Below, one piece after another: positions 1 through 64,000 of a stretch of 64,000 nt of DNA. The position numbers and the translations under genes were made by a program. The notes under the pieces were generated by a model. That model worked only from the letters and a program-made list of their open reading frames with translations, did no database searches and had not been told where the DNA came from. This DNA comes from Hymenobacter perfusus (GTDB taxonomy: Bacteria; Bacteroidota; Bacteroidia; Cytophagales; Hymenobacteraceae). How positions within the stretch are numbered: the first letter of the stretch is position 1; the number at the start of each line of letters is the position of its first letter. Location of the stretch: assembly GCF_003944765.1 (NCBI RefSeq), contig NZ_RWIU01000004.1:186001-250000 (forward strand). Direction: 5' to 3'.

Positions 1-651
1 CACCCGGAACTGCCGCTGCTCCAGGCGGTAGAAATTGCGCACGAACTGCTCGAACAGCCGGGCCATCAGCCGCTCGTCGCGGCGGAAGTCGCGGAAGCGG
101 TGGTGCCCATCCGCCTCTGGCGTAGGCAGGGCGCTCAGGTGTAGCAGCTCGCACACGTTCAGCAGGAATCCGCCCAGCCCATTTGGCCGCTGCCGGCGCA
201 CGAAGCGCAGGGAAGCCGCCGTGAGGGGCAATGGCTCTACGGCGGCCGGAAACCGGCGCAACCCGGCCCGCAGCTCCTGCCGCAACGCCGTCGGCAGGCC
301 CCGCGTCCGGCTCACTTGGTGCAAAGTGCCCCGCAGCAGGCCCGCCAGCGGGGTATTTGTGTTCAGCTCATCAAACGCGCACACGGCCCGGCCCCGGCGC
401 AGCAGGTCGCGGCTGAGGGTAGGGGTGAGCAGTACCCGGCCCCGCAACTCGGGCAGCTCGGCAGTATGCTCCGTGTACCCGACCGGCAACCCTTGGCGCA
501 GCAGCCGACGGGTACCGGTCAGCAACACATGACTCAGCAGCTCCAGCGGCCGGTGAAACGCCTCCGCACTGACAGCCCGCAGCTCCTCCTGCTCCGGCAG
601 CCGGTTCCAGGCGTAGCACAACAGGTAGTACAGGTTCTGGATAGGAATCAC
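1..651 (-). CDS. mcrC: McrC-like component of a modification-dependent restriction system (C-terminus cut by window edge)
   Basis: Reading the minus strand gives an open frame that begins VIPIQNLYYLLCYAWNRLPE, the typical McrC N-terminus, and runs without a stop to the window edge. McrC partners the McrB motor and carries the PD-(D/E)xK nuclease in its C-terminal part; that part lies outside the window, so the catalytic residues cannot be checked. An in-frame TAA lies just upstream and there is no ATG, so the GTG at 649-651 is the only reasonable start. The gene follows mcrB on the same strand with about 100 bases between them, which supports a two-gene restriction operon cleaving methylated foreign DNA. 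The visible 217 residues match the family well; the functional state is unknown because the end is missing. Confidence 0.86.
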   Translation of the reverse strand, partial: MIPIQNLYYLLCYAWNRLPEQEELRAVSAEAFHRPLELLSHVLLTGTRRLLRQGLPVGYTEHTAELPELRGRVLLTPTLSRDLLRRGRAVCAFDELNTNTPLAGLLRGTLHQVSRTRGLPTALRQELRAGLRRFPAAVEPLPLTAASLRFVRRQRPNGLGGFLLNVCELLHLSALPTPEADGHHRFRDFRRDERLMARLFEQFVRNFYRLEQRQFRV

Positions 652-665
652 GCGGGTGGCTGGGC

Positions 666-760
666 GGATGGCTGAATTGACGGATTATTATATGGGTGAA
701 CGGCTTGATTCGCCACATGCTCAGGTATGACACGCTAACAATCCAGCAATCTACCCATCC
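666..760. repeat. Imperfect inverted repeat bounding the mcrB-mcrC spacer
   Basis: The arms are 666-689 and 737-760, about 24 bases each with 18 matching positions. The right arm runs into the stop codon of mcrB and the left arm lies just upstream of the mcrC start. Similar arm pairs bound the spacers near 6.1, 7.8-8.3 and 9.9-10.1 kb. Confidence 0.5.
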
Positions 761-2073
761 AACAATCCACTCAGCAGTTTCTTCTGCTGCTGCGCGGCTT
801 TGGCGGGTTGGTCGAGCCAATAATCGGTAAGGAGCGGGGCAATTTCCTGCTCCAGAATCAGGCGCAGCCAGTTGGCCGCCTCGACGGGGCTGGCCGGGGG
901 CTGGCAGAAGTAGCTGTGGCCGATGCAGAAATCGGGTCCTAAATCGGGGTCGTCGGCAATGGTCTGGTTGAGTTGGTGGAGGCGGGTGGTGAGTTGCTGG
1001 ATTATAGCGGAAGGCACGTGCCGCGCCGCCAGAAACTGGCGTAGCGGTTCGTCAAACCCAGGCGCCAATCTCACGAAAGCAAAGCGGCGGCGCAACGCGT
1101 AATCCAGCGGGGCGAGGCTGCGGTCGGCTAGGTTCATGGTCCCGATGACGTACACGTTTTCGGGCACGAAGAAAGGCGGGCTGCCAGCGGGAGAGTAGGG
1201 CAGCCGTACGGCGTGGGCCGGGCCGCGCTTATCGGCTTCCAGCAGCAGCAGCAATTCCCCAAAAATGCGGGCGACGTGGCCCCGGTTCAGCTCATCAATC
1301 AGCAGAAAATACGGCCGCTTGGGGTCCTGTCCTGCCCGCTGGCAAAAGTTCACCAGAATGCCATCCTGCAGCCTAAACTGCCCGTGCGCATCCGGCCGAA
1401 AACCCTGCACGAAATCCTCGTAGCTGTAGCTGGGGTGAAACTGCACCAGCTCCACGCGGGCCGCATCGGTAGCGCCCAGCTCCAGCCAGGCCAGTCGCCG
1501 AGCCAGAAACGTTTTGCCGGTGCCGGGCGGCCCCTGCAGGATCAGGTTGCGGCGGCGGCGCAGGGCTGCCAGAGCCGCCTGCAGATCTGCTTCGGATATA
1601 AACAGCTCCGCTAGTGCCATTTCCCGGGTATAGGGCGTGACAGGTGGCCGCGCGTAGGCGGGTTGTGGTTCGTGCGCTTCCGCTGCTTCCGGCGTTGCCC
1701 TTTCTTTGATTGGGCGAGCTACTTCCCGCGCTGTACCGGTGTACAGTTCCTGCATCTGCTCCTGCGCGGCCACGTCCCCGTCCAGCAGAGGCGAGTTTTC
1801 CAGGGTAGGGCGTTTTGTTGCAATAGTGAAGCTGAGGTTTTCCAGAATGCGGTTGGTAGGTGTTCCGGCCGGTAAGGGCCACCGCGCCTCCGGTTGCCCC
1901 AACGCCAGCCGATACGCCAGCTGGGCCACGGCACGCGGGGCATACCGCTTGCTTCGGTACACCAAATCGTACACCGTACTCAGGGGCATGCGCGAACCCT
2001 CCTGGTCCATGTGACGAAGGGCCTGCAGCACCTGGGCGCGGGTCAGCAGAATTGAATCGGGAGAAGTGGGCAT
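751..2073 (-). CDS. mcrB: McrB-like AAA+ GTPase of a modification-dependent restriction system
   Basis: The 440-residue protein has a P-loop GPPGTGKT at residues 181-188, the McrB-type segment QFHPSYSYEDFVQGFRP, a Walker B region FLLIDELNRG and the sensor TMNLADRSLAPLDYALRRR. These mark it as the McrB branch of AAA+ proteins, which use GTP to translocate DNA for McrC cleavage. The first 90 residues (YRSKRYAPRAVAQLAY, then PTNRILENLSF) resemble the small head domain seen in front of some ScoMcrA/HNH restriction enzymes; that is inference from pattern memory. No EVE/YTH-type modified-base reader is obvious, so the recognised modification is unknown. The gene precedes mcrC on the same strand. 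The ATG at 2073 gives the full head domain. Confidence 0.9.
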   Translation of the reverse strand: MPTSPDSILLTRAQVLQALRHMDQEGSRMPLSTVYDLVYRSKRYAPRAVAQLAYRLALGQPEARWPLPAGTPTNRILENLSFTIATKRPTLENSPLLDGDVAAQEQMQELYTGTAREVARPIKERATPEAAEAHEPQPAYARPPVTPYTREMALAELFISEADLQAALAALRRRRNLILQGPPGTGKTFLARRLAWLELGATDAARVELVQFHPSYSYEDFVQGFRPDAHGQFRLQDGILVNFCQRAGQDPKRPYFLLIDELNRGHVARIFGELLLLLEADKRGPAHAVRLPYSPAGSPPFFVPENVYVIGTMNLADRSLAPLDYALRRRFAFVRLAPGFDEPLRQFLAARHVPSAIIQQLTTRLHQLNQTIADDPDLGPDFCIGHSYFCQPPASPVEAANWLRLILEQEIAPLLTDYWLDQPAKAAQQQKKLLSGLLDG

Positions 2074-2135
2074 ACGGTTCTAAAGTACGGGCAAAACAGC
2101 CGGATGCTGCCAAAAAGGTCCCGCCGGCCGGCCAC

Positions 2136-2174
2136 AAAAGAGCCCGACCAACGAAACGCTGGCCGGGCTCTTTT
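2136..2174. terminator. Bidirectional hairpin terminator
   Basis: A perfect 11-base stem (AAAAGAGCCCG / CGGGCTCTTTT) carries A- and T-runs, so it can end transcription in both directions. It lies between the small minus-strand gene at 2192-2317 and mcrB and probably ends the former. Confidence 0.75.
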
Positions 2175-2191
2175 GCTGTGCTACGAAAAGC

Positions 2192-2317
2192 TTAGGAGCC
2201 TTTCTGCGTGGTTTTCTTTTTACCGTCGGGCTTATCCGATTTGGTTTCTTCGTTCTTCTTTTCATCCTGCTTGGTCGCCGGATCGGTATGCTTGGGGGTG
2301 CTGGTAGGCTGAGCCAT
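2192..2317 (-). CDS. Small, very hydrophilic hypothetical protein (41 aa)
   Basis: An ATG at 2315-2317 opens a 41-residue frame ending at TAA 2192-2194. The product starts MAQPTSTPKHTDPATKQDEK and is almost entirely Lys, Glu, Asp, Thr and Pro, with no hydrophobic stretch, so it should be a disordered cytosolic peptide. A terminator follows 18 bases after the stop and the upstream neighbour (the sigma-54 activator) ends 86 bases away on the same strand, so it is a separate short unit or the end of that operon. A longer frame overlapping it in another phase has an implausible composition and was not accepted. The function is unknown. Confidence 0.6.
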   Translation of the reverse strand: MAQPTSTPKHTDPATKQDEKKNEETKSDKPDGKKKTTQKGS

Positions 2318-2403
2318 AATTTCTGGGTAAGAATGGATGGTGTACAGGTGTACGCGCCGCAGGGAAACAGGGTTGGTAAGATGCTTCCGGTGTCAGCCAA
2401 TGG

Positions 2404-4506
2404 CTATTGCCCGCGTACCTCCACCGTGCGCTGAATCCCCAGCTTTTTCATGCGGGCTTCCAGGGTTTTAGGGTTGATATCGAGCAGCTGAGCCGCTCCG
2501 TTCGGGCCGCTGACCCGGCCGCCGGTGCGGTGTAGCGCCGCCAGAATATGGTCCCGTTCCTGGGCCTTCAGCGTTTTCAACGGGCCACCCGTTTCTGCTG
2601 GTGCCGGGGCTGCCTGCGCTGCGGCGGCAAAGCCCTGGAACTCCAGAAACGGCCCCTGACTCACAATTACGGCCTGTTCCACCACGTGCTCCAGCTCCCG
2701 GACGTTGCCGGGCCAACCGTATTGCTGCAGAGCCCGAAGGTCCCGCTCGCGCAGGCCACGTACGGGTTTGCCCATCTGCTTGGTGAAGCGCTCCAGAAAG
2801 TGCCGTATGAGGGCCTCTACGTCCTCGGGCCGCTCGCGCAGGGCGGGCAGCCGGATCGGGAATACGTTGAGGCGGTAGTACAAATCGGCCCGGAAGCGGC
2901 CGGCGGCTACTTCCTCCTCCAGCACGCGGTTGGTAGCCGTTATTACCCGCACATCGGTCTGGATTACCCGCCGGCCCCCAATGCGCTCAAACTCCTTTTC
3001 CTGCAATACCCGCAGCAGCTTGGCCTGCAGATCCAGCGGCAGCTCGCCCACTTCATCCAGGAAAATCGTGCCCCCATCGGCCAGCTCAAACTTCCCGATG
3101 CGCCGGTCATGTGCGCCCGTGAAGGCCCCCTTCTCGTGCCCGAAAAGCTCACTTTCGATAAGTTGGGCGGGTAGCGCGGCGCAGTTAAGCTTGATAAGGG
3201 CCCGTTCGCGCCGGGGCGACAGGTTGTGCAGGGCCCGGGCCACCAGCTCTTTGCCGGTGCCGGTTTCGCCGGTGATGAGCACGGTGGTATCGGTGGGGGC
3301 CACCTGGGCCAGCCGGGTATACACCTGCTGCATCCGGGCGCTGCCGCCCACAAAGTCGTCGAGGCGGGAAGCGGCCGTGGTGTTGATTTCGTCGATGAGG
3401 TAGGTTCGTTCCCGTTCCAGCTGGGTCCGGAGCGCCTCAATCTGCTCGAAGGCCAGCACGTTCTGAATGGCCAGCCGGACCTGGGGTACCAGGGTCTGAA
3501 TCAGCTCCAGATTTTCCTCCGTGAAGGCGAAAGGTTGCCCACTGGCCAGAATCAGGGCCACGACAGGTTCTTCGCCGGTTTTCAGTGGGGTACACAGCAA
3601 CGACTGCGTGCCGCGTTCCTCCCGGATAAAGCGCAGCAACTCGTAGCGCCGGGCCAGCTCTTCAAAATCGGAGCCTACGTACACGCCCGGCGCCGCAAAC
3701 AGTTCCAGCACGGCTTCCTGGGCGGCGGCCCATTGCGGAAGCTCATCGTGGCGGCTGGCATCAAGCGGGGCGAAGCTGCCGTCGGGCTGCCGGTTGAACT
3801 CGGCCAGCGCCCGCACCGGTGAGTTGGATTTGCGCACCCGCACGCCAAAATAGTCGCAGGGCACCACCTGGCTGATTTCGGTGGCAATGGTGCGAAACAA
3901 CTCCCCACGTTCCTTAATGCTGAGCAAGGCGTTATTAAGCGCCAGCTGCATGGATTTCTCCTGCTCTCGCCGGGCAATGTCCTCGAAGGCCAGGGTGTTG
4001 GTCACGGCCACGGCCACCAGGCTCCCGATTTTCTCCAGCAGATCAATATCGTTGGGTGAAAAGGACGGCTGCCGACGCGCCACCAACGACAACAAGCCGA
4101 TGAGCCGGCCACCCGTACGGAGGGGCACTACCACAAAATACCGCATGCCCCGCTCCAGCAGCGCGCAAAAGGGCGAGTACTGCGGGTACGTGGTCAGCAG
4201 TTCCTCCAGGTCATACTGAGAAAGGTGCGGCTGGCGTACGAACTCTTCAATGGGCGTACCTTCAATGGGCATGCGGCCCACTGGTTTGGTGCCGGCCTGG
4301 CTGGGTAACAGCACCTCCCCGAGGTAATCCCGCAGGAATACCCGTCGATACTGGTGCTCAGCATCGAGGGTAAGGATGGTAATGGCGTCAAACGGAAAAA
4401 TCAGCCGTAACTTTTCCGTCACGCTCCGGAACAGGTCCTCCTTATTGCGAGTGGTAGCAATGGCCTCATTGAGGTAGAGCAGTAGAGAATCGTCCTGGTC
4501 GGGCAT
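2404..4506 (-). CDS. Sigma-54-dependent transcriptional activator with two GAF sensor domains
   Basis: The 700-residue protein has two GAF-like domains (about 15-170 and 185-350), a sigma-54 AAA+ domain and a C-terminal Fis-type helix-turn-helix (about 650-695). Walker A is GETGTGKE at 413-420, the sigma-54 contact loop GAFTGA is intact at 460-465, and Walker B is TIFLDEVG near 480-487. It is therefore expected to remodel RpoN holoenzyme. The organisation is like FhlA rather than a phospho-receiver NtrC, so the input is probably a small ligand. It is divergent from the efflux operon starting at 4748, and the 241-base gap holds a large palindrome and a sigma-54-like promoter, which makes it the likely local regulator of that operon (inference). 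Confidence 0.93.
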   Translation of the reverse strand: MPDQDDSLLLYLNEAIATTRNKEDLFRSVTEKLRLIFPFDAITILTLDAEHQYRRVFLRDYLGEVLLPSQAGTKPVGRMPIEGTPIEEFVRQPHLSQYDLEELLTTYPQYSPFCALLERGMRYFVVVPLRTGGRLIGLLSLVARRQPSFSPNDIDLLEKIGSLVAVAVTNTLAFEDIARREQEKSMQLALNNALLSIKERGELFRTIATEISQVVPCDYFGVRVRKSNSPVRALAEFNRQPDGSFAPLDASRHDELPQWAAAQEAVLELFAAPGVYVGSDFEELARRYELLRFIREERGTQSLLCTPLKTGEEPVVALILASGQPFAFTEENLELIQTLVPQVRLAIQNVLAFEQIEALRTQLERERTYLIDEINTTAASRLDDFVGGSARMQQVYTRLAQVAPTDTTVLITGETGTGKELVARALHNLSPRRERALIKLNCAALPAQLIESELFGHEKGAFTGAHDRRIGKFELADGGTIFLDEVGELPLDLQAKLLRVLQEKEFERIGGRRVIQTDVRVITATNRVLEEEVAAGRFRADLYYRLNVFPIRLPALRERPEDVEALIRHFLERFTKQMGKPVRGLRERDLRALQQYGWPGNVRELEHVVEQAVIVSQGPFLEFQGFAAAAQAAPAPAETGGPLKTLKAQERDHILAALHRTGGRVSGPNGAAQLLDINPKTLEARMKKLGIQRTVEVRGQ

Positions 4507-4537
4507 GGCTATAGTAAGCTGGTAGAAATTCAGGAAT

Positions 4538-4598
4538 TATTTATTCCTCAAATAGCAGGATAAAAATACAGGATATCCTGCTATTTGAGGAATAAATA
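4538..4598. promoter_or_regulatory. Large perfect palindrome, probable operator/enhancer site
   Basis: Two 25-base perfectly complementary arms (4538-4562 and 4574-4598) are separated by 11 bases. Each arm contains TCCTCAAATAGCAGGAT or its complement, and the spacer holds a further CAGGATA copy. It lies 32 bases upstream of the activator start and about 100 bases upstream of the sigma-54-like promoter, the usual place for an enhancer-binding protein site. A structured RNA is the alternative. Confidence 0.65.
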
Positions 4599-4700
4599 TT
4601 TTTATAGGGTTAATTGAATATTTGTGCTGTTGGAATTATTTTCTGCTATTGGAGTGAATGGGCGCGGTTTTGCATAGGCATTAAAATGATTTTAACGGGT

Positions 4701-4716
4701 TGGCACGAGGTTAGGT
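4701..4716 (+). promoter_or_regulatory. Sigma-54-like promoter of the efflux operon
   Basis: TGGCACG at 4701-4707 matches the -24 consensus exactly. The -12 element at 4712-4716 reads TAGGT instead of TTGC(A/T), so GG-N10-GG replaces GG-N10-GC. The predicted start of transcription would fall about 20 bases before the tolC-like ATG. The adjacent sigma-54 activator supports the call; the poor -12 box weakens it. Confidence 0.45.
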
Positions 4717-4747
4717 AAAAGGTGGATACTCATAAGCTGCTTTTTCT

Positions 4748-6082
4748 ATGCTTTTCCGACCATACTACGCCGTGCCTTTGCTGGCAACTCTGGGGTTGCT
4801 CACGGCCAGCGCGGCCCAGGCCCAGGTGCCCATTGCCGCTGCTACTGCCGGCGACTCTCTGTCGCTGGAAACTACTGTCCGCTCGGTGCTGGATGCCAAC
4901 CCGGCCATCAACGCCCTGCAGGAGGAAGTAAACCAGGCCCAGAGTCGTCTGGATGAAACGCGCACTTACCTGCGCCCAACGGTAGACGGCACAGCCAGCT
5001 ACACCCGCATTGATCCGGTAGTGAAAATTCCGCTGGGCGATGCCACGTTTCAGCTGGCACCGGCCAACAACTACGATACCCACGTAACGGCCCGCTACAC
5101 GCTGCTCGATTTTGGGCGGGCCAACGCAGCCATCAACGCGGCCAAGCTGCGGACCCTCGCGGCCACCGACCAGATCAACGTCACCCGCCGCGACCTGGCT
5201 TATGCCGCCGCCCAGAGCTACTACAGCATTCTGTTTGCCCGCGAAGCCATTCGGGTGCAGGATGCGCAGATTGCCTCGTTGCGCCAGCACGAGCGGGAAA
5301 TGGCGAAGCGGGTAGAAGGCGGCGTAAGCACCAACTTCGACGTGACGACGACGCAGGTACGCATTGCTCAGGCCCTGGACCGTAAAATCGACCTCCAGAG
5401 CCAGCTCCGTAACCAGGAGATTCAGCTGGCCCGCCTGCTGCACCGTCCCGAGTCGGAAGTGGTTGCGGTGCGCGGCCGCTTCGAGTACAACCCGCAGGCC
5501 GTAAATGTGCAGGATGCGTTGGCGAAAGGCGCTGAAAACCGGCCCGAGGTGAAGCTGGCCAAGGATGCGGAAGAGGCTGCCGCCGCGCAGCTGCGCATCA
5601 CCGAAACCAGCAACAAGCCCACGCTGAGCGTGCTGGCGCAGGCGGGCGGCAAAAACGGCTACATCGTGCCGAATCTGGAGCGGTTCCGCTTCAATACGGT
5701 AGCCGGGGCCCAGCTCAACATCCCGATTTACGATGGGGATAAGAACAAGTATCAGCGCGCCACGGCCCAGTCGGCTATTAAAGGCGCGCAGGCCCGCTCC
5801 CAGGATACGCAGGAGCAAATCCGTGCCGATGTGTTGCAGGCTGTGAATACCATGCAAACCAGCACCGCGCGCTACGATAACTCCCAGGTGCAGATTGGGC
5901 AGGCGGCCGACGCGCTGACCCGCGCCAAAGCCCGCTACCGCTACGGGGTAGGCAACAACCTGGACGTCCTCGACGCCGAAACCCAGCTGGCCCAGTCGCG
6001 CCTCTCGCGCCTGCAGTCTATCTACAACTACACCCTCGGCCAGTACCAGCTCCGCCGCGCCACCGGCGAGCAGATTTGGTAG
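4748..6082 (+). CDS. TolC-family outer-membrane efflux channel
   Basis: The 444-residue protein begins with a signal peptide (about residues 1-25, cut near AAQAQ) followed by the two repeated outer-membrane-efflux-protein halves: long Ala/Gln-rich helices, a first half containing ARYTLLDFGRANAAINAAKL and a second containing YDGDKNKYQRATAQ and the closing YGVGNNLDVLDAETQLAQSR. TolC-like trimers form the barrel-tunnel that lets a tripartite pump cross the outer membrane. It is the first gene of a set with an EmrA-type adaptor and a DHA2 MFS pump, so it should be the exit duct for that pump. Expression is likely under the divergent sigma-54 activator. It could also serve other exporters such as the C39 ABC transporter 22 kb away, which has no channel gene of its own. 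Confidence 0.93.
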   Translation: MLFRPYYAVPLLATLGLLTASAAQAQVPIAAATAGDSLSLETTVRSVLDANPAINALQEEVNQAQSRLDETRTYLRPTVDGTASYTRIDPVVKIPLGDATFQLAPANNYDTHVTARYTLLDFGRANAAINAAKLRTLAATDQINVTRRDLAYAAAQSYYSILFAREAIRVQDAQIASLRQHEREMAKRVEGGVSTNFDVTTTQVRIAQALDRKIDLQSQLRNQEIQLARLLHRPESEVVAVRGRFEYNPQAVNVQDALAKGAENRPEVKLAKDAEEAAAAQLRITETSNKPTLSVLAQAGGKNGYIVPNLERFRFNTVAGAQLNIPIYDGDKNKYQRATAQSAIKGAQARSQDTQEQIRADVLQAVNTMQTSTARYDNSQVQIGQAADALTRAKARYRYGVGNNLDVLDAETQLAQSRLSRLQSIYNYTLGQYQLRRATGEQIW

Positions 6083-6083
6083 C

Positions 6084-6167
6084 GGTGAGATGGTGAAATA
6101 GTGAGTTGATGTTCACTGAAAGTCATTATTCCACTAGCCGATTAAACTCACCATTTCACCATTCACC
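6084..6167. repeat. Imperfect inverted repeat bounding the tolC-usp spacer
   Basis: The arms are 6084-6107 and 6145-6167. The left arm starts right after the stop codon and the right arm ends just before the next ATG. Both are built from GGTGA/ATGGTGA-like triplets and their complements. It is one of four spacers with this design in the first 10 kb. Confidence 0.55.
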
Positions 6168-6170
6168 ATC

Positions 6171-6596
6171 ATGACCATCCTGTGTCCGATTGACTTTTCC
6201 GCCGCGACGGAGGCGCTGGTCACGTATTCGGCGGCGCTGGCGGCGGGCACGGGAGCAACACTGCGGCTGCTGCATGTGCTGGAACCCGGCCCGGCGGCCG
6301 CTACGGCCCCGGTGAACGACGTGGAGTTGGCGCGACGGCTGGCCCGGCATCATGAAGCGGCCCAGCAGGCCGGCGCGCAGGTCACCACGGCGGTTATTCA
6401 GGGCAATGCGGCGCAGGAAATTGTGGCCGAAGCCCGCCGCTACCCCGCCGACATCATTGTTATTGGCGCGCACGGCCAGACGGGCCTCACGCGCTTTCTG
6501 ATGGGCAGTACCGCCGAAACCGTCGTGCGCACCGCCTCGTGCGTGACGCTGCTGGTAAAGCCCGGCTCTCCCAACGCCTACCGCCAATCGGCGTAA
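6171..6596 (+). CDS. Universal stress protein (UspA family)
   Basis: The 141-residue single-domain protein starts MTILCPIDFSAATEALV and ends with the ATP-binding signature GAHGQTGLTRFLMGST (G-x2-G-x9-G-S), so it should be an ATP-binding member of the Usp fold. Usp proteins are cytosolic dimers linked to stress survival. It is placed between the TolC-like channel and the adaptor of an efflux system on the same strand, so it is probably co-transcribed and links the pump to stress. The adaptor starts 77 bases downstream. ATG at 6171 gives the complete first beta strand. Confidence 0.93.
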   Translation: MTILCPIDFSAATEALVTYSAALAAGTGATLRLLHVLEPGPAAATAPVNDVELARRLARHHEAAQQAGAQVTTAVIQGNAAQEIVAEARRYPADIIVIGAHGQTGLTRFLMGSTAETVVRTASCVTLLVKPGSPNAYRQSA

Positions 6597-6673
6597 ATCC
6601 TTCTGATTACGTGGCCGCTGACCATTGGCTACGTCCTTCCCTTCTCTTGAAACCCGAACAACCAAGTACCCAT

Positions 6674-7780
6674 ATGGCAACTCCCGTTCAACACGATTCG
6701 GCCGTAGCGCCTACGCAATCCGGAGCTTACGAGCCGGTAGCGGACGAGCAACCCGAGGGCCGCTCCAAGCGCCCGATTATCATGATTATTCTGGCCCTTG
6801 TGCTGCTGGTAGGCGGTTACTTTGGCTGGCAGCGCTATCAGTTCGGCCAGGCCCACGAGGAAACCGACGATGCCCAGGTGGAAGGCGACGTGTACCCGAT
6901 TCTGCCCCGCGTTTCGGGCCCGGTGCTGGAAGTGAAGGTGGAAGACAACCAGCCCGTGAAAAAAGGTGATGTGCTGGTGACTGTGGACCCCGCCGACCAG
7001 CAGCAGCGCGTGAATGCCGCCGAAGCGGCCCTGGCCGCCGCCCAGGCCAACGTGGTAGCCGCCCGCGCCGCCGTGGGTACGGCCTCGGCCAACGTCAGCT
7101 CGGCCCAGTCGGCCATTGGCGTGAGTGATGCCACCCGGTCCCGCCTCGAAAAAGATCTGAAGCGCAGCCAGTTTCTGCGCAAGGAGGATATCATTCCGCA
7201 GAGTGAGTACGATGCCGTGCAGGCCAACCTGAAATCGACCAGCGCCCAGCGCGCTACGGCCCAGCAGCAGGTAAAAGTGGCCCAGCAGCAGGTAGCAGCC
7301 GCCCAGCAGCAGGTAGCAGTGGCAGAAGCCGTAGTGAAGCAGCGTCAGGCCGACCTCGACAATGCCAAACTTCAGCTGAGCTACACGACTATTGTGGCAC
7401 CTGGTAACGGCATCGTGAGCAAGAAGAACGTGCAGCCCGGCCAGGTGGTGGGCCCCAACCAGCAGCTGATGGGCATTGTGGCCAGCGGCAACACCTGGGT
7501 TATTGCCAACTTCAAGGAAACCCAGCTGGAAAACATGCGCGTGGGCCAGCCGGTAACGGTAGAAGTGGATGCCTACCCGAACGAGGAGTTTGAAGGCAAA
7601 ATCGAGTCTCTCTCAGCTGCTACCGGCGCCCGCTTCGCCCTGCTGCCCCCCGATAACGCCTCGGGCAACTTCGTGAAAGTAACCCAGCGCGTGCCCGTCA
7701 AAATCACCCTGACCAAAACTGACCCCGAACACCCTCTGCGCGCCGGGATGAGCGTGGTAGCAACGGTGAAGGTCAAGTAG
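6674..7780 (+). CDS. emrA: EmrA/HlyD-type membrane-fusion adaptor of MFS efflux pump
   Basis: The protein is 368 residues from the ATG at 6674; a longer in-frame extension to 6539 overlaps the usp gene and reads unlike the family. A cytosolic tail of about 35 residues precedes one membrane helix (IIMIILALVLLVGGYFGWQR), then ETDDAQVEGDVYPILPRVSG (the start of the biotinyl-lipoyl-like domain), a long Ala/Gln coiled coil, and the closing lipoyl half LSYTTIVAPGNGIVSKK. This order is typical of EmrA, which bridges a DHA2 pump and a TolC channel. The cognate MFS gene lies 530 bases downstream, the gap being filled by an opposite-strand four-helix-bundle gene. Confidence 0.94.
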   Translation: MATPVQHDSAVAPTQSGAYEPVADEQPEGRSKRPIIMIILALVLLVGGYFGWQRYQFGQAHEETDDAQVEGDVYPILPRVSGPVLEVKVEDNQPVKKGDVLVTVDPADQQQRVNAAEAALAAAQANVVAARAAVGTASANVSSAQSAIGVSDATRSRLEKDLKRSQFLRKEDIIPQSEYDAVQANLKSTSAQRATAQQQVKVAQQQVAAAQQQVAVAEAVVKQRQADLDNAKLQLSYTTIVAPGNGIVSKKNVQPGQVVGPNQQLMGIVASGNTWVIANFKETQLENMRVGQPVTVEVDAYPNEEFEGKIESLSAATGARFALLPPDNASGNFVKVTQRVPVKITLTKTDPEHPLRAGMSVVATVKVK

Positions 7781-8302
7781 TGTAGGAGGGTGAGAGGGTT
7801 TGAGAGTAGGAGTTTTCCTGCGTCAGACATTTTCACCCGCTTTATCTATCGGTCTGTTTTAGTTTATCCCGGACCGTCTTTTCGGCTTTTCCGAGGATGG
7901 ACATAATAGCGCGGGCTTCTGACAGCAGATCGTCCAGTTTGCCGGTAGGTAGTGAGCTCCCTTCGCTCAAAAGCTCCAGCCACAGCACCGCTTCGTCGGC
8001 TTCTTCAAGGGCAATGTGCAGCTTGGCGTTGAACTCCCGTTCGGAGCGTGCCCGGCAAGCTGCCCGATAATTGGCGGCTACGGAAGTCCCGGACCGCAAA
8101 AGCTGCAAGCCCGCAACCCGACAGGAGGGCTCCTTCGGAAATCGGTCTGCCAGCTTCATAATGCGCAACGCAAACGTCTTGGTGCGCTGCCGAAACTCCT
8201 CGGCGAAGTCAAAATTTGACACACTGTTCGGCATAGTGGGTAGGAATTGATTCTCTCCAAAGAAAACAACTCCTACCCGCTTACCCTCACACCCTCATAC
8301 CC
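7781..8302. repeat. Inverted repeat pair flanking the four-helix-bundle gene
   Basis: The arms are about 7781-7814 and 8268-8302. The left arm ends AGTAGGAGTT and the right arm begins AACTCCTACC. About three quarters of the 34 aligned positions match. They enclose the minus-strand gene at 7842-8234 and lie directly against the emrA stop and just upstream of the emrB start. Confidence 0.55.
7842..8234 (-). CDS. Four-helix-bundle protein (23S rRNA intervening-sequence / AvD-like family)
   Basis: The 130-residue, almost all-helical protein has the family hallmark LRSGTSVAANYRAACRARSEREFNAKLHIALEEADEAVLWL in its middle (quoted only to locate it: residues about 46-86; key parts are SVAANY and EADEAVLWLELL). 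Members occur inside bacterial 23S rRNA intervening sequences, next to diversity-generating retroelements, and as stand-alone genes in Bacteroidota; no rRNA or retroelement is present here. It is on the strand opposite to its neighbours, between the adaptor and pump genes of one efflux operon, and is enclosed by an inverted repeat. That suggests it was inserted into the spacer as a small cargo gene. Its molecular role is unknown; a pentameric nucleic-acid-binding bundle is known for the family. Confidence 0.88.
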   Translation of the reverse strand: MPNSVSNFDFAEEFRQRTKTFALRIMKLADRFPKEPSCRVAGLQLLRSGTSVAANYRAACRARSEREFNAKLHIALEEADEAVLWLELLSEGSSLPTGKLDDLLSEARAIMSILGKAEKTVRDKLKQTDR

Positions 8303-8311
8303 TATATCAGC

Positions 8312-9883
8312 GTGGAAACCGGATTTACCAAGTGGATCATCGTCATTACGGTGGTGATGTGCTGCTTGCTGGAGCTCATTGATACCAGCATCGTAAACGT
8401 GGCCCTGACCCAGATGATGGGCAACCTCTCGGCCACGCAGCAGGAAGTTAGCTGGGTGGTGGCCTCCTACGGCATTGCCAACGTCATCGTGATTCCGATG
8501 ACAGGCTTTCTGGCCGAGCAGTTCGGCCGCCGCAACTACTACCTGTTCTCCGTGATTCTGTTTACGCTGGCCTCCATGGCCTGCGGGCAGAGTACCAACA
8601 TCTGGGAACTGGTAGCCTTCCGCTTCATTCAGGGCGTTGGTGGCGGGGCGCTCATGGCTACCTCCCAGGCTATCCTGATTGATACCTTCCCACCCAAGCA
8701 GCTGGCTTTGGGTCAGGCTCTCTTCGGGATGGGCGTGATTATCGGTCCCACCATCGGTCCCACGCTCGGCGGCTGGATTGTGACCAACTACACCTGGCCC
8801 TGGATTTTTTACGTGAACGTGCCAGTGGGTATTCTCGCTTCCATCTTCACGGTGCTGTTCATCCGCGACCCGGAGCGCATCAAAAATGCCATTCCGCGCC
8901 CGTTGCGCGAAATCGACTGGCTGGGGATTTTCCTGCTGATTCTGGGCGTGGGCTCGTTGCAGCTGGTGCTGGAGCAGGGCGAAACCGAAGACTGGTTCGA
9001 GAGCCTGTACATCAACTTCTTCACCCTGATGTCGGTAATCGGCGTGGTGGGCTTCATCTGGCGCGAGCTGACGGCCAAGCAGCCCATCGTGGATCTGCGG
9101 GTGCTCACGCGCAGCCGCAACCTGGCCATTGGGGCGTTCCTGTCGTTTATTCTCGGGTTCGGGCTGTTCGCCTCGGTGTTCGTCTTCCCGATTTTCTGCC
9201 AGCGGATTCTGGGCTTCACGGCCGAACAAACCGGCTACATTCTGCTGCCGGGGGCGTTGCTTTCGGGCTTTATGATGCCGGTGGTGGGCAAGATGATTCA
9301 GGGTGGCGTGCCGCAGAAATACATTCTGCCAGTGGGCTTCATCACCTTCTTTTTGTTCTCCTTCTGGATGAGCACCCAGATTTCGCCCACGGCCGGCGAG
9401 AGTGACTTCTTCTGGCCGCTGCTGCTGCGCGGGTTCGGTCTGGCTTTGCTGTTCCTGCCCATTACCACTATGTCGCTCAGCGGCATCAGTGGCAAGGATG
9501 CGGGCCAGGCTGCCGGCCTCACCGGCATGATCCGCCAGCTCGGCGGCTCGTTCGGGGTGGCGCTGGTGGGCACCTACCTGGAGCGCTCCATTGCCCAGAA
9601 CCGGGTGGGCGTGGCCTCCAACGTGTCGCTCTACGACCCCGAAACCCAGCAGCGCATCCAGGGGCTCACGGCCAGCTTCATGAGCAAGGGAGCCAGCTTC
9701 CTCGATGCCCAGCAGCAGGCCTACGCCGCCCTCAGCGGCATGATCATGAAGCAGACCTCCATCATCACCTACGGCCAGACCTTCCTAATGATCGGGGGCT
9801 TCTTCCTGCTCTGTCTGCCGCTGATGTTCCTCATCCAGCGCGCCAAGCCCGGCGAAAAAGTCGACCTGAACGCCGCGCACTAA
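8312..9883 (+). CDS. emrB: DHA2-family (EmrB-like) MFS multidrug efflux pump
   Basis: The 523-residue protein has the 14-helix layout of DHA2 drug:H+ antiporters. It opens with the family motif LLELIDTSIVNVALTQMMG, has the motif-A-like loop FLAEQFGRRNYYL, and the motif-C-like segment IGPTIGPTLGGWIVTNYTWPW in helix 5. It starts at GTG 8312; no better ATG precedes it. With the EmrA-type adaptor and TolC-like channel upstream it should form an EmrAB-TolC-type pump expelling hydrophobic compounds or uncouplers through both membranes. The substrate cannot be read from sequence. A hairpin terminator follows at 9954-9990. Confidence 0.95.
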   Translation: METGFTKWIIVITVVMCCLLELIDTSIVNVALTQMMGNLSATQQEVSWVVASYGIANVIVIPMTGFLAEQFGRRNYYLFSVILFTLASMACGQSTNIWELVAFRFIQGVGGGALMATSQAILIDTFPPKQLALGQALFGMGVIIGPTIGPTLGGWIVTNYTWPWIFYVNVPVGILASIFTVLFIRDPERIKNAIPRPLREIDWLGIFLLILGVGSLQLVLEQGETEDWFESLYINFFTLMSVIGVVGFIWRELTAKQPIVDLRVLTRSRNLAIGAFLSFILGFGLFASVFVFPIFCQRILGFTAEQTGYILLPGALLSGFMMPVVGKMIQGGVPQKYILPVGFITFFLFSFWMSTQISPTAGESDFFWPLLLRGFGLALLFLPITTMSLSGISGKDAGQAAGLTGMIRQLGGSFGVALVGTYLERSIAQNRVGVASNVSLYDPETQQRIQGLTASFMSKGASFLDAQQQAYAALSGMIMKQTSIITYGQTFLMIGGFFLLCLPLMFLIQRAKPGEKVDLNAAH

Positions 9884-9885
9884 GC

Positions 9886-10083
9886 GGTAGGGTATGGGGG
9901 TAGGAGGGGATGAGTTTAGGAGTTGCTTTTAGATAAGAGCCTGTATGAACGTGCAACGCCCCAGCCGGAATCCGGTTGGGGCGTTGTTTCGTCCTTGTAA
10001 AGCAGGTTGACCGAGTAATCTGAGTACAACGATTCAGGAGTAATAACTCCTGCCGGCATAACCTCTTACCCCCACACCTTACT
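9886..10083. repeat. Imperfect inverted repeat bounding the spacer after the efflux operon
   Basis: The arms are about 9886-9924 and 10045-10083, with a shared core like GTATGGGGGTAGGAGG...AGGAGTT and its complement. They enclose the terminator hairpin at 9954-9990 and abut the two flanking stop codons. Confidence 0.5.
9954..9990 (+). terminator. Rho-independent terminator after the efflux operon
   Basis: A G+C-rich stem, CAACGCCCCAGCCGG paired with CGGTTGGGGCGTTG, is followed by TTTC. It begins 71 bases after the emrB stop. Confidence 0.8.
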
Positions 10084-10085
10084 AC

Positions 10086-11123
10086 CTACTGATACTGAAT
10101 ATACAGCGGCTTGGGAGTGAGTTCGGCCAGGACCTCCTTGGCGGTCATGATGTGGTGGGGCTTGGGGCGGGCATCGTACTCATAGAACAGCTTGAAGCCG
10201 GTGTACTGCACGGGCTCATTCTGGATGTAGGCTTTGTAGGAGTCCTTTTTCAGGGTGGGCTCGCCGTGGCCGTCCATGTGCATCACAATCTGCACGCGCG
10301 GGTCCAGTTTGATGTTCTTGTAGTTGCTGATCATCTTCCGGGTGAAGCGGTGGACGGTCAGCACTTTGGGCGGGAGCTTGTTTTCGCTCACGATGCGGGC
10401 CAAGAAGTTCACCGTGAAGTTCACGTCCTTGGCATCCAGCGTCCCGATTTTCTGGTTGGGGCGCACGCCGGGCATGGTGGAGAGCGAAAACTCGGGGTCT
10501 ATGCCCAGGTGCACGATGGGGTCTTTCAGGTACTGCTCCAGCTTGGGCAGCTCGGCCTGCAGGGTGCTGTGGCCCGGCTGCACGTCCAGAAACAGCAGGC
10601 AGTTGTGCTCCTTGGCCCAGCTGAGGACTTCCTCAATGGTGGCTTTGGAGTTCATCAGACGCCATTTGCCATCCTTGCCGGCCGTGCCCTGGGCCGTGAT
10701 GGTCACGTTGTGCAAGGCGGCCTGCACCGGAATGCTGGGGTCGGCGGCCTGCCACTCCTTCAGCACGCCCTCAAACTTGCGGAACATCTGCTCCTTGGGC
10801 TCCCGGCCCAGAATACCCATGCCCTTCGAGCGGATATTGCCATAGAAGGCAATAATGCGGTGACCCGGCAGAATAGCACCCGGCAGCTGGCCGTTCTTCT
10901 TGGCAATGGAATCGGCCTTGAGCGAGTCGCGGCGCATAGCTTCCATTTTCAGCTTCACCGTGTCAATCACCACGGGTTTGGTGGTATCGGCCACAACGGC
11001 GGCGTTTTCCGAGTCGGTGCCGGAGCGGGAGCCGCAGCCGGGCAGCGTGGTGAGGGTAAAGGCGAGGCCCAGGGTAGCCAGCGCGGGGGCCGTCAGGCGG
11101 GTGAAAGTCTGAAAATAAGACAC
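10086..11123 (-). CDS. Lipoprotein of unknown function, paralogue of the gene at 14039-15040
   Basis: The 345-residue protein has a lipoprotein signal (LTTLPGC, Cys30) followed by a charged linker and a conserved domain from about residue 80. Notable segments are HRIIAFYGN, KGMGILGREP, CLLFLDVQPGHS, HLGIDPEFS, VLTVHRFTR, QIVMHMDGHG and the terminal PLYIQYQ. Repeated strand-like segments ending in D/H/E residues suggest a TIM-barrel-like fold with an acidic active site, but I do not recognise the family and do not assign a reaction. The paralogue on the other side of the MG2/plug gene shares most of these segments. It should be anchored in the periplasm or on the outer membrane. Confidence 0.8.
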   Translation of the reverse strand: MSYFQTFTRLTAPALATLGLAFTLTTLPGCGSRSGTDSENAAVVADTTKPVVIDTVKLKMEAMRRDSLKADSIAKKNGQLPGAILPGHRIIAFYGNIRSKGMGILGREPKEQMFRKFEGVLKEWQAADPSIPVQAALHNVTITAQGTAGKDGKWRLMNSKATIEEVLSWAKEHNCLLFLDVQPGHSTLQAELPKLEQYLKDPIVHLGIDPEFSLSTMPGVRPNQKIGTLDAKDVNFTVNFLARIVSENKLPPKVLTVHRFTRKMISNYKNIKLDPRVQIVMHMDGHGEPTLKKDSYKAYIQNEPVQYTGFKLFYEYDARPKPHHIMTAKEVLAELTPKPLYIQYQ

Positions 11124-11381
11124 TGAAAGGAAACGGATTGAGGTCGGGAAACAAAAACGAAGGTACGCGTTTTCGTCTGACCCATACGGACTAAGTAAGG
11201 GTTGCCGGAGCAGTAGCTGAACAGTAGCGCGGAAACGGCCTGTGGTGTGTTTTGTGCGAGAGTGATTTCCGGAGTCGTTCTTATTATCTACTTATTCGCC
11301 AATGATTTACGATTCTTAATCTTGCAGATTAGCCTGCCGTATTCGGTTCGGGCCGGTGGGTTGCTGCATGTTGCGCCGGGG

Positions 11382-11488
11382 CCTGCTTGCCCGATAGGCA
11401 TCATTACCTACCGGGCAAGCAGGTCCGGATAGGTGGCCTGTACCTGCCCGTTGCGCATGTAGCAGGACTGATGCGTAACGGGCAGGTA
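11382..11488. repeat. Two consecutive hairpin-forming inverted repeats upstream of the MG2 gene
   Basis: The first is 11382-11393 with 11412-11423 (CCTGCTTGCCCG and its perfect complement). The second is 11441-11458 with 11471-11488 (18-base arms, one mismatch). They lie 60-170 bases before the ATG at 11549. They could be leader RNA hairpins, a repeat element or protein sites. No open frame through them looks coding. Confidence 0.6.
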
Positions 11489-11548
11489 TATATTTCGTGG
11501 CAAAGTTGTTGCGCCATCATTAGCAACGTGCTGTATTCACCATTTCAT

Positions 11549-14017
11549 ATGATACCAACCCGATACGCTTCCATTCGCTCAGTAGTGCTAGCTACTGGCC
11601 TCGTTATAACCGCCTCATTGCTGGCCTTTCGGTACCCGGCAGATGACGCTATTCAGAGAATAGTGCAGGGGCTGCAGCTTTTTTATGCGCGTACGCTTCC
11701 GGAAAAAGTATATATCCAGTTTGATAAGCCCTTCTACGCAACCGGCGAAACGGTTTGGTTTAAAGCATACGCCGTAATGGCCGATTCGCACCGGGCTGAT
11801 ACGCTGAGCAAAGTGCTGTATGTGGATATGGTTTCTGAGAAAAAGCAGATCGTATTCCGGCGTACTCTTCGGCTGCAAAATGGCTTGGCTACTGGTGATT
11901 TTGCTTTGCCCGATACGCTGCAACCGGGCCATTATCTGGTGCGCGCCTACACCAACTGGATGCGCAACGCGGGAGAGGATTTTTTTTACTCGCATCAGCT
12001 TGCTATCTGGGGAGCTGCCGCGCCTTCTTCGGACGAAGGGCCAGCAACTCGCCCGCAAAAGTCGAAAGGGAGTAGTAAAGCGGTGGCGGCTGATGTTGAT
12101 GTACAGTTCTTCCCGGAAGGCGGAAACCTGGTGGATGAGCTGGAAAGCGAGGTGGGGTTTAAGGTGGTAGATGAAACAGGACGCGGCGTAAGCAGCCAGG
12201 GTAAGGTTATGACGGCGGATGGAACCGTCGTCACGACTTTTACGAGCCGGCACGCGGGCATGGGCTCTTTCCGGCTGATTCCGCAGTCAGGGCAGCGCTA
12301 CGAGGCGGAGGTGACGCTGCCTGACGGCCGGCGCGCTACCTATCCGCTGCCCCGCAGTCAGCCATCTGGCTGGCTGCTGCGCGTAACGGAAACGCAGGAA
12401 TATTATATGGCCATCATTCGGCGGCGGGCGTCTGCTGCCGAACCATCCCAGAGCACTGCTGTTCTGCTGGCGCACGTGCGGGGTGCGGTTGTGTATACCG
12501 GACAAACGCCGGTAAACGGCAACGAGGCATTTATAACCAGAATCCCGAAAAGCAAATTTCCGGCCGGCATAGCGCATTTTACGCTGTTTGATGCGCGCAA
12601 CGAGCCGCAATGCGAGCGGCTGGTTTTCACGCCGGAAACCGAGCCGGTACGTGTGCGCATTGCGACCGATAAACAGGCGTACGGTCCGCGGGAACCCGTG
12701 AAGCTGCGTATTGAAACCAGCGGAGCTGGTGGGCAGCCGGTCAGCGCCAACGTGTCGGTGGCAGTAGCCGCTCTGCAAGGGCAGCCAGGAGAAGGCGCAA
12801 CGATTACGTCACATTTGCTACTCACTTCCGATTTGGGTGGGTACGTGGAGGATGCGGCCTATTACTTGCAGGATCAGCAACCCGCTACCCGGCAAGCCCT
12901 CAATGACTTATTGCTAACCCAGGGCTGGCGCCGGTTCGTGTGGAAAAAACAGCTGGCCGGTACGCTACCCCCAGCTGAGTTTGCGCTGGAGCAGGGCCTG
13001 ACGCTGGGCGGGCAGGTACTGACCGCCGCCCGCAAGCCGGCACCTGCCACTCGGCTGACCTACTTGCAGGCGCAGCCGGATAAGGCATTTTACACCGCAG
13101 AAACCGACAAGGAAGGCCTGTTCTTATTTGAAGGCCTGAAGGGTACGGATACTGCTAAAATTGCACTGCAAGCCCGCACTCCTGAAAACAAGCGCAACCT
13201 GTTTATCCGCCTAACTCCGCCTCCAACTACCGCAGGAGTTATATTGGCCCCATTACCCGCAATGCCTTCGGCAACAGTAAGCGACTACATACGTCTTAGT
13301 CAACGCCAGCAGGTTGCGGAAAGCCAGCTCCATCCCAATGCTGTAAAAACAATTGCGTTAGGTAACATAAGGGTTAAAGCGAAGAAGTCAGGTTCTACAC
13401 CGTCACCACTCAATAGTCTTCCTCGGCCGTACTCCCTGGCAAATGTGAAGGAATTTCGGGTAGCTGATATGCCTGAATCGAACAGAGCACTTTTAACGGT
13501 AGAAGAATTTTTACAAGGACGAGTTATCTTACGCCCGAACCAAGCGCCACCCTTATACCTACTGGATGGAATTCCCACCTCTGGCGCAAACAAAACATCC
13601 ATGAGTGAGGTAGAAAGTATTGATGTTTTGAGCGGTAATAATGTAGCTATATTCGGTAGTATTGGCGCTGGTGGAGTTATTAGTATATTCTCAAGAAATG
13701 CTTTAACACATAGGTATTCAGAAAGCTACAAAACCAAGGAAGGTGACAAAGGGATGCTGACGATAAGCTTTCCAGGCTATTACAAAGGCCGGGAGTTCTA
13801 CACCCCGCGCTTTGCTGATGCCAAAACAAAAAATCAGCCTGACCCGCGTCATACTACTTTGTCGTGGAATCCAACTGTTCAGACAGACGCTACGGGGCAA
13901 GCTACCCTTTCGTTTTATACTTCAGATGCCCCGGGAGAATATCGGGTTACGGTTGAAGGTATGACAGCAGGGGGGCAGCCGGTTCAAGGTGTCGGACAGA
14001 TTACGTGTACCCGATAG
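11549..14017 (+). CDS. Large MG2-domain surface/periplasmic protein with C-terminal TonB-receptor plug-like segment
   Basis: The 822-residue protein is read from the ATG at 11549, which is followed by a hydrophobic signal segment (VVLATGLVITASLLAFRY). An upstream in-frame extension would run through two hairpins and is rejected. Residues about 45-150 (EKVYIQFDKPFYATGETVWF) are a macroglobulin MG2-like domain as in many large Bacteroidota membrane-associated proteins. Residues about 680-740 (PPLYLLDGIPTSG, VESIDVLSGNNVAIFGSIGA, GGVISIFSR) resemble the plug domain of TonB-dependent receptors, but no barrel follows. The last 60 residues (WNPTVQTDATGQATLSFYTS) are another macroglobulin-like beta domain. 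Such proteins are thought to act at the outer membrane; the precise job is unknown. The plug-containing part (about 13.2-13.8 kb) is visibly more A+T-rich than the rest. Confidence 0.82.
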   Translation: MIPTRYASIRSVVLATGLVITASLLAFRYPADDAIQRIVQGLQLFYARTLPEKVYIQFDKPFYATGETVWFKAYAVMADSHRADTLSKVLYVDMVSEKKQIVFRRTLRLQNGLATGDFALPDTLQPGHYLVRAYTNWMRNAGEDFFYSHQLAIWGAAAPSSDEGPATRPQKSKGSSKAVAADVDVQFFPEGGNLVDELESEVGFKVVDETGRGVSSQGKVMTADGTVVTTFTSRHAGMGSFRLIPQSGQRYEAEVTLPDGRRATYPLPRSQPSGWLLRVTETQEYYMAIIRRRASAAEPSQSTAVLLAHVRGAVVYTGQTPVNGNEAFITRIPKSKFPAGIAHFTLFDARNEPQCERLVFTPETEPVRVRIATDKQAYGPREPVKLRIETSGAGGQPVSANVSVAVAALQGQPGEGATITSHLLLTSDLGGYVEDAAYYLQDQQPATRQALNDLLLTQGWRRFVWKKQLAGTLPPAEFALEQGLTLGGQVLTAARKPAPATRLTYLQAQPDKAFYTAETDKEGLFLFEGLKGTDTAKIALQARTPENKRNLFIRLTPPPTTAGVILAPLPAMPSATVSDYIRLSQRQQVAESQLHPNAVKTIALGNIRVKAKKSGSTPSPLNSLPRPYSLANVKEFRVADMPESNRALLTVEEFLQGRVILRPNQAPPLYLLDGIPTSGANKTSMSEVESIDVLSGNNVAIFGSIGAGGVISIFSRNALTHRYSESYKTKEGDKGMLTISFPGYYKGREFYTPRFADAKTKNQPDPRHTTLSWNPTVQTDATGQATLSFYTSDAPGEYRVTVEGMTAGGQPVQGVGQITCTR

Positions 14018-14038
14018 AAGCTGCCCCTTTTTTATCGG

Positions 14039-15040
14039 TTACTGGTACTGAATATACAGCGGCTCAGGCGTGAGGCTGACGACCTCCCGGGGCGTCATAA
14101 GGCGGGAGCCGGGGCGCTGGTCCTGGCGGTAGAACAGCTTGAAGCCGGTGTACTCCACGGGTTCTTTCTTGATGAATTTGCGGTAGGAGCTGCGCTTGAT
14201 GCCGGGCGTGCCCCAGCCATCCATGTGCATCACAATCTGCACGCGCGGGTCCAGCTGAATGTTCTGGTAGTTGGTCACCATATCCTGGCGGAAGCGGTGT
14301 ACCACCAGCACCTTGGGCGGCAGTCGGTTTTCGCTCACCAAGCGGGCCAGAAACTCGCGGGCGTAGTTGATATCGGCCGCGTCGAACTCGCCTACCTCCG
14401 TACCCGGCCGCCGCCCCGATTTCATGGAAAACTCCGGGTCGATGCCCAGATGCACGAAGGGCAGGCGCAGGTATTTGGCCAGCGGCGGCAACTCGTGCTG
14501 CAAATCACTCAGGCCTACCTGCACATCCAGGAATACCAGGGCGTTGTGCTCCTGGCCCCACGCAATAACCCGGCGAATGGTACTGTCTGGCAGGGGCAGG
14601 CGGTACTTGCCATCGGCCCCGGAGTCGCGCTGGGCAATGATGGCGGTCATGTGCAGGGCCGGCAGTACCGGCAGGCTGTCGGCGCGCTGCCAGGCGGCGG
14701 TTTCCAGGCGCAGGCGGCGCAGCATCTCGTCCTTGGGATATTGGCCCAGAATCCCCATTTTCTTGTGCAATGGGTTGCCATAGAAAGCCACAATGCGACT
14801 GCCCGGCAGCACGGCACCCGGCAGCTGTCCCCCAACGCGGGCTACGGAATCGACCAGCAAAGAATCTTGTAACAGGAGTTGCTGCCGGCGGCGGGCCAGC
14901 TCGGCAGGCGTGGGGGCTGAGTCGGCCGTTCGCCGTCGTGCACCAGAGTCGCAGCCGCTCAGCGCACCACTCAACAGGTTCATTACGATCAACACCCAAC
15001 CTAACCACGCAACGGGATTATCTCCCTTTTTCTTCCGCAT
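14039..15040 (-). CDS. Lipoprotein of unknown function, paralogue of the gene at 10086-11123
   Basis: The 333-residue protein is read from the ATG at 15038-15040, which gives a clean lipoprotein signal (MRKKKG..., lipobox SGALSGC, Cys30); an upstream in-frame ATG at 15091 would add 17 residues that spoil it. It shares HRF, LDPRVQIVMHMDG, YTGFKLFY, HLGIDPEFS, AFYGN and PLYIQYQ with its paralogue, with similar length and lipobox position. It converges with the MG2 gene (22 bases between stops). The same unknown, possibly barrel-like, domain is present. Flanking of one gene by two paralogues points to a local duplication. Confidence 0.8.
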   Translation of the reverse strand: MRKKKGDNPVAWLGWVLIVMNLLSGALSGCDSGARRRTADSAPTPAELARRRQQLLLQDSLLVDSVARVGGQLPGAVLPGSRIVAFYGNPLHKKMGILGQYPKDEMLRRLRLETAAWQRADSLPVLPALHMTAIIAQRDSGADGKYRLPLPDSTIRRVIAWGQEHNALVFLDVQVGLSDLQHELPPLAKYLRLPFVHLGIDPEFSMKSGRRPGTEVGEFDAADINYAREFLARLVSENRLPPKVLVVHRFRQDMVTNYQNIQLDPRVQIVMHMDGWGTPGIKRSSYRKFIKKEPVEYTGFKLFYRQDQRPGSRLMTPREVVSLTPEPLYIQYQ

Positions 15041-15145
15041 CACAGCATAAAACAAGCAGCGGCTCCCACGGAGCTCCACTGTATCCACCATCCTGAGCGG
15101 TCCTGAACTGCTAGGCGCTCAATGCTAATATACGGTCCGAAGCCA

Positions 15146-15181
15146 AAAACCGCTGCCCACTTAACAGTGAACAGCGGTTTT
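15146..15181 (-). terminator. Terminator after the BlaR1-like gene
   Basis: A 10-base stem AAAACCGCTG / CAGCGGTTTT with a T-run on the minus strand lies 22 bases after the stop of the M56 gene. Confidence 0.7.
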
Positions 15182-15202
15182 GCTAAGCAATAGTGCATAG
15201 GC

Positions 15203-16531
15203 TTATTTCAGAGCAAACGAAATAGGAATAGTATAACGGGTTTCTATTAGCTGGCCGTTGCGCTGGCAAGGTGTCCAGCGGCCTGGTAGGTTATTCACGG
15301 CCGTCAGGGCTTCCGCTTTCAGGGCTGCTACGGCGGCAGCCGGGCCTTTGGGAGCCTTCACTACGGTGGCGTTCCGGATCAGCCCCTGCTCACTTACAAT
15401 GAACTGCACGAACACGCTGCCGGCTACTTTCGCGTCTTTGGCTACGGCCGGGTACTTCACAAGCTTAAAAATATCGGCCATCAACTGGGTCTGGCCACCT
15501 GGGTAGCCCGGACCTTGCTCCTGGGTTAGAAGCGCGGGTGGTGGGGGCGGCGGGGCGAGCTGGGCATTGGTCGGCAAAGCCGGCGGCGGCGGCGGTGGCA
15601 GCTCAACGGCTTTTTCACACGCCAGCAGCCCCAGCAGGGCCAAGCTCAGGGGGAGGGCCAGCCGCTGTTTCCAGCGCCGGACCGGGGAATGGGAGGTAAG
15701 CATACGGATACGGGTAAGGGTGAAGGATTGGGTAAACGAATGAGTAAGCGGTAAATCGGGATGGAGTTGGCGGAGGGCGGCGCGGGCCAGCAGGGCGGCG
15801 TAGTTTTCGGTGGTACCGGACGTTGGGCGCGTGGTGGGGTCGGGCCGGATGGCGGCCTCATCGGCCAGAAACTCGTGGGTCAGCTCCAGGGCCGGCGGGA
15901 ACAGGTGCACGAACGGGCAGGGCCAGAGCAGCACCCGGGCCACTTCCAGGGCCAGCCGCCCGGTGGTGTGGCCCTGCCGGGCGTGGGCTACCTCGTGGCG
16001 CAGTACCTGGGCGGCCTCGGCCTCAGTAAGCACGGCGGTATCGTCCCAGAACACCCAGCGGCCAAACGAGCCGGTGGGCCGCAGCCCGCCCGTGAGCACC
16101 AGCGTGTAACCCGGCCGCAGGTGGCGGGGCCAGCGGCGCGTCGTCAGCCAGAGGTGCAACACCTGCCCGAGTAGCCGGCTCAGTCCCAGCCCCACGCCCA
16201 GCCCGTAGAGCAGCGGCAGCCAAGCTACCGGTCCGGTTACTGCCCCGCCATCGGCTGAAATCGTAATAACCGGTAGCACACGGCTATAAAGCAGCTGCGC
16301 CACGGCCGGTGCCGCCTGCCAGGTAGGCAGCCAGGGCGCCAGCAGCACCAGAAAAGGCGGCAGCAATATAGCCGCCCAGGGCGCCAGCAGCAGAAACCGA
16401 CGGTTGTAACTGAAGCACCGTTCTTGGCGCAGCAGCTGGCGGTAGAATAGCCACGCCAAGCCCAGCAGCAGAGTGCTTTGTCCCAGCCAGCTAAGAAGGG
16501 TGCTCGTCGGGGGCAGCATCAGTAGCGGCAT
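15203..16531 (-). CDS. BlaR1/MecR1-like M56 membrane metallopeptidase with C-terminal TonB domain
   Basis: The 442-residue protein has N-terminal membrane helices, then the zinc motif HEVAHARQGH in a cytosolic M56 peptidase region, a further helix (LALPLSLALLGLLACEKAV), a proline-rich linker with runs of six Pro, and a TonB_C domain (about 355-442: VAGSVFVQFIVSEQGLIRNA). In BlaR1/MecR1 the M56 domain inactivates a BlaI-type repressor; here the sensor domain is replaced by a TonB-like energy transducer, a pattern common in Bacteroidota. The upstream gene is a BlaI homologue and overlaps this one by 41 bases, so the two are translationally coupled. The signal and target genes are unknown. Confidence 0.92.
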   Translation of the reverse strand: MPLLMLPPTSTLLSWLGQSTLLLGLAWLFYRQLLRQERCFSYNRRFLLLAPWAAILLPPFLVLLAPWLPTWQAAPAVAQLLYSRVLPVITISADGGAVTGPVAWLPLLYGLGVGLGLSRLLGQVLHLWLTTRRWPRHLRPGYTLVLTGGLRPTGSFGRWVFWDDTAVLTEAEAAQVLRHEVAHARQGHTTGRLALEVARVLLWPCPFVHLFPPALELTHEFLADEAAIRPDPTTRPTSGTTENYAALLARAALRQLHPDLPLTHSFTQSFTLTRIRMLTSHSPVRRWKQRLALPLSLALLGLLACEKAVELPPPPPPALPTNAQLAPPPPPPALLTQEQGPGYPGGQTQLMADIFKLVKYPAVAKDAKVAGSVFVQFIVSEQGLIRNATVVKAPKGPAAAVAALKAEALTAVNNLPGRWTPCQRNGQLIETRYTIPISFALK

Positions 16532-16910
16532 CGGGGGAAGGGGGGATTTGCGCGTGACGGAGGAGTTCTTCCAGCTGCGGAGCGGTCAGGTCCTCTTCTT
16601 TGGCGAAAAAGGACACCAGCCGCGAAAATGAGCCACCGAAGTAGCCGCCCAATAGCTTGCCCAGCGAGAAGCGCCGATAGGCATCCTGGGCCACCAGGGC
16701 GTAGTAACGGTGGGTACGCCCGAATGCCTCGTGGCCCACGAACCCTTTCTGCTCCAGAATGCGGATGATGGTGGACACGGTGGTAGTGGCCGGCTTGGGT
16801 TCCGATAGCTCCGGCACTACATCCTTCACGAAGGAGGGGCCGCGCTGCCAGAGCACCTGCATCACCTGCTCCTCGGCGCGGGTGAGTTCGGGGAAAGTAG
16901 AATCGGGCAT
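16491..16910 (-). CDS. BlaI/MecI/CopY-family transcriptional repressor
   Basis: The 139-residue winged-helix protein starts MPDSTFPELTRAEEQVMQVLWQ and contains KPATTTVSTIIRILEQKGFV and AFGRTHRYYALV, the conserved DNA-binding and wing elements of BlaI-type repressors. The C-terminal part is the dimerisation region cut by the M56 partner in studied systems. It is the first gene of the pair, and its promoter region holds a dyad with half-sites AACTA/TAGTT, so autoregulation is likely. The targets may include only this operon or also the TonB_C and hydrolase genes nearby; that is not determined. Confidence 0.93.
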   Translation of the reverse strand: MPDSTFPELTRAEEQVMQVLWQRGPSFVKDVVPELSEPKPATTTVSTIIRILEQKGFVGHEAFGRTHRYYALVAQDAYRRFSLGKLLGGYFGGSFSRLVSFFAKEEDLTAPQLEELLRHAQIPPSPDAATDAAPDEHPS

Positions 16911-16946
16911 AAGGTAAGGAGTAGCGGATGAGTGAGTTAAATGTAT

Positions 16947-16972
16947 AACTATTTTTTTAGTTTATCAACTAA
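16947..16972. promoter_or_regulatory. Probable BlaI-type operator
   Basis: A perfect dyad TTAGTT-TATC-AACTAA lies at 16957-16972, and an overlapping AACTA-N6-TAGTT at 16947-16962. Both are within 65 bases upstream of the repressor start and share the same half-site. Confidence 0.55.
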
Positions 16973-17097
16973 TTTATTGGCTGAATAAAAAATAGGTTGG
17001 TTGTCGGTTCGGGTGGTGCAGCCAGCAGCCGCTGGGAACGGTGCGCCGGCCGCAGCTGTTATATGGCCAGCTTCTTCACCAAACCCTGTTTCTCTTC

Positions 17098-18312
17098 GTG
17101 ACGATATCCCTTTTTCGCCGCCTGCCGGCCGTGGGCGCGCTCTGGCTGAGCACGGTGCTGCTGGCCCCTGGCTGCAATAGCAGTGCCCCCGAGCCCGCGT
17201 CTCCCACCGAAACCCCGGCCGCCACGCCGCCTGCCACCACGCTCACCGGTAGCACCCTGCTGGGCGAGTACACGCCGGCCCAGCTGGCCGCCCGCGTGCA
17301 GGATATTCCGTTGGTAGGCCCCCTGGCCCGCTATTCGGTGCGGGTATACCGCCTCACGTACACCACGCGCAACACCGATGGACAGCTGGTAACGGCCTCC
17401 GGGGCGCTGCTGGTGCCGGTGGCTCCGGCGGCACTGCCGGTTATCAGCTACCAGCACGGCACCATCCGGCCCGACGACGAGAATCGGGCGCCGTCGTACT
17501 ACAGCCAGAGCAGTGAGTTGTGGTCGGCGGTATCGGTGCTGGCGGCTACGGGCTACGTGGTGTCGGCTCCCGATTACATTGGCTACGGGGCCTCGAAAGC
17601 CCTGCCGCACCCGTATGAGCACGCCGCCTCCCTGGCCTCCGCCTCGGCCGATATGCTGCGGGCGGCCCGGGAGTTCTGCAAAAAGGAAAGCATTAGCGTG
17701 AATCAGAAAAACTTTCTGCTCGGCTACTCCGAGGGCGGGTACGCCACCATGGCCCTGCACAAGTACTTGGAGGAGAAATACGCCACCGAGCTGCCCGTAA
17801 CGGCCAGTGCGCCCGGGGCCGGGGCCTACCACAAATCGGAGTTTGCGAAGTACATCATGCGCTCCACGCAGCCGCTGAATTTCCTGAGCACTTACGTGTG
17901 GGTGCTCGATACCTACAACCGGGTATATCAGCTGAACCGGCCGTTTTCCTTTTACTATCAGGAGCCGTACGCCACGCAGCTGCAGGCCAACGCCTTTGGA
18001 GAAGTGCCGGCCCAGGCCAGTCAGCTGTTCACGGCCGGCTTCCGGCAGCAGGTGCTGAATGATACGGACGCGGCCCTGACATCTTCCCTGCGTGACAATG
18101 ACATCTATGACTGGAAACCCAAAGCTCCGGTAGCCCTTTTCCACGGCACAGCCGATGACTACGTGCCGTACTTCAACTCCCAGAATGCCTACGCGGCCAT
18201 GCGGGCCCGGGGGGCTATGCAGGTGGAACTGCGCCCAATTCAGGGCGGCAACCACTTTTCATCGGTTACCAGCTACACGCTGCAGGCCTTTGCGTTCATC
18301 TCGCAATTCTAG
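17098..18312 (+). CDS. Secreted lipoprotein alpha/beta hydrolase (secretory-lipase-like)
   Basis: From GTG 17098 the protein has 404 residues and a clean lipoprotein signal (LSTVLLAPGC); an earlier GTG at 17041 would add 19 residues. The nucleophile elbow is GYSEGG, the acid is probably the Asp in HGTADDYVP and the base the His in GGNHFSS, in the order expected for an alpha/beta hydrolase. QHGTIRPDDE and SAPDYIGYG resemble the oxyanion and lid region of the secretory lipase / prolyl-oligopeptidase-like group. It is likely an outer-membrane-anchored esterase or lipase; the substrate is not readable. It is divergent from the blaI-like gene and ends at a strong terminator. Confidence 0.85.
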   Translation: MTISLFRRLPAVGALWLSTVLLAPGCNSSAPEPASPTETPAATPPATTLTGSTLLGEYTPAQLAARVQDIPLVGPLARYSVRVYRLTYTTRNTDGQLVTASGALLVPVAPAALPVISYQHGTIRPDDENRAPSYYSQSSELWSAVSVLAATGYVVSAPDYIGYGASKALPHPYEHAASLASASADMLRAAREFCKKESISVNQKNFLLGYSEGGYATMALHKYLEEKYATELPVTASAPGAGAYHKSEFAKYIMRSTQPLNFLSTYVWVLDTYNRVYQLNRPFSFYYQEPYATQLQANAFGEVPAQASQLFTAGFRQQVLNDTDAALTSSLRDNDIYDWKPKAPVALFHGTADDYVPYFNSQNAYAAMRARGAMQVELRPIQGGNHFSSVTSYTLQAFAFISQF

Positions 18313-18326
18313 GAAGAGCTGCGTGC

Positions 18327-18382
18327 AAAAAGCCCCGGCCAGCCTCTACTAACTGCAGTAGGGGCTGGCCGGGGCCTTTTTT
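18327..18382. terminator. Bidirectional terminator between convergent genes
   Basis: A long G+C-rich stem, AGCCCCGGCCAGCC paired with GGCTGGCCGGGGC, is flanked by AAAAA on the left and TTTTTT on the right. Confidence 0.85.
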
Positions 18383-18389
18383 GGGGTGG

Positions 18390-18767
18390 CTATAGTGAAC
18401 TTTGCGGGGCGGCTTTCGGGGCAACAGCCCGCCGGAGCCACGTTCCGCTCAGGCAGGCCAATCCGCCCACTATCCCTGCTAACAAACCACTTACCAGTAC
18501 CAGCAGGGGCGTGCTGCCGCCCAGCGGCAACAGCATTGCTACGCGGGTGGCCAGCAAGCCGGCTCCGTGCGAGGCGAGCCAGGCGGCGGGTAGCCACCAA
18601 CTAAACCCGGCTCCCAGCAGCCCCGCCACAAAAGCCCGGCCGCCGGATGGGTTGCGCCAAGCGGCCAGCAGCAGACACACCGGCACCAGCATCCACCACG
18701 GGAGAAAAAGCTGAACCAGTGCGCAGGCAAGCAGAACCAGCAGGAAAAGTAGGCCAAATGATTTCAT
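18390..18767 (-). CDS. Small integral membrane protein of unknown function
   Basis: The 125-residue protein has three or four hydrophobic segments (LLFLLVLLACALVQLFL, WMLVPVCLLLAAW, GLLGAGFSWWLPAAWLA, LLVLVSGLLAGIVGGLACL) and a basic C-terminal tail. The pattern of Gly and Trp spacing is common among small uncharacterised Bacteroidota membrane proteins. It follows the four-TonB_C-domain gene by 14 bases on the same strand and is probably co-transcribed with it. No function is assigned. Confidence 0.7.
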   Translation of the reverse strand: MKSFGLLFLLVLLACALVQLFLPWWMLVPVCLLLAAWRNPSGGRAFVAGLLGAGFSWWLPAAWLASHGAGLLATRVAMLLPLGGSTPLLVLVSGLLAGIVGGLACLSGTWLRRAVAPKAAPQSSL

Positions 18768-18781
18768 ACAATTGAGGCGGA

Positions 18782-20374
18782 TCAGTCTTCGATGGCTCCG
18801 GCGTTTTTGCGCGGCAGCTCGGGGGCAGGCATCGGAATAATAACACTCTGGCGCACGGCAATTGGCTGGCCGGTAGCGTCACGGGCCGGCGCCCAGACCG
18901 GCATGGCGCGCACCAGGCGCAGGGCTTCTTCGTCGCAGCTGCGGCACAGGGGGCGCACTACCTCGCCTGCCCCAATCCGGCCGTCGGCCTGCACCACGAA
19001 GCGCACTTCCACGGCTCCCCGCAGGTTTTCTTTAGCCAGTACTTTCGGCTCTTTCAGTTTCTCGGTGAAGTACTGGCGCAAAGCCACGCCGCCGCCGGGA
19101 AAAGTAGCCTGTGTGGCTGCTTCACGGGGTTCGAACACGTGGGTCGGGCTGTAGAGCTGGAGCACCTGAGTAAGCTGTACGCGCACTATGTTGCCGTTTT
19201 GCCGGCCGGGCTCCAGGCGGGGCAGGCTGGCCACGGCGGCTAGGGCGGCCGCGTCGCAGGCGGGGCACAAGGAGCGGACTACTTTCGCGTCTTCGGCTTT
19301 GCCCTCCAGTCCCACCACGAAACTCACGAACACGCGGCCTTCGGTAGTGCCCTGGGCTATTTCTTTGGGCAGCACTAGGCCAGCCTGTAAAGCTGAGGCA
19401 ATGGTAGCTTCGGTGGTGCCGGCCAGGCGGGGCATCTGCTCCACGTAGGTGTATACTTTTTCCTCAGGCTTGGGCAGCGTAGGAGCCGGCGGAATAGTTA
19501 CGCCAGGCGCGCCCGGGGTGGTTTGCAGGCTGAATGTAACCGGCACCGTGTACGATACTGACACGGTACGGCCATTTTGCTTGCCGGGCTCAAACGGCGG
19601 CAGTACCCGGATTACCCGCAGCACTTCTTCGTCGCACCCGGCCCCCAGGCCCTTTATGATTTCCGGGTTGATGGCTTTACCGCTGGGCTCCACCGTGAAC
19701 TTCACGAATACTTTGCCCTCCACCTGTTTCTGCGCAGCCTCGGCGGGGTAGCGCAGACTGGCCTGAATGTAATTGATGAGGCCTGACTGCCCGCCCGGGA
19801 AGACCGGCATCTGCTCCACGTACGTGTATACCTTATTTTCCCCTACTTCCTCCACCACCCGCCGGTCACTCTCCAGGCCCGATAAATCAGGCGCACCCCG
19901 GACCGTAACGGCTTTCTGCATGGGCGGCTCGAACGGGATGGAAATTGGGTACTGCACAGGCACGGCCTTATCCTGGTAGCGGGCGGGACGCCAGCGGGGC
20001 ATGGCCTGCACCAGACGCAGCGCCTCCGCATTGCTGGCGGCACTGAGGCCCCGGGCCACAAAGGCATCGGTGAGGCGGCCGTCCGGCTGCACCACGAAGC
20101 TAACCGTTACCACACCCCGCTCCGTGCCCGCCTTCACGGCAGCGGGCCGGCGCAATTGGTTCTGTAGGTATTGTCGCAATGCATATTCACCTTCCGCATA
20201 CTCCGGCCTCGTCTGCACTTCATATAGACTGTAGATGCGGGGCGGAGCAGCAATGGGGGCCGCCGCAGACTTTTTGCCGGATTTCTGAGCCTGCGCAACA
20301 GGCACTACGGCTCCGGCAAGACAAGCTACCAATAGCACACGAGGCCACGCGGAGCGGATAAACGAGAAAGACAT
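18782..20374 (-). CDS. Secreted protein with four TonB C-terminal domains
   Basis: The 530-residue protein has a signal peptide (about 1-29, ending PVAQAQ) and four TonB_C modules at about 60-155, 185-285, 315-410 and 430-525. Each has the V-x-V-x-F-V-V-x-x-x-G core (VTVSFVVQPDG, VFVKFTVEPSG, VFVSFVVGLEG, VEVRFVVQADG) followed by a W/F-x-P-G/A element. The last three carry a CD or ACD pair near the second helix. A normal TonB has one such domain plus a membrane anchor; here there is only a signal peptide, so it is periplasmic and probably not an energy transducer in the usual sense. It may bind receptor TonB boxes or act as a scaffold (inference). Confidence 0.86.
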   Translation of the reverse strand: MSFSFIRSAWPRVLLVACLAGAVVPVAQAQKSGKKSAAAPIAAPPRIYSLYEVQTRPEYAEGEYALRQYLQNQLRRPAAVKAGTERGVVTVSFVVQPDGRLTDAFVARGLSAASNAEALRLVQAMPRWRPARYQDKAVPVQYPISIPFEPPMQKAVTVRGAPDLSGLESDRRVVEEVGENKVYTYVEQMPVFPGGQSGLINYIQASLRYPAEAAQKQVEGKVFVKFTVEPSGKAINPEIIKGLGAGCDEEVLRVIRVLPPFEPGKQNGRTVSVSYTVPVTFSLQTTPGAPGVTIPPAPTLPKPEEKVYTYVEQMPRLAGTTEATIASALQAGLVLPKEIAQGTTEGRVFVSFVVGLEGKAEDAKVVRSLCPACDAAALAAVASLPRLEPGRQNGNIVRVQLTQVLQLYSPTHVFEPREAATQATFPGGGVALRQYFTEKLKEPKVLAKENLRGAVEVRFVVQADGRIGAGEVVRPLCRSCDEEALRLVRAMPVWAPARDATGQPIAVRQSVIIPMPAPELPRKNAGAIED

Positions 20375-20449
20375 TGCAGAGAGGAGATAAAGCGTAAAAA
20401 GGGTGCTGCCAGCCTAGCAAGTTACGTACGGAACCAGTATCGCCGAACC

Positions 20450-22945
20450 CTACTGCTCCAGCCGCCAAGCCGCCTGCAGGCGGGGGTGATTTTCATCAGC
20501 GGCGCGCAGGAATACCAGCTCATCCAGACGGCCCACGCGCCAGCTTTCCAGCATATCATCATAATACCGGGAGGCCGGGTTGCCGCTTTGCCCGCCGGGG
20601 AAAATGCCGTAGGCTTTCACCTGCGGCCCCAGCGCCACCACCATGCGCCAGGAGGGGCCGTTACGCGAGGTAGTGGCATTGACGGTGCCGCGGCTGCCGG
20701 CGCATATAATATCCTGGTGCCCGAAGCCCGGCAGCTGGGCCAGATGGTTGATGTCGGTGCTTTTCTGGTTGGCCCATCCCCACTTCGGCCCTAATGGCCC
20801 AAATTTGCGGGTCAGGGAGTCCACGGCAAAGTGCAGGGAGGCCGTCAGCAGGTCGTGTACGTTTTCCTTCTTGGGCGTGCGCCGGTCATCAATCCAGGGG
20901 CTGCCCTCCTGAAAGCAAGTAGCCGGATTACCCGATTGGGCAAGCAACAGTCGATTTGTTCGGTCTTGCGATGGGTAGCGCATTTCAATCCCGGTGGCCT
21001 GTTTGCTGAAATCATCCTTCCAAAGTCGTTCCACCAACTCCTGATACCACAGCTCGAAGATGGTGGCGGCCACAGCATCAGTGGTATAATGGTAATCCCA
21101 CTTCTGCAGAACCCGGGTCGCAGACAGTTCCGGCGAGGACGGCACCATCATACCGTAGCAGTCATCGGTCAGTTTGTTGCCCTCCATCCGCATCAGCATC
21201 CACGGCAGCATGGTTTGGGCGTTGATGCCTAGGTTGTCGTTCTGCAGCTCGCGCAGCGTATCGGCGGTGGCGCGGCGCATCTTGGCCAGCTGCTGGTTGA
21301 TGCGGTGGCCCCGGTCCCAGGGCGCGTAGTCCCAGCCGATGTAGTAGGGGTAGTCGGGGCCGGCGGAATGCTGGTTGGCCGACGATACGAAGCCCCGGGC
21401 CGGGTTCTGCACCCGCGGCGTTTGCGTCATCGGAATCCAGCCCTGCCAGTCGGCGCGGGCATCGGTGCCATCCAGAATAAACTTGCCCTGCTCGGGCCAC
21501 TTCAGCGGGTAGTGGCCGTTGGGCCGGATGGCAATGTCGTTTTGGTTGCTGGCGAAGATGAAGTTCTGGGCCGGGGAGGCATAGGTGCGCAGGGCCCGGT
21601 CGTAATCCTGGTAGGTGCGGGCGTGGTTGAGCTTCACGAAGGCCAGTACTTCGTCAGCACCCTCGTGGGCCGTCCAGCGCATGGCGTGGCGGGTGGGCGT
21701 CTGCGGGTTGAAGGGCTTCTCGTCGTGGTCGTACACCACGGGGCCGTGGTGGGTGTAGAGCACGGTATCGAGGCGGTCGGGGAGGCCGCGCACCACAATG
21801 CGCTCCACCACCCGGCGCACCGGCTTCCAGCGGCCGTCGTGCCGATATTCGCGCTTCGTATTGTCCCGGAACTTGAGCTGGTACCAGTCCAGCACGTCGC
21901 CGCCCACGTTGGTCACGCCCCAGGCCACATCCTCGTTGAAGCCGATAATCACGGCCGGCGCGCCCGGAATGGTCACGCCGTACACGTTCTGGCCGGGCGC
22001 GTGCAGCTGCACCTGGTACCAGATGCTGGGCAGGTTCAGCTGCAAGTGCGGGTCGTTGGCCAGCAGCGGCAGGCCCGAGGCCGAGCGGCTGCCCGCCACG
22101 GCAAAGTTGTTGGAGCCCAGCTCGGCATCCGGCTCCCGCTCGGGCACCTTATCCGACAAGGCCGCCGTGAACGAAGGCGGCGTGGCCGGCACCGGTAGCG
22201 GCTTGAAATCCAGGGGCGTGCCCACCGGTATAATCGGGTCTTCGCGGAATGGGTAGTCCGGAAACAGGTCCTGCGTCACCTTGGGGCCGTACTTGCTCAG
22301 GATATTGCTCAGGCGCAAATCGTCGGAGCGGCCGCTCAGGTCCCAGGCCATCAGCTTCAGCAGCAGCGCGCACTTGAGCGGCTGCCAGGGCTCGGGCTCG
22401 TAATCGAGCAGCTTGTACTCAAACGGATACTCCCGGGGCGAAAGACTGCTGATATAGACATTCACCCCCGCCGAGTACGACTCCAGCACCAGCCGCGTGG
22501 TGTCGTTTTTTAGCATAGCCCGCAGGGAGTTTTCGGCCCCGTAGGGCAGGCCCATGCGCCGCTGGAACCGGTCGTACTCCAGCGCTCGGGGGCCTACCAC
22601 TTCCGAAATGCGGCCGGCCGCCACCCGGGTCATAAACTCCATCTGCCAGAGCCGGTCCCGGGCCGTGAGGTAGCCCTGGGCGTAATACAGGTCGTGGTCG
22701 TTCTGGGCGAAAATGTGGGGCACCCGTCGGTCATCAAACCGCACCCGTACCGGCTGGTGCAGGCCAGCGAGGTGCAACGTCTGCTGCTCGGGAAAATCAG
22801 CGGGCGTCTCGCCGTTTTGCCAGAAGCCCCGGTACGGGCTCAGCAGCCGGGCCACGGGCGGCACGTCGCCCTGCTTGGTGTTCAGAACCCAGGTGAGAGT
22901 AAGCGTAACGAGGAGCACCAGAGTGCCCGGAAGAAATCGAAGCAT
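20450..22945 (-). CDS. Penicillin-acylase-family Ntn hydrolase
   Basis: The 831-residue precursor begins with an N-terminal membrane/signal segment (GTLVLLVTLTLTWVL). It contains the alpha-subunit region with the YYAQGYLTARDRLWQMEFM motif, and the autocleavage site G277-S278 in ELGSNNFAV, whose Ser becomes the nucleophile. Downstream NDPHLQLNLPSIWYQ and the N-terminal-nucleophile scaffold are intact. The family hydrolyses amides such as beta-lactam side chains, N-acyl-homoserine lactones or other acylated amines; the substrate here is unknown. It is expected in the periplasm. The neighbouring gene downstream is the four-TonB_C protein, separated by 75 bases. Confidence 0.94.
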   Translation of the reverse strand: MLRFLPGTLVLLVTLTLTWVLNTKQGDVPPVARLLSPYRGFWQNGETPADFPEQQTLHLAGLHQPVRVRFDDRRVPHIFAQNDHDLYYAQGYLTARDRLWQMEFMTRVAAGRISEVVGPRALEYDRFQRRMGLPYGAENSLRAMLKNDTTRLVLESYSAGVNVYISSLSPREYPFEYKLLDYEPEPWQPLKCALLLKLMAWDLSGRSDDLRLSNILSKYGPKVTQDLFPDYPFREDPIIPVGTPLDFKPLPVPATPPSFTAALSDKVPEREPDAELGSNNFAVAGSRSASGLPLLANDPHLQLNLPSIWYQVQLHAPGQNVYGVTIPGAPAVIIGFNEDVAWGVTNVGGDVLDWYQLKFRDNTKREYRHDGRWKPVRRVVERIVVRGLPDRLDTVLYTHHGPVVYDHDEKPFNPQTPTRHAMRWTAHEGADEVLAFVKLNHARTYQDYDRALRTYASPAQNFIFASNQNDIAIRPNGHYPLKWPEQGKFILDGTDARADWQGWIPMTQTPRVQNPARGFVSSANQHSAGPDYPYYIGWDYAPWDRGHRINQQLAKMRRATADTLRELQNDNLGINAQTMLPWMLMRMEGNKLTDDCYGMMVPSSPELSATRVLQKWDYHYTTDAVAATIFELWYQELVERLWKDDFSKQATGIEMRYPSQDRTNRLLLAQSGNPATCFQEGSPWIDDRRTPKKENVHDLLTASLHFAVDSLTRKFGPLGPKWGWANQKSTDINHLAQLPGFGHQDIICAGSRGTVNATTSRNGPSWRMVVALGPQVKAYGIFPGGQSGNPASRYYDDMLESWRVGRLDELVFLRAADENHPRLQAAWRLEQ

Positions 22946-23051
22946 TTGTCAACCAGTTTCGCGGGAGCGGAAGGTAGCAAATGCTTCGGTTTCGGGCGGG
23001 TGTCACTGCGTACCTACTGACCCAGATAGGCCTGCAGGCCGATGTTCAATG

Positions 23052-23606
23052 TCAGGCCATCGTAGCCGGAGATAAAGCCCCTTGCTGATAGGCCAGCATG
23101 CTTTCCACGGCCACGTTTGGGGTCAGGAAATAAGAATAGCCAGCTCCGATACTCACAAAGCCGCCAAAGTCATGCCCTTTAAACCGGTCCATGTGGGGTG
23201 TGCCTGTTGGATCGTACACCGGTTGCCGGCCCCAGTAGGAATTTACCAGCGCCCCAACTTGGGCTTCCGCAAATACCCGGTGCCGGCTTGAAGATGGAAT
23301 ATAGAACCGCAGCCAGGGAGCCAGCCCCGCCACCAACTCATTATTGTGCTGGTCCTGCAACTTGTAGCGAAACGCGTGATATTCCAGCGGCAGGGCAATG
23401 CCTGCGGCCCAGTTATCAGCAAAGAAAAGCCCGGCTGTTGGCGCAAACGCCACATCAACAGAGGCGGTGGTGGCTTTCGACTGAAAGAACAGACTGCCTG
23501 CGGAGAAGCCCACCATACGGGTGCCCTTGGTCGTAAGGCTCTGGCTTAAAGCCGTAGTGCAGGGTAGTAATAAGGCGGTAGTGAGAAGGTAAGTGGATGC
23601 CCGCAT
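23052..23606 (-). CDS. Small outer-membrane beta-barrel-like protein, last strand probably lost by frameshift
   Basis: From the ATG at 23604-23606 the product has 184 residues with a signal peptide (TALLLPCTTALSQS) and alternating strands typical of an 8-stranded barrel (SIGAGYSYFLTPNVAVESMLAYQQ). The open frame ends in the un-barrel-like SPATMA. In another frame, starting at about 23069, the sequence continues GYDGLTLNIGLQAYLGQ to a stop at 23014-23016, exactly what the closing strand should look like. One base appears missing, or two extra, in the stretch 23067-23074. This may be a true truncation, a phase change or a sequence error. Function unknown. Confidence 0.75.
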   Translation of the reverse strand: MRASTYLLTTALLLPCTTALSQSLTTKGTRMVGFSAGSLFFQSKATTASVDVAFAPTAGLFFADNWAAGIALPLEYHAFRYKLQDQHNNELVAGLAPWLRFYIPSSSRHRVFAEAQVGALVNSYWGRQPVYDPTGTPHMDRFKGHDFGGFVSIGAGYSYFLTPNVAVESMLAYQQGALSPATMA

Positions 23607-23685
23607 GGTGTTAATTAATGAATGAAGTATTGTCAGATGTATAGATTCCGCAGGATTATAAAGCCGAATGACGGGACGATATAAA

Positions 23686-23719
23686 AAGGAGCACCTCCCG
23701 CCAGCGGGAGGTGCTCCTT
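23686..23719. terminator. Hairpin terminator after the RlpA gene
   Basis: The 15-base perfect stem AAGGAGCACCTCCCG / CGGGAGGTGCTCCTT has a 4-base loop and a T-run on the minus strand. It lies 41 bases after the RlpA stop. Confidence 0.8.
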
Positions 23720-23760
23720 GCAAATCTGTATACTTCGAAAAATCCGGCTGAATCCGAGCG

Positions 23761-24576
23761 TTATAAGTTCTCGCCCTGGCGAACCAGTCCGGCCACGCCC
23801 ACGCGGGCCAGCCGGAGCCGTACTTCATCGGCCTCGGCCTGGGTGGCAAAGCGGCCTACCACCACGCGGTTCAGGGCGCGGCCCTCGGCGGTAGTGGTAG
23901 CCACGGTAGTTACTAGCAGCTTAGGCTCTACGCTTTGAATTTTGTCCATTACGGCGCGGGCATTGCGCGGGTCGCCGAAGGTGCCGGCCTGAATCACGAA
24001 GGTGGCGGCAGGTTCGGGGGTAACGGCTACGTCGGCGGCCTCGGTGGTGCCTGGCAGAATGTTGGTGTGCACGTCGGCCGTGATGGTGGAGTCGGCGGCC
24101 AGCAGGGCCAGATCTTCAGGGACATCCGTCGGGCCGAGTGGCGTAGATGGATCTACTACCTGGGCTACCACCGATACGGCGCCGTGCGTGACGATGCCCA
24201 GCGGGCGGGCCGCTACTTCGGCCAGGTCCAGAATGCGCTGGTGGCGGAATGGGCCCCGGTCGGTAACGCGCACCACTACCGCTTTACCGGTTTCAGGGTT
24301 GGAAACCCGCAGTTTGGTGCCGAAGGGCAGGGTTTTGTGGGCGCAGGTGTACTTGTTACGGTCGAACCGCTCGCCATTGCTGGTGCGCATTCCTTGATGT
24401 TCGCGGCCGTACCAGGAGGCGCGGCCACGCAGTACAGTTGCTTTTTTAGCGGCGACGGGGGCTTTTTCATCATCACATGCCCGCCGGGTGCGCGCCGAGG
24501 CCGAGAAGGCCGTCAGCAACACAAGGAGCAGGCCCATCATCAAGCCCGAGAGATGCAGTCGTAGAGTCAACTTCAT
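23761..24576 (-). CDS. rlpA: RlpA-family septal lytic transglycosylase with SPOR domain
   Basis: The 271-residue protein has an N-terminal signal/anchor (LMMGLLLVLLTAFSASA), a double-psi beta-barrel RlpA domain (GRASWYGREHQGMRTSNGE through VRVTDRGPF), and a C-terminal SPOR domain (about 192-271: FVIQAGTFGDPRNARAV). RlpA enzymes cut naked glycan strands at septa, and SPOR domains bind denuded peptidoglycan. The conserved Asp of the VTDRGPF motif is present, so activity is plausible. The gene stands alone, with a terminator on its 3' side and a 396-base gap upstream. Confidence 0.93.
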   Translation of the reverse strand: MKLTLRLHLSGLMMGLLLVLLTAFSASARTRRACDDEKAPVAAKKATVLRGRASWYGREHQGMRTSNGERFDRNKYTCAHKTLPFGTKLRVSNPETGKAVVVRVTDRGPFRHQRILDLAEVAARPLGIVTHGAVSVVAQVVDPSTPLGPTDVPEDLALLAADSTITADVHTNILPGTTEAADVAVTPEPAATFVIQAGTFGDPRNARAVMDKIQSVEPKLLVTTVATTTAEGRALNRVVVGRFATQAEADEVRLRLARVGVAGLVRQGENL

Positions 24577-24972
24577 GTAGTCTCTTGGTTGGTGAGTGCG
24601 ACAAATCTAGAAGCCTCCACCAAACCACTGTCTAAGCAGGTTGCGTATACGCCAGATACTGCGGGTGTAAATTGATCTTTTTAAAGAAATATTGTATTTA
24701 AATTATTGATTGAGCAGGCTTCAAATAGTTGATTGTGTTTCGTTGAGACGCTTTTTGCACTCTTTTTATACAGGTGCCACCTACCTGTTGAAATGCGACT
24801 ATCCGCCGCTTAAAAAATTTTGGCTTTTCATGGGCTGCCTATGTAAAAGGTAGGTTGCAAAAGTCCCGGAAATGTGCTAAGAGTATGAGGGCGGTTTACT
24901 ATTCGGTTTGCTTGTGGACGTTGATAATGGAAGATCAATTCAACGTAACAAGCTCATTATCCGGCAGCTTCT
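24577..24972. other. Intergenic gap, no gene seen
   Basis: This 396-base stretch is clearly more A+T-rich than the flanks. It must contain the RlpA promoter (minus strand) and the 3' end of the LytTR gene. No convincing short gene, RNA or repeat was found; a weak CAGGT/ACCTG-type dyad near 24770-24790 is not enough to name. Confidence 0.5.
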
Positions 24973-25734
24973 TTATAATACCCCGCTGTCAGTCATCTTT
25001 TTGATCATCTCCCGGTAGCTGATGCCAATGGGTATTTCCGTGTTATTAGCCATTTCAATGACGTTGCCATTGATGGCTTTGATGGCCGATTTCTGCACTA
25101 TGTAGGAGCGGTTGACCCGCAGGAAATCGGCTTCGTGCAGCATTTCCTCCATTTTCGTCATCGTCATGTGGGTGGTGATGACTTTGCCCGTGGTGTGGAT
25201 TTTCAGGTAGTCTTTCATGCCTTCAATGAAGAACACTTCGGCCAATGCTACTTTCAGAAACCGCTTGTTCTCCTTAATCAATAGCATGCGGCTCTTGTCC
25301 GTCAGCTCGGGCTCGGCGGCCGGCGGCAAGTCAGGCCGGGAAGGTGCAGCGGGCACCGGCATTTTGAGGCGCACTTTTTCCCGCACCTTGTTTACCGCCT
25401 TCACAAACCGATCAAAAGTGATAGGCTTCAGGATAAAGTCCACCACATCGTATTCGAAGCCCTGAATGGCATATTCCGAGTAGGCGGTGGTCAGGATAAC
25501 GGCGGGCTTGAACTCATTGAAGGTTTTGAGGAACTCGATGCCGTTCATTTCGGGCATGTTCACATCCAGGAAAATGAGGTCGGGCCGGAGCTCTTCCACT
25601 TTACCCAGGGCTTCAATGGCGTTATCAAATACGGCCACTACTTCCAGAAACCCCAGCCGGCCCGCGTATTTCAGAATCAGGTCCTGGGCCAGGGGTTCAT
25701 CGTCAATGATGACACACGCTAACGGGTTGCTCAT
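24973..25734 (-). CDS. LytTR-family response regulator
   Basis: The 253-residue protein has a receiver domain with the acidic pair DD11-12, phospho-acceptor D57 in LIFLDVNMPEMNG, the TTAY switch and K103 in ILKPI, followed by a LytTR DNA-binding domain (about 150-253, with FFIEGMKDYLKIHT and FLRVNRSYIVQ). It starts immediately after the sensor kinase stop (no gap). LytTR/LytS pairs often control peptide production, adhesion or envelope genes. Its position beside the lanthipeptide operon, same strand, suggests it regulates that cluster, but a hairpin region separates the kinase from the exporter gene, so this stays inference. Confidence 0.94.
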   Translation of the reverse strand: MSNPLACVIIDDEPLAQDLILKYAGRLGFLEVVAVFDNAIEALGKVEELRPDLIFLDVNMPEMNGIEFLKTFNEFKPAVILTTAYSEYAIQGFEYDVVDFILKPITFDRFVKAVNKVREKVRLKMPVPAAPSRPDLPPAAEPELTDKSRMLLIKENKRFLKVALAEVFFIEGMKDYLKIHTTGKVITTHMTMTKMEEMLHEADFLRVNRSYIVQKSAIKAINGNVIEMANNTEIPIGISYREMIKKMTDSGVL

Positions 25735-26847
25735 CTACCAGATTTTTAACAGAACAGCATATTGGGTTTCACTTTGCTTTATCTCCAGCGAGTGCAGGGC
25801 CGGGTAGATAATGTTGAGGCGGCGGCGGGTATTGCGGATTCCGATGCCCTCCCGTACTTCTTCACCCGACTGCGGCGGCTTGGAGTTGACCACGGAAAAG
25901 CAGAAGGCACCGGTTTCGTCGCGGTAGGCCTTAATCCGAATCCAGGCCTTTTTGATGAGCTTGTCCACGCCGTGCTTGATGGCATTCTCGATGAAGTTGA
26001 TAAGTAGCAGCGGCGGAATACTCTGGTGGCCAATCTGGTGGGAAATGTCCATTTCTATTTCCAGGCGCCGACTGTGGCGGATAGTTTGAATTTCGATGTA
26101 GTTCTTGATGAAGGCCAGCTCTTTATCTACCTCTACCTCCGTGGTGTTGGAGTCGTAGAGGGCATAGCGCATCATATTGGAGAGGGAAAAGACGATGGAA
26201 GCCGCCGTGCGGTCCTTGTCCTCAATGAGTGAATATACACTATTCAAGGTATTAAACAGGAAATGCGGATTGATCTGGGAGCGGAGAAAGTTGAGCTCCA
26301 GCTTCAGATTGTCTTTTTCCAGCGCAATACTCTTGATGCGGGACTGGAAAGCGGCCCGAAAGGCCTTAATGATAAGCGGGACGAAAATGGCCAGCACCAG
26401 CTGCTCGAAATGGAAGTAGAGTACCTCCGGGTCGCGCAGGAACGTCCAGGGGCCCTGCGCGGAAAGGCTACGCACCAAGTTCTTGAAATACAGCGGCATG
26501 GTGGGCACCGTTGTATTAATATAGTTATAGGTATAGTAAGCCAGTAGGCTGTAGCAAATCAGGGCAAGGGTGAGCACGCCCAGCACCAGCCCCCAGATCT
26601 GGGGAGTAGGCAGCTTGAGGCCGATGCAGTAGGAAATCAGGTAGAAGGAGATAAGCACCACCACGTTCTTGTCCAGCGCGATGATCATCGTCACGAACGG
26701 GTGGCCCTCACCGCTGAGCCAGCGGCCCTGGAAGGCAAACCAGTTGTAGGCCACCACCCAAAACAGGACGTGCAGCAGAATGGTAATATTCTTGTTGCTG
26801 TTGGTACCGGATAAAATGGCGGTAAGTCCTTTGGATTGGTCCAGCAT
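25735..26847 (-). CDS. LytS-type membrane sensor histidine kinase
   Basis: The 370-residue protein has four predicted membrane helices in the first 165 residues, then the H-box of the LytS/YehU class (LRSQINPHFLFNTLNS, His195), and a HATPase region with LLLINFIENAIKHG as N-box and REGIGIRNTRRRL as G-box. There is no large sensor domain, so the signal is probably sensed in or near the membrane. The cognate LytTR regulator follows directly. It lies 146 bases downstream of the lanthipeptide exporter on the same strand. Bacteroidota have many such pairs, so a role in the lanthipeptide cluster is likely but not proven. Confidence 0.94.
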   Translation of the reverse strand: MLDQSKGLTAILSGTNSNKNITILLHVLFWVVAYNWFAFQGRWLSGEGHPFVTMIIALDKNVVVLISFYLISYCIGLKLPTPQIWGLVLGVLTLALICYSLLAYYTYNYINTTVPTMPLYFKNLVRSLSAQGPWTFLRDPEVLYFHFEQLVLAIFVPLIIKAFRAAFQSRIKSIALEKDNLKLELNFLRSQINPHFLFNTLNSVYSLIEDKDRTAASIVFSLSNMMRYALYDSNTTEVEVDKELAFIKNYIEIQTIRHSRRLEIEMDISHQIGHQSIPPLLLINFIENAIKHGVDKLIKKAWIRIKAYRDETGAFCFSVVNSKPPQSGEEVREGIGIRNTRRRLNIIYPALHSLEIKQSETQYAVLLKIW

Positions 26848-26873
26848 AAAAAGAGGAAGAGAATAAACACAAG

Positions 26874-26979
26874 GAGGTGTGCGGATTACCGCACACCTCA
26901 GGTCTTACATTCAGGCAGAAATGTAGGGAATTTGTACAGCCAAGCCGAATAGGCCGGCAATTCGCCGGCCTGTTTTTTT
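26874..26979. terminator. Two hairpins between the exporter and the sensor kinase
   Basis: The hairpin at 26951-26971 (AGGCCGGC / GCCGGCCT) has a T7 run on the plus-strand side only. The hairpin at 26874-26899 (11-base perfect stem GAGGTGTGCGG, loop ATTA) has no strong T-run. They follow the exporter stop on the minus strand and may weaken read-through into the two-component genes. Confidence 0.5.
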
Positions 26980-26992
26980 GCGCGAACCGGAC

Positions 26993-29179
26993 CTAATTGC
27001 CCAAATCCAGCTGGTTGTGTACCAGCTGATAGTAGTGGCCCCGCAGGCTGACCAGATCCTCGTGGGTGCCGATTTCCTGCACTTTGCCTTTGTTGAGCAC
27101 CACAATTTGGTCGGCATTCTTCACGGTGCTTAGCCGGTGGGCTACCACCACTACCGTTCGGCCCGCGAAAAAGCGGTCCAGGTTCTCCATGATAATCTTT
27201 TCGTTGTTGGCATCCAGGGCGTTGGTGGCCTCATCGAAAAACAGGAAGCTGGGGTCTTTGTAAATGGCCCGGGCAATGAAAATCCGCTGCTTCTGGCCCT
27301 GGCTCAGACCGTTGCCCTCGGCCCCGATTTTGGTGTTGAGGCCCAGCGGCGAGTCTTTGATGAACTGCTCAATGTTGGCGGCCCGAATGGCGTGCAGCAG
27401 CTTGGGCAGGTCCTTCTTTTCGTCGCTCACCATGATGTTGTTGGCAATGGTATCGGAGAAGATGAAGCCTTCCTGCATCACTACGCCGCACTCCTTGCGG
27501 ATGGCCGTGTGGGAAATGGAGTTGTAATCGGTATCCTCCATGCTGATGCTGCCGGTTTCGGGCTGGTAAATCTTCAGCAGCAGCTTCAGAATGGTGGTTT
27601 TGCCGCTACCACTGTCGCCCACAATGGCCGTTACCTTGCCCGGCGGAATGTACAGATCGATGCCGCGCAGCACGGGGTGGTTGCCCGCGCCAGGGTAGGT
27701 AAAGTTGACGTCGCGCAGGTGAATGGATTTCTCGTCGGGTAGATTGGTAATCAGAAATTTGTCCTCGGGTTCCTCGTCGGGTACCCGGTGGATGTCGTTG
27801 AGCCGGTCCACGCTGATTTTGGCATCCTGGGCCGTTTGCATGAACTGGATGAGCTGCTCCACCGGCAGGTTCAGCTGGCCCACAATGAACTGAATGGCCA
27901 GCATTTCGCCCAGGGTGAGCGTCCCGTTCAGAACGGCCTGCGCCGCATAGAAAATGATGAGAATATTCTTCGTCTGGTTAATAAAGAACGCGCCCAACTG
28001 CTGGTACTGGCTCAGCGAAAGGGTTTGGGTGTTGTAGTTGAACAGCTTGGCCTGAATTCGCTCCCATTCCCAGAGTTTGTAGCTGCCGCAGTCGTTGAGC
28101 TTTATTTCGTGGACGCCGCTGATGAGCTGCATGATGTTGTTCTGGCTGGTGCTGGAAATGGCAAAGCGCTTGTAGTCCAGTTTCTTGCGGTAGCGCAGGA
28201 AGATGGTCACCCAGGCCATATACAGCAGACTGCCGCCCATGAAAATCAGGAAGATGGAGTTGTTGAACGACAGCAGCACGCTCCCGAACACCAGCAGGCT
28301 GATGATAGAAAACAGCGTGTTCAGCAGCGTGCCCGTCAGAAACAGCTCGATGCGGCGCTGGTCGTTGATGCGCTGCATGATGTCGCCGGTGATGCGCGAA
28401 TCGAAGAAGGACAGCGGCAGGCGCAGCAGCTTCATCAGGAAATCGGAGAGGATGGCAATGCTGATGCGACTACTGATATGCAGCAGAATCCAGCCCCGAA
28501 TAAACTCCACCGATGTTTGCCCGATAGACAGCAGCAGCTGCCCGGCCAGCACGATGTAGATGAACTCCACGTCGCGGGTGTTGAGGCCGATATCCACAAT
28601 GGCCTGGGTCAGGAACGGGAGCAGGCTCTGCAGGAACGCGCCCGCCAGCAACCCCACCAACAGCTGCAGAAACAGGCGCTTGTGGCTGCTCAGGTAAGCC
28701 AGAATTTTGGCCACGCCAATGGAGCTGTCAATTTCCTCCTCCACGGAGTAGAAGGACGGCGTGGGCTCCACGAACAGCACAATGCCTTCTTCCTTCACGC
28801 CTTCTCCAATCTGCCACTTCTCCAGAAACTCCGTTTTCCTGTACGAAAGCAATGATTTGCCGGGGTCGGCCACAAACACCCGGTCTTTCTTTACCTTATA
28901 AATGACCACAAAGTGGTTCTGGTCCCAGTGGGCAATGCAGGGCAGGTTGGCTTCCGTGAGCAGGTCTTTGTAGTGCACTTTGGCCCCCACGGCCCGGAAG
29001 CCAATCTGCTCGGCGGCCTTGCTGATACCAAGCAGCGACACCCCGTTGCGGCTGTGGCGGGTTTTCTGGCGCAGCGTTTCAAGGCTGAAGTTTTTGCCAT
29101 AGAACCGGGCTATCATTCGCAGGCAGGTGGGCCCGCAATCCATGGATTCGAGCTGCCGGTAATGAGGAAACGTTGTCAT
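26993..29179 (-). CDS. Peptidase-C39 ABC exporter for GG-leader peptides (LanT-type)
   Basis: The 728-residue protein has three parts. The first is a C39 peptidase domain with C15 (SMDCGPTCL), H89 (DQNHFVVIY) and D105 (VADPGKS) all present. The second is a six-helix ABC membrane domain (about 160-450). The third is a nucleotide-binding domain with Walker A VGDSGSGKTT, signature LSQGQKQRI and Walker B FLFFDEATNALD. Such transporters cut the leader after a double Gly and export the core. All three plus-strand precursors and the Cys-free peptide carry GG at the expected place, so they are the natural substrates. It is the last gene of the minus-strand operon. The HlyD adaptor at 40379 is the likely partner; no channel gene is present in the cluster. 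Confidence 0.95.
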   Translation of the reverse strand: MTTFPHYRQLESMDCGPTCLRMIARFYGKNFSLETLRQKTRHSRNGVSLLGISKAAEQIGFRAVGAKVHYKDLLTEANLPCIAHWDQNHFVVIYKVKKDRVFVADPGKSLLSYRKTEFLEKWQIGEGVKEEGIVLFVEPTPSFYSVEEEIDSSIGVAKILAYLSSHKRLFLQLLVGLLAGAFLQSLLPFLTQAIVDIGLNTRDVEFIYIVLAGQLLLSIGQTSVEFIRGWILLHISSRISIAILSDFLMKLLRLPLSFFDSRITGDIMQRINDQRRIELFLTGTLLNTLFSIISLLVFGSVLLSFNNSIFLIFMGGSLLYMAWVTIFLRYRKKLDYKRFAISSTSQNNIMQLISGVHEIKLNDCGSYKLWEWERIQAKLFNYNTQTLSLSQYQQLGAFFINQTKNILIIFYAAQAVLNGTLTLGEMLAIQFIVGQLNLPVEQLIQFMQTAQDAKISVDRLNDIHRVPDEEPEDKFLITNLPDEKSIHLRDVNFTYPGAGNHPVLRGIDLYIPPGKVTAIVGDSGSGKTTILKLLLKIYQPETGSISMEDTDYNSISHTAIRKECGVVMQEGFIFSDTIANNIMVSDEKKDLPKLLHAIRAANIEQFIKDSPLGLNTKIGAEGNGLSQGQKQRIFIARAIYKDPSFLFFDEATNALDANNEKIIMENLDRFFAGRTVVVVAHRLSTVKNADQIVVLNKGKVQEIGTHEDLVSLRGHYYQLVHNQLDLGN

Positions 29180-29252
29180 ATAGCCGAAAAAGGAAGGAAA
29201 GAAACGGCCCTGCTACCAAGGCCGGGAGCAGGATGGGAGCGGAAAATCGGGG

Positions 29253-30200
29253 CTAAACGGCGGCGGCTTTTTTCGCCTTGACCGGGGGGGCTTTCAGGCT
29301 GAAGGCTTCGCTCCAGAGCTCCAGGGCCACGGCGCGGTCTTTGGGCTTCATGGCTACGTTCATCAGGATAATCTCGTCGAAGCCGTAGTCCTGCTGGTAT
29401 TGCAGGGCCGTGTCGTAGAACTGGTTGGCGGTGCCCACAATGTTGTAGTCGTAGCCTTCCTCGGTGGCGAATACGGCGGCTTTGGCCTTGGCCGTGGTGT
29501 GGTGCACGGCCCCGGCCAGCACCAGGTTGGTTTGCGGATAATGGCCGTGAAGAGCGAAAAAAGCCTCCTTGAACGCCAGCAGCTCCTCCTTGTGAAATTC
29601 CCGGTCGGACCCTTTGTGAAAGATGGAGCGCGAGAGATTCATCTTGTTATCGATGGCGCGCTGTAGGCCCCGGCCCATATTGGTGGTCAGCGACCAGACC
29701 TCGGGAACGGTGCCCTTGAACGGGGGAATGACGGTGCCTAGCTGGAGCAATTCTTCCTCCTCACGCAGGCAGAACAACAGCTTTTCGAGGTGGCGGGCAA
29801 ACGACTCGGGTAGGTTCAGGCCCGCAATACCAGTAGCCAGCTCCGCTACCGTGGGCATCACGCCACCATTGGCCAGGCCCAGGTCAATCCGGCCGGGAAA
29901 CAGGTTGTTGAGCATTTTGTAGTCGCCGGCTACGTGGTAGGGCTGGTGAATGCCCAGCAGAATGCCGGCTACCCCAATCTTGATGCGGCTGGTCATGCCG
30001 GCCAGCAAAGGGAGCAGAATGGTGGGGTTGCTCCAGGACTGCTTTTTGGAAGGAATGTGGTGCTCACTGATCCAGAGGCGGGAAAAACCCAGCAAATCGG
30101 CCCGGCTGGCGTAATCCAGCAGGTCGGTTACGCGCAGCAAGCTGTTCATCTCCGTATGACGAACGCCGAAGTCCAATAAACCAATGGATAGCTTTTTCAT
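29253..30200 (-). CDS. Luciferase-like (LLM) flavin-dependent oxidoreductase of the lanthipeptide cluster
   Basis: The 315-residue TIM-barrel protein of the bacterial-luciferase-like family starts MKKLSIGLLDFGVRHTEMNS. It has LWISEHHIPS, IKIGVAGILLGIHQPYHVAGDY and FPGRIDLGLANGGVMPT, all typical flavin-binding and barrel elements. It lies between LanC1 and the exporter in the same operon (30 bases after LanC1). Related luciferase-like enzymes occur in RiPP clusters, and F420-dependent members reduce dehydroamino acids in some lanthipeptides. Bacteroidota generally lack F420, so FMN is the more likely cofactor. A tailoring redox step on the peptide is inferred, not shown. Confidence 0.88.
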   Translation of the reverse strand: MKKLSIGLLDFGVRHTEMNSLLRVTDLLDYASRADLLGFSRLWISEHHIPSKKQSWSNPTILLPLLAGMTSRIKIGVAGILLGIHQPYHVAGDYKMLNNLFPGRIDLGLANGGVMPTVAELATGIAGLNLPESFARHLEKLLFCLREEEELLQLGTVIPPFKGTVPEVWSLTTNMGRGLQRAIDNKMNLSRSIFHKGSDREFHKEELLAFKEAFFALHGHYPQTNLVLAGAVHHTTAKAKAAVFATEEGYDYNIVGTANQFYDTALQYQQDYGFDEIILMNVAMKPKDRAVALELWSEAFSLKAPPVKAKKAAAV

Positions 30201-30230
30201 GATGGCAGGAGGAGGGTGGAGGAGGAAGAA

Positions 30231-31463
30231 CTAGAAGAGGAAAAGCTGCTCCCAGGACGTTGGGGTATCCAGCATTTCCGTGACGAGAATCAGCAGGATA
30301 CCCGGAATGCCCATCAGCAGCCCGGGCGCGTGCTTATTGGTGAAGGCCTGCCGGTATTCTTCGTTGAGGTAAGTGGTGGTGCGGTGCAGCCAGTAGTGCT
30401 TGGCTTCGGCGTAGCAGGCCAGGGGCATTTCGCGCAGCAGGGCGTTGTAGCACATAACCAGGCTGGCCGAGCCGTGACAGATATGTGCATTCTCGATGCC
30501 GGAGGCCTCCAGCGTGCGGCGGGTACAGGTATACGCGCCTACTTCATCGGCCAGGGCCACCAGGTGGGGTAGTTGCAGAATGCGGGCGGCCCGATAGAGC
30601 ACCAGCACCACGTTCAAATCACCGTAGCACCAGCCCATGCGGTTGTTGTACTTCACGCGGTTCAGCGGTTCACTCGGCGCCGCGTCTTCATCGAAGCGGG
30701 CCGGGAAGAAGGAGTGGTAGCCGTTTGTCGGCTCCGGGGGCAGCTGCAGGCTCAGCATGTACTGGAGCATGCCGGTGGCTACCGGCCGGATTTCCGCCTG
30801 CAGAATGCCGGCCTCATACAATTTTAGCAGCACCAGCAGCAGTCCGCACTGCCCGTGGGCCAGGCCCAGGTTCATGTCGGTGCTGTTGTTCAGGCGGTTG
30901 ATGTGGGAGTTGTAGAACCGTATGCCGCGCGCATCTTCCACCTTATGCGCCAGCAACTCCTGCAACAGGGTGCGCAGGTAGCCGGCGGCGGCGGGGTTGT
31001 GGCCCAGGCGGGTGCTGAGGTAGTTGAGCGCCCCCACAGCACCATACAGAAAATCGATGTTGCGGTCCTGCAGGTTGGCCTGCGTATTCTGAAACACCAC
31101 TTCATCCAGCTGCCGCAGCGTGTCAGTTCCCAGGTCGATGTCGGTTATATCGTCGGTGCTGAGCACCTGCAGCAGGTAGCACAGGCACGGAATCACGCCC
31201 GGCACGCTAATCAGGGCCGATCCGGCCGGGTTCCGGAGCTTGTCCAGCACTTCATCCAGGCAGGTCATGGCGTGCTCCCAGTGGGCTTCCTCGCCCGTGA
31301 GCTTGTAGGTGTAGGCGTATAGCAGCACATGGCCCAGCTTGCCCGAGAACAGGGAAATATCAGTGGCCGGCAGCTGCGGCAGCAGATCCAGCCCTTCCGC
31401 CAGGTAGGCCGACAGCGTTTTCTCAGCGGTAGATGAAGCAGTAGCGGGCATGTTAGTAACCAA
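30231..31463 (-). CDS. lanC: LanC-like lanthipeptide cyclase with intact zinc site (LanC1)
   Basis: The 410-residue alpha/alpha-toroid has the LanC signature: NLGLAHGQCG (His203), NNRMGWCYGD (Cys279) and NAHICHGSAS (Cys329, His330). These are the three zinc ligands and the acid/base His known from NisC, so it should catalyse Michael addition of Cys thiols to dehydroamino acids and close lanthionine rings. Its start overlaps the end of the second LanC-like gene by 11 bases, which implies coupled translation. It has the usual LanC length. Together with the LanB at 37189 this makes the cluster a class I lanthipeptide system. Confidence 0.95.
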   Translation of the reverse strand: MVTNMPATASSTAEKTLSAYLAEGLDLLPQLPATDISLFSGKLGHVLLYAYTYKLTGEEAHWEHAMTCLDEVLDKLRNPAGSALISVPGVIPCLCYLLQVLSTDDITDIDLGTDTLRQLDEVVFQNTQANLQDRNIDFLYGAVGALNYLSTRLGHNPAAAGYLRTLLQELLAHKVEDARGIRFYNSHINRLNNSTDMNLGLAHGQCGLLLVLLKLYEAGILQAEIRPVATGMLQYMLSLQLPPEPTNGYHSFFPARFDEDAAPSEPLNRVKYNNRMGWCYGDLNVVLVLYRAARILQLPHLVALADEVGAYTCTRRTLEASGIENAHICHGSASLVMCYNALLREMPLACYAEAKHYWLHRTTTYLNEEYRQAFTNKHAPGLLMGIPGILLILVTEMLDTPTSWEQLFLF

Positions 31464-32664
31464 TCAGGGAGAGAAGGACAGAGGAGTCGGTTTCGTACTC
31501 AAGCAGGGCCAGGCCGTAGCCGGCCATTCCCTCGAATAGGGAATAGTGGGCGCTGGCCGTCTGCTGATTGTAGTGGCCTTTGTAGCCGGCCACGCAGCCG
31601 GGTTGCTGGCTCAGTTGGTGTGCCTGTTGGTGCCAGTAGGCAGCGGCCTCCTGGAAAGCCGGGCGTTGCATTGTCTGGTACAGTTGCTTGAAAAACAGGC
31701 TGTTGCCGCTGGCGCCATAAATCAGAGAGGCATCGGGGACGCGGCATTCCGGGGCACCCCGGCGGTAGGCTGCCGAAGTAAGCACCGCCAGCGCGGCCGT
31801 GTGCAGGTTTTCTTCCGCAAGGGCCTGGCTGGTTTGCAGCAGGGCAAAGCCAATGCCCAGGTCGCCGTAGCAGAGGTTGAGGCTATTGGAGGGGCCGGGC
31901 TGCCCCACCACGTCGGGAAACAGGTTCAGGCCGTTAGTCGTCTGGTGGGCCAGCAGGTAGTGGCTGGCGCCCCGCATGGCGGCCTGCAACTCCGTTAGCC
32001 GATACGTACTGCCGGTTTGCAGCACTTTGGCCAGGAACAGTAGCACCGCCGCAATGCCATGGCTCCAGCCGGTGTACACCTGGTTTTTGCCAAACAGATA
32101 AGAGCGCCAAAACCCGCCCTGCGCCTCTTCTTCATACGTGCGCAACAGGGTATCCAGCACCTGCTGCACGGCTTGCGCGGCCCCGGCCGTGCGCCGGCCC
32201 AGCAGATACGTGGCCGCCGGCAGGTAGCCCACAAACGGATCAAACAGCTCTCGTTTAGTCAGCAGCGCAATACCCGGCAGCAGTAGCCGGTCTGTTTTTT
32301 CCAGCACCAGCTCAAACGATTCATCCAGGTAGTGCTGCTCGCGCAGGTAGCTAATAACGGTGCCGGCCTCGGCCAACTCCCGGTAATACAGCGGAGAGGT
32401 AGCCGGGTAGCTGGGCAGTACTTTGATGGCCGTCAGCAGAATTTCGGCCGCGCCGGCCGCGTACGTTTCGCTCTCGGTGAGGGTGGCGTAGGTGTGCAGG
32501 AACAGAAATGGCCCCAACCGCCCCCCCGACAGCCCCGGGCTGGCTGGCAGCTCCGCGCGGTTGGCCAGCAGAAAATCGGCAATGGCGCGGAGCTTTTCCA
32601 ACAGCGGCTCTGCTTCCGCTTCGGCCAGCAGGTGGGCGCTACTTGATGCGGCTTTCTTCATCAC
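31453..32664 (-). CDS. Degenerate LanC-like protein lacking two zinc ligands (LanC2)
   Basis: The 403-residue toroid is aligned with LanC1 through LGPFLFLHTYA, YTGWSHGIAAVLLFLAKV (His202), NSLNLCYGDLGIGFALL (Cys265) and DASLIYGASGNSLFFKQ. The LanC Cys-His pair is replaced by I315-Y316, so two of the three zinc ligands are gone while Cys265 and the SHG His remain. It is unlikely to bind zinc normally. It may be a structural or substrate-binding partner of LanC1, an immunity protein, or act on a different chemistry. It overlaps the receptor gene by 26 bases upstream and LanC1 by 11 bases downstream, so it is part of the operon rather than a relic; no frameshift or stop is seen. Confidence 0.88.
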   Translation of the reverse strand: MMKKAASSSAHLLAEAEAEPLLEKLRAIADFLLANRAELPASPGLSGGRLGPFLFLHTYATLTESETYAAGAAEILLTAIKVLPSYPATSPLYYRELAEAGTVISYLREQHYLDESFELVLEKTDRLLLPGIALLTKRELFDPFVGYLPAATYLLGRRTAGAAQAVQQVLDTLLRTYEEEAQGGFWRSYLFGKNQVYTGWSHGIAAVLLFLAKVLQTGSTYRLTELQAAMRGASHYLLAHQTTNGLNLFPDVVGQPGPSNSLNLCYGDLGIGFALLQTSQALAEENLHTAALAVLTSAAYRRGAPECRVPDASLIYGASGNSLFFKQLYQTMQRPAFQEAAAYWHQQAHQLSQQPGCVAGYKGHYNQQTASAHYSLFEGMAGYGLALLEYETDSSVLLSLIGY

Positions 32665-35077
32665 CGGAGGCGTTGCGGCTCTTGGAAGAAGCCTTGATTT
32701 TCTGGTTGCCGAAGCTGTAGGTAAGCGTGGCCTGCAGGAAGTTGGAATCCCAGCGGTACAGGGAGCGGGTGCGCAGGTTGCTGAAGCGAGTATCGGTGAG
32801 GGCGCGGGAGGTTTTCAGCACGTCGTTGTACACCACCCGCAGCGCGAGCCGGTCGGCCAGGAATTTCTTCTGGAGCCCGAGATTTACCGAGTATTGCCCC
32901 CGGTTGCGGCTCACGCCATACGGGGCCGCGCTCTGGAAGTAGCCCGAGACGCTGGCATTCCAGCCACCCTTGATTTTGAAGTCGTTGGTCATGCCGTACA
33001 CCCCCGAAAAGCCGCGAATAGTCTGGGGCGCGTTTTCGGTGGACTGCAGGGAATAAATGCTGTAATAGCCGTTGAAAAAGTTGGAAATATTCCACCACGC
33101 AAAGGGCGCGTACGGGGCCGTTATGGTAAGGCCATATTGGCTCTGGCTATTCAGGTTTTCGGCTCTTGACTGGGTGACCAGGGAAGTAGGGGTTTCGCGC
33201 TGCGTAACCCACGAAATCAAATTGTTCGTCCGGGAATAACCGGCCGCAATTACGTAGGTGCCATTTACGGTATAGGTTACATCAATATTATTTGCGTATT
33301 CAGGCCGGAGAAATGGGTTGCCCTGTGAGTAGGAATAAATATCCTGAAAATAAATAAACGGGTTCAGATCCTGGTAGCTGGGGCGTTGTAGTCTGCGGGA
33401 ATAATTCAGGCTTAGAAAATCATCTTTGCCAATGGCCTGATTCAATAATATGGAAGGAAAAAAATTAGTATAGTTTCGCTTATTGAGAATGTTGCTAGTA
33501 ACCAAATGGCCTTCCGACCGTGTGTTTTCCAGTCGGCCACCAATTCGGTAGTCCAGATTTTTGATTTTGCCACTATAGCTCAGATACGCAGCCATGATAT
33601 TTTCTTTATAAGAAAAGTAATTGGTGCGTTGGGGGTCATTTACCCAGTCAATTTCCCGGTCGAGCTTCTCGTAGCGGGCATCATTATCCGTTTCTACCCG
33701 GCTGAACTTGAGGCCGGCTTCGAGCTTGTGCGTACCAACGGTCTGCTCGTAATCGGTTTGGGCCGCCAGAATCTGGATGGCGGTTGGCAGCACGTTCCGC
33801 AGGCTGATGCCCGGGGCCAGGCTATTGCCCTCGGGCGTGGTGAAGGAGTTGACAATGAGGTTCGTCTGCCGGCTGTCGTAGTTGGAGTAGTCCAGATCAG
33901 CGGAGATGGTGCGCACCGAGTCGATGGTATGGCGCAGCCCCAGGTTGCTGGAGTATTGGGTGGTGCCGTATTTCGTATCGGTGAGGCTGAGCAGCGTAGA
34001 ATCCGGGGTGGCGGCGTAGCGCAGCAGCTGGGTGGCGGCCGTGGCATTGCGCGTCTTGTCGGAGGTGAAGCCCCGCAGGTAGAGGTTGACGCTGGTGCGG
34101 GGGCTCAGGGTCCAGTCGAGGCCGGCGCGGTAGTTATGCGCCAAGGAGCGGGACGGATTTACCAGGTCAGTTTTGTGGGTGGTCAGGACCTGGTCGGTGG
34201 CTTCGTCCAGGTAGTCGAGGCGGTTCTGCTCGGTGGTAGTCACCTGCCGGGCCGATAAGGTGTAGCCTGCCGACAGAGCCATGGCCCCGCGCCGGTGGTT
34301 GAGGCTGAGGCCCAGATTCTGCCGGCTGTTCTTGGTGAAGGCCCCGCCGGCCGTTACGGTAGCTTTGGTGCCGTCCTGCAGGCCTTTCTTGGTGACAATG
34401 TTGATGACGCCGCCCGGACCTTCGGCGTCGTAGCGGGCTCCGGGGCTGGTTATCAGCTCTATCTGCTGCACCTCATTGCTTTGCAAGCCCTTCAGAAACA
34501 CGGCCAGGTCAGCCTCCGACATGTAGGTTTTCTTGCCATCCAGGATTACCGTGGCGCCCTTGCCGTTCAGGGTGATGGACTCGCTCTTGGGGTTGACGTA
34601 GATGCCCGGCGACTTCTCCAAGACCTCCAGCGCGGTGTAGCCGGAAGCCAGCACTGTGTTGGAGATGTTCACAATCATGCGGTCCGGCTTCTGGATGATG
34701 GTGGGCCGGGTGGCCGTAATGGTTACCTCTTTCAGGGCCGTGGCATGGTTGGCGGCCAGCCGGACAGCCAGGCGGGCCACCGGCTCGCCGGCGGTTACGC
34801 GCACCAACCGGCTGTCGGAGCTGAAGCCGATAAAGGAGGTTTTGAGCAGGTAGCTGCCCGCTGCCACGCCCGGCAGGCTAAAGGTGCCGGTGGCATCGGT
34901 AGTGGTGGCCGTAACGTGCGTGGAGTCCTGGGCCTTGAGCAGTACCACGGTAGCAAATTCCACCGGTTCCGGCCCTTCGCCCAGCACCTGCCCGGCAATG
35001 GTAACGCCCTGAGCCCACGTCGGCGCGGTGCTCAGCAGCCAGAAGAAAAGTGCGAGTAGAATCCTGCCGTGTCGCAT
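32639..35077 (-). CDS. TonB-dependent-receptor-like outer-membrane barrel leading the lanthipeptide operon
   Basis: The 812-residue protein has a signal peptide (about 1-22, TAPTWAQG), a carboxypeptidase-regulatory-like domain (about 25-110), a plug domain (about 120-225 with VLEKSPGIYV, LNGKGATVILDGKKTYM and RYDAEGPGGVINIVTKKG) and a large C-terminal barrel of the outer-membrane beta-barrel type (OMP_b-brl_3-like). The barrel ends QATLTYSFGNQKIKA. It is the first gene of the minus-strand operon and overlaps LanC2 by 26 bases. In this setting it may import or export the peptide, or bind it for self-protection or uptake. The central barrel part (about 33.2-33.6 kb) is more A+T-rich than the rest. 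Confidence 0.92.
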   Translation of the reverse strand: MRHGRILLALFFWLLSTAPTWAQGVTIAGQVLGEGPEPVEFATVVLLKAQDSTHVTATTTDATGTFSLPGVAAGSYLLKTSFIGFSSDSRLVRVTAGEPVARLAVRLAANHATALKEVTITATRPTIIQKPDRMIVNISNTVLASGYTALEVLEKSPGIYVNPKSESITLNGKGATVILDGKKTYMSEADLAVFLKGLQSNEVQQIELITSPGARYDAEGPGGVINIVTKKGLQDGTKATVTAGGAFTKNSRQNLGLSLNHRRGAMALSAGYTLSARQVTTTEQNRLDYLDEATDQVLTTHKTDLVNPSRSLAHNYRAGLDWTLSPRTSVNLYLRGFTSDKTRNATAATQLLRYAATPDSTLLSLTDTKYGTTQYSSNLGLRHTIDSVRTISADLDYSNYDSRQTNLIVNSFTTPEGNSLAPGISLRNVLPTAIQILAAQTDYEQTVGTHKLEAGLKFSRVETDNDARYEKLDREIDWVNDPQRTNYFSYKENIMAAYLSYSGKIKNLDYRIGGRLENTRSEGHLVTSNILNKRNYTNFFPSILLNQAIGKDDFLSLNYSRRLQRPSYQDLNPFIYFQDIYSYSQGNPFLRPEYANNIDVTYTVNGTYVIAAGYSRTNNLISWVTQRETPTSLVTQSRAENLNSQSQYGLTITAPYAPFAWWNISNFFNGYYSIYSLQSTENAPQTIRGFSGVYGMTNDFKIKGGWNASVSGYFQSAAPYGVSRNRGQYSVNLGLQKKFLADRLALRVVYNDVLKTSRALTDTRFSNLRTRSLYRWDSNFLQATLTYSFGNQKIKASSKSRNASGDEESRIK

Positions 35078-35581
35078 AGCTTCGTCGAGTTTGAATTTCT
35101 TCCGAAGTAACCCGACGCCCGGCAGCTCCGGAAACTTTTTCGACTAAGTGGAAGCTGCCATAGACGTATTGAAAGGGCTCTGTATCCTATCAGAAGTAAG
35201 CCTTAGTGGCTGTCAGCAGGCTTGTCGGCGTTTTCAGGGTGTGCTTTTGTCACCCATTTACGGCTACCACTTTCAGGATTCCTTAATGCAATAGATGCGT
35301 GTTCAATAGGGTTGATTTTCAGGTTTTTAGTTCTGGTTCGAGGGCGGGGGGTAAGGTGCCTTTTTCATGCTAATGCACCTGTTTTAGCCGTGCACAGAAA
35401 GCAGTAAATGCGTTTTCACGGGACCATATTTTTCAGTGTCCGCCAGGAAATTGCCACTTGGTCGAAATACAGTGGCTAGTTTATCCTTCATATGCTGCGG
35501 TTGGTCTAGTTTATTTTTTTAGGGGGTAGTAGTAGTATTCATTTGTTTCATCAGCGGTGTACTTCTCTAACCAGAAAGCTT
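35078..35581. other. Divergent regulatory gap of the lanthipeptide cluster
   Basis: This 504-base, A+T-enriched gap lies between the receptor operon (minus) and the peptide genes (plus). It must hold both promoters. A near -7 box (TTCATTTG, one mismatch to TAnnTTTG) is at about 35538-35545, but no convincing -33 partner was seen. A 61-codon open frame at 35222-35407 has no supporting signals and is not called. Confidence 0.5.
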
Positions 35582-35773
35582 ATGAAAGTCTTGCAGAATT
35601 TTATAAAGTCATTCGGTAAAAAAACCTCCAGCTATGTTTCGGGCGAGAGTTTTTTATCTGTGAATGAAATGGATTTAGTTTTCGGAGGTAAGCCCGAAGA
35701 AGTTAAATCTGATGATGCCTATTGGTGGATCGAGGAGCAGGATTTATCGGATATAAATACACTCGCTAAGTAG
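35582..35773 (+). CDS. GG-leader peptide with Cys-free acidic core
   Basis: The 63-residue peptide is read from the ATG at 35582. A basic N-terminus (MKVLQNFIKSFGKK) is followed by LSVNEMDLVFGG (Gly35-Gly36), a typical double-Gly leader end, and a 27-residue core that is acidic, contains two adjacent Trp, and has no Cys. Thus no lanthionine can form. It could be a linear bacteriocin, a signalling peptide for the LytS-type kinase, or a RiPP modified in another way by LanB-made dehydro residues (it has Ser and Thr). It is the first plus-strand gene of the cluster and sits in an A+T-rich stretch. An earlier in-frame ATG at 35543 is unlikely because it adds residues unlike a leader. Confidence 0.75.
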   Translation: MKVLQNFIKSFGKKTSSYVSGESFLSVNEMDLVFGGKPEEVKSDDAYWWIEEQDLSDINTLAK

Positions 35774-35904
35774 TATTTATATGGTATTGCTGGTAAGGCA
35801 GCGCAATGCTATTTTATATGCCTTTTTTAATTTCTCTGAACCATACGTGAGGAAGCCGGCCCTCACTGGTTGCATAGTTCCTTTCATTCATCCCCAAAAA
35901 AATT

Positions 35905-36093
35905 ATGAAAAAGAAATCCATCTCCCTGGACAAGTCCCTTTCCCTGGACAAGGAAACCGTAGCCAAGCTCAATGAAGACCAGCTGGGCGACGTAGTTGGT
36001 GGCGGTACCACCAACACCTGCAACAACGTGCCCGCTCAGGAACTCGAAGCCATTCCCACCATCAATTCCTGCCAGGCTTGCTCCTGCAGTTAA
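35905..36093 (+). CDS. lanA: Class I lanthipeptide precursor A1
   Basis: The 62-residue peptide has a leader MKKKSISLDKSLSLDKETVA followed by KLNEDQLGDVVGG (Gly32-Gly33), which fits the Bacteroidota class I lanthipeptide leader pattern K-K-x-T-[IV]-x-x-L-N. The core after GG holds TTNTC near its start and SCQACSC at its end, with 4 Cys and 5-7 Ser/Thr, enough for three or four rings. A tandem SLDK repeat in the leader comes from a repeated TCCCTGGACAAG. The C39 exporter should cut after GG. A second copy lies 224 bases downstream. Confidence 0.92.
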   Translation: MKKKSISLDKSLSLDKETVAKLNEDQLGDVVGGGTTNTCNNVPAQELEAIPTINSCQACSCS

Positions 36094-36128
36094 TCAGTCC
36101 CTTTCCACTTCCAAAACAGCCAGAACCC

Positions 36129-36323
36129 ATGAAAAAGAAATCCATCTCCCTGGACAAGTCCCTTTCCCTGGACAAAGAAACCGTAGCCAAGCTCAATGAA
36201 GACCAGCTGGGCGACGTAGTTGGTGGCGGTACTACCAACACCTGCAACAACGTGCCCGCTCAGGAACTCGAAGCCATTCCCACGATTGGCTCCTGCCAGG
36301 CTTGCTCCTGCAACGGAGGCTAG
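36129..36323 (+). CDS. lanA: Class I lanthipeptide precursor A2, tandem duplicate of A1
   Basis: The 64-residue peptide is read from the ATG at 36129. It is identical to A1 for residues 1-53, then Asn54 becomes Gly and the final Ser becomes Asn-Gly-Gly. Most of the base changes against A1 are synonymous (AAG/AAA, ACC/ACT) or clustered at the two altered positions, so the duplication is recent. An upstream in-frame ATG at 36078 belongs to the A1 3' part and is rejected. The 4 Cys and the ring-forming Ser/Thr at the C-terminus are kept. The two products should be processed alike and could act as a pair or as variants. Confidence 0.92.
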   Translation: MKKKSISLDKSLSLDKETVAKLNEDQLGDVVGGGTTNTCNNVPAQELEAIPTIGSCQACSCNGG

Positions 36324-36462
36324 GTAATACGCAGATGCTACGGGAGGGCTGTTGCTCTTCCGTAGCACCTGTATTGCCCGCGCTGCAAAGCGTTGCGTCA
36401 CCAGAGTAAAGCCCTCTTGCACTCCGCTGCCGGGTTGTGGGTCTTCGTAGTAAATCCATCCT

Positions 36463-36603
36463 GAGAAGAAGAAACCCGTTTTTCTGCTCAAGCTGCTGGC
36501 CCCGGATAAAGCCACCATCACCTGGCTCAGTAAATTGAGCCAGGAACCAAACCGTCGGGCCGGGCGGGTCGCAAACCGCTCGTTCAGGCGGTTTTCCTGT
36601 TGA
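36463..36603 (+). pseudogene. Decayed lanthipeptide precursor relic (leader remnant)
   Basis: Reading 36463-36603 gives EKKKPVFLLKLLAPDKATIT, then WLSKLSQ, ending at TGA. It keeps the spacing KKK-x-[IV]-x-L-x-K-x-L-x-x-D-K-x-T-[VI]-x-x-L of the A1/A2 leader, about ten identical or similar positions in twenty. The initiating codon is GAG instead of ATG and an in-frame TAA lies 9 bases further upstream; the GG and the Cys-rich core are gone (core replaced by Arg-rich noise with one Cys). The stretch sits in the 396-base gap between A2 and A3. It looks like a dead fourth copy; chance similarity is the alternative. Confidence 0.55.
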
Positions 36604-36719
36604 AAAAGCACCCGGCTGCGCTACTGACAAGGGCCATGCCCAAGAGTTAATATTCATTCAGGAGGTGCAAGGGCAGGGTCCTTGCCCCGGCGTGAGCTTC
36701 CTGCTAACGTACATCCGCA

Positions 36720-36932
36720 ATGAAGAAGAAGAAATACATTCAGTTGAACGCCGCCCTGGTGCTAGGTAAGGAAACCATTACCCGCCTCAGTGAAGAGCAG
36801 CTGCAGGATCTGGTGGGCGGGCAGGTAACCGAGGGCGTTATCACCCAGTCATCGTGCGGGGCCTTCAGCTGCAACCCCGTTGACTGTTACGGTGGGCCGC
36901 GCGGAGCAGACGCTCCCAACCAACCCGGGTAA
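36720..36932 (+). CDS. lanA: Class I lanthipeptide precursor A3
   Basis: The 70-residue peptide has the leader MKKKKYIQLNAALVLGKETI, then TRLSEEQLQDLVGG (Gly33-Gly34), related to but distinct from A1/A2. The core of 36 residues carries SSC, FSC and DCYGG with 3 Cys and several Ser/Thr upstream of them, so up to three rings are possible, and ends in a Pro/Gly-rich tail (GGPRGADAPNQPG). It is followed by a strong terminator before lanB. The different core suggests the cluster makes at least two distinct products. Confidence 0.9.
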   Translation: MKKKKYIQLNAALVLGKETITRLSEEQLQDLVGGQVTEGVITQSSCGAFSCNPVDCYGGPRGADAPNQPG

Positions 36933-36948
36933 CTTCCCGCCACAGGCA

Positions 36949-36999
36949 GAAAGAAGCGCAGCAGGCCTGGCATTATGCACTGCCTGCTGCGCTTCTTTC
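36949..36999 (+). terminator. Terminator/attenuator between the precursor genes and lanB
   Basis: A perfect 18-base stem (36949-36966 with 36982-36999, GAAAGAAGCGCAGCAGGC and complement) with a T-rich right end lies 17 bases after the A3 stop. It would let precursors be made in excess over LanB. Confidence 0.8.
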
Positions 37000-37064
37000 C
37001 CTTGTGGCTAACCCGGTTGAGCCGCCGCGCCGCTGCTGACCAACAGGATAGCTATGAGCAGATA

Positions 37065-37079
37065 TAAACTAGTAGTTTA
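37065..37079. promoter_or_regulatory. Small dyad upstream of lanB
   Basis: TAAACT-AGT-AGTTTA is a perfect 6-base dyad about 110 bases before the lanB start and after the terminator. It is a possible operator for a separate lanB promoter. Low certainty. Confidence 0.35.
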
Positions 37080-37188
37080 AACGCCGAATAATGCGCTAAT
37101 CTATTCTGCCGCCCGTATTTCGCCGCCGTGCGGGCCGTGTGTATTCGTAACGGGCGGGAAATCTCATTCACTTATTACGCGTAGTTCC

Positions 37189-40100
37189 ATGGCTGCCACG
37201 CCCTCCCTGAAACTGGAATCGGAGAAGTATTACCTGCTGAGGAAACCCCTGCTGCCACTCCAGACGGTGCTTGACCTGAACGAGCAAACCCGGCAGGAGC
37301 CCGCGCGGCTGGGGCCAGCGTTATTGCATTTGTTCCGCGACGAGCAGTTGCAGGAGGCCATCTACACGGCCTCGCCGGAGCTGTACGCGGAGCTGCACAA
37401 AGTGCTGGCAAAGGGCCTGGACCCTGCCGGCAAGGATGACCGGCTGGTGGCCACGCTCTACAAGTACCTGATCCGGATGAGCATGCGCTGCACGCCCTAC
37501 GGGCTGTTTGCGGGCTGCGCGAGCGGCGAGCTGGCGGAAACTACCACGTTCGATTTCACCGGGGCACCGCCCCTGAAACAGTCCCGGCTGGATATGAACT
37601 ACGTGAATGAGCTGGTGAAGCACCTGCTCACGACCACCGAGGTGAAATACCAGCTGCGCTACTTCCCCAACAACAGCCTGTACGCCATTGCCGACAGCTA
37701 CCGGTACGTGGAGTACAAGGTCAAAAACAAGCGCCGACACTATTCCATTACTTCGGTCCGGAAATCGAGTTACCTGGAGGTGCTGCTGCAGGCGGCTGGT
37801 CCGGGCATCCACTTTGCCCGGCTGGTGGAACTGATACAGGCCGAGGAGCCGGAAGCTACGCCAGCGGAGGCTCAGGCCTATATTGAGGAACTGATTGATT
37901 CCCAGCTGCTGATCAGTGAGCTGGAGCCCACCATTACGGGCGCGGTGTTTTTTGAAGGGCTCCCGCAGAAGCTAGCCGGTAAAGTAGCGGCCCCGGTGGT
38001 AGCGCAGGTAGCGGAAATCCAGCAGCTGCTGGAAGCCGGCGGCGTACGCAACTTTCAGCAAGTACACCAGCTGATTAATACCTCCTTCGGGCAGTCCAGC
38101 TCCAAGGATTTGATTCAGACTGACCTCTTTTTCAGGCCGGAGAGCAACACGCTCAAAACGGAGGTGATAGAAACCGTGACCAGTCAGCTCAGTGAGCTAT
38201 TCGCGCTGGCCAACAAAACCAACCTGCCGGACCTGGAACGCTTCAAGAAAGACTTTGTAGAGCGTTTCGAGGACCGTGAAGTACCCCTGCTGCTGGCGCT
38301 GGACAGCGAAACCGGCGTGGGCTACGGCCGCGCCGAGGTGGGCCGCAGTGACCACCTGCCGCTGCTGGATGGCATCACGCCGCGTGCCGCCGCCCCCCCC
38401 AAAAGCTCCGAGTGGAAGAAGTATACGCAGCTGGTGCATCGCCTCTTCCGGCAGGCGGCGGCCACCGGCGCCCAAGCCGTGGAGCTGACTCCCGCCGACC
38501 TGGCCGGCCTGGAGGAAAAGCCTGATTTGGGCCGCCATACGCCCGCCAGTCTCTATGCTTTCGGCTCTCTGTTGGCCAGCTCGCCGGCCGCCCTGGACGC
38601 GGGCGACTTCCGGTTTGCGCTGGGCGTCTGCTCGGCCCCATCGGCCGCGAATCTGCTGGGCCGCTTTTGCTACGGCGACACCAAGCTGCTCGATAACGTG
38701 AAAGCCAGCCTGCAACGAGCCGAGCCTGACACGGAAGAAGCCGTGTACGCGGAAGTGGTGCACCTGCCCGAGGCGCGCATTGGCAACATTCTGATGCGGC
38801 CCCATTTGCGGACGTACGAAATTCCGTTTTTGGGGCTGTCGGCCGCGCCGGCCGAGCACCAGATTACGGTGCAGGATCTGCGGGTATCGGTGCGGCAGGG
38901 GCAGTTGGTGCTCCGCTCGGCCCGGCTCAACAAACGCGTTATTCCCCGGCTGTCCTCGGCGCACAATTACACCACGGGGCTGCCCATCTACCGCTTCCTG
39001 TGCGATTTGCAGAAGCACGACATCTATTTCGGGGTGAGCTGGTACTGGGATAACCTCAGCTCGGAACCGTTTCTGCCCCGGGTGCAGTACCGGAATATCA
39101 TCCTGACCAAAGCCACCTGGCACCTCACGCTGGCTGATCTGCAGCCGGGCGAGGGCCGCAAAAAGACCCTGACGGAAGCCGCGTTGCAGCAGCAGTTGGT
39201 GGACCGCAAACTGCCCCGGTTCTTCTGCCTGACCGACCACGACAATGAGCTGCTCATTGACAGCCACCACGCGGTGGCCCGGCAGCTGGTGGTGCAGCAG
39301 CTGGAGAAGAAAGGTCGCGTGACTCTCACGGAGTTTCTGGCTACGCCGGATAACTGCCCGCTGCAGGGCCCGGGCAACACCCACTACACCAACGAGCTGC
39401 TGCTGCCGCTCTACAACGGGGCATATATGCCGCCGGGTACGCCGGCGCGGGCGTTGCCGTTGCCTGATGTAACGCGCAGCTTTGCCCCGGGCAGTGAGTG
39501 GCTGTATCTGAAGCTCTATGCCGGTACCAAAACCATGGACCGGGTGCTGACCGAGAAAATCAGGCCGCTGGTGGCGCAGCTGCTGGCGGAAGGCGTCATC
39601 GATAAGTGGTTTTTTATTCGCTACAACGACCCTCATCACCACCTGCGGGTCCGCTTTCATGTGCCAGTAGGGCAGGAAAGCCGGTTTGCGCAGGTCGTGC
39701 AGGCGGTGCAGCAGGCCCTGGCCCCGGAACTGGCGGAAGGACTAGTGCACAAGCTCCAGCTCGATACCTACGTGCGGGAGCTGGAGCGCTACGGGGCTAC
39801 CAACATAGAAAACTCAGAGTCGCTTTTCTACCACGACAGCCAGGCTATAGCCAACGTGCTGAGTCTGCTGGAAGGTGACGAAGGTGAAACCTACCGCTGG
39901 CTGCTGGCCCTACGGGGCCTCGATGAGTTGTTGACGGATTTCGGGCTGGAGCTGCCGGCCAAGAAGCAGGTGCTGCAGCAGCTGTCGGAGGCGTTCTTCC
40001 AGGAGTTCAACGGCGACAAATCCCTGCAGGTGCAGCTCAACGAAAAGTACCGGCAGGAGTCGCGCCGGATCCGGAGCTTCCTGAACCCGGCCGAAGACGA

Positions 40101-40389
40101 GCTTAACGGCATTGAAGACGCCACCCACGAGTTTCTGGTCCGGCGCCGGGAGTCTCGGGGAACGGTGGCGGCAATCCAGGCCCTGTATCCGCAGCCCCTG
40201 CCAGCTTCTGCGGCCGGTTTCAGCCTGCTGGCCAGCTACGTGCACATGTACGTCAACCGCTTTGTGCTGTCGAAATCCCGCCTGCATGAGCTAACGCTCT
40301 ATGGCCTCCTGCACAAGTACTACACGGCCCAGGCTGCTATGGAAAAGAAAACTATTTCTGGCCCTAAAATCGTGAGCTATGCCCTCTGA
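37189..40389 (+). CDS. lanB: Full-length lanthipeptide dehydratase LanB
   Basis: The 1066-residue protein covers the large N-terminal glutamylation domain of LanB (from YYLLRKPLLPLQTV through about residue 700, including LIRMSMRCTPYGLFAGCASG and the SPF/RXXY-type core FLPRVQYRNIILTKATWHL) and the C-terminal elimination domain of the SpaB_C type (about 770-1040: SEWLYLKLYAGTKTMDRVLT, WFFIRYNDPHHHLRVRFHV). LanB uses glutamyl-tRNA to activate Ser/Thr and then eliminates glutamate to give dehydro residues. Pinensin-type clusters in this phylum have a split LanB; this one is fused. It overlaps the HlyD gene by 11 bases. Confidence 0.95.
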   Translation: MAATPSLKLESEKYYLLRKPLLPLQTVLDLNEQTRQEPARLGPALLHLFRDEQLQEAIYTASPELYAELHKVLAKGLDPAGKDDRLVATLYKYLIRMSMRCTPYGLFAGCASGELAETTTFDFTGAPPLKQSRLDMNYVNELVKHLLTTTEVKYQLRYFPNNSLYAIADSYRYVEYKVKNKRRHYSITSVRKSSYLEVLLQAAGPGIHFARLVELIQAEEPEATPAEAQAYIEELIDSQLLISELEPTITGAVFFEGLPQKLAGKVAAPVVAQVAEIQQLLEAGGVRNFQQVHQLINTSFGQSSSKDLIQTDLFFRPESNTLKTEVIETVTSQLSELFALANKTNLPDLERFKKDFVERFEDREVPLLLALDSETGVGYGRAEVGRSDHLPLLDGITPRAAAPPKSSEWKKYTQLVHRLFRQAAATGAQAVELTPADLAGLEEKPDLGRHTPASLYAFGSLLASSPAALDAGDFRFALGVCSAPSAANLLGRFCYGDTKLLDNVKASLQRAEPDTEEAVYAEVVHLPEARIGNILMRPHLRTYEIPFLGLSAAPAEHQITVQDLRVSVRQGQLVLRSARLNKRVIPRLSSAHNYTTGLPIYRFLCDLQKHDIYFGVSWYWDNLSSEPFLPRVQYRNIILTKATWHLTLADLQPGEGRKKTLTEAALQQQLVDRKLPRFFCLTDHDNELLIDSHHAVARQLVVQQLEKKGRVTLTEFLATPDNCPLQGPGNTHYTNELLLPLYNGAYMPPGTPARALPLPDVTRSFAPGSEWLYLKLYAGTKTMDRVLTEKIRPLVAQLLAEGVIDKWFFIRYNDPHHHLRVRFHVPVGQESRFAQVVQAVQQALAPELAEGLVHKLQLDTYVRELERYGATNIENSESLFYHDSQAIANVLSLLEGDEGETYRWLLALRGLDELLTDFGLELPAKKQVLQQLSEAFFQEFNGDKSLQVQLNEKYRQESRRIRSFLNPAEDELNGIEDATHEFLVRRRESRGTVAAIQALYPQPLPASAAGFSLLASYVHMYVNRFVLSKSRLHELTLYGLLHKYYTAQAAMEKKTISGPKIVSYAL

Positions 40390-41308
40390 AAACTACTACC
40401 ACAGTGAGGTGAAGGAAATCATGCTCACTAAGCCCAGCTGGATTCTGAAGTGGGGCAACGTCATCATTCTGGGGCTGTTGCTGCTGGTATTTGCTTTTGC
40501 GGCCTTCTTCACTTATCCGGAGTCGCTCACCACGGCCATCACCCTCACGGCAGTGCGGCCGGTGGAGGTACTAAAGCCCCGGCCCATGAATTGGGGTATC
40601 CAAGCCGTGCTGGTGAAGGACGGGGCCACGGTTGTGCCGGGCACGCCGCTGGTTGCCTGGTACGATGCCGCTCAGGCCGATTACCGCGAAGTGCTCCGGC
40701 TGGAAAAGCTGCTGCGCGCCTATGCTGCCCAACCGCCGCTACCCGCTGGTACAGCCCCAAGTCAAAGCCTGCTGCGCCGTTTCTTTAAAGTAGACACCCT
40801 GAAGCTGGGCAACCTGCGCGGCACGTACCGGATGCTCAACCAACAGCTGCTGAAGCAGCACGATATTCCCGCCAACCACGTTGCGCAGGGCCTGCGCCAG
40901 GTAGCCGCCTGGAAAGCGGAGTTTGTCTCGGTGGCGCACAGCGCGGGGCAGGCCCGCATCAACTACAGCCTGCCCCAAACAGCCACGCCGGTAGCCGCTA
41001 CCCAACCCATCGTGTACGTGCAGCCCCCGGCCGCCGAGTACGTAGCACATGGCTACATTACCGACGCGCAGTATGCCGCCGTAAGCACCGGCCAGAAGGT
41101 ATTTGTGACAGTTGCCGAGCTGGGTGGTACCCGCATAGTGGGGCGGGTGCTGGGCGTAGCCCCACTGGCCGAGAACAGCCGGCATAAAGTGTTTATTCGC
41201 CTGTTGCCGACCGAGAAAATGGTGTTGAACGCTACGTTTTCCGGCACGGCCCGCATTGTGCTGCACAACCGGCCCCTGCTGGAAAAATTCCTGTCCATCA
41301 AGAGCTGA
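40379..41308 (+). CDS. HlyD-family adaptor for lanthipeptide export
   Basis: The 309-residue protein has a short cytosolic tail (MPSENYYHSEVKEIMLTKPS), one membrane helix (VIILGLLLLVFAFAAFFTY), a lipoyl-like strand region (WGIQAVLVKDGATVVPGTPLVAWYD), a helical hairpin and a C-terminal beta-barrel part (QKVFVTVAELGGTRIVGRVLG). This is the membrane-fusion adaptor form used with C39 ABC exporters. It overlaps lanB by 11 bases, so it is translationally coupled. With the exporter on the other strand and a TolC-type channel it should build a type I-like secretion path across both membranes. Confidence 0.9.
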   Translation: MPSENYYHSEVKEIMLTKPSWILKWGNVIILGLLLLVFAFAAFFTYPESLTTAITLTAVRPVEVLKPRPMNWGIQAVLVKDGATVVPGTPLVAWYDAAQADYREVLRLEKLLRAYAAQPPLPAGTAPSQSLLRRFFKVDTLKLGNLRGTYRMLNQQLLKQHDIPANHVAQGLRQVAAWKAEFVSVAHSAGQARINYSLPQTATPVAATQPIVYVQPPAAEYVAHGYITDAQYAAVSTGQKVFVTVAELGGTRIVGRVLGVAPLAENSRHKVFIRLLPTEKMVLNATFSGTARIVLHNRPLLEKFLSIKS

Positions 41309-41316
41309 ACTCCCCA

Positions 41317-41382
41317 CCCAGAAAACCGGCGGCCTGGTACCCACACTGCATAAGGTGGGTGCCGGGCCGCCGGTTTTCTGGG
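41317..41382. terminator. Bidirectional terminator after the lanB-hlyD operon
   Basis: Perfect 18-base arms (CCCAGAAAACCGGCGGCC at 41317-41334 and its complement at 41365-41382) contain a second inner stem around GGTACCCAC / GTGGGTGCC. It starts 9 bases after the hlyD stop and also faces the receiver gene coming from the right. Confidence 0.8.
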
Positions 41383-41399
41383 GAAATGTGGGCCATGGA

Positions 41400-41777
41400 T
41401 TACTGCTTAAGCAATGCCAGGGCCTGCGTGACTACCTGCTCGAACATCGGATACGTGAAAGGTTTGGTCAGGACTTTTAAATAGCGTATTCCCAGGCTCT
41501 GAACAAAGGATTCGGGGTACGCGGTGGTGATAATGACGTTCTGAAACTGATCCGCGTTTACGCGCACACCGTCGCCAATGCGGTAGGAGTCATTGGGTTT
41601 GTCCAGCAAATCCAGGAAGACCAGATCCACCGAGGGAGTCTGTTGCTTATCAACCGTATCGGATAAAGACTCGATACACCACGCCAGGCGCAGCTGGTTG
41701 TAGCGCTGCACATACTTGGTAATAAGTGCGCGGGCTAATTCTTCATCTTCTACTATTCCACAAGTGAAAACGCGCAT
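41400..41777 (-). CDS. Receiver-only response regulator
   Basis: The 125-residue protein is read from the ATG at 41775-41777; an upstream extension to 41870 overlaps the terminator of the next gene and is rejected. It has the acidic pair (ED10-11), phospho-acceptor D56 (VDLVFLDLLD), the TTAY switch and K105 (VLTKPF), so all phosphorylation residues are present. It resembles the receiver half of the LytTR regulator at 24973 but has no output domain. It may act as a phosphate sink or adaptor for the LytS-type kinase. It converges with the hlyD gene and lies behind the terminator of the minus-strand peptide gene. Confidence 0.8.
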   Translation of the reverse strand: MRVFTCGIVEDEELARALITKYVQRYNQLRLAWCIESLSDTVDKQQTPSVDLVFLDLLDKPNDSYRIGDGVRVNADQFQNVIITTAYPESFVQSLGIRYLKVLTKPFTYPMFEQVVTQALALLKQ

Positions 41778-41835
41778 ACGTAAGGGGCAATTAGGTGCTG
41801 CTGTAGGGGAGAAGAGGAGGGTTAAGAGCGCAAAA

Positions 41836-41878
41836 AAGGCTGTTTGGAGTTGCTTCCGGAGCAACCCCAAACAGCCTT
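41836..41878 (-). terminator. Rho-independent terminator after the minus-strand peptide gene
   Basis: An 18-base stem with one mismatch (AAGGCTGTTTGGGGTTGC paired with GCAACTCCAAACAGCC) carries a T6 run on the minus strand. It lies 38 bases after the peptide stop. Confidence 0.8.
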
Positions 41879-41916
41879 GACGAGCAATTCTGAAAAAGAA
41901 TAGTTCGGGGAGGTAA

Positions 41917-42060
41917 CTATACCGCGCGGCTGGTGCAGAGCGGAGTGGAAGTCAGGTGGTCTTCGGTAATAAACAGCAGGCTGGCACCGGTGGTAGAAAG
42001 ATTGGTAACGGTTTCTTTTTTGATGTGGAGTTTCTGGGTAAGAGCAGTAATCGTTTTCAT
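41917..42060 (-). CDS. Lanthipeptide-like precursor without GG site (A4)
   Basis: The 47-residue peptide is read from the ATG at 42058-42060. The N-terminal MKTITALTQKLHIKKETVTN, followed by LS, fits the leader pattern L-x-[IL]-K-K-E-T-[IV]-x-x-L-[NS] of the Bacteroidota class I precursors, but no double Gly follows. The C-terminal half is rich in Ser/Thr with a single Cys (HLTSTPLCTSRAV). One ring at most could form. It is on the strand opposite to LanB with its own terminator. It may be a further substrate needing another protease, a signal peptide, or a diverged member. A longer in-frame start at 42162 would add a non-leader segment and is rejected. Confidence 0.65.
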   Translation of the reverse strand: MKTITALTQKLHIKKETVTNLSTTGASLLFITEDHLTSTPLCTSRAV

Positions 42061-42318
42061 TAGGCAGTAGTTTATGTGAGATGGATGATCAAATGAAGGA
42101 AAAGATAGACTTCCTCCTCGTATAAATTCGACAAACAGAGAAAACTCTTCGACCATCTGCAAAAGATAGACGTATGTACTAGGTCGCTTCGGCTGCCAGC
42201 GACTTTATGAGTGGGGTATAAGTTTGGAAGGCTGTGTGACGCTGCCGCCGAGGATATTCAGCATGGGCCTGGATTGCGCTGCTGCCTTCTGCCATCAATG
42301 CAACTTTAGCTTTCGCCG

Positions 42319-42326
42319 TATCTTTA
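42319..42326 (+). promoter_or_regulatory. -7 box (TATCTTTA) directly before a start codon
   Basis: TATCTTTA fits TAnnTTT(G) and ends 4 bases before the ATG at 42330, so the mRNA would begin at or next to the start codon. The -33 partner is weak. Confidence 0.4.
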
Positions 42327-42329
42327 AGC

Positions 42330-43244
42330 ATGGATTTTGGCCGCCTTTCCGACCTGCGCTACGTTGATTTTCGCCTGCCCGCCGACCACCCCGAAACGGC
42401 CGCCGTACTAGCCCGGGGCCTGCCTGCGCAACCCGCGCCGCCGGCCGTGTACGTGGGCTGCCCCATCTGGACGAACAAGGCCTGGGTAGGGAGCTATTTC
42501 CCGCTTGGTGTCCGGGAAACGGAGTATCTGCACCATTACGGCCGGCAGTTCAACAGCATTGAACTCAACACCACGCATTACCGCATTCCAGATGCGCCCA
42601 CCGTGCGCAAGTGGCGGGAAGCAGTACCGGCTACGTTTCGTTTCTGCCCCAAAATCCCGCAGGTCATCAGCCACGACCGGGCCCTGTACAACGCCGATGA
42701 CCTGACGACCAGCTTCTGCCGGGCCATTGAGGGCCTGGGGCCGACGCTGGGGCACGCGTTCCTGCAGTTACCGCCCACCTTCGGGCCGGAGCACTTACCG
42801 CGCCTGGAACGGTACCTGCTCGATTTTCCGGCCTACGTGCCGCTGGCCGTGGAACTGCGCCATCCGGCCTGGTTTTCCGACGCGGGGCTGCTGGCTTCGG
42901 TTACGGCTATGCTGGAGGCGCTGGATAAGCCGCTGGTGCTGAGTGACGTGGCCGGCCGCCGCGACGTGCTGCACATGCGCCTGACTACCCCCGTGGCCTT
43001 TGTCCGCATCAACGGCCACGGCCTGGTCGATTCCGACTTCCGGCGAGCCGACGACTGGGCCGCCTGTATAGCCGGATGGCTGGAGGCGGGCCTGCACACG
43101 GCCTACGTGTTTATCCACCAGAAAGACATCATGCATTCGCCCATCTGGGCGGAACATTTTCTGCGCCGGCTGCACGAGCTGACTGGCATGGCCCTGCAGC
43201 CACCCCGCATCCTGCCGCAACAGGTGCAGGGGAGTCTTTTTTAG
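42330..43244 (+). CDS. DUF72-family protein
   Basis: The 304-residue protein has the DUF72 TIM-barrel pattern: VYVGCPIWTNKAWVGSYFP, EYLHHYGRQFNSIELNTTHYRIP, VRKWREAVPATFRFCPKIPQVISH, LEALDKPLVLSDVAGRRD and FVRINGHGLVDSDFRRADDW. The family is widespread and its reaction is not established; structural likeness to metal-dependent barrels has been noted. Length is normal and the fold is complete. It stands alone between the lanthipeptide cluster and a convergent barrel gene. A -7 box lies just before the ATG, so the transcript is probably leaderless. Confidence 0.92.
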   Translation: MDFGRLSDLRYVDFRLPADHPETAAVLARGLPAQPAPPAVYVGCPIWTNKAWVGSYFPLGVRETEYLHHYGRQFNSIELNTTHYRIPDAPTVRKWREAVPATFRFCPKIPQVISHDRALYNADDLTTSFCRAIEGLGPTLGHAFLQLPPTFGPEHLPRLERYLLDFPAYVPLAVELRHPAWFSDAGLLASVTAMLEALDKPLVLSDVAGRRDVLHMRLTTPVAFVRINGHGLVDSDFRRADDWAACIAGWLEAGLHTAYVFIHQKDIMHSPIWAEHFLRRLHELTGMALQPPRILPQQVQGSLF

Positions 43245-43329
43245 CGTGGTGAAGAGATAAAGAGCTGCAGTGAGTTAGCTGTTCTGGTGGAGCGTGAAGG
43301 CGCAGCTTACACAGCTAGCCCACTACCTG

Positions 43330-44019
43330 CTACTTTACTGCTTTTCCCAAGCTGAACTTGATGCCCAACTCCGTAGCAATGCCCAACTGTGGGGCCCGTT
43401 TGACCGGGCCGGCATAGTAGTCGAAATACGTATAACCTGGCTCCCGGCCGAGGCCGGCTCCCACGTAGGCATCCAGCCAGCCGTATTTGCCCAGACGCCG
43501 CTGCATACCCCATTGCAGTGTCAGGGTAGAGTAGTTGTAGTGGGTGCGGAAGGGCGTGGCAGTGAATACGGAGGTAGACTGCAACGATAGGTAGTTACCC
43601 ACGAACGGCCCGGTAGCCCGGCCATTTTGCCGCCGCTTTTCCTGGTTGTAATAATATTTCACGCCTACATCAAAACCATAGTCACCGATGATAGACTCCC
43701 GTACATCGTTGAAATAGCGTTGCCGCTTGCCCACTTTAAAGCCGCTGAATCCATTGGCGTACAGGGAAAAGGCCGGTGTGAGATGATGCTCAACCCCTAA
43801 TACTATCGGCACCGATAAGCCCCAGTAGCCGCTGGAAAGGCCCCGGGTAAAACCAGTACCCAGTTTGAGCAAGGTGCCGCTCCCGCGCGGGACAGCCAAC
43901 GAAGCGGCGGCCGGCGTGGTGGTTGAATCGGGAGTGGTTTGGGCCGTCGTGCACTGTGGGGTCAGGAACGCGGTAAAAAACGACAGGCCAGCCGGAGCCG
44001 CTACGAGTAGGATGCGCAT
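43330..44019 (-). CDS. Outer-membrane beta-barrel-like protein of unknown function
   Basis: The 229-residue protein is read from the ATG at 44017-44019, which gives a signal peptide ending near CTTAQ. Alternating amphipathic strands with many Tyr and Gly (GYWGLSVPIVLGVEHH, FDVGVKYYYNQE, YSTLTLQWGMQRRLG, YGWLDAYVGAGLGREPGYTY) and the final LGIATELGIKFSLGKAVK indicate a small outer-membrane barrel. An upstream extension to 44136 spoils the signal. No ligand or partner can be named. It converges with the DUF72 gene and is divergent from the metalloprotease gene. Confidence 0.75.
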   Translation of the reverse strand: MRILLVAAPAGLSFFTAFLTPQCTTAQTTPDSTTTPAAASLAVPRGSGTLLKLGTGFTRGLSSGYWGLSVPIVLGVEHHLTPAFSLYANGFSGFKVGKRQRYFNDVRESIIGDYGFDVGVKYYYNQEKRRQNGRATGPFVGNYLSLQSTSVFTATPFRTHYNYSTLTLQWGMQRRLGKYGWLDAYVGAGLGREPGYTYFDYYAGPVKRAPQLGIATELGIKFSLGKAVK

Positions 44020-44180
44020 AGAAATACGGGAATGAAGTAGAAATTCAGGTTCAGGATATCGGGCCGGGAGGGAAGGTTGCGTGCCGGGGAGCGGAAAACA
44101 GAAAAAAAATGGCTTGGCCCAACCGGAGGCAGGCAAATCCAGTACCTTTCCAACGCCCCGACGGCACGTTTCCTGCCCTT

Positions 44181-46283
44181 ATGAAATTGAATTTTTCCTC
44201 CCTGCTATTCTCCCTGTTACTGGGAGCCGGCGGCCTCCAGCCCCTCCGGGCACAGGTGCTGCCCACGGCTGCCGAAACCCGCTGCCTGCTGCTCCCCCTC
44301 AGCCCCGCCATCCGGCTGGCTCAGGCTGTCCGGGTTGTGGAAGGCGAAGTGCTGGATGCCACCAGCTTCCGGGGAATCAACGGCCGCATTTTCACCCGCC
44401 ACCGGCTGCGGGTATTTAAGCAGCTGAAAGGTCCGGCTGCTACTGAGCTGACGGTTCTGACGGAAGGCGGTACGCTGGGGCTGGAACGGCAGGAACTGAC
44501 CAATACGCTCCGTCTGGCGCCCGGTGAGCAGGGTCTTTTCTTTCTGGAGCCCGTGCGGTTTGCCGGCGTGGCCGTCGGCGCCGGATGGCAGGCCTACGGC
44601 AGTGAGCAGGGCTTCGTGCGGTATGAGTTGAGCACTGCCACGGCAACCGAGCCCTTTCGGCAGTATCGGCAGCTGGACGCGGCATTTTACCAGACCATCG
44701 GCGGGGCGGCTCCGCACCTGGTGCAGGCAAACCCGGCCCTGGACGTGGCCCTGCTGCGCCGGGCGCAACCACCGGTAGCTGCCAAGGGTCAGGCTCCCGT
44801 CATTACTACCCTGGCTCCGGCGAGTCTCACGGCCGGTACCAATGCCATCCTGACTATTGCCGGCTCGGGCTTTGGGGCCAGCCGAGGCGCGGGCAGCGTG
44901 GAGTTCCGCAATGCCGATGATGGCGGGGCTTCGTACACCAAAGTCAACGATGACGACTACATCAGCTGGACGGATACGCGGATTCAGGTGCGGGTGCCTT
45001 CCCTGAGCGCTAGCCGTAACCCTGCCGGTACTGGTAACGTGCGCGTTACCACGGCGGATCAGGTGCCAGCAGTGAGCCCCGGAATAGTGACTATCGTGTT
45101 TGCCGCTGCCAATGTGCTGGATACCAATACCGGGCAGCGGACCGTGCCCGGGCACCGCAATTTTGATGGGGCCGGTGGGGTTACGTTCCGGTTTGATGCG
45201 GGCTTTGCCAGCAACGCGCCTGCCTCGGCGGCATGGCAGCGGGCGTTGGCTACCTGGCGCTGCCAGACCGGTATCAACTGGAGCGTGGGCACTACCCGCA
45301 CCAAAACCGGCGTGGCCGACGACGGGGAAAACTCCGTGGGCTTCGACAATGGGCCGGAGCTACCAACGGGCGTTTTGGGCCGTACCACCAGCTACTACCG
45401 GGGCTGCTACCTGGCTAGCGGCGCGGTGGTATTCTACGTGCAGGAAATAGACACCCAGTTCGATGATGCTACCAACTGGCAGTTCGGGCCGGGCAACCCC
45501 ACGGCGGTACAGATTGATTTTGAGACGGTAGCAGTACACGAGTTGGGTCACGCGCAGCAACTCTCGCACCTGATTCTGCCCACGGCCGTAATGCACTATG
45601 CCATTGCCCGGGGGCAGCGCAGCCGTACGCTGGCCGCCGGCAGTGATATTGCCGGAGGGCGCTACGTATTACGTACCCGTAGCTTTCTGCCTGCCGCCTG
45701 TGGCCCGGCCCCGATGCTGCCCGCCCCGCTTACCGGGCAGCTGGCCACTTACGCGGCCGGAAGCGGCACCACCCTCCAATGGACCACCCGCGACGAATGC
45801 TACCTGAACGGTTTTGTGGTGGAGCGGGCCCCGGCCGATACTACGGCGGGCTGGCGGCAGGTAGCAGCCGTGGCGGCCGGCGCAACGTCCGGGCAGTACC
45901 GTTTCGTGGATGCCCAACCGCTGCCCGGCCTCAGCTACTACCGACTGCGCCTGCGCCGCCCCGATAATTCCCTGGATACGGCCATGCCCATCGGGGTAAC
46001 CGATGATGCCTCCGCCCTGAACTCTCTACAGGTGTTTCCGAACCCTTACCAGACCGGCGAACCGCTGAATCTGCAGTACGTGGGCGGCTCTGCGGCCGGC
46101 AGTCTGGTAGTGCGTTTCTACGATGCTGTGGGCCGCTACCTGGCCGGCTCCCGCCTCGATTATCTGCCGGGCCTGAACCGGCTTCCGGTTACGCCGCCTT
46201 CGCTGTGCGCCGGCTACTACCTCATCCGCTGGACTGACACCAATGGCCGCAACGGCGTAGTACCGCTGGTGGTCAGTGAGTGA
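44181..46283 (+). CDS. Secreted matrixin-like metalloprotease with IPT/TIG domain and T9SS tail
   Basis: The 700-residue protein is read from the ATG at 44181 followed by a signal peptide (LLFSLLLGAGGLQPLRAQ). Residues about 210-310 (PVITTLAPASLTAGTNAILT, AGSGFGASRGAGSVEF) form an IPT/TIG domain. About 355-500 holds the zinc motif HELGHAQQLSH with a following Met (TAVMHYAIARGQ), a metzincin/matrixin arrangement. Then comes a FnIII-like part and a type A T9SS sorting domain (last about 80 residues: LQVFPNPYQTGEPLNLQYV, YYLIRWTDTNGRN). It should be exported, anchored or released at the cell surface and degrade protein. The three zinc-binding His are present. Confidence 0.9.
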   Translation: MKLNFSSLLFSLLLGAGGLQPLRAQVLPTAAETRCLLLPLSPAIRLAQAVRVVEGEVLDATSFRGINGRIFTRHRLRVFKQLKGPAATELTVLTEGGTLGLERQELTNTLRLAPGEQGLFFLEPVRFAGVAVGAGWQAYGSEQGFVRYELSTATATEPFRQYRQLDAAFYQTIGGAAPHLVQANPALDVALLRRAQPPVAAKGQAPVITTLAPASLTAGTNAILTIAGSGFGASRGAGSVEFRNADDGGASYTKVNDDDYISWTDTRIQVRVPSLSASRNPAGTGNVRVTTADQVPAVSPGIVTIVFAAANVLDTNTGQRTVPGHRNFDGAGGVTFRFDAGFASNAPASAAWQRALATWRCQTGINWSVGTTRTKTGVADDGENSVGFDNGPELPTGVLGRTTSYYRGCYLASGAVVFYVQEIDTQFDDATNWQFGPGNPTAVQIDFETVAVHELGHAQQLSHLILPTAVMHYAIARGQRSRTLAAGSDIAGGRYVLRTRSFLPAACGPAPMLPAPLTGQLATYAAGSGTTLQWTTRDECYLNGFVVERAPADTTAGWRQVAAVAAGATSGQYRFVDAQPLPGLSYYRLRLRRPDNSLDTAMPIGVTDDASALNSLQVFPNPYQTGEPLNLQYVGGSAAGSLVVRFYDAVGRYLAGSRLDYLPGLNRLPVTPPSLCAGYYLIRWTDTNGRNGVVPLVVSE

Positions 46284-46325
46284 GGAGGCAACCCTTCCCA
46301 GGGCATCATACCCCCTGAGCAACAA

Positions 46326-46361
46326 AAAGCCCCTGACGTCCGTGTTGGCATCAGGGGCTTT
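46326..46361. terminator. Terminator between convergent genes
   Basis: An 11-base stem AAAGCCCCTGA / TCAGGGGCTTT lies 43 bases after the metalloprotease stop, with A and T runs for both directions. Confidence 0.75.
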
Positions 46362-46450
46362 CTGCTTATCTATTTGTTTGCTCTTCGAAAAGGAAGGATT
46401 AGCTGCGCTGCCCTTCGGGTGCTTCACCTATGCCTCGCACTGACAACCAC

Positions 46451-47443
46451 TCACCGCGTCAGGAGCATGGCCCCGTAGGAGTAGCCGCCGCCGAATACGG
46501 TGACGATAATGTGGTTGCCGGGCTGCAGCAGCGGCCAGGTATCGGCCAGGGCAATGGCGGCGCCGGCGCAACCGGTGTTACCCAGCTCCTCGATGTTGGA
46601 AACGGCGCGCTCCTCGGGCAGGCCCAGCTGCTGCTGCACGTTTTTGGTGATGCGCAGGTTGGCCTGGTGCGGAATCAGGTACGTCACGTCGGCCACGGTC
46701 AGGTTGTTCTGCTCCAGTAGCTGCTGGGTGACGCGCGTCATATAGGTGCAGGCGTGGATGAACACGTCCTTACCGAAGGGCATCACAATCCCGCGCTCCA
46801 CGGGTTTCAACGTTACGGCCTGGTCGGCCTTGCCGATATTGCCGGCCCCGCCCGTCCGGATGGCCTGAACGTGCAGGTCGGCCGGCGCCAGGCGCTCCTT
46901 GGATAGCAGCAGCACCGCCGCGCCGTCGCCCCACAGGTGCCCGGCCACCGTATCGAAGTCGTTGTTGTAGGCCGTGTTATGTTCGCTCACGACTACCAGC
47001 GCCCGTTGGGCCTTGCCCGTGGCGAAGTACCCTTCCACAATTTCCACCGCGTTCAGCAGCGAAGAGCAGGCCGAAGAAATGCTCACCACCGGAATGTCCG
47101 ACACATTCAGCTCGCGCTGCACGGCGTGCGCCACGGTGTAAATGGTATCGTGCGGGGTGTAAGTGCCACCCACAATCAGGTCGATGTCGGCCGCCGGAAA
47201 AGCCGGGGCCTGCGCCAGGGCACGGCGGGTGGCTTCAAGGGCCATCGTATTCGTATTCTCGTCGGGCGCCGCTTTGCGACGAGTCCGGATGCCCGTCCGC
47301 TCCGTTATCCACTCATGCGAAAGGCCATTAAGGCGAGTGAAATGTTCGTTGGTAATGATTTCGGCGGGCAGATAAGCCGCCACCTGATGGATGTACACGG
47401 AGCGAAAAGGAGAATAAGGCGCGAAGCGGAAATGAGTCTGCAA
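46451..47443 (-). CDS. 3-oxoacyl-ACP synthase III family protein
   Basis: The 330-residue thiolase-fold protein has the KAS III triad Cys126 (SISSACSSLL), His259 (LIPHQAN) and Asn289 (ELGNTGCAGA), plus WITERTGIRTRR near the N-terminus. KAS III starts fatty-acid synthesis by condensing an acyl-CoA with malonyl-ACP; homologues in Bacteroidota also start flexirubin-type or other secondary chains. The gene is alone, so I keep the general family name. It is divergent from the small secreted protein at 47559. The start at 47443 gives a slightly longer N-terminus than FabH of model bacteria. Confidence 0.93.
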   Translation of the reverse strand: MQTHFRFAPYSPFRSVYIHQVAAYLPAEIITNEHFTRLNGLSHEWITERTGIRTRRKAAPDENTNTMALEATRRALAQAPAFPAADIDLIVGGTYTPHDTIYTVAHAVQRELNVSDIPVVSISSACSSLLNAVEIVEGYFATGKAQRALVVVSEHNTAYNNDFDTVAGHLWGDGAAVLLLSKERLAPADLHVQAIRTGGAGNIGKADQAVTLKPVERGIVMPFGKDVFIHACTYMTRVTQQLLEQNNLTVADVTYLIPHQANLRITKNVQQQLGLPEERAVSNIEELGNTGCAGAAIALADTWPLLQPGNHIIVTVFGGGYSYGAMLLTR

Positions 47444-47558
47444 GGTACGGGGTTCGAAACAAGTTGCCGGCTATTCCGGTCGGGGCCCGTACTTTGCACC
47501 GGTGCCGTTCGTTGAACACGGGCCCCAGGGCCGGGTTCAATGGCCTACTTACAACATT

Positions 47559-48134
47559 ATGATGTTTTTTAATTCGCTTCGTGCGGGGTGGCTTCTGGCG
47601 GCCCTGCTGGGGGCCGGAGCCGTGCTGGCTCCGGCCGTACACGCCCAGAAATACCATACTGCCGCCGGTTTGCGGCTCGGCAAAAACAACTACGGCCTTA
47701 CCGTACAGCAGAAAATCTTCGAGAAGACCACCCTTGAAGGCCTGGGACTGGTAGGCTCCCGCGAAGTAAGCGCCACGGCGCTGGCCGAGCGGCACTTCGG
47801 CATCCTGGGCCCCAGCCTCAACTATTACTTCGGGGCGGGCGGCCACCTGGGCCGCAACAAGGACACGGGCGGCTTTGGCGGCTTTGACGCGCTGGTGGGA
47901 GTGGAGTACAAGGTGGCCTTTGTTCCCATCGTACTCAGCCTCGACTTCAAGCCCACCGTGGAAATCAACTCCGACGACTGGGCCCGGTTTCCCACGGCCT
48001 TCTCCATCCGCTACGTTATCATAAAAGACAAATCGAGCATTTTCGATGGCGTATTCGGCGGTGATAAGAAGAAGAAGTCCAAGTCTAAATCCAAGGCGAA
48101 AAGCGGCAGCGGGCGTGGTCTGTTCGATTTCTAG
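47559..48134 (+). CDS. Secreted protein, probable small barrel with Lys/Ser tail
   Basis: The 191-residue protein is read from the ATG at 47559 (a second ATG follows directly). It has a signal peptide (AALLGAGAVLAPAVHAQ) and then glycine-rich strands (AAGLRLGKNNYGLTVQQ, NYYFGAGGHLG, DALVGVEYKVAFVPIVLSLD, FKPTVEINSDDW, FSIRYVI) typical of a small outer-membrane barrel. The C-terminus is a Lys/Ser-rich tail (KKKKSKSKSKAKSGSGRG) ending LFDF, which is unusual for a barrel and could be periplasmic or disordered. A longer frame from 47502 is not supported. The function is unknown. Confidence 0.8.
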   Translation: MMFFNSLRAGWLLAALLGAGAVLAPAVHAQKYHTAAGLRLGKNNYGLTVQQKIFEKTTLEGLGLVGSREVSATALAERHFGILGPSLNYYFGAGGHLGRNKDTGGFGGFDALVGVEYKVAFVPIVLSLDFKPTVEINSDDWARFPTAFSIRYVIIKDKSSIFDGVFGGDKKKKSKSKSKAKSGSGRGLFDF

Positions 48135-48182
48135 CTTCAGCGGTTGCCTGCGCGGCTAAAGCCGCCACTGTTCGCCTCCCCA

Positions 48183-48226
48183 AAAACCTCCGGCCCGTAG
48201 TTCGTCAGCTACCGGCCGGAGGTTTT
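48183..48226. terminator. Hairpin terminator
   Basis: A 13-base stem AAAACCTCCGGCC / GGCCGGAGGTTTT lies 49 bases after the small secreted protein gene. Confidence 0.75.
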
Positions 48227-48370
48227 CGGCGTTCAGGGCGGAGGTGACCAGGAGTTGGACTGTGTGTAAGCGGATGCATAGTAGGTTGATTTTTAATATA
48301 TAAAATATTTCAAGGCGTATAGGTATAATGAAATCGATCTTGTTTAATTAATGCAATTAAAAATAAATAA

Positions 48371-48401
48371 TTTGCAATTATAGAAACTTCATCTATCTTT
48401 A
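48371..48401 (+). promoter_or_regulatory. Bacteroidota-type promoter of the PA14 protein gene
   Basis: TTTG at 48371-48374, 19 bases, then TATCTTTA at 48394-48401 (one mismatch to TAnnTTTG) match the -33/-7 pattern. It lies in an A+T-rich 310-base gap 45 bases before the ATG at 48446. Confidence 0.6.
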
Positions 48402-48445
48402 GTAATAAGAATTGTATTGTCTTTATTACAAAAATTCCCCTAAAG

Positions 48446-51337
48446 ATGAAAAAACACTCTACTTCCGTGAAGTGGCTTCGGCTGCTATGGCTTCTGGTAG
48501 TGGTCTGTTGGCCGGCCCTGATTTCGGTGCAGGCGCAGCCTACGGGTTGCACCGGTGCCAGCCCCGGTGGACAGCCTGCTGATAATGGACTATATGCGGA
48601 GTATTTCAGTGGCTATTTCGCCGATGATCCGGCTTTTTTTACCGATAACAGTCATCCGGCCAGCCTTATCCGCACGGAGGCGCAGGTGAACTTCGCCGCC
48701 AACAACAGCTTCGGCGACCTGCTGCCCATAGCGGGCGGCACTGCCCAGGACCCGGACCGGTTTAGCCTGCGCCTGCGCGGTAGTCTCCGTATCACTACGG
48801 CCGGCGACTATACCTTTTACCTGACTTCGGACGATGCCGCCTACCTCTGGCTGGATGACAATGCCCTGGCGTTGCCTGTGGACCTTTCCACTGCCCTTAT
48901 TGATAACGGCGGCGGTCATTCCAGTCTTACCCGTTCGGTTACGGTAACGCTGCCGGCCGGCCGCCACAACGTGTTAATTCTGTACGGGGAAGACTGCTGC
49001 GACAATGTGCTGGTGTGGGAGTATGAAGGCCCCGGCATTGCCCGGCAGGTGGTGCCCGCCTCGGTACTGTGCACCTCGGTGGTGCCGCAGCCGTCCGCCC
49101 CGCAGGCTATTACCTACACCCCGGCTACCCGGGCTTTGCCTACCGGCACCTCGCGTAGCTCGGGCGTACCGGTGGTGCAGGATGGGGGCGCGGCCGTTAC
49201 GGAGTTTGCCGTGACCAACGCGGGTGCGCTGCCGGCTGGTATCACCATTAACGCCACTACGGGGGTACTGACGGCGGCAGCTTCCGTGGCCCAAGGAACC
49301 TATAATGTGGATGTGGCCGTCAGCAACGCCAACGGCACCAGCTCCTTCCGGAACGCCTTCCGGTTTCTGGTCACGGCTCCGCTACCCGGCGGCTGTGGCG
49401 GCCCCGACCCTGCCAGCGAGCCAGCCTCAGCGGGCCTGTACGCCGAATATTTCAGCGGTTATTTTGCCGATGATCCGGGATTCTTTACCAGCCTCACGCC
49501 GGGACTGATCCGTACCGACCCCCAGGTGAACTTCGCCGCCAGTAACAGCTTCGGGAATCTGCTGCCCGTAGCCACCGGCACCACCCAGGACCCCGATGAG
49601 TTCAGCCTGCGTCTGCGCGGTAGCCTGTACCTGGCCACTACAGGTTCTTATACCTTTTACCTGACGGCCGATGACGCCGCTTACCTCTGGCTGGATAACA
49701 ACGCGCTGGCACTGCCGGCCGCGCGGCCCGATGCGCTTATCGACAATGGGGGCTATCATCCGGCTACTACCGTGGCGGTTACGGTAACGCTGGGCGCGGG
49801 TCTGCACAATGTGTTGCTACTGTACGGTGATAATGGTCTGGGCAACAGCCTGGTGCTGGAGTACGAAAGTGCCGGCCTGGGCATCAGCCGGCAGGTGGTG
49901 CCCGGCACGCTGTTTTGCACCTCGGTGCAGCCGCTACTGCCGCCCCCGGCCGCCCTGGGCTATTCGCCCAAAAGTCTGCGGCTGGTAGTCGGTGCTTCGG
50001 CTACCTCTGCCGCTCCCACGGTTACGAGTGCCTCGGCCGTGGTAGAATACGCCATTGCCAACGCAGCCGACCTGCCGACGGGCATTACCATTAATGCTGC
50101 TACCGGTCAGGTAGCGGCCAATGCCACGGTGCCCGAAGACAGCTACCAGGTAGATGTGGCCGCGCGTAATGCCGGGGGCAGTGCCGTCTTTGCCCGCTCG
50201 CTGTCGGTGCAGGTGGTGCCGCCCGCGCCAGCCGGGTGCTCCGGGCTCGATGCGGGCGGCCGGCCGGCTTCGTCGGGGCTGTACGCCGAGTTTTTCCCGG
50301 GTTACTTCAACGATGATCCGGCCTTTTTTAACACCATAACCCCCGCCCAGGGGCGCAATGTGGAGGTGCTCGATTTCAGCAGCCCCGAAAGCTGGGGCGA
50401 CCTGACCGGAGCCGCCAGCGGTACCCCCGAAGACCCAGATAGCTTCAGTGCCCGCTTCAAAGGCCGCATCCGGATAGCGGTGGCCGGTACCTACACCTTC
50501 TACCTGACCGCCGACGACGGGGCGTTTCTGTGGCTGGATAATGCCGCCCTGGCCTCAACCCCGGTCATTGCTCAGGCACTCATTCAGAATGGCGGCCAGC
50601 ACCCCGAAACCACCGAGCAGGCCAGCATCTACCTCAGTGCCGGTCTGCACGATATTTTGGTGCTATACGGCGAAAATGCGGCTTTCAACAGCCTGAAGCT
50701 GGAATATGCCAGTACTCAGGCCGGCGTGGCCCGGCAGCTCACCCCCACGGCCGGTTTGTGCTCCTCCAGCTCCAATGCGCCACTGCCCGTAACGCTGGTC
50801 CGGTTTGGGGCCCAGCCGCAGGATGCTGATGTGGTCCTCAGCTGGGAAACGGCTCAGGAGCTGAACAGTGCGTCGTTTGAGGTAGAACGCTCCGCCAACG
50901 GACAGGTATTTGAGGGGCTTGGCCAGATAGCCGCTGCCGGTACTACTTCCAGGCCCCAGCGCTACTCCTTTACTGACCGCGCTCCGTTGTCGGGCATCAA
51001 CTATTACCGTCTGCGTCAGTTGGATCTGGATGGCACGGCCCACCTTTCCGGCGTGGTGGCGGTGCAGTGGGGCGGGACTGTGGTGACGCAGCTACGGCTG
51101 TTCCCGAACCCCAGTCCCAACGGTGAGGTGACAGTGGCGCTGACCCAGTCTACCCCCGAAGCCACCACCGTAGAAGTCTTGGATCTGCGCGGGGCCGTGG
51201 TACACCGCCAACTGGTGCCGGCCGCCAACCACCCCCAGGAAGTGCTCCTGAAGCTGCGGAAGCTGCCCGTGGGCATCTATCTCCTGCGCCTGATAACTCC
51301 CTCGAACGTTACCACCCGCCGACTGATGCTGGAGTAG
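48446..51337 (+). CDS. Large T9SS-exported protein with three PA14 domains
   Basis: The 963-residue protein has a signal peptide (LLWLLVVVCWPALISVQAQ) and three PA14-like domains at about 35-210, 325-490 and 605-770. Each starts GLYAE(Y/F)F(S/P)GYF and contains YTFYLT(S/A)DD(A/G)A(Y/F)LWLD. Two putative Ig (He_PIG-like) domains lie between them (LPAGITINATTGVLTAAASV and LPTGITINAATGQVAANATV), then a FnIII-like part and a type A T9SS sorting domain (LRLFPNPSPNGEVTVAL, VGIYLLRLITPSNVTTRRL). PA14 domains bind glycans, so it may be a surface adhesin or polysaccharide-binding protein. PA14 copies 1 and 2 are very similar even at DNA level, a sign of recent internal duplication. Confidence 0.93.
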   Translation: MKKHSTSVKWLRLLWLLVVVCWPALISVQAQPTGCTGASPGGQPADNGLYAEYFSGYFADDPAFFTDNSHPASLIRTEAQVNFAANNSFGDLLPIAGGTAQDPDRFSLRLRGSLRITTAGDYTFYLTSDDAAYLWLDDNALALPVDLSTALIDNGGGHSSLTRSVTVTLPAGRHNVLILYGEDCCDNVLVWEYEGPGIARQVVPASVLCTSVVPQPSAPQAITYTPATRALPTGTSRSSGVPVVQDGGAAVTEFAVTNAGALPAGITINATTGVLTAAASVAQGTYNVDVAVSNANGTSSFRNAFRFLVTAPLPGGCGGPDPASEPASAGLYAEYFSGYFADDPGFFTSLTPGLIRTDPQVNFAASNSFGNLLPVATGTTQDPDEFSLRLRGSLYLATTGSYTFYLTADDAAYLWLDNNALALPAARPDALIDNGGYHPATTVAVTVTLGAGLHNVLLLYGDNGLGNSLVLEYESAGLGISRQVVPGTLFCTSVQPLLPPPAALGYSPKSLRLVVGASATSAAPTVTSASAVVEYAIANAADLPTGITINAATGQVAANATVPEDSYQVDVAARNAGGSAVFARSLSVQVVPPAPAGCSGLDAGGRPASSGLYAEFFPGYFNDDPAFFNTITPAQGRNVEVLDFSSPESWGDLTGAASGTPEDPDSFSARFKGRIRIAVAGTYTFYLTADDGAFLWLDNAALASTPVIAQALIQNGGQHPETTEQASIYLSAGLHDILVLYGENAAFNSLKLEYASTQAGVARQLTPTAGLCSSSSNAPLPVTLVRFGAQPQDADVVLSWETAQELNSASFEVERSANGQVFEGLGQIAAAGTTSRPQRYSFTDRAPLSGINYYRLRQLDLDGTAHLSGVVAVQWGGTVVTQLRLFPNPSPNGEVTVALTQSTPEATTVEVLDLRGAVVHRQLVPAANHPQEVLLKLRKLPVGIYLLRLITPSNVTTRRLMLE

Positions 51338-51355
51338 CTGAGCGGGCCTCTGAAA

Positions 51356-51396
51356 CGCAAAAGGCTCCAACGACGTGCCGTTGGAGCCTTTTTGCG
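51356..51396. terminator. Terminator between convergent genes
   Basis: A 17-base stem (CGCAAAAGGCTCCAACG and complement with one bulged T) with T5 lies 18 bases after the PA14 stop and 24 bases from the GIN-domain stop. Confidence 0.85.
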
Positions 51397-51419
51397 TCAG
51401 GGTTTAACCGATGTATGCC

Positions 51420-52127
51420 TTACTCGCGGTGGACGCGGCCGCTGCCTACCACCGAGCTTTTTACCTGCGGATTGCCCGTCACGTACACCTCGCCCGAGCC
51501 CACAATGCTGGCCTCCAGCAACTGCGTGGCCTGCACCCGACAGTCGCCGGAGCCGCTGATGCTCACGCTGCAGGTTTTGCTTTGCAGCTTCGCCGCCTGC
51601 ACGCCGCCCGAGCCGCTCACGCTGATGGCCTGTTCCGGAGCCACCCCCGCCGCCTGAATCGTGCCCGAGCCTGAGAGGGAAGAGCTGATTTTATCAGCCG
51701 TGACGCTGGTGAGCTGAATGCCGCCCGAGCCACTGACGGCCAGGTCCAGGTTGGCCGCTTTAATGGTGTCGGCGGCCTTGATGGTGCCGGAACCGCCCAC
51801 CGACAGGCCCTTGATAACGGGCATGGTTACGTATACCGTCACGTTGCCTTTCATATTATACCAACTCATGCCGCTTTGCTTTTTGGTATTGATGCGCAGC
51901 TTGTTGTTGGTCACAATGGTTTCGAGGTGGGCCAGGTCCTCCGCGTCGCCCTGCACTTCTACTTTCTGCGGGCTGCCCTGGCGCAGCACCACTTTCATGG
52001 AACCACCCAGGCCTACCGAGGTAAAAGCGCCAACGGTGCGGGTTTCTCGGGTATCCGCCGTGCGGAAAGCGGATAATAGTACAAGGGCTAGGAACAGGCC
52101 GGGCAGCAGGAAACGGAAGGCTTTCAT
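51420..52127 (-). CDS. Head-GIN-domain (DUF2807) secreted protein
   Basis: The 235-residue protein has a signal peptide (FLLPGLFLALVLLSAFRTAD) and then the head-GIN fold: RTVGAFTSVGLGGSMKVVLRQG followed by a right-handed beta-helix with repeats like SGSGGIQ, SGSGTIQ, SGSGGVQ, SGSGDCR and VGSGEVY every 20-25 residues. These proteins are common and periplasmic or surface-located in Bacteroidota; a carbohydrate- or lipid-related role has been proposed, with no proven activity. Convergent with the PA14 gene and divided from it by a shared terminator. Confidence 0.9.
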   Translation of the reverse strand: MKAFRFLLPGLFLALVLLSAFRTADTRETRTVGAFTSVGLGGSMKVVLRQGSPQKVEVQGDAEDLAHLETIVTNNKLRINTKKQSGMSWYNMKGNVTVYVTMPVIKGLSVGGSGTIKAADTIKAANLDLAVSGSGGIQLTSVTADKISSSLSGSGTIQAAGVAPEQAISVSGSGGVQAAKLQSKTCSVSISGSGDCRVQATQLLEASIVGSGEVYVTGNPQVKSSVVGSGRVHRE

Positions 52128-52216
52128 AAGGCAGTAGCGTTGAAGAGTGGAACGGTTGCCCGGACAGATGCGGGTGGCGAGGCAACCGTTGCCTGGGTCC
52201 CGAAAATAGCCGGGGC

Positions 52217-52630
52217 CTAGGCCGGGCCGGGGCGTAGCGAGGCGGGCATGGCTTCAGGCCCGGCCCGCATCAGATACCCTTGCCCCCAGCTCACCAGCGC
52301 GGCTATCATGGGTTGCACCCGCTGGCCTTGCTCGGTGAGCGAGTATTCCACTTTGGGCGGCACCTGCTGGTACACCACCCGTTGCACAATGCCATCCAGC
52401 TCCAACTCCCGCAATTCCTGAATCAGCATCTTCTCGGTGATTTCCGGGAGTAGGCGCCGTAGTTCCCCGTAGCGCCGGGCACCTCCGAACAGGGTGCTCA
52501 AAACCAGTAGCTTCCATTTGCCGCCCAGCACATTAAGCGTCGTGCGTACGGGGCAGAAATCAAACGGGCCAAGCGCCAGGTTGGCGTGCCAGTCCGATTC
52601 GGCCACTTGTTGTTTGGTGAGTTTGCCCAT
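52217..52630 (-). CDS. HxlR-family transcriptional regulator
   Basis: The 137-residue winged-helix protein has CPVRTTLNVLGGKWKLLVLS, ITEKMLIQELRELELDGIVQR and VEYSLTEQGQRVQPMI, the standard HxlR order. HxlR regulators often sense aldehydes, quinones or redox state through a conserved Cys near the N-terminus; the Cys in DFCPVRT is present. It is divergent from the NmrA-like oxidoreductase, the usual pairing, so it probably controls that gene and itself through the dyad between them. Confidence 0.93.
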   Translation of the reverse strand: MGKLTKQQVAESDWHANLALGPFDFCPVRTTLNVLGGKWKLLVLSTLFGGARRYGELRRLLPEITEKMLIQELRELELDGIVQRVVYQQVPPKVEYSLTEQGQRVQPMIAALVSWGQGYLMRAGPEAMPASLRPGPA

Positions 52631-52668
52631 ATTTATTCTGGCTGATATTCAGCAATTCTGTGAAAAAG

Positions 52669-52699
52669 GTAAGCACCCTACTTTATGGTAGGTACTTGC
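52669..52699. promoter_or_regulatory. Imperfect dyad, possible HxlR operator
   Basis: GTAAGCACCCTAC and GTAGGTACTTGC form an imperfect dyad (one gap, two mismatches) 39 bases before the regulator start. AAAGGTAAG is also directly repeated at about 52666 and 52707. Confidence 0.4.
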
Positions 52700-52791
52700 T
52701 AAAAGGAAAGGTAAGTGATTTTCTTTGTGAAGCATGAAGCGTGGGGATAGTCCGCCGTGCTTCAGAACCCAACTTCTTACCAGACACGCAT

Positions 52792-53703
52792 ATGGCAAAG
52801 CATTTTGTAATCACCGGTGCTACCGGCAACATTGGTACGGCCCTCGTGCATGAGTTGCTCGGGCAGGGGCATAAGGTAACGGCCGTGGCCCGGGCCAGTG
52901 CCCGCCTTGATGCGCTGGCCCAGGCCGGCGCCACAACCCGGCCCGGCAACCTGCACGATGTGGCCTTCCTGACGGAAGTCCTGCGCGGGGCCGATGCCGC
53001 TTTCCTGATGATTCCGCCCAACCCCACCGCTCCCGACGTGCTGGCGCACATGCAGCAGGTAGGGCAGGCCATGACCGAGGCCGTGCGCGCGGCCGGGCTG
53101 GCGCAGGCGGTGCATCTGAGCAGCATTGGGGCCGATTTGCCGGCCGGGACCGGGCCGGTGGTTGGGCTCTATCACCAGGAGGCCCGGCTGAATGCCGTGG
53201 AGGGGCTGGCCGTGGCGCATCTGCGGCCGGCGTATTTCATGGAAAACCTGCTGGCCAATGTGGGCCTGATTCAGCACATGGGCAGCATGGGTTCCGGAAT
53301 GAGCCCCGATCTGGCGTTCCCCATGGTTGCTACCCGGGACATTGCCGCCAAAGCCGCCGGGCTGCTGCAACATGGCTTCGAGGCGGGCTCGGTACACTAC
53401 ATTCTGGGGCCGCAGAATTACAGCATGCAGGATGCGGCCCGGGCCATCGGGGCTGCCATTGGCCGGCCGGAGCTGCCCTACGTGCAGTTTCCGTATGCCG
53501 ATGCCAAGCAGGGCATGATCGGGGCCGGCCTCTCCGAAAGCATGGCCAGCCTCTATGACGAAATGACGCGCAACATGAACGAGGAAAAAGTAATGGTACA
53601 CGAGTCCCGCACCGCCGAAAGTAGCTCGTCTACCACCATGAGCGAGTTTGCCGGCGCGGTATTTGCCCCGGCGTTTCAGGGTGCCGCCGGCCGGCCGGTA
53701 TAA
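52792..53703 (+). CDS. NmrA-like NAD(P)-binding oxidoreductase
   Basis: The 303-residue protein is read from the ATG at 52792. It has a Rossmann N-terminus with the glycine motif GATGNIG (MAKHFVITGATGNIGTALVH), a second-strand TAVARAS and the region LAQAVHLSSIGADLP typical of NmrA/SDR-atypical proteins. YHQEARLNAVEGLAVAHLRPAYFMENLL fits the substrate-binding helix and the conserved Pro-Ala-x-Phe-Met-Glu-Asn. Members are NAD(P)H-quinone reductases or redox-sensing proteins. An upstream in-frame GTG at 52741 would put 17 odd residues before the Rossmann strand. Divergent from its likely regulator HxlR; strong terminator after the gene. Confidence 0.93.
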   Translation: MAKHFVITGATGNIGTALVHELLGQGHKVTAVARASARLDALAQAGATTRPGNLHDVAFLTEVLRGADAAFLMIPPNPTAPDVLAHMQQVGQAMTEAVRAAGLAQAVHLSSIGADLPAGTGPVVGLYHQEARLNAVEGLAVAHLRPAYFMENLLANVGLIQHMGSMGSGMSPDLAFPMVATRDIAAKAAGLLQHGFEAGSVHYILGPQNYSMQDAARAIGAAIGRPELPYVQFPYADAKQGMIGAGLSESMASLYDEMTRNMNEEKVMVHESRTAESSSSTTMSEFAGAVFAPAFQGAAGRPV

Positions 53704-53717
53704 GGCTGACCGGCGCC

Positions 53718-53767
53718 GCACAAAAAACAACGCCCGCCGGATTTTCGGCGGGCGTTGTTTTTTGTGC
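53718..53767. terminator. Very strong bidirectional terminator
   Basis: Perfect 22-base arms at 53718-53739 and 53746-53767 (core ACAACGCCCGCCG) with A6 and T6 runs lie 15 bases after the NmrA stop. Confidence 0.88.
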
Positions 53768-53828
53768 AGTTTTGGGCTCCCGGTTTCGGTTCCGTCCGGG
53801 CACCTGTTGTTCCTTTGCTTATCCGGCC

Positions 53829-54299
53829 ATGCATCCCCACGAAGAGCTTCTGCACCGCTTCTACCAGGCCTTTCAGCGCCGCGACCACGCCGGCATGGCC
53901 GCGTGCTACCACCCCGAGGCCACCTTCGAAGACGCAGCCTTCCAGCTGAAAGGAGCCGAAATTGGGCAGATGTGGCGCATGCTTTGCGAGCGGGGCCGCG
54001 ACCTGCGCCTGGCCTACAACGACGTAGCGGCCGACGAGCATGTCGGCCGCGCCACCTGGGATGCCCGCTACACCTTCTCGCAAACCCGCCGCAAGGTGCA
54101 CAACCACATTCAGGCCCATTTCACCTTCCAGGACGGCCTCATCCGCACCCACCGCGACGAGTTCAGCTTCTGGCGCTGGTCGCGGCAGGCGCTGGGGCCG
54201 GTGGGCTGGCTGCTGGGTTGGTCGGCCTTCTTGCAAAACAAGGTGCGCGCTACCGCCCGGCAAGGTCTGGAGCAGTTCATGGCCCGCCCGAAACAGTAG
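53829..54299 (+). CDS. NTF2-like (SnoaL-type) protein
   Basis: The 156-residue protein is read from the ATG at 53829. MHPHEELLHRFYQAFQRRDH, AACYHPEATFEDAAFQLKG and THRDEFSFWRWSRQALG fit the NTF2-like cone fold; the C-terminal half has a longer tail with GWLLGWSAFLQNKVRATAR. SnoaL-type members include polyketide cyclases, isomerases and many of unknown use. A longer in-frame start at 53772 overlaps the preceding terminator region and is rejected. No partner is obvious nearby. Confidence 0.88.
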   Translation: MHPHEELLHRFYQAFQRRDHAGMAACYHPEATFEDAAFQLKGAEIGQMWRMLCERGRDLRLAYNDVAADEHVGRATWDARYTFSQTRRKVHNHIQAHFTFQDGLIRTHRDEFSFWRWSRQALGPVGWLLGWSAFLQNKVRATARQGLEQFMARPKQ

Positions 54300-54335
54300 C
54301 TGGGTAGCAGTACTCGCATAAAAAGAACTTCACCA

Positions 54336-54504
54336 ACAGAACGTCATTCCGAGCTTGCCGAGGAATCTCGCGTGCTGACGTTGCTAAGCTGACCGGCATG
54401 CTTCATCGGGCGTCCGCTTGTTGAAGCATCTCTACCGCTTCGTTGAATTACTACCACAACAAAGCGGTAGAGATGCTTCGGCTTCGCTCAGTATGACGTT
54501 CTGT
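54336..54504. repeat. MITE-like intergenic element with terminal and internal inverted repeats
   Basis: The terminal repeats are 54336-54353 and 54487-54504 (ACAGAACGTCAT then YCGAG-like ends, 16 of 18 match). Inside, 54423-54440 and 54462-54479 form a perfect 18-base stem (GAAGCATCTCTACCGCTT). No gene is present. I recall very similar intergenic sequences from other Hymenobacter genomes, which is background memory, not checked. Confidence 0.7.
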
Positions 54505-54523
54505 ATGTTTCTGTGTGTTGACA

Positions 54524-54566
54524 AGCAAAAAAGGCTTTCTGCACTGCGCAGAAAGCCTTTTTTGCT
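54524..54566. terminator. Bidirectional terminator
   Basis: A 19-base stem AGCAAAAAAGGCTTTCTGC and complement with A6/T6 runs, 20 bases from the M13 peptidase stop. Confidence 0.85.
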
Positions 54567-54585
54567 TCGTTTCTGAAAAGTCAGC

Positions 54586-56643
54586 CTACCAGATTTTTAC
54601 CCGGGCCGAATCAGCCAGGTAAAGTTTCTGGCCGGGCTTTACGTTGAAGGCTTCGTAGAACTCCGGCACGTCGGCGAAGGGGCCGTTGATGCGGAACTGG
54701 GCCGGCGAGTGCACATCGGTGAGGATAGCCTGGGCCAGTCGCTCGTCGCGCTGGTGGGTTTGCCAGCCCAGCGCATAGCCCAGGAAGTAGCGTTGGGTGG
54801 GCGTGAGGCCGCCAATTTTCTCGCCCTTTTTGTACTGCTCGGTCTTCTTGAAGGCATCCAAAGCAATGACGATGCCGCCCAGGTCGGCAATGTTTTCGCC
54901 GGCCGTGGCCTTGCCGTTGATGTGCAGCGAATCGAGGATGGTGTAGCCGTTGAACTGGCGCACGATGCCGTTGACGCGCTGCTGGAAGGCGGCCCGATCC
55001 TTTTTGCTCCACCAGTTGCGCAGGTTGCCTTTCTCATCAAATTGGCTGCCCTCATCATCGAAGCCGTGGGTCAGCTCGTGGCCGATGGTGCTGGCCCCGG
55101 CATAGCCGTAGATAACGGCATCGTCGGCGTTGGCGTCAATCAGGCCGGGAATGGCGAAAATAGCGGCCGGCAGCACAATTTCGTTGTTGCTGGGGTTGTA
55201 GTAGGCGTTATAGGTCTGGGGCGTCATGCCCCACTCGGTACGGTCCACAGGTTTGCCCAGCTTGCTCAGGTTGTAGCGGTAGGCCCATTCGTTGGCGCGC
55301 ATCACGTTGGCGGCGTAGGAGCTGCGGTCCACTTTCAGGGATGAATAGTCCTTCCACTTATCGGGGTAGCCTACTTTGCGGGTGATTTTGGTGAGCTTCA
55401 CCAGGGCCTTTTGCTTGGTGGAGTCGCTCATCCAGTCCAGCTTCTGAATATGCTCGCGGAAGGAAGCTACCACGTTTTCGGTGAGGTCCTCGTAGCGCTT
55501 CTTGGTGGCGGGAGTGAAGTATTCCTGCACGAACAGCTGGCCCAGGGCCTCGCCCATGGCGTTTTCCTCGGCATCGAGTACGCGCTTCCAGCGGGGGCGC
55601 TGCTGCTTGGCGCCCTGCAGCACGGTGCCGTAGAAGCGGAAGTTCTCGTTGTCGAAGTCCTGGCTGAGCTTGCCGGCAAAGGCGTGTACCAGCTGCCACT
55701 GCAGGTAGGCTTTCCAGTCGGCCAGGGGCGCGGTGGTGAGCAGGCGGCCGGCTTCGCGGTAGAACTCGGGCTGCCCCACAATCACCGTATCTACCTTGGC
55801 AAGCTGCATCTGGGCCAGCCAGGGCTTCCAGCTGAGGCCGGGTGTGAGCTTATCCAGGCCCGAAACGGCCATTTTGTTGTAGTTGGCGTACGGGTCGCGC
55901 AGGGCTTCGAGCTTGCGCGAGGAAGCGGCCAGCTTGGTTTCCAGCTGCACCACGCGTTGGGCGCTGGCCTGGGACATAGCCGCATCCTGGCCCAGCAGCC
56001 CGAACATGGTGGCAAGGTGCTTATCGTACTCCTGCCGGATGTTTTTGGTGCGGGCGTCCTTGTTGAAGTAATAGTCGCGGTTGGGTAAACCCAGGCCCGA
56101 CTGCCACAGCTGCAAGGCCATTTTGTCGCTGTTTTTGGCGTCCTGGCCCACGTAGTAGCCAATGAGGGCATTCACGCCCAGCGGCTGCAGACGGGCAATG
56201 GCGGCCTGCACATCGGCCACCGACTGCATGGCGGCAATGCGGTCCAGCTCCTGCTTCAGGGGCGCTACGCCCTGCTGGTTAATGGTGGCGCTGTCCATGC
56301 CCGTGGCCCAGAAGTCGCCGATTTTCTGCTGCACCGAGCCAGCGGCGGCGCTGGTTTTGGCGGCGTCTTCGTTGAGCTTGCGCAGGCGGGCGTACACCTC
56401 GTTCTGCACCTCCTTGCCGATGCCCCAGTTGCTTTCCGACGCCGGAATAGGATGCTGCTTGAACCAGGCCCCGTTGGCGTAGTTGTAAAAATCGTCGCCG
56501 GGGCGCACGGTGGTGTCTAGGTTGGCCTGGATGAGGTCGGGGCCGGTGGCCTGGGACTTGCCGCCGGGCTGGCAGGCCGTGAATACGAGGCCCAGCAGCG
56601 GGGCCGCCAGCAGCCAGGGCCGCAGGGGAGGGGAGAAAATCAT
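54586..56643 (-). CDS. M13-family (neprilysin-like) zinc metallopeptidase lipoprotein
   Basis: The 685-residue protein is read from the ATG at 56641-56643 and has a lipoprotein signal (LLGLVFTACQPGG). The M13 N-terminal part (GDDFYNYANGAWFKQHPIPA) is followed by the catalytic part with NAYYNPSNNEIVLPAAI, the zinc motif in STIGHELTHGFDDEG, and the downstream GENIADLGG carrying the third ligand Glu. DVHSPAQFRINGP near the end is the usual substrate-binding segment. It should trim peptides in the periplasm. An in-frame start at 56766 overlaps the divergent gene region and is rejected. Confidence 0.95.
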   Translation of the reverse strand: MIFSPPLRPWLLAAPLLGLVFTACQPGGKSQATGPDLIQANLDTTVRPGDDFYNYANGAWFKQHPIPASESNWGIGKEVQNEVYARLRKLNEDAAKTSAAAGSVQQKIGDFWATGMDSATINQQGVAPLKQELDRIAAMQSVADVQAAIARLQPLGVNALIGYYVGQDAKNSDKMALQLWQSGLGLPNRDYYFNKDARTKNIRQEYDKHLATMFGLLGQDAAMSQASAQRVVQLETKLAASSRKLEALRDPYANYNKMAVSGLDKLTPGLSWKPWLAQMQLAKVDTVIVGQPEFYREAGRLLTTAPLADWKAYLQWQLVHAFAGKLSQDFDNENFRFYGTVLQGAKQQRPRWKRVLDAEENAMGEALGQLFVQEYFTPATKKRYEDLTENVVASFREHIQKLDWMSDSTKQKALVKLTKITRKVGYPDKWKDYSSLKVDRSSYAANVMRANEWAYRYNLSKLGKPVDRTEWGMTPQTYNAYYNPSNNEIVLPAAIFAIPGLIDANADDAVIYGYAGASTIGHELTHGFDDEGSQFDEKGNLRNWWSKKDRAAFQQRVNGIVRQFNGYTILDSLHINGKATAGENIADLGGIVIALDAFKKTEQYKKGEKIGGLTPTQRYFLGYALGWQTHQRDERLAQAILTDVHSPAQFRINGPFADVPEFYEAFNVKPGQKLYLADSARVKIW

Positions 56644-56737
56644 AGAAAACGACAGGTAAGGGAGGACGAATGTAGCGCGAATGAGTTGTTTCGCGTAGCG
56701 GCAAGGACGCCGCCCTCTTTCCGGTCGTTGCCTGCCC

Positions 56738-57172
56738 ATGAAACTCCCGCATCTGCTGCTGCTCAACCTGGCCGTGGCCGCTTACCTCACCGGCCTCATC
56801 TGGACGGTGCAGCTGGTGCATTACCCCGGTTTCGCCTACGTGGCCCCCGAGAAATTCGGGGCGTTTCATGAGCACCACACCCGCACCATGAGCTGGGTAG
56901 TGTTGGCCCCGATGGTGCTGGAGCTGGGCCTGGCCGGCTGGCTGGCCGGGGCGGCCCCGGAGCTGGGCGCGGCCCGCTGGGGGCAGCTGGCGCTGGTGCT
57001 GCTCATCTGGGCCGTGACGTTTCTGATTTCGGTGCCGTTTCACAACCGCCTCGGCACCCACGGCTACGATTACGTGGCCATCGACGGGCTGGTGCGCACT
57101 AACTGGCTCCGCACCGTGGCCTGGACCATCCGGAGCGGCCTGCTGGGCTGGCTGCTGTGGAAAGTTTTGTAG
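56738..57172 (+). CDS. Four-helix integral membrane protein of unknown function
   Basis: The 144-residue protein has four hydrophobic segments (LLLNLAVAAYLTGLIWTVQLV, VVLAPMVLELGLAGWLAGA, LALVLLIWAVTFLISVPF, VAWTIRSGLLGWLLWKVL) and conserved-looking HYPGF, FHEHHTRTMSWVV and PFHNRLGTHGYDY. It resembles DUF1772-type or related small membrane proteins, but I do not assign a family with certainty. Several His residues in the loops could bind metal. It is divergent from the M13 peptidase and ends 2 bases before a repeat element. Confidence 0.75.
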   Translation: MKLPHLLLLNLAVAAYLTGLIWTVQLVHYPGFAYVAPEKFGAFHEHHTRTMSWVVLAPMVLELGLAGWLAGAAPELGAARWGQLALVLLIWAVTFLISVPFHNRLGTHGYDYVAIDGLVRTNWLRTVAWTIRSGLLGWLLWKVL

Positions 57173-57174
57173 CG

Positions 57175-57365
57175 GAAAGCCTTTGCTTGGCGTATCGTTG
57201 CAAAGTGGTTCGGCGTGGGCGTTCCAGAACTGAAGCCCTGGGCTAGTAGTCAGCGAAACAGCCAACGAACCATAGCGCCTCTCCGTTTCCCAGGGCTAAA
57301 GCCCTGGGAAACGGAGAGGCGCCACAACTACCAACCATATACCGAGACGCGAAGCAAAGGCTTCG
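57175..57365. repeat. MITE-like element with terminal inverted repeats and a long central palindrome
   Basis: The ends are 57175-57197 and 57343-57365 (shared AGCCTTTGCTT-GCGT-TCG, about 18 of 23 positions). The centre, 57275-57297 paired with 57300-57322, is a perfect 23-base stem with a 2-base loop (GCGCCTCTCCGTTTCCCAGG...). No gene is present. It differs in sequence from the element at 54336. Confidence 0.7.
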
Positions 57366-57384
57366 CGCTGCAATCTGCCCCACA

Positions 57385-57792
57385 ATGCTTCCCGCCGCCG
57401 CCGACTTCCTGCCCGAACTTCAGTTTCAAACCAGCCGCAGCAGCGGACCGGGCGGCCAGAACGTGAACAAGGTGGAAAGCCGGGTGGAGCTACGCTTCCG
57501 CCTCCTCGATTCCCAGCTGCTCACCGACGAACAGAAAGAGACGCTGCTTCAGAAATTGGCCTCCAGGCTCACCGCCGAAAGTGAATTGCTGGTGGTAGCC
57601 CAGGAAGACCGGAGCCAGCTGCGCAACAAGGAAACGGCCCTGCGCAAATTCCACGAGCTGCTCAGCAAAGCCCTCTACAAGCCCAAAGCCCGCAAAGCCA
57701 CCAAGCCCAGCAAAGGCGCCGTGCGCCAGCGCCTGGAATCCAAAAAGAAGCACGGCGACAAGAAAACCAACCGTGGCCGGGTGGATTATTAG
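57385..57792 (+). CDS. arfB: Alternative ribosome-rescue factor ArfB (class I release-factor-like)
   Basis: The 135-residue protein has the GGQ loop SGPGGQNVNKVES near residues 25-35 and a basic C-terminal tail (KKKHGDKKTNRGRVDY) that in ArfB/YaeJ enters the mRNA channel of stalled ribosomes. The lack of codon-recognition domains is as expected. It hydrolyses peptidyl-tRNA on non-stop complexes. The ATG at 57385 gives the normal family length. The gene is placed between a repeat element and a small membrane protein and is probably transcribed alone. Confidence 0.94.
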   Translation: MLPAAADFLPELQFQTSRSSGPGGQNVNKVESRVELRFRLLDSQLLTDEQKETLLQKLASRLTAESELLVVAQEDRSQLRNKETALRKFHELLSKALYKPKARKATKPSKGAVRQRLESKKKHGDKKTNRGRVDY

Positions 57793-57817
57793 GGACTCCC
57801 AACTCACCTTCGGCCCA

Positions 57818-57825
57818 TATCTTTA
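57818..57825 (+). promoter_or_regulatory. -7 box (TATCTTTA) directly before a start codon
   Basis: TATCTTTA ends 5 bases before the ATG at 57830, the same arrangement as at 42319-42330, so the transcript would be leaderless. No clear -33 box was seen. Confidence 0.4.
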
Positions 57826-57829
57826 GGTA

Positions 57830-58249
57830 ATGAAAAGTGCGGCTACAGTCTTTGTGATATTGCTGGTGTGGCTACTGGTTATTACTGGCTACCTCGGCGC
57901 TTTTATCCTGTGGTTACCAATGCTGACGTTTGTACTGGGCTCGGCATTTGTCATTGTATTTCTTACGGTGTGGGTAATGCTACCGTATTGGATATACCAG
58001 CAGATTATCAAGCTGGCAGATCTGCCGTTGGGGCCGCTGCGTACCGGCCTGAACTGGTGGCTGGCCGGTACATATTATCTGATGCCGATGGTGACGGGCC
58101 TACTGGTGCTGCTGAAGGGCTTCACCTACTTTCTTGATCCAACAAGCCTGTTTCCTTATTTCGTGGTCTGGGTAGTGGCAATGCTGGTTGCGCTGGTTCC
58201 CGGCTACATTGGTTTCCGGCGCTGGTATAAGCAGCAAGTGCCCGAGTAG
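57830..58249 (+). CDS. Small integral membrane protein of unknown function
   Basis: The 139-residue protein has four hydrophobic helices (TVFVILLVWLLVITGYLGAFI, MLTFVLGSAFVIVFLTVWVML, YLMPMVTGLLVLLKGFTYF, FPYFVVWVVAMLVALVPGYIGF) and a short basic/acidic C-terminus. There are no recognisable catalytic or transport motifs. It converges with corA, whose stop is 21 bases away, with no obvious terminator between them. Function not assigned. Confidence 0.7.
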   Translation: MKSAATVFVILLVWLLVITGYLGAFILWLPMLTFVLGSAFVIVFLTVWVMLPYWIYQQIIKLADLPLGPLRTGLNWWLAGTYYLMPMVTGLLVLLKGFTYFLDPTSLFPYFVVWVVAMLVALVPGYIGFRRWYKQQVPE

Positions 58250-58270
58250 CCGCTGAAAACAGCGGCCGCC

Positions 58271-59188
58271 TCAGATCCAGCCCTTGCGCTTGAACCACAC
58301 ATAAATCCCCACCGAAATAACCACCATCGATATGATGGAAAGCGGGTAGCCGAATTTCCAGGTCAGTTCCGGCATGTGGCTGAAGTTCATGCCATAGATG
58401 CCGGCAATGAAGGTGAGCGGCAGGAAAAACGCTGAAAACACGGTGAGTACGCGCATGGCCTCGTTGGTACGCTGTGACGAGAGCGAGAGGTAGAGGTTCA
58501 TGAGGTTGGTGGCGCCGCCGTCGAGCTGCTGGTACATGGTTTCTACCTTCACCTGCAAATCCTGGGTATCTTGGAGCAGCGTGTCGTCGGTGTTGGTGGG
58601 GGCCAGCTGCCGGCGCAGCATCGTGAGGATATCGCGCGTGAGCAGCAGGAGCTGCTTGGCCGCCGAGGCTTTGCGCTTCAGGAAGTATAAGCCCTGCAAG
58701 GCGTTGGGTACTTCCTGCTTCAGAAATATCTCCGCCTCGTAATCGTCCAGTTCCCGCGTCAGCCGCAGGGCCGGCTGCATGTAGCTGTTGAGGGCGTAAC
58801 GGACCAGATGAAACGCCACTTCGGCGGGAGTGCTGCACGCGTCGCTGGGGCCGCCAGCCACGCGTTGCAGCTCGTTCAGTACCGGGTGCGGCAGCCGGTG
58901 TACCGTAATCAGGTAGTCGGCGGCGTAGAACACGGCAATCTTGGTGCTGAGCTCCTGAATGGTGTCGGCCTCGTTGGTTTTGGGCGGATTGAACACCCGC
59001 AGAATCACGAAGCTCAGCCCGTGGGTAGCCTCAAACTTGGGCAGGTGGGTGGGTTCCAGACAGTCGCGCACCAGCGAGTCGGGCAGGTCGTATTGCGCGG
59101 CCACGGCCTGCAACTCGGCCACGGTGGGGCTGGTGATATCCAGCCAGGCAAATGAGGATTCCTGGCGGGTGAGAAGTTGTTCGGTCAT
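58271..59188 (-). CDS. corA: CorA-family magnesium/divalent cation transporter
   Basis: The 305-residue protein has a long soluble N-terminal domain, the coiled stalk helix (LQVKVETMYQQLDGGATNLM) and two C-terminal membrane helices, the first ending in the selectivity motif GMN (FIAGIYGMNFSHMPELTWKFG) and the second ending in a basic tail (VGIYVWFKRKGWI). CorA pentamers import Mg2+ (also Co2+, Ni2+). It is directly followed upstream by mgtE on the same strand (63 bases), so two unrelated Mg2+ transporters are probably co-transcribed. Confidence 0.95.
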   Translation of the reverse strand: MTEQLLTRQESSFAWLDITSPTVAELQAVAAQYDLPDSLVRDCLEPTHLPKFEATHGLSFVILRVFNPPKTNEADTIQELSTKIAVFYAADYLITVHRLPHPVLNELQRVAGGPSDACSTPAEVAFHLVRYALNSYMQPALRLTRELDDYEAEIFLKQEVPNALQGLYFLKRKASAAKQLLLLTRDILTMLRRQLAPTNTDDTLLQDTQDLQVKVETMYQQLDGGATNLMNLYLSLSSQRTNEAMRVLTVFSAFFLPLTFIAGIYGMNFSHMPELTWKFGYPLSIISMVVISVGIYVWFKRKGWI

Positions 59189-59251
59189 TGCGTGGGGCTG
59201 TTGGCCGTCCTTCTACGCTTAGGAGCGGCGAACAGCCAACCGCCACACCTC

Positions 59252-60637
59252 TTACAGCAGTGTGCCGCGCAGCACGAAGGTGGCCACCGAGAAGTAGATG
59301 ATCAGGCCGGTAACGTCCACCAGCGTGGCTACGAACGGGGCCGAGGACGTGGCCGGATCAAGCCCCAGACGGCGCAGCAGCATGGGCAGCATAGCCCCCG
59401 ACAGCGCCCCCCACAGCACAATGCCCAGCAGCGAGAAGCCCACCGTCACGGCAATCAGCTGCCAGTACGGGCCGAAGTAGCCGGGGTCGATGTAGTTGGC
59501 CCACAGTACAATGCGCAGTGCGCCCACCACACCCAGGATGCCGCCCAGCGCGAGGCCCGACAGCAGCTCCCGCCGCATCACCAGCCACCAGTCCGATAAC
59601 GAAAACTCGCCCAGGCTCATGGCCCGGATGATGAGCGAAGTGGCCTGGGAGCCCGCGTTGCCACCGGCCGAGATGATGAGCGGAATGAACAGCCCCAACA
59701 CGGCCGCCTTCTGCAAGTCATCCTCGAAGTGGTGCATGGCCGAGGTGGTGAGCATTTCCCCAATGAGCAGAATCACCAGCCAGCCGGCCCGCTTCTGCAC
59801 CATTTTCCAGATAGGCGTATCGAGATATGGCGCATCCAGGGCCTCCGAGCCGCCCAGCTTCTGGATGTCCTCGGTGTCTTCTTCTTCCCGGATGCTGAGG
59901 ATATCATCAATGGTCACGATGCCGAACAGCACGCCTTCGTCGTTTACCACGGGCAGAGCCACCCGGTCGTTGCGGCGGAACACCTCAATGGCCTCCTCCT
60001 GGTCCTGCATGGCGGTAAGCTGCACGTAGCGGCGGTCCATCAGCTCGCTCACATGCTTCTGCGGATCGGAAAGTAGGAATTCCCGGATGCGGATATCGTC
60101 AATGAGGATACCCCGCTCATCGGTCACGTAGAGCACGCTCAGGGTTTCCGACTGCCCGCCGTGCCGCCGAATGTAGTCGAGCACCTGCTGCACCGTCCAG
60201 CTTTCCCGGATGGCAATGTAGTCGGGCGTCATCAGGCGGCCCACTGAGTACTCGGGGTAGCCCAGCAGCTCCAGCGTCACCTTGCGCTCCGGCTCCGACA
60301 GCGTCTGGATCAGCTCCCGCACCAGCTCGTCGGGCAGAAACTCCAGCAGCGCCGTCCGGTCATCGGGCGACATTTCGTTGAGGATATCCGAAATCTTATC
60401 CTGCGAGAGGTTGGCCAGAAAGTGTTTCTGAATGTCGAGGTCGAGGTACTCGAACACTTCCGTGGCCAGCCGGAGCGGCAGCAGCCGGAAGATGATGAGC
60501 TGTTCCCGCTCTTCTTCCTGTTCCAGCAGCTCCACTACTTCGTTCGGCTCAAACGACTTGAGCGCCTCCTTGAGTTTGAAAAACTCGCCCTCCTGAATCA
60601 GGGACGTGATGTGGTCGGTAGTCGGGTGCTGATTCAT
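59252..60637 (-). CDS. mgtE: MgtE-family magnesium transporter
   Basis: The 461-residue protein is read from the ATG at 60635-60637; an extension to 60706 adds a Pro/Lys-rich segment not in the family. The order is N-domain (about 5-130, superhelical), a CBS pair (about 135-260, with PDYIAIRESWTVQQVLDYIR and DRVALPVVNDEGVLFGIVTI), a plug helix and five membrane helices (about 290-461) with the conserved PLIISAGGNAGSQATSLIIRA segment. CBS and N domains gate the channel by Mg2+. Placed before corA. Confidence 0.95.
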   Translation of the reverse strand: MNQHPTTDHITSLIQEGEFFKLKEALKSFEPNEVVELLEQEEEREQLIIFRLLPLRLATEVFEYLDLDIQKHFLANLSQDKISDILNEMSPDDRTALLEFLPDELVRELIQTLSEPERKVTLELLGYPEYSVGRLMTPDYIAIRESWTVQQVLDYIRRHGGQSETLSVLYVTDERGILIDDIRIREFLLSDPQKHVSELMDRRYVQLTAMQDQEEAIEVFRRNDRVALPVVNDEGVLFGIVTIDDILSIREEEDTEDIQKLGGSEALDAPYLDTPIWKMVQKRAGWLVILLIGEMLTTSAMHHFEDDLQKAAVLGLFIPLIISAGGNAGSQATSLIIRAMSLGEFSLSDWWLVMRRELLSGLALGGILGVVGALRIVLWANYIDPGYFGPYWQLIAVTVGFSLLGIVLWGALSGAMLPMLLRRLGLDPATSSAPFVATLVDVTGLIIYFSVATFVLRGTLL

Positions 60638-60858
60638 GAACGGCAGGAAGGGGTGTTTTTCGCTAGGCAAACAGGACTTGGTGAGGCGGTAAAAACCGGC
60701 GCGCAAAAGTAGGCTTTTCGGGGGCGGTTTCCGTGCCTCTACGTTAACTTTCTGGCGGGTTCAGGCCCATGTACGGGGAACTCAACGGTACGGGCGCGGC
60801 CACCACCGGATTTCTGCGCCCGTAACAGCCGGGTGGCCGCTTGAGGTAGCCAGATTTC

Positions 60859-60888
60859 TTGGCAGCTTGCACCTACCGCGTACATTTG
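60859..60888 (+). promoter_or_regulatory. Bacteroidota-type promoter of the cyanophycinase gene
   Basis: TTGG at 60859-60862, 18 bases, then a perfect TACATTTG (TAnnTTTG) at 60881-60888. Transcription should start near 60895, which rules out the in-frame TTG at 60867 as start and supports ATG 60906. Confidence 0.6.
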
Positions 60889-60905
60889 GTCTGCACTCCC
60901 CCTCG

Positions 60906-61733
60906 ATGTCTATGCCCCAGCCACCTATTGTCCCGCCCCTCGGTACCCTCGTCGCCCTTGGTGGCGGCGACGATGATGCCATGCTGGCCCTGCTCTGCGA
61001 CATGCTGCCGAAGGCCGGCCTGCCGGTTGAAATCATCACCGTGGCCTCCCGCGACGATACCCGCTCGGCCCGGGCCTACGAGCGGGCTTTGCGCGAGCTG
61101 GGCTGTACCGGGGCCCGGCACCTGCGCATCAGTGAGCACCATCCCGCCGATGCGCCCGATACGTTGCGTCGTCTGCGTCGGGCCGGCCTCGTGTTCTTCT
61201 CCGGCGGCGACCAGGAGCGCATCACCGATTTTTTGCAGGGTACGGAATTCCTGCGGGTGCTGCACGAGCGGTATCAGCAGGAGGCAGACTTTATCATTGC
61301 CGGGACCAGTGCCGGGGCCGCCGTCATGCCCGAATACATGGTGGTGGAAGGCTACGGCTGGCGGGCCCTGCGCAAGGGCGGCATGCTCACCAGCACCGGT
61401 CTGGGCCTGCTGCCCCAGCTGCTTATTGATCAGCATTTTGTGGAACGTGGCCGTTTCGGGCGGCTGGCCCACGCGCTGCTGGCGCATCCCATGTGCCTGG
61501 GCGTGGGGCTGGCCGAGGAAACCGGCCTCATCATCCGGCAGGGCCGCTACGCCGAGGTGTTTGGTGATGGAGTGGTAATGGTGGTAGATGGCCGCTACCT
61601 GCACGGCAGCAACCTGGGCCGCATCGGAAGGGGCGAGCCGGTGAGCGGGCAGGGTTTCCGGGTGCATCTGCTGGTGGCTGGCCAGCTGCTGGACCTGCAC
61701 TCCCGCGAAGCAGGCCCCCGGGTGGAGATGTAG
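60906..61733 (+). CDS. Cyanophycinase-like S51 peptidase
   Basis: The 275-residue protein is read from the ATG at 60906. It has PLGTLVALGGGDDDAMLALL, the strand FFSGGDQERITDFLQ, the nucleophile elbow AGTSAGAAVMPEYMV with Ser as nucleophile, and LGLLPQLLIDQHFVERGRFGRL, the region shared with cyanophycinases. These enzymes cut cyanophycin (a poly-Asp/Arg storage polymer) to beta-Asp-Arg dipeptides. No cyanophycin synthetase or isoaspartyl dipeptidase is in the window. The family also includes other dipeptidases, so a cyanophycin substrate is likely but not certain. Confidence 0.9.
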   Translation: MSMPQPPIVPPLGTLVALGGGDDDAMLALLCDMLPKAGLPVEIITVASRDDTRSARAYERALRELGCTGARHLRISEHHPADAPDTLRRLRRAGLVFFSGGDQERITDFLQGTEFLRVLHERYQQEADFIIAGTSAGAAVMPEYMVVEGYGWRALRKGGMLTSTGLGLLPQLLIDQHFVERGRFGRLAHALLAHPMCLGVGLAEETGLIIRQGRYAEVFGDGVVMVVDGRYLHGSNLGRIGRGEPVSGQGFRVHLLVAGQLLDLHSREAGPRVEM

Positions 61734-61900
61734 CGCCGGGCCCGGAACAGGCCCGGCCGGATTGCGGTAACCTGAGGAAGTACTCACAAACTGCGAAAAT
61801 CACCCCACAGAAACTTGTTCGGCGTGCCGACTAAATCATTGTCTTTTTCCCTACATTTAGGGCCTAAACCCCCAAAATTCTCACTCATCTTTTCTCCGGT

Positions 61901-63148
61901 ATGAATCTAAAATCTCTACTCCTCGCGGGAGGTGCGCTGCTCTCAGGCTCGGCGGCCTGGGCGGGTGGCTACCAGGTAACGCTGGCCGGGATAAAAAACA
62001 ACGGCATGGGTGGCGTAGGCGTAGGCCTGTCGCTGGACCAGGCGGCCATGTTCTACAACCCCGGTGCTTTGGCCATGGTAAAGGAGCGCGGCGTGCAGAT
62101 TGGTGCTAATCTGACGCTGGCGCGCAACGCGTTTGTAGCGGAAGGCGGTAGCCAGCAGCGGCAGCTGCGGAATACGGTAACCACCCCATTCAGCCTGTAC
62201 GCGGGCTTCGGCCCTTCGGAAGGTAAATTCCGGGCAGGTATTGCGGTGTATACACCCTTTGGCAGCAAGCTGCAGTACGCCGACGGCTGGGAAGGCCGGA
62301 CGTCCCTCACCGACATCGACCTGAAATCCATCTTTGTACAGCCCACCGTCAGCTACGCCATTACCGATCAGCTGAGCGTGGGTGCCGGCCTGGTAGTGCT
62401 GGCCTACGGCGCGGTAAACCTGCAGCGTGATGTTCCGTTGCCTGATTCCTACGGCCACATTGAATTGGATGGCAAGGCCGAAACGAAGATGGGCTTCAAC
62501 GCCGGTATCTTCTTCAAGCCTTCCGATAAGCTGTCGGTAGGTATCAACTACCGCTCGAAAATTGATGCTGTAGTAAAAGATGGCGACGTAACGTTTACCG
62601 GCATTCCGGCTTCGTTCAGCTCCCGCTTCCAGGCCACCAAATTCGGCGCTACGCTGCCGCTGGTGGCCACTACCAGCATCGGTATCGGCATTATGCCCAA
62701 CGAAAAGCTGACGATTGGCTTCGACGCCAACTTGGCCCAATGGAGCAAGTACCGCGTACTGCGCTTTGATTTCGATCAGCAGATCAACGGCTCTACTTCC
62801 AGCGAATCGAAGCGCTTTTACCAGGATGCTCTCACGTTCCGCCTGGGTGGTCAGTACAAACTCACCGAGGGCCTGACGGTGCGCGCCGGTGGCGTGTATG
62901 ACGAAACGCCGGTGAAAGACGGCTACGTAACGCCCGAAACCCCGGATAATGACCGCATCAGCGGTACGCTGGGCGCTTCGTACGCCTTCGGTAAGTTCAG
63001 CGTGGACCTGTCGGGCCAGTTCGTGAGCATCAAAAAGCGCACAGAAACTCAGGCCGACCTGCTCAACAACGGCACCACGGACCGCATTGCCGGTACCTAC
63101 AAAACCAACATCGTGATTCCGGGCATCGGCCTGAACTACGCTTTCTAA
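61901..63148 (+). CDS. OmpP1/FadL-family outer-membrane transporter
   Basis: The 415-residue protein has a signal peptide (LLLAGGALLSGSAAWAGG) and the conserved FadL N-terminus in GYQVTLAGIKNNGMGGVGVG and LDQAAMFYNPGALAMV (the hatch region with the NPA element). A 14-strand barrel follows, ending NIVIPGIGLNYAF with a terminal Phe. FadL proteins take up hydrophobic compounds such as long-chain fatty acids by lateral diffusion. It lies 21 bases upstream of an SGNH lipoprotein gene on the same strand, a pairing common in Bacteroidota, so both may act on lipids. Confidence 0.93.
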   Translation: MNLKSLLLAGGALLSGSAAWAGGYQVTLAGIKNNGMGGVGVGLSLDQAAMFYNPGALAMVKERGVQIGANLTLARNAFVAEGGSQQRQLRNTVTTPFSLYAGFGPSEGKFRAGIAVYTPFGSKLQYADGWEGRTSLTDIDLKSIFVQPTVSYAITDQLSVGAGLVVLAYGAVNLQRDVPLPDSYGHIELDGKAETKMGFNAGIFFKPSDKLSVGINYRSKIDAVVKDGDVTFTGIPASFSSRFQATKFGATLPLVATTSIGIGIMPNEKLTIGFDANLAQWSKYRVLRFDFDQQINGSTSSESKRFYQDALTFRLGGQYKLTEGLTVRAGGVYDETPVKDGYVTPETPDNDRISGTLGASYAFGKFSVDLSGQFVSIKKRTETQADLLNNGTTDRIAGTYKTNIVIPGIGLNYAF

Positions 63149-63169
63149 CCGCGACTCGCTTTCTGACTC

Positions 63170-64000
63170 ATGAATACTTACCTGTTTCGCAAGGTTACGC
63201 CCCTGGTGGCGCTGCTGGGCCTGGGCCTCACGGCCTGCCAGCCCGATATAGAAGACGACTTCCGGGCGGATAAAGGCTCCGCTGATTTCTCCCGTTACAT
63301 TGCCGTTGGTAACTCCCTCACGGCCGGTTTCTCTGATGGCGGCCTGTATCTGGAAGGCCAGCAGAACTCGTACCCCAGCATTCTGGCGCAGCAGTTCTCG
63401 CTGGCCGGTGGTGGTGAGTTCAACCAGCCGCTGTTCACGGAAGCCCAGAGCAATGGCTCGGGTTACCTGCGCCTGACGGGCTTTACGGCCGCCGGGACGC
63501 CCATCACGGCCAACGTGACAACTAACCTAGCAGTGCGCAGCGCTACCCCGCTGCTGTACACCCGCTACGATGGCCGCGTAGATAACCTGGGCGTGCCCGG
63601 TATTCGCCTAAGCGATATCCAGACGCCAGGGTACGGCAGCACTCAGGGTAATCCTTACTTTGAGCGCATCACGCCTACCAGCACGCCCACGCAAAGCTAT
63701 TTTCAGCGCGTGAAGGCGGAGGCAGCTACGGCTACGTTCTTCTCGAACTGGCTGGGTAACAACGACGTGCTGGGCTATGCTACAGCTGGCGGAGCTGCTA
63801 ACACCATCACGAACGTGGATACCTTCCGCCTCAAAAACAACCGTATCATTAACGTGCTGACAGCTAGCGGGTCGAAAGGAGTAGTGGCAACTATTCCGGA
63901 TGTGACCAACGTGCCGTTCTTCACTACGGTAGGGCCTACATTCCGTGCTACACTCGCGGCCGCCAGCGTACCCGGTATCGTGGTGCAAACAGGTTCGGCT
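63170..64000 (+). CDS. SGNH/GDSL-like lipoprotein hydrolase (cut by window end)
   Basis: An ATG at 63170 opens a frame to the window end, 277 residues so far. The signal is LLGLGLTACQPD, a lipobox with Cys near position 20. Block I of the SGNH family is VGNSLTAGFSDGG (with Asn in place of the Asp of GDS), and block III is WLGNNDVLGYA (G-N-x-D-like). The C-terminal part with the Asp-x-x-His pair is missing from the window, so catalysis cannot be judged. It follows fadL by 21 bases and is probably co-transcribed. Likely an outer-membrane esterase/lipase. Confidence 0.85.
   Translation, partial: MNTYLFRKVTPLVALLGLGLTACQPDIEDDFRADKGSADFSRYIAVGNSLTAGFSDGGLYLEGQQNSYPSILAQQFSLAGGGEFNQPLFTEAQSNGSGYLRLTGFTAAGTPITANVTTNLAVRSATPLLYTRYDGRVDNLGVPGIRLSDIQTPGYGSTQGNPYFERITPTSTPTQSYFQRVKAEAATATFFSNWLGNNDVLGYATAGGAANTITNVDTFRLKNNRIINVLTASGSKGVVATIPDVTNVPFFTTVGPTFRATLAAASVPGIVVQTGSA

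Follow-up and report, generated by a model that had tools for sequence, protein, structure and literature searches.

A zinc-less LanC paralogue beside a zinc-intact LanC in a class I lanthipeptide cluster of Hymenobacter perfusus

Among the Bacteroidota, class I lanthipeptide systems have been described for the pinensins of Chitinophaga pinensis (PMC7268733) and, with LanB and LanC, for ChmA from Chryseobacterium and RuiA from Runella (PMC9993889) and PedA15 from Pedobacter (PMC12328550). The Chryseobacterium and Runella peptides were produced using their own LanB and LanC (PMC9993889), and in one survey nearly a quarter of the class I LanCs were from Bacteroidetes (PMC7268733). Outside class III, every cyclase domain has been described as strictly conserving the zinc ligands and requiring them for catalysis, and the class III enzyme ThurKC cyclises metal-free with Ser, Phe and Asp at the ligand places, of which the replacing Phe and Asp are needed for cyclisation (PMC10604976). 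LanJC, encoded in the birimositide cluster, is a PF00296 enzyme proposed to reduce dehydro-residues to D-Ala (PMC7268733). A cyclase survey further lists, under B-Unk, 14 predicted peptides whose nearest enzymes are a LanB and a cyclase with an undefined triad (PMC11251773); this is a table entry, the accessible text of that article contains no clade or pairing analysis, and the stem 'bacteroid' is absent from its main text.

The window, which is the whole stretch of 64,000 nucleotides analysed here, holds a well-supported class I lanthipeptide cluster (Table 1). It encodes a LanB with glutamylation and elimination domains, a LanC with a Cys/Cys/His site and precursors with a class I leader and a core containing Ser, Thr and Cys, and the domain matches have E-values that rule out chance. 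A sequence-only reading had already recognised a class I cluster in a member of the Bacteroidota, and profile matches bear out its full-length LanB, second LanC-like gene, luciferase-like (LLM) enzyme, C39 exporter, HlyD-like protein and outer-membrane gene. The range given there, 26993-42060, had gene positions at or very near those found here but too short a low end: the cluster spans about 24973-42060, since the histidine kinase and LytTR genes at 24973-26847 are kept beside the exporter in the other loci compared. A receiver-like gene also lies in the cluster. The system had been called unusual for its type, which does not hold, as Bacteroidota often encode class I lanthipeptides (PMC7268733, PMC9993889). 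What is really unusual is the second LanC, which has lost its zinc site and had not been recognised as such. Neither a zinc-less second LanC nor an LLM partner is described in the accessible text on the ChmA, RuiA and PedA15 systems (PMC9993889, PMC12328550), a difference in gene content.

Table 1. Features of the cluster, with positions in the window and the evidence for each.
Feature	Position	Strand	Evidence
LytTR-type response regulator	24973..25734	-	PF00072 82 bits, PF04397 68.6 bits
Histidine kinase, PF06580 type	25735..26847	-	92.9 bits, cut-off 25.2
C39-peptidase ABC exporter	26993..29179	-	PF03412, PF00664, PF00005
LLM (luciferase-like) flavoenzyme	29253..30200	-	PF00296 78.2 bits, cut-off 27.9
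LanC1, zinc-intact cyclase	30231..31451	-	PF05147 116.5 bits; NisC 2g02 E 1.8e-4
LanC2 (LanC-Y), zinc-less LanC paralogue	31453..32661	-	PF05147 88.5 bits
Outer-membrane beta-barrel protein, TonB-receptor-like kind	32639..35077	-	PF14905 347 bits, PF13620 52 bits
Conserved upstream stretch, probable promoter or regulator site of precursor operon	35455..35520	+	conservation
GG-leader peptide lacking Cys; mature part approximately KPEE..AYWW.E	35582..35773	+	kept in L033, L034, L035
Precursor LanA1, core type A	35905..36093	+	NF038153 55.7 bits, cut-off 22
Precursor LanA2, nearly a copy of LanA1, core type A	36129..36323	+	likeness to LanA1
Precursor LanA3, core type B	36720..36932	+	NF038153 40.9 bits, cut-off 22
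Full-length LanB dehydratase	37189..40389	+	PF04738 594 bits, PF14028 239 bits; NisB 4wd9 E 2.3e-27
HlyD-like periplasmic adaptor	40379..41308	+	PF13437 29.8 bits, cut-off 22.2
Receiver-like protein without output domain	41400..41837	-	PF00072 24.6 bits, below cut-off 30.2; E 2.9e-5
Non-GG precursor-like peptide, TSTPLC near end	41917..42060	-	NF038153 21.0, cut-off 22

The LanB is a single protein of 1066 residues that covers 648 of 649 profile positions of PF04738 and all 255 of PF14028, in contrast to the split LanB of the pinensin cluster (PMC7268733), a contrast that concerns LanB. Its fusion had been taken for the oddity of the cluster, a candidate that we rejected: of 204 genomes from the same family, 45 have a match to LanB, and in all but one of the 45 the best match extends over 990 or more of its 1066 residues (with one stop codon in four of these 44), so that a full-length LanB is the norm within the family.

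The three GG-leader precursors proposed earlier are confirmed, LanA1 and LanA3 by the 'class I lanthipeptide' profile NF038153 and LanA2 by comparison rather than by a profile score, its leader being the same as that of LanA1 and only a few core residues differing. The proposal of at least two products is well supported by the joint presence of both core types in all four loci compared (the window, L033, L034 and L035). The Cys-free GG peptide gave no family above cut-off in profile searches; as a gene it is substantiated by its retention in each of the three related loci in which the precursor region was inspected. The same or nearly the same two motifs lie 5' of this peptide in L033, L034 and L035, and on this evidence and two pattern scans the conserved stretch there is probably a promoter or regulator site of the precursor operon.

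LanC1 has the Cys, Cys and His of the zinc site and the acid His in alignments, as had been claimed for a LanC at 30231-31463, although its likely start is the ATG at 31451 rather than the TTG at 31463. It is under purifying selection (dN/dS 0.112) and, by analogy, should work like the LanC of the known Bacteroidota class I systems. The adjacent, nearly overlapping gene reads from the ATG at 32661 to 31453 and encodes LanC2, a protein of 402 residues that represents a type for which we coin the name LanC-Y. It has C264, I314 and Y315 where zinc LanCs have Cys, Cys and His, which means that two of the three ligands of a zinc-dependent LanC are lost, whereas the proton-donating acid His is retained as H201. 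The predicted structure (pLDDT 85.4) has the LanC alpha/alpha-toroid fold, with Z 34.3 to MadC and Z 33.6 to NisC over 356 residues at an rmsd of 3.1. PF05147 is the sole match above cut-off, and the fused lyase and kinase domains of a class III enzyme are lacking. The Tyr after the first zinc ligand presumably corresponds to NisC Tyr285 and LanCL1 His277, as we read our own alignment. An enolate-steadying role has been described for these residues of NisC and LanCL1 (PMC9934072).

The substitutions in LanC2 recur throughout a clade. In a tree calculated with the three zinc columns masked, 25 sequences group together as the LanC-Y clade (support 99/99), which spans at least four family handles of Bacteroidota. 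None of the 25 has the full Cys/Cys/His triad; the place of the ligand His is taken by Tyr in 22 and by Phe in three, and 23 retain the acid His, the exceptions being L210 (Cys) and L214 (Asn). None of 35 intact LanCs falls inside this clade, although the masking left them free to join it. The LanC1-type partners form a separate clade of 16 (support 100/100), which rules out LanC2 as a recent duplicate of LanC1. This tree has 62 rows and leaves out L033, L040, L054, L076, repeats, and LanCs that are neither triad-intact nor of the Tyr/Phe type; in an earlier LanC tree on the question of a recent duplicate, a zinc-less group that also lacks the His was cut to six rows, with L107-L110, L114 and repeats left out. 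Decay of a duplicate would account for the loss of two ligands, yet it is scarcely credible, being contradicted by a dN/dS of 0.088 between LanC2 and its counterpart in L033, which indicates purifying selection, and by the retention of His and Tyr in a single clade that spans no fewer than four family handles. The loss of zinc is by itself nothing special, because other zinc-less LanC-like kinds exist (L195, L198, L203, L114 and the His-less group), all outside the sample of the masked tree; the comparison showing the His-less group left out the repeats L107-L110 and identical rows.

ThurKC and LanC-Y both have a LanC fold without the zinc ligands (Z 25.3). They differ in that ThurKC has Ser, Phe and Asp and an Asp in place of the acid His (PMC10604976), whereas in LanC-Y the acid His is retained and the ligand His is mostly replaced by Tyr; moreover, LanC-Y is a single-domain protein accompanying LanB, whereas ThurKC is the cyclase domain of a class III LanKC. 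ThurKC is a precedent for metal-free cyclisation, but its mechanism need not apply to LanC-Y, because ThurKC also swaps the acid His. A conserved zinc-less clade beside a class I LanB, with the acid His kept, hints at metal-free ring chemistry, and if LanC-Y is catalytic, metal-free cyclisation would extend beyond class III.

From the gene content and its conserved order, the loss of the zinc site, the clade and the association with LLM we infer the following chemical, export and regulatory steps. The histidine kinase and LytTR pair would switch on the operons, after which LanB would dehydrate Ser and Thr in the GG-leader precursors. LanC1 would close thioether rings with zinc. LanC-Y, in which residues for binding and protonating the dehydroamino acid are kept but the thiol-activating zinc is lost, would act on these peptides too, by metal-independent Michael addition. 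LLM, which travels with LanC1, may act on remaining dehydro-residues, most simply by reduction as proposed for LanJC enzymes, and the C39 exporter would cleave after GG and export the product together with the HlyD-like protein. Passage across two membranes, as proposed before, is plausible from the genes present. On balance we consider it fairly probable that this is a variant class I cluster using two old, different LanC paralogues, and a metal-independent cyclase acting in tandem with LanC1 is the most likely role of LanC-Y.

The main rival to this cyclase reading is that LanC-Y is non-catalytic and binds the leader, the dehydrated core or LanB/LanC1, thereby ordering the reaction while LanC1 closes all rings. 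The lost ligands and the adjacent, almost overlapping genes fit such a partner, and an intact LanC1 adjoins LanC-Y in the window, as it does in 12 further loci whose stretch also carries LanB, so in the window LanC-Y need not be catalytic. However, 12 loci have LanC-Y with neither an intact LanC nor a LanC1-type partner on the stretch; Cys-bearing GG precursors are present in 11 of these and were not detected in L145. In five Hymenobacter genomes of this kind (G028, G051, G062, G081, G082) a Pfam search found no intact LanC, LanC-Y being the sole LanC apart from another zinc-less LanC-like group. With the acid His kept in nearly the whole clade, this makes a non-catalytic role the less likely reading. 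In G286 and G490 both LanCs and LLM are kept, both LanCs are zinc-less and the cores carry Cys.

Alternatively, each LanC could serve one precursor type, A or B, and the chemistry would be nothing new. The two core types do occur together with the two LanCs in the window, L033 and L035, and likewise in H. frigidus over two contigs (L034, L090). Pontibacter (L042-L044), G1009 (L205, L206) and G950 (L204), however, have both LanCs with one core type each, as judged by eye, and the zinc loss would be left unexplained; such a division of labour is therefore improbable. A bolder form of the cyclase reading, which we put forward tentatively and would not call probable, is that LanC-Y is a true metal-independent class I cyclase in which Tyr replaces zinc for the Michael addition and the nucleophile may be something other than a Cys thiolate bound to zinc, and that with LanC1 and LLM it makes peptides bearing two kinds of cross-link or D-residues, the three enzymes forming an old unit found in at least four Bacteroidota families. 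The LanC-Y/LanC1 pair offers a clean system for the role of zinc and for the sharing of one peptide by two cyclases.

LLM belongs to the luciferase-like family PF00296, as does LanJC, and the two are likened by family only, LanJC being a two-component system of Streptomyces with precursor families of class II type (PMC7268733). LLM is of the MsnO8 type, below the cut-off of that NCBI model, and matches the solved structure 4us5 (E 1.2e-16). It scores above 300 bits in all 15 stretches that carry a LanC from each clade and is found in none of the 12 with LanC-Y and no LanC1-type partner; for three of these 12, which end soon after LanC-Y, LLM was not found in 11-15 kb of further sequence either. 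H. frigidus (L090 and L034) has the pair and LLM with LanB on another contig and is counted outside the 15. Exceptions are L065, with LLM and a single intact LanC, and L146, a LanC1-clade member without LLM. On supported branches there are three independent contrasts, all concordant (sign test p 0.25), short of significance because contrasts are too few. The contrast tree has 41 rows, omitting L034, L040, L054, L070, L071, L076, L211, L216-L219 as well as loci that have no LanC or none but the His-less kind; L037 is represented in it by the nearer LanB, from a neighbouring second cluster, and its row is misplaced. A contig scan from two short patterns, not a census, confirmed five loci.

The histidine kinase next to the exporter is kept at 98.9% in L033 (dN/dS 0.017), 67.6% in L035 and 70.8% in L090, and the LytTR regulator stands beside it in L090 (67%) and L035 (65%). 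The outer-membrane protein has a counterpart at 55% in H. frigidus L090, and the receiver-like protein is retained at 92% in L033 and 45% in L035. The precursor-like peptide without GG, noted in the sequence-only reading, scores just below the profile cut-off, but L033 and L035 each have a relative adjoining the same receiver-like gene (E 7e-9 for that in L035 in a pairwise comparison), a synteny that supports it as a real gene; against L033 its dN/dS is 0.69, on only nine differing bases of 141.

All genes named in the sequence-only reading, which had taken this region for a class I lanthipeptide cluster, are present in the window. Those of the outer-membrane beta-barrel protein (OMP), LanC2, LanC1, the luciferase-like flavoenzyme (LLM), the exporter, the histidine kinase and the LytTR regulator form a single tight run on the minus strand, in which the OMP and LanC2 genes overlap (32639/32661) and LanC2 and LanC1 almost abut. 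The plus strand carries, in order, the Cys-free GG peptide, LanA1, LanA2, LanA3, LanB and HlyD, the last two overlapping, and beyond HlyD the genes of a receiver-like protein and of a short peptide without GG lie on the minus strand. Domain matches assign PF06580 to the kinase, and both PF00072 and PF04397 to the regulator. Because kinase and regulator adjoin the exporter in the loci L033, L035 and L090 (in L033 the regulator gene runs off the stretch) and L033 and L035 also share the receiver-like gene, the cluster is taken to span about 24973-42060. The 5.1 Mb genome gives a single match for LanB and two for LanC-like proteins. Judged by LanC2, the closest named relatives are Hymenobacter frigidus, at 52% (L090), and a Hymenobacter MAG, at 53% (L091).

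Features of the cluster and of the Thr/Ser-rich peptide module (window positions unless a locus is named)
Feature	Position	Strand	Remark
LytTR regulator	24973-25734	-	
Histidine kinase	25735-26847	-	
C39-peptidase ABC exporter	26993-29179	-	
LLM	29253-30200	-	
LanC1	30231-31451	-	zinc-intact
LanC2 (LanC-Y)	31453-32661	-	zinc-less
OMP	32639-35077	-	
Upstream motifs	35455-35520		two motifs; identical or almost identical copies precede the GG peptide in three further loci
Cys-free GG peptide	35582-35773	+	start of mature part conserved
LanA1 and LanA2	35905-36323	+	tandem near-identical copies
Non-GG precursor-like peptide	41917-42060	-	adjoins receiver-like gene
Thr/Ser-rich peptide module	L080: 8002-14751		also L037, L039, L053-L059, L074, L077-L079, L081, L083, L085, L086, L088, L089

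The window LanB has both Pfam domains at full length, and its nearest solved structures are 9g04 (a LanB-like enzyme), 5ehk and NisB. LanB was matched in 45 of 204 same-family genomes, with a best match of at least 990 residues in 44 of the 45; two-piece LanBs are present in other families. The precursor cores are of two types, type A with an early TC or SC and a terminal SCxxCSC, and type B with SSCxAFSCNPxxC. Both occur together (A/B counts 2/1 in the window and L033, 4/1 in L034 and L035), and the precursor gene closest to LanB is of type B in all four loci. Both LanA1 and LanA3 score above the cut-off of NF038153. The Cys-free GG peptide could be a peptide signal to the kinase/regulator pair. 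Peptides resembling the non-GG peptide adjoin kinase-like genes in L207, L208, L209 and L213.

The two cyclase-like proteins differ at the zinc site. LanC1 has every zinc ligand and the proton-donor (acid) His, whereas LanC2 has Cys, Ile and Tyr in the places of Cys, Cys and His but retains the acid His. Its predicted model (pLDDT 85.4, pTM 0.87) matches MadC (Z 34.3), NisC (Z 33.6) and ThurKC (Z 25.3). Surveys covered 204 genomes of the family by LanB and 395 of the phylum, 395 of the class and 341 of the order by LanC-Y profiles, in overlapping sets; 84 partly overlapping stretches were scanned for LanB, LanC and LLM. With the zinc columns masked, a tree of 62 LanCs places 25 zinc-less sequences, LanC2 among them, in one clade (support 99/99) and LanC1 in a separate clade of 16 (100/100). 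The ligand His of the zinc-less clade is replaced by Tyr (22/25) or Phe (3/25); 23 members retain the acid His and 15 the first Cys, one has the second Cys, and none has the full triad. An alignment of 14 members shows three of these positions to be invariant: the acid His and two Tyr, one following the first ligand place and one replacing the ligand His. A separate second His-to-Tyr change occurred on the LanC1 side in genomes G286 and G490, whose loci (L143, L144) have an LLM cluster in which both LanCs are zinc-less, yet carry Cys-bearing precursors. Further zinc-less LanC-like proteins occur in L114, L195, L198 and L203, and a group of 24 lacks both zinc ligands and acid His.

LanCs of both clades accompany LanB in 15 stretches (window, L033, L035, L042-L044, L143, L144, L204-L210), and LLM scores above 300 bits in all 15. 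LanC-Y stands without a LanC1-type partner in 12 distinct stretches (L036-L041, L093, L142, L145, L212-L214), and none of these 12 holds LLM. Since the L036, L038 and L039 stretches ended soon after LanC-Y, 11-15 kb more was read of G116, G028 and G081, and LLM was not found there. Across the 84 stretches LLM exceeds 300 bits in 16, the sixteenth being L065 with a single intact LanC; L075 has a distant match (105 bits). The order LanC-Y, LanC1, LLM is retained in 13 of the 15 paired stretches, the exceptions being L143 and L144; families f1, f3, f7 and f125 are represented. Four of the lone-LanC-Y loci (L036, L038, L039, L041) nest next to the window group in the LanB tree (SH-aLRT 99), a placement suggesting that LanC1 and LLM were lost together. 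An independent-contrast test of pair against LLM had just three supported pairs (p 0.25). L207, L208 and L209 carry two adjoining LLM genes per cluster and a zinc-less LanC with Phe instead of Tyr. The nearest solved structure to LLM is MsnO8 (4us5), and the gene is under strong constraint (dN/dS 0.031). Luciferase-like enzymes, termed LanJC, are proposed in PMC7268733 to reduce dehydro-residues; the simplest reading is that LLM would do the same.

In LanC-type enzymes, as PMC9934072 describes them, zinc serves to activate the thiol; a His donates a proton to the enolate, which a further residue (in bacterial LanCs mostly Tyr) stabilises. LanC-Y has lost the zinc side but keeps the protonating His and, by alignment, the enolate-steadying Tyr. 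Published work also describes ThurKC, where the replacing Phe and Asp are required for cyclisation (PMC10604976), and noursin-type LanKCs, where His serves as nucleophile (PMC10206099). GG precursors at 11 of the 12 lone-LanC-Y loci have 1-3 core Cys, and an intact LanC was not found in G028, G051, G062, G081 and G082 by a Pfam search, which divergent members can escape. A dead partner protein would fit the lost ligands; given the kept His and Tyr, these precedents, the Cys cores at lone loci and the five genomes, LanC-Y is probably an active, metal-independent cyclase, a reading judged about twice as likely as the dead partner.

Class I lanthipeptide clusters in Bacteroidota are already known. 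The bare combination has also been tallied previously, in a PMC11251773 table entry of 14 LanB-plus-undefined-cyclase peptides. Within the literature searches and the passages they covered, no description turned up of zinc-less LanCs that form a clade next to class I LanB and are accompanied by a paired partner and LLM.

Twenty same-family stretches hold a short Thr/Ser-rich non-GG peptide, without Cys after residue 24 in 16. Full-length LanB and an L080-like kinase accompany it in all 20, a LytTR-type regulator in 18 at the cut-off used, and a LanC-like protein lacking zinc ligands and acid His in 19 (exception L057). Possibly this module signals through a dehydrated peptide; it merits separate study. 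LanC was not found within the fetched stretches of the LanB loci L062-L064 and L066-L071; L064, L067 and L069 have weak matches to Thr-rich peptides (E 0.69 to 0.09).

Follow-up and report, generated by a model that had tools for sequence, protein, structure and literature searches.

A zinc-less LanC beside a zinc-type LanC in a Hymenobacter class I lanthipeptide cluster: a candidate metal-independent cyclase

Introduction

In class I lanthipeptide biosynthesis, LanB dehydrates Ser/Thr residues of the LanA cores, and zinc is thought to be essential for the formation of lanthionine. The window analysed here, a stretch of 64,000 nucleotides from Hymenobacter perfusus, contains a class I cluster in which two lanC genes lie side by side. 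One of the products, LanC1, is of the zinc type, and the other, LanC2, lacks two of the three zinc ligands. What does a LanC without its zinc site do in such a cluster? The original prediction regarded LanC2 as a paralogue that had lost ligands beside its intact sister and was retained as a non-zinc partner, chaperone, selectivity factor or immunity protein.

The question reaches beyond this locus. Where a zinc-less LanC stands alone, as the sole LANC_like match of a genome, it provides a natural test of the metal need of the reaction. In clusters with both types, two cyclases could be compared on one precursor. The sequence motif described below, moreover, lets genome miners find clusters that would be mis-scored under CHG-based rules.

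Results

The cluster lies in a genome of 5.1 Mb, in which LanC1 and LanC2 are the only matches to LANC_like (PF05147). On the plus strand, three precursors with a class I leader, LanA1 (35905-36093, with a GG motif), LanA2 (36129-36323) and LanA3 (36720-36932), are followed by a full-length LanB dehydratase with both LanB domains (37189-40389) and an HlyD-like secretion protein (40379-41308). The first two LanA genes are almost identical and stand in tandem (35905-36323). The product of a small ORF upstream of the LanA genes (35543-35773) has a GG motif and a tail that is acidic and free of Cys, and had no NCBIfam match. On the minus strand are a C39 peptidase-ABC exporter (26993-29179), a luciferase-like (LLM) oxidoreductase (29253-30200), LanC1 (30231-31463), LanC2 (31453-32664) and an outer-membrane beta-barrel protein (PF14905, 32639-35077), the gene end of which overlaps the start of LanC2. 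The oxidoreductase might reduce dehydroamino acids.

LanC1 and LanC2 matched PF05147 with 116 and 88 bits, respectively (cut-off 23.2). Both genes encode intact LANC_like proteins, in agreement with the original prediction. The predicted overlap of 11 bases between them holds for a TTG start of LanC1 at 31463. With the ATG at 31451, which is the likely start, it becomes a gap of one base. Similarly, the overlap of 26 bases between LanC2 and the barrel gene, annotated originally as a receptor gene, requires a GTG start at 32664. It is 23 bases with the ATG at 32661, and the same overlap is 23 bases at locus L056. The ATG is likely to be the true start of LanC2.

The active sites of both proteins were read directly and from alignments. 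NisC numbering was taken from the family alignment of about 115 LanC sequences and a profile alignment to NisC (2g02). LanC1 contains the ligands C279, C329 and H330, as originally noted, together with H203. In LanC2, C265 and H202 correspond to Cys284 and His212 of NisC, and I315-Y316 occupies the Cys330-His331 zinc site; direct reading and alignment to NisC bear out the original description on these points. Asp141 and Tyr285 of NisC are kept as D142 and Y266, while the Arg280 and Trp283 sites are occupied by Ser261 (read off the alignment) and Leu264. LanC2 thus has the acid-base and enolate residues of class I LanCs and shares its cluster with LanB and three LanA genes, but does not have the full set of zinc ligands.

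Another Cys/His pair at the zinc site would have spoken against this description. In the alignment of the 39-member clade to which LanC2 belongs (see below), no set of other Cys/His columns fits a substitute zinc site. The columns richest in Cys/His after H202 (37/39) and C265 (30/39) carry Cys in 24 and 25 of the 39 members, and LanC2 has Leu226 and Ala298 at these positions.

LanC2 is a single-domain protein of 403 residues with no kinase or lyase domain. Its predicted model (pLDDT 92.1), used here for fold and residue positions only, gave Z-scores of 35.8 with MadC (8byk) and 34.2 with NisC over 358 residues. The Z-score was 25.7 with the cyclase domain of the class III enzyme ThurKC (8sap), and about 18 with unrelated glycosidases of the same barrel type. 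The LanC toroid of the model and the PF05147 match together place LanC2 in the LANC_like superfamily.

For phylogenetic analysis, 115 LanC sequences were collected from family, order and class searches and from one scan of named genomes that used a single degenerate pattern. At the CHG site, 39 of them have a variable residue followed by Tyr or Phe (hereafter xYG LanCs). In a quick tree from which the three ligand columns had been removed, these 39 sequences formed one clade (SH-aLRT 99). A more careful tree of 96 sequences, 35 of them xYG, again without the site columns, gave UFBoot 100 and SH-aLRT 98, and the clade was present in 200 of 200 bootstrap trees. Its members come from Hymenobacter, Pontibacter, Spirosoma, Dyadobacter, Arcicella, Xanthocytophaga, Rudanella, Siphonobacter, Chitinophaga, Pedobacter, Chryseobacterium and a Saprospiraceae MAG. 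The loss of the ligands is, on these trees, ancestral to a clade spanning several Bacteroidota orders. A recent loss within one Hymenobacter lineage is thereby ruled out, and the view of LanC2 as a paralogue that lost its ligands beside its sister was not upheld; the trees indicate that LanC2 did not arise by recent decay of a LanC1 copy.

The position of His331 is Tyr in 35 members and Phe in four; the Tyr/Phe helped to define the set, and the tree without those columns gives the same group. The position of Cys330 is free to vary. In contrast, H202 (37/39), Y266 (37/39) and D268 (39/39) are nearly invariant, with C265 (lost in nine of 39) and D142 (24/39) being less strict. Tyr197 is specific to the clade (38/39), the zinc type having mostly Asn there. 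All 68 zinc-type LanCs have the ligands C, C and H; as this set was sorted by the CH pair, the count is independent for the first Cys alone. The zinc site of the xYG clade looks to have been altered once and then held, rather than to have drifted.

The xYG proteins are of near-constant length and no match contains internal stops, so that frequently broken homologues, which would have undermined the original prediction, were not encountered. Between the window and its closest relative, dN/dS (Nei-Gojobori, own script) was 0.09 for LanC2 and 0.12 for LanC1. Over seven pairs, xYG values ranged from 0.06 to 0.25, the LanC2 maximum being 0.25, and unpaired members gave 0.06-0.14.

We then mapped 37 xYG clusters over about 10 kb on each side, less at contig ends, together with 30 zinc-only clusters. 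A zinc LanC was found close by in 17 of the 37, directly after LanC2 in the maps inspected, so that the pair seen in the window recurs in other genomes. The remaining 20 had no zinc LanC in the mapped stretch. The luciferase-like gene follows the zinc LanC in 17 of 17 paired clusters, and was present in one of the 20 without a zinc LanC. The distances of LanC2 and its zinc partner match across the pairs (Mantel r 0.92, with none of 5000 permutations as high), as expected where genes are inherited together.

By raw counts that ignore kinship, the barrel gene occurs in 32 of 37 xYG clusters versus two of 30 zinc-only clusters, and a helical protein of about 345 residues in 27 of 37 versus none of 30. 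The helical protein (L070:11230-12297, L071:10923-11960, L064:13419-14480 and others) had no Pfam or NCBIfam match over the cut-off and is absent from the window. In Chryseobacterium and Chitinophaga clusters, the xYG lanC gene overlaps lanB.

The predicted cores of unpaired clusters retain Cys (mean 3.0) and Ser/Thr (mean 8.8). Ser/Thr directly precedes Cys at frequencies of 0.56 and 0.53 in cores of xYG clusters versus 0.26 in those of zinc-only clusters (per-locus means). This -1 bias (p 0.0007 before correction) was the sole survivor among 12 offsets; in an exploratory comparison of related, non-independent clusters, it may serve as a lead only.

In several genomes, the zinc-less protein is the single LANC_like match by Pfam. 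These are G028, G051 (H. metallilatus), G062, G259, two Rudanella-type species (G297, R. paleaurantiibacter, the same as G522, and G411; both 99% complete), C. elymi (G530) and a Siphonobacter MAG (G525). Where completeness is stated, it is 99-100%. LanB and Cys-containing LanAs lie alongside in the clusters. H. metallilatus and G062 encode an extra degenerate LanC-like protein that was missed by Pfam and detected by a profile. Pfam alone can therefore overlook remote members, but it is unlikely that a zinc-type LanC, which scores well, was overlooked. The G259 protein has Asn at the His212 position and Pro at that of Cys284, and is therefore hardly a normal cyclase.

Discussion

The occurrence of an xYG protein as sole LANC_like match in several genomes suggests that lanthionine rings may be formed without metal. 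If the clusters with only an xYG LanC yield lanthionines, the zinc-less LanC would be the obvious cyclase, G259 being the main exception. We consider, with a probability of about one half, that LanC2 serves its class I cluster as a LanC-type cyclase independent of metal, paired in the window with a zinc LanC. With slightly less confidence, we propose that the xYG LanCs represent a separate, metal-free type of class I cyclase in Bacteroidota, with Tyr in place of zinc ligands, which would suffice by itself in many species and in others would be combined in tandem with a zinc LanC and the luciferase-like oxidoreductase.

In the proposed mechanism, LanB would dehydrate Ser/Thr in the LanA cores, and the dehydrated peptide would be bound in the toroid of LanC2. 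H202, Y266 and, in most members, D142 would then stabilise and protonate the enolate as in NisC, and the Cys thiol would be activated without zinc, Tyr316 and perhaps also Tyr197 acting instead of the ligands. In the window, LanC2 would work beside LanC1, probably dividing the rings of the same peptides, and in other clusters the xYG LanC would act alone. The residues kept are those of enolate handling, and the residues missing are those of thiol activation. Tyr285 of NisC has been proposed to stabilise the enolate oxygen (PMC9934072), and Arg280, one of the residues replaced in LanC2, is reportedly non-essential in NisC (PMC3091789).

Several facts count against a zinc-free cyclase. NisC needs both C330 and H331 (PMC3091789), and within the xYG clade C265 is lost in nine of 39 members and D142 is kept in just 24, with both His212 and Cys284 missing from the G259 protein. 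The closest precedent is ThurKC, which cyclises without zinc and has Ser726, Phe770 and Asp771 at the ligand positions, Phe770 and Asp771 being required (PMC10604976). Like ThurKC, LanC2 has a predicted LanC fold without the zinc ligands. Unlike ThurKC, LanC2 is a stand-alone protein that accompanies LanB, with no fused lyase or kinase. It has Cys265, Ile315 and Tyr316 at the three positions, where the clade shows a variable residue and Tyr/Phe rather than the Phe-Asp pair. It also keeps the equivalents of His212 and Asp141, which are Asp667 and Ser608 in ThurKC. By analogy, LanC2 may work like the class III LanKC cyclases, yet it is none of them. The Asp of ThurKC at the His331 position is a better base than Tyr, which also counts against the proposal.

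The main rival is a non-catalytic scaffold with the LanC fold. Such a protein could bind the leader or the dehydrated core, organise LanB, LanC1 and the exporter, or hold the peptide for spontaneous or ordered ring closure. The absence of two of three zinc ligands would be naturally explained, as would the 17 clusters with a paired LanC1 and matched distances, the G259 member without His and Cys, and other Hymenobacter LanC-like proteins that have also lost His212 and still lie near LanB. The matched distances, however, may only mirror shared cluster history. A scaffold would also have to serve in genomes where it is the sole LANC_like match, and it would not be expected to keep H202, Y266 and D268 nearly invariant while ligand position 315 varies. 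We regard this explanation as less likely than the cyclase, and as the main alternative to it. A dedicated partner would be expected always to accompany a zinc LanC; 20 of 37 clusters had none nearby. The original prediction of a retained, zinc-less LanC2 is thus borne out, with a zinc LanC alongside in 17 of the 37 clusters. It went too far in making LanC2 only a partner, and a role solely as helper of the sister is not supported where no other LANC_like match exists. Given these unpaired clusters and sole-LANC_like genomes, a part in the core biosynthesis appears more likely than a function confined to chaperoning, selectivity or immunity.

Less probable than the scaffold is that LanC2 is an enzyme with the LanC fold and other chemistry, such as use of other Cys/Ser spacings, addition of another thiol, or reversal and proofreading of the rings of LanC1. 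The LanC reaction is reversible, and human LanCLs both add and remove glutathione (PMC9993889). Ser/Thr just before Cys is commoner in xYG cores than in zinc-only cores, but this comparison is exploratory and draws on interrelated clusters. Proofreading, moreover, fails to explain clusters without a second LanC. A function in immunity or self-protection is very improbable: the LanC2 gene overlaps a barrel gene that is found in most xYG clusters, but the overlap partner is lanB in Chryseobacterium and Chitinophaga, and the catalytic pocket is conserved. A decaying pseudogene, as the lost catalytic ligands might suggest, is ruled out by the low dN/dS and the lack of internal stops, in keeping with the near-constant length and the single old clade.

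The metal-independent cyclase proposed here can be compared with known systems. LanC2 resembles the class I LanCs NisC and MadC in its predicted fold, its LanA and LanB neighbours and its equivalents of His212, Asp141, Tyr285 and Cys284; it differs from them by Ile-Tyr for Cys330-His331 and by the loss of the Trp283 and Arg280 equivalents. A 'B-Unk' category of synthetases, in which LanB is combined with a cyclase that has no defined triad, was tabulated in 2024 with 14 predicted peptides, and in principle shares the gene combination of the LanC2 cluster, whereas the main text of that paper describes no such clade, tandem pair or Bacteroidota detail (PMC11251773). LanC-like proteins without the zinc motif are also known from Bacteroidales; these have radical SAM and CAZyme genes but no LanB in their vicinity, and their authors doubted a lanthipeptide role (PMC10352776). 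The LanABC systems of Chryseobacterium OV715 and Runella limosa, class I clusters from the same phylum as LanC2, gave three rings per product in E. coli (PMC9993889). Since the text of that paper gives neither the LanC sequences nor the LanC type, we rejected it as proof of activity.

Pinensin, for which a split LanB has been described (PMC7268733), was likewise rejected as proof of cyclisation; the split-LanB clusters collected here carry CHG LanCs (L167, L170, L175, L205), and the LanC of pinensin was not among the gathered LanC sequences. The open papers covered here report neither a product from a cluster with only an xYG LanC nor an earlier account of the xYG clade, of its pairing in tandem or of its use alone. 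Public plasmid records label such proteins simply as LanC family.

Some further observations concern the gene neighbourhoods. One pair (G506, L095; NZ_CP089546.1:41443-42534) apparently sits on a Spirosoma oryzicola plasmid of 98.5 kb, and the cluster can therefore be plasmid-borne. In the Rudanella xYG-only cluster, one radical SAM/SPASM gene comes close to the cyclophane-forming FxsB/YhhB families, and the Siphonobacter cluster has a similar-looking gene (L064:15201-16442, L067:14605-15864).

Other zinc-less LanC-like proteins were also noticed. A second set in Hymenobacter (L022-L027, L068:20147-21161, L089:17223-18422 and L194-L199), in which the His212 equivalent is replaced as well (ADG and similar), nests inside the zinc-partner clade and lies near LanB and histidine kinase/response regulator genes. 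In G776, the LanC adjoining a luciferase-like gene (L186:2124-3257) is without the zinc motif (WSNSD, YYG), and both LanCs of that cluster look zinc-less.
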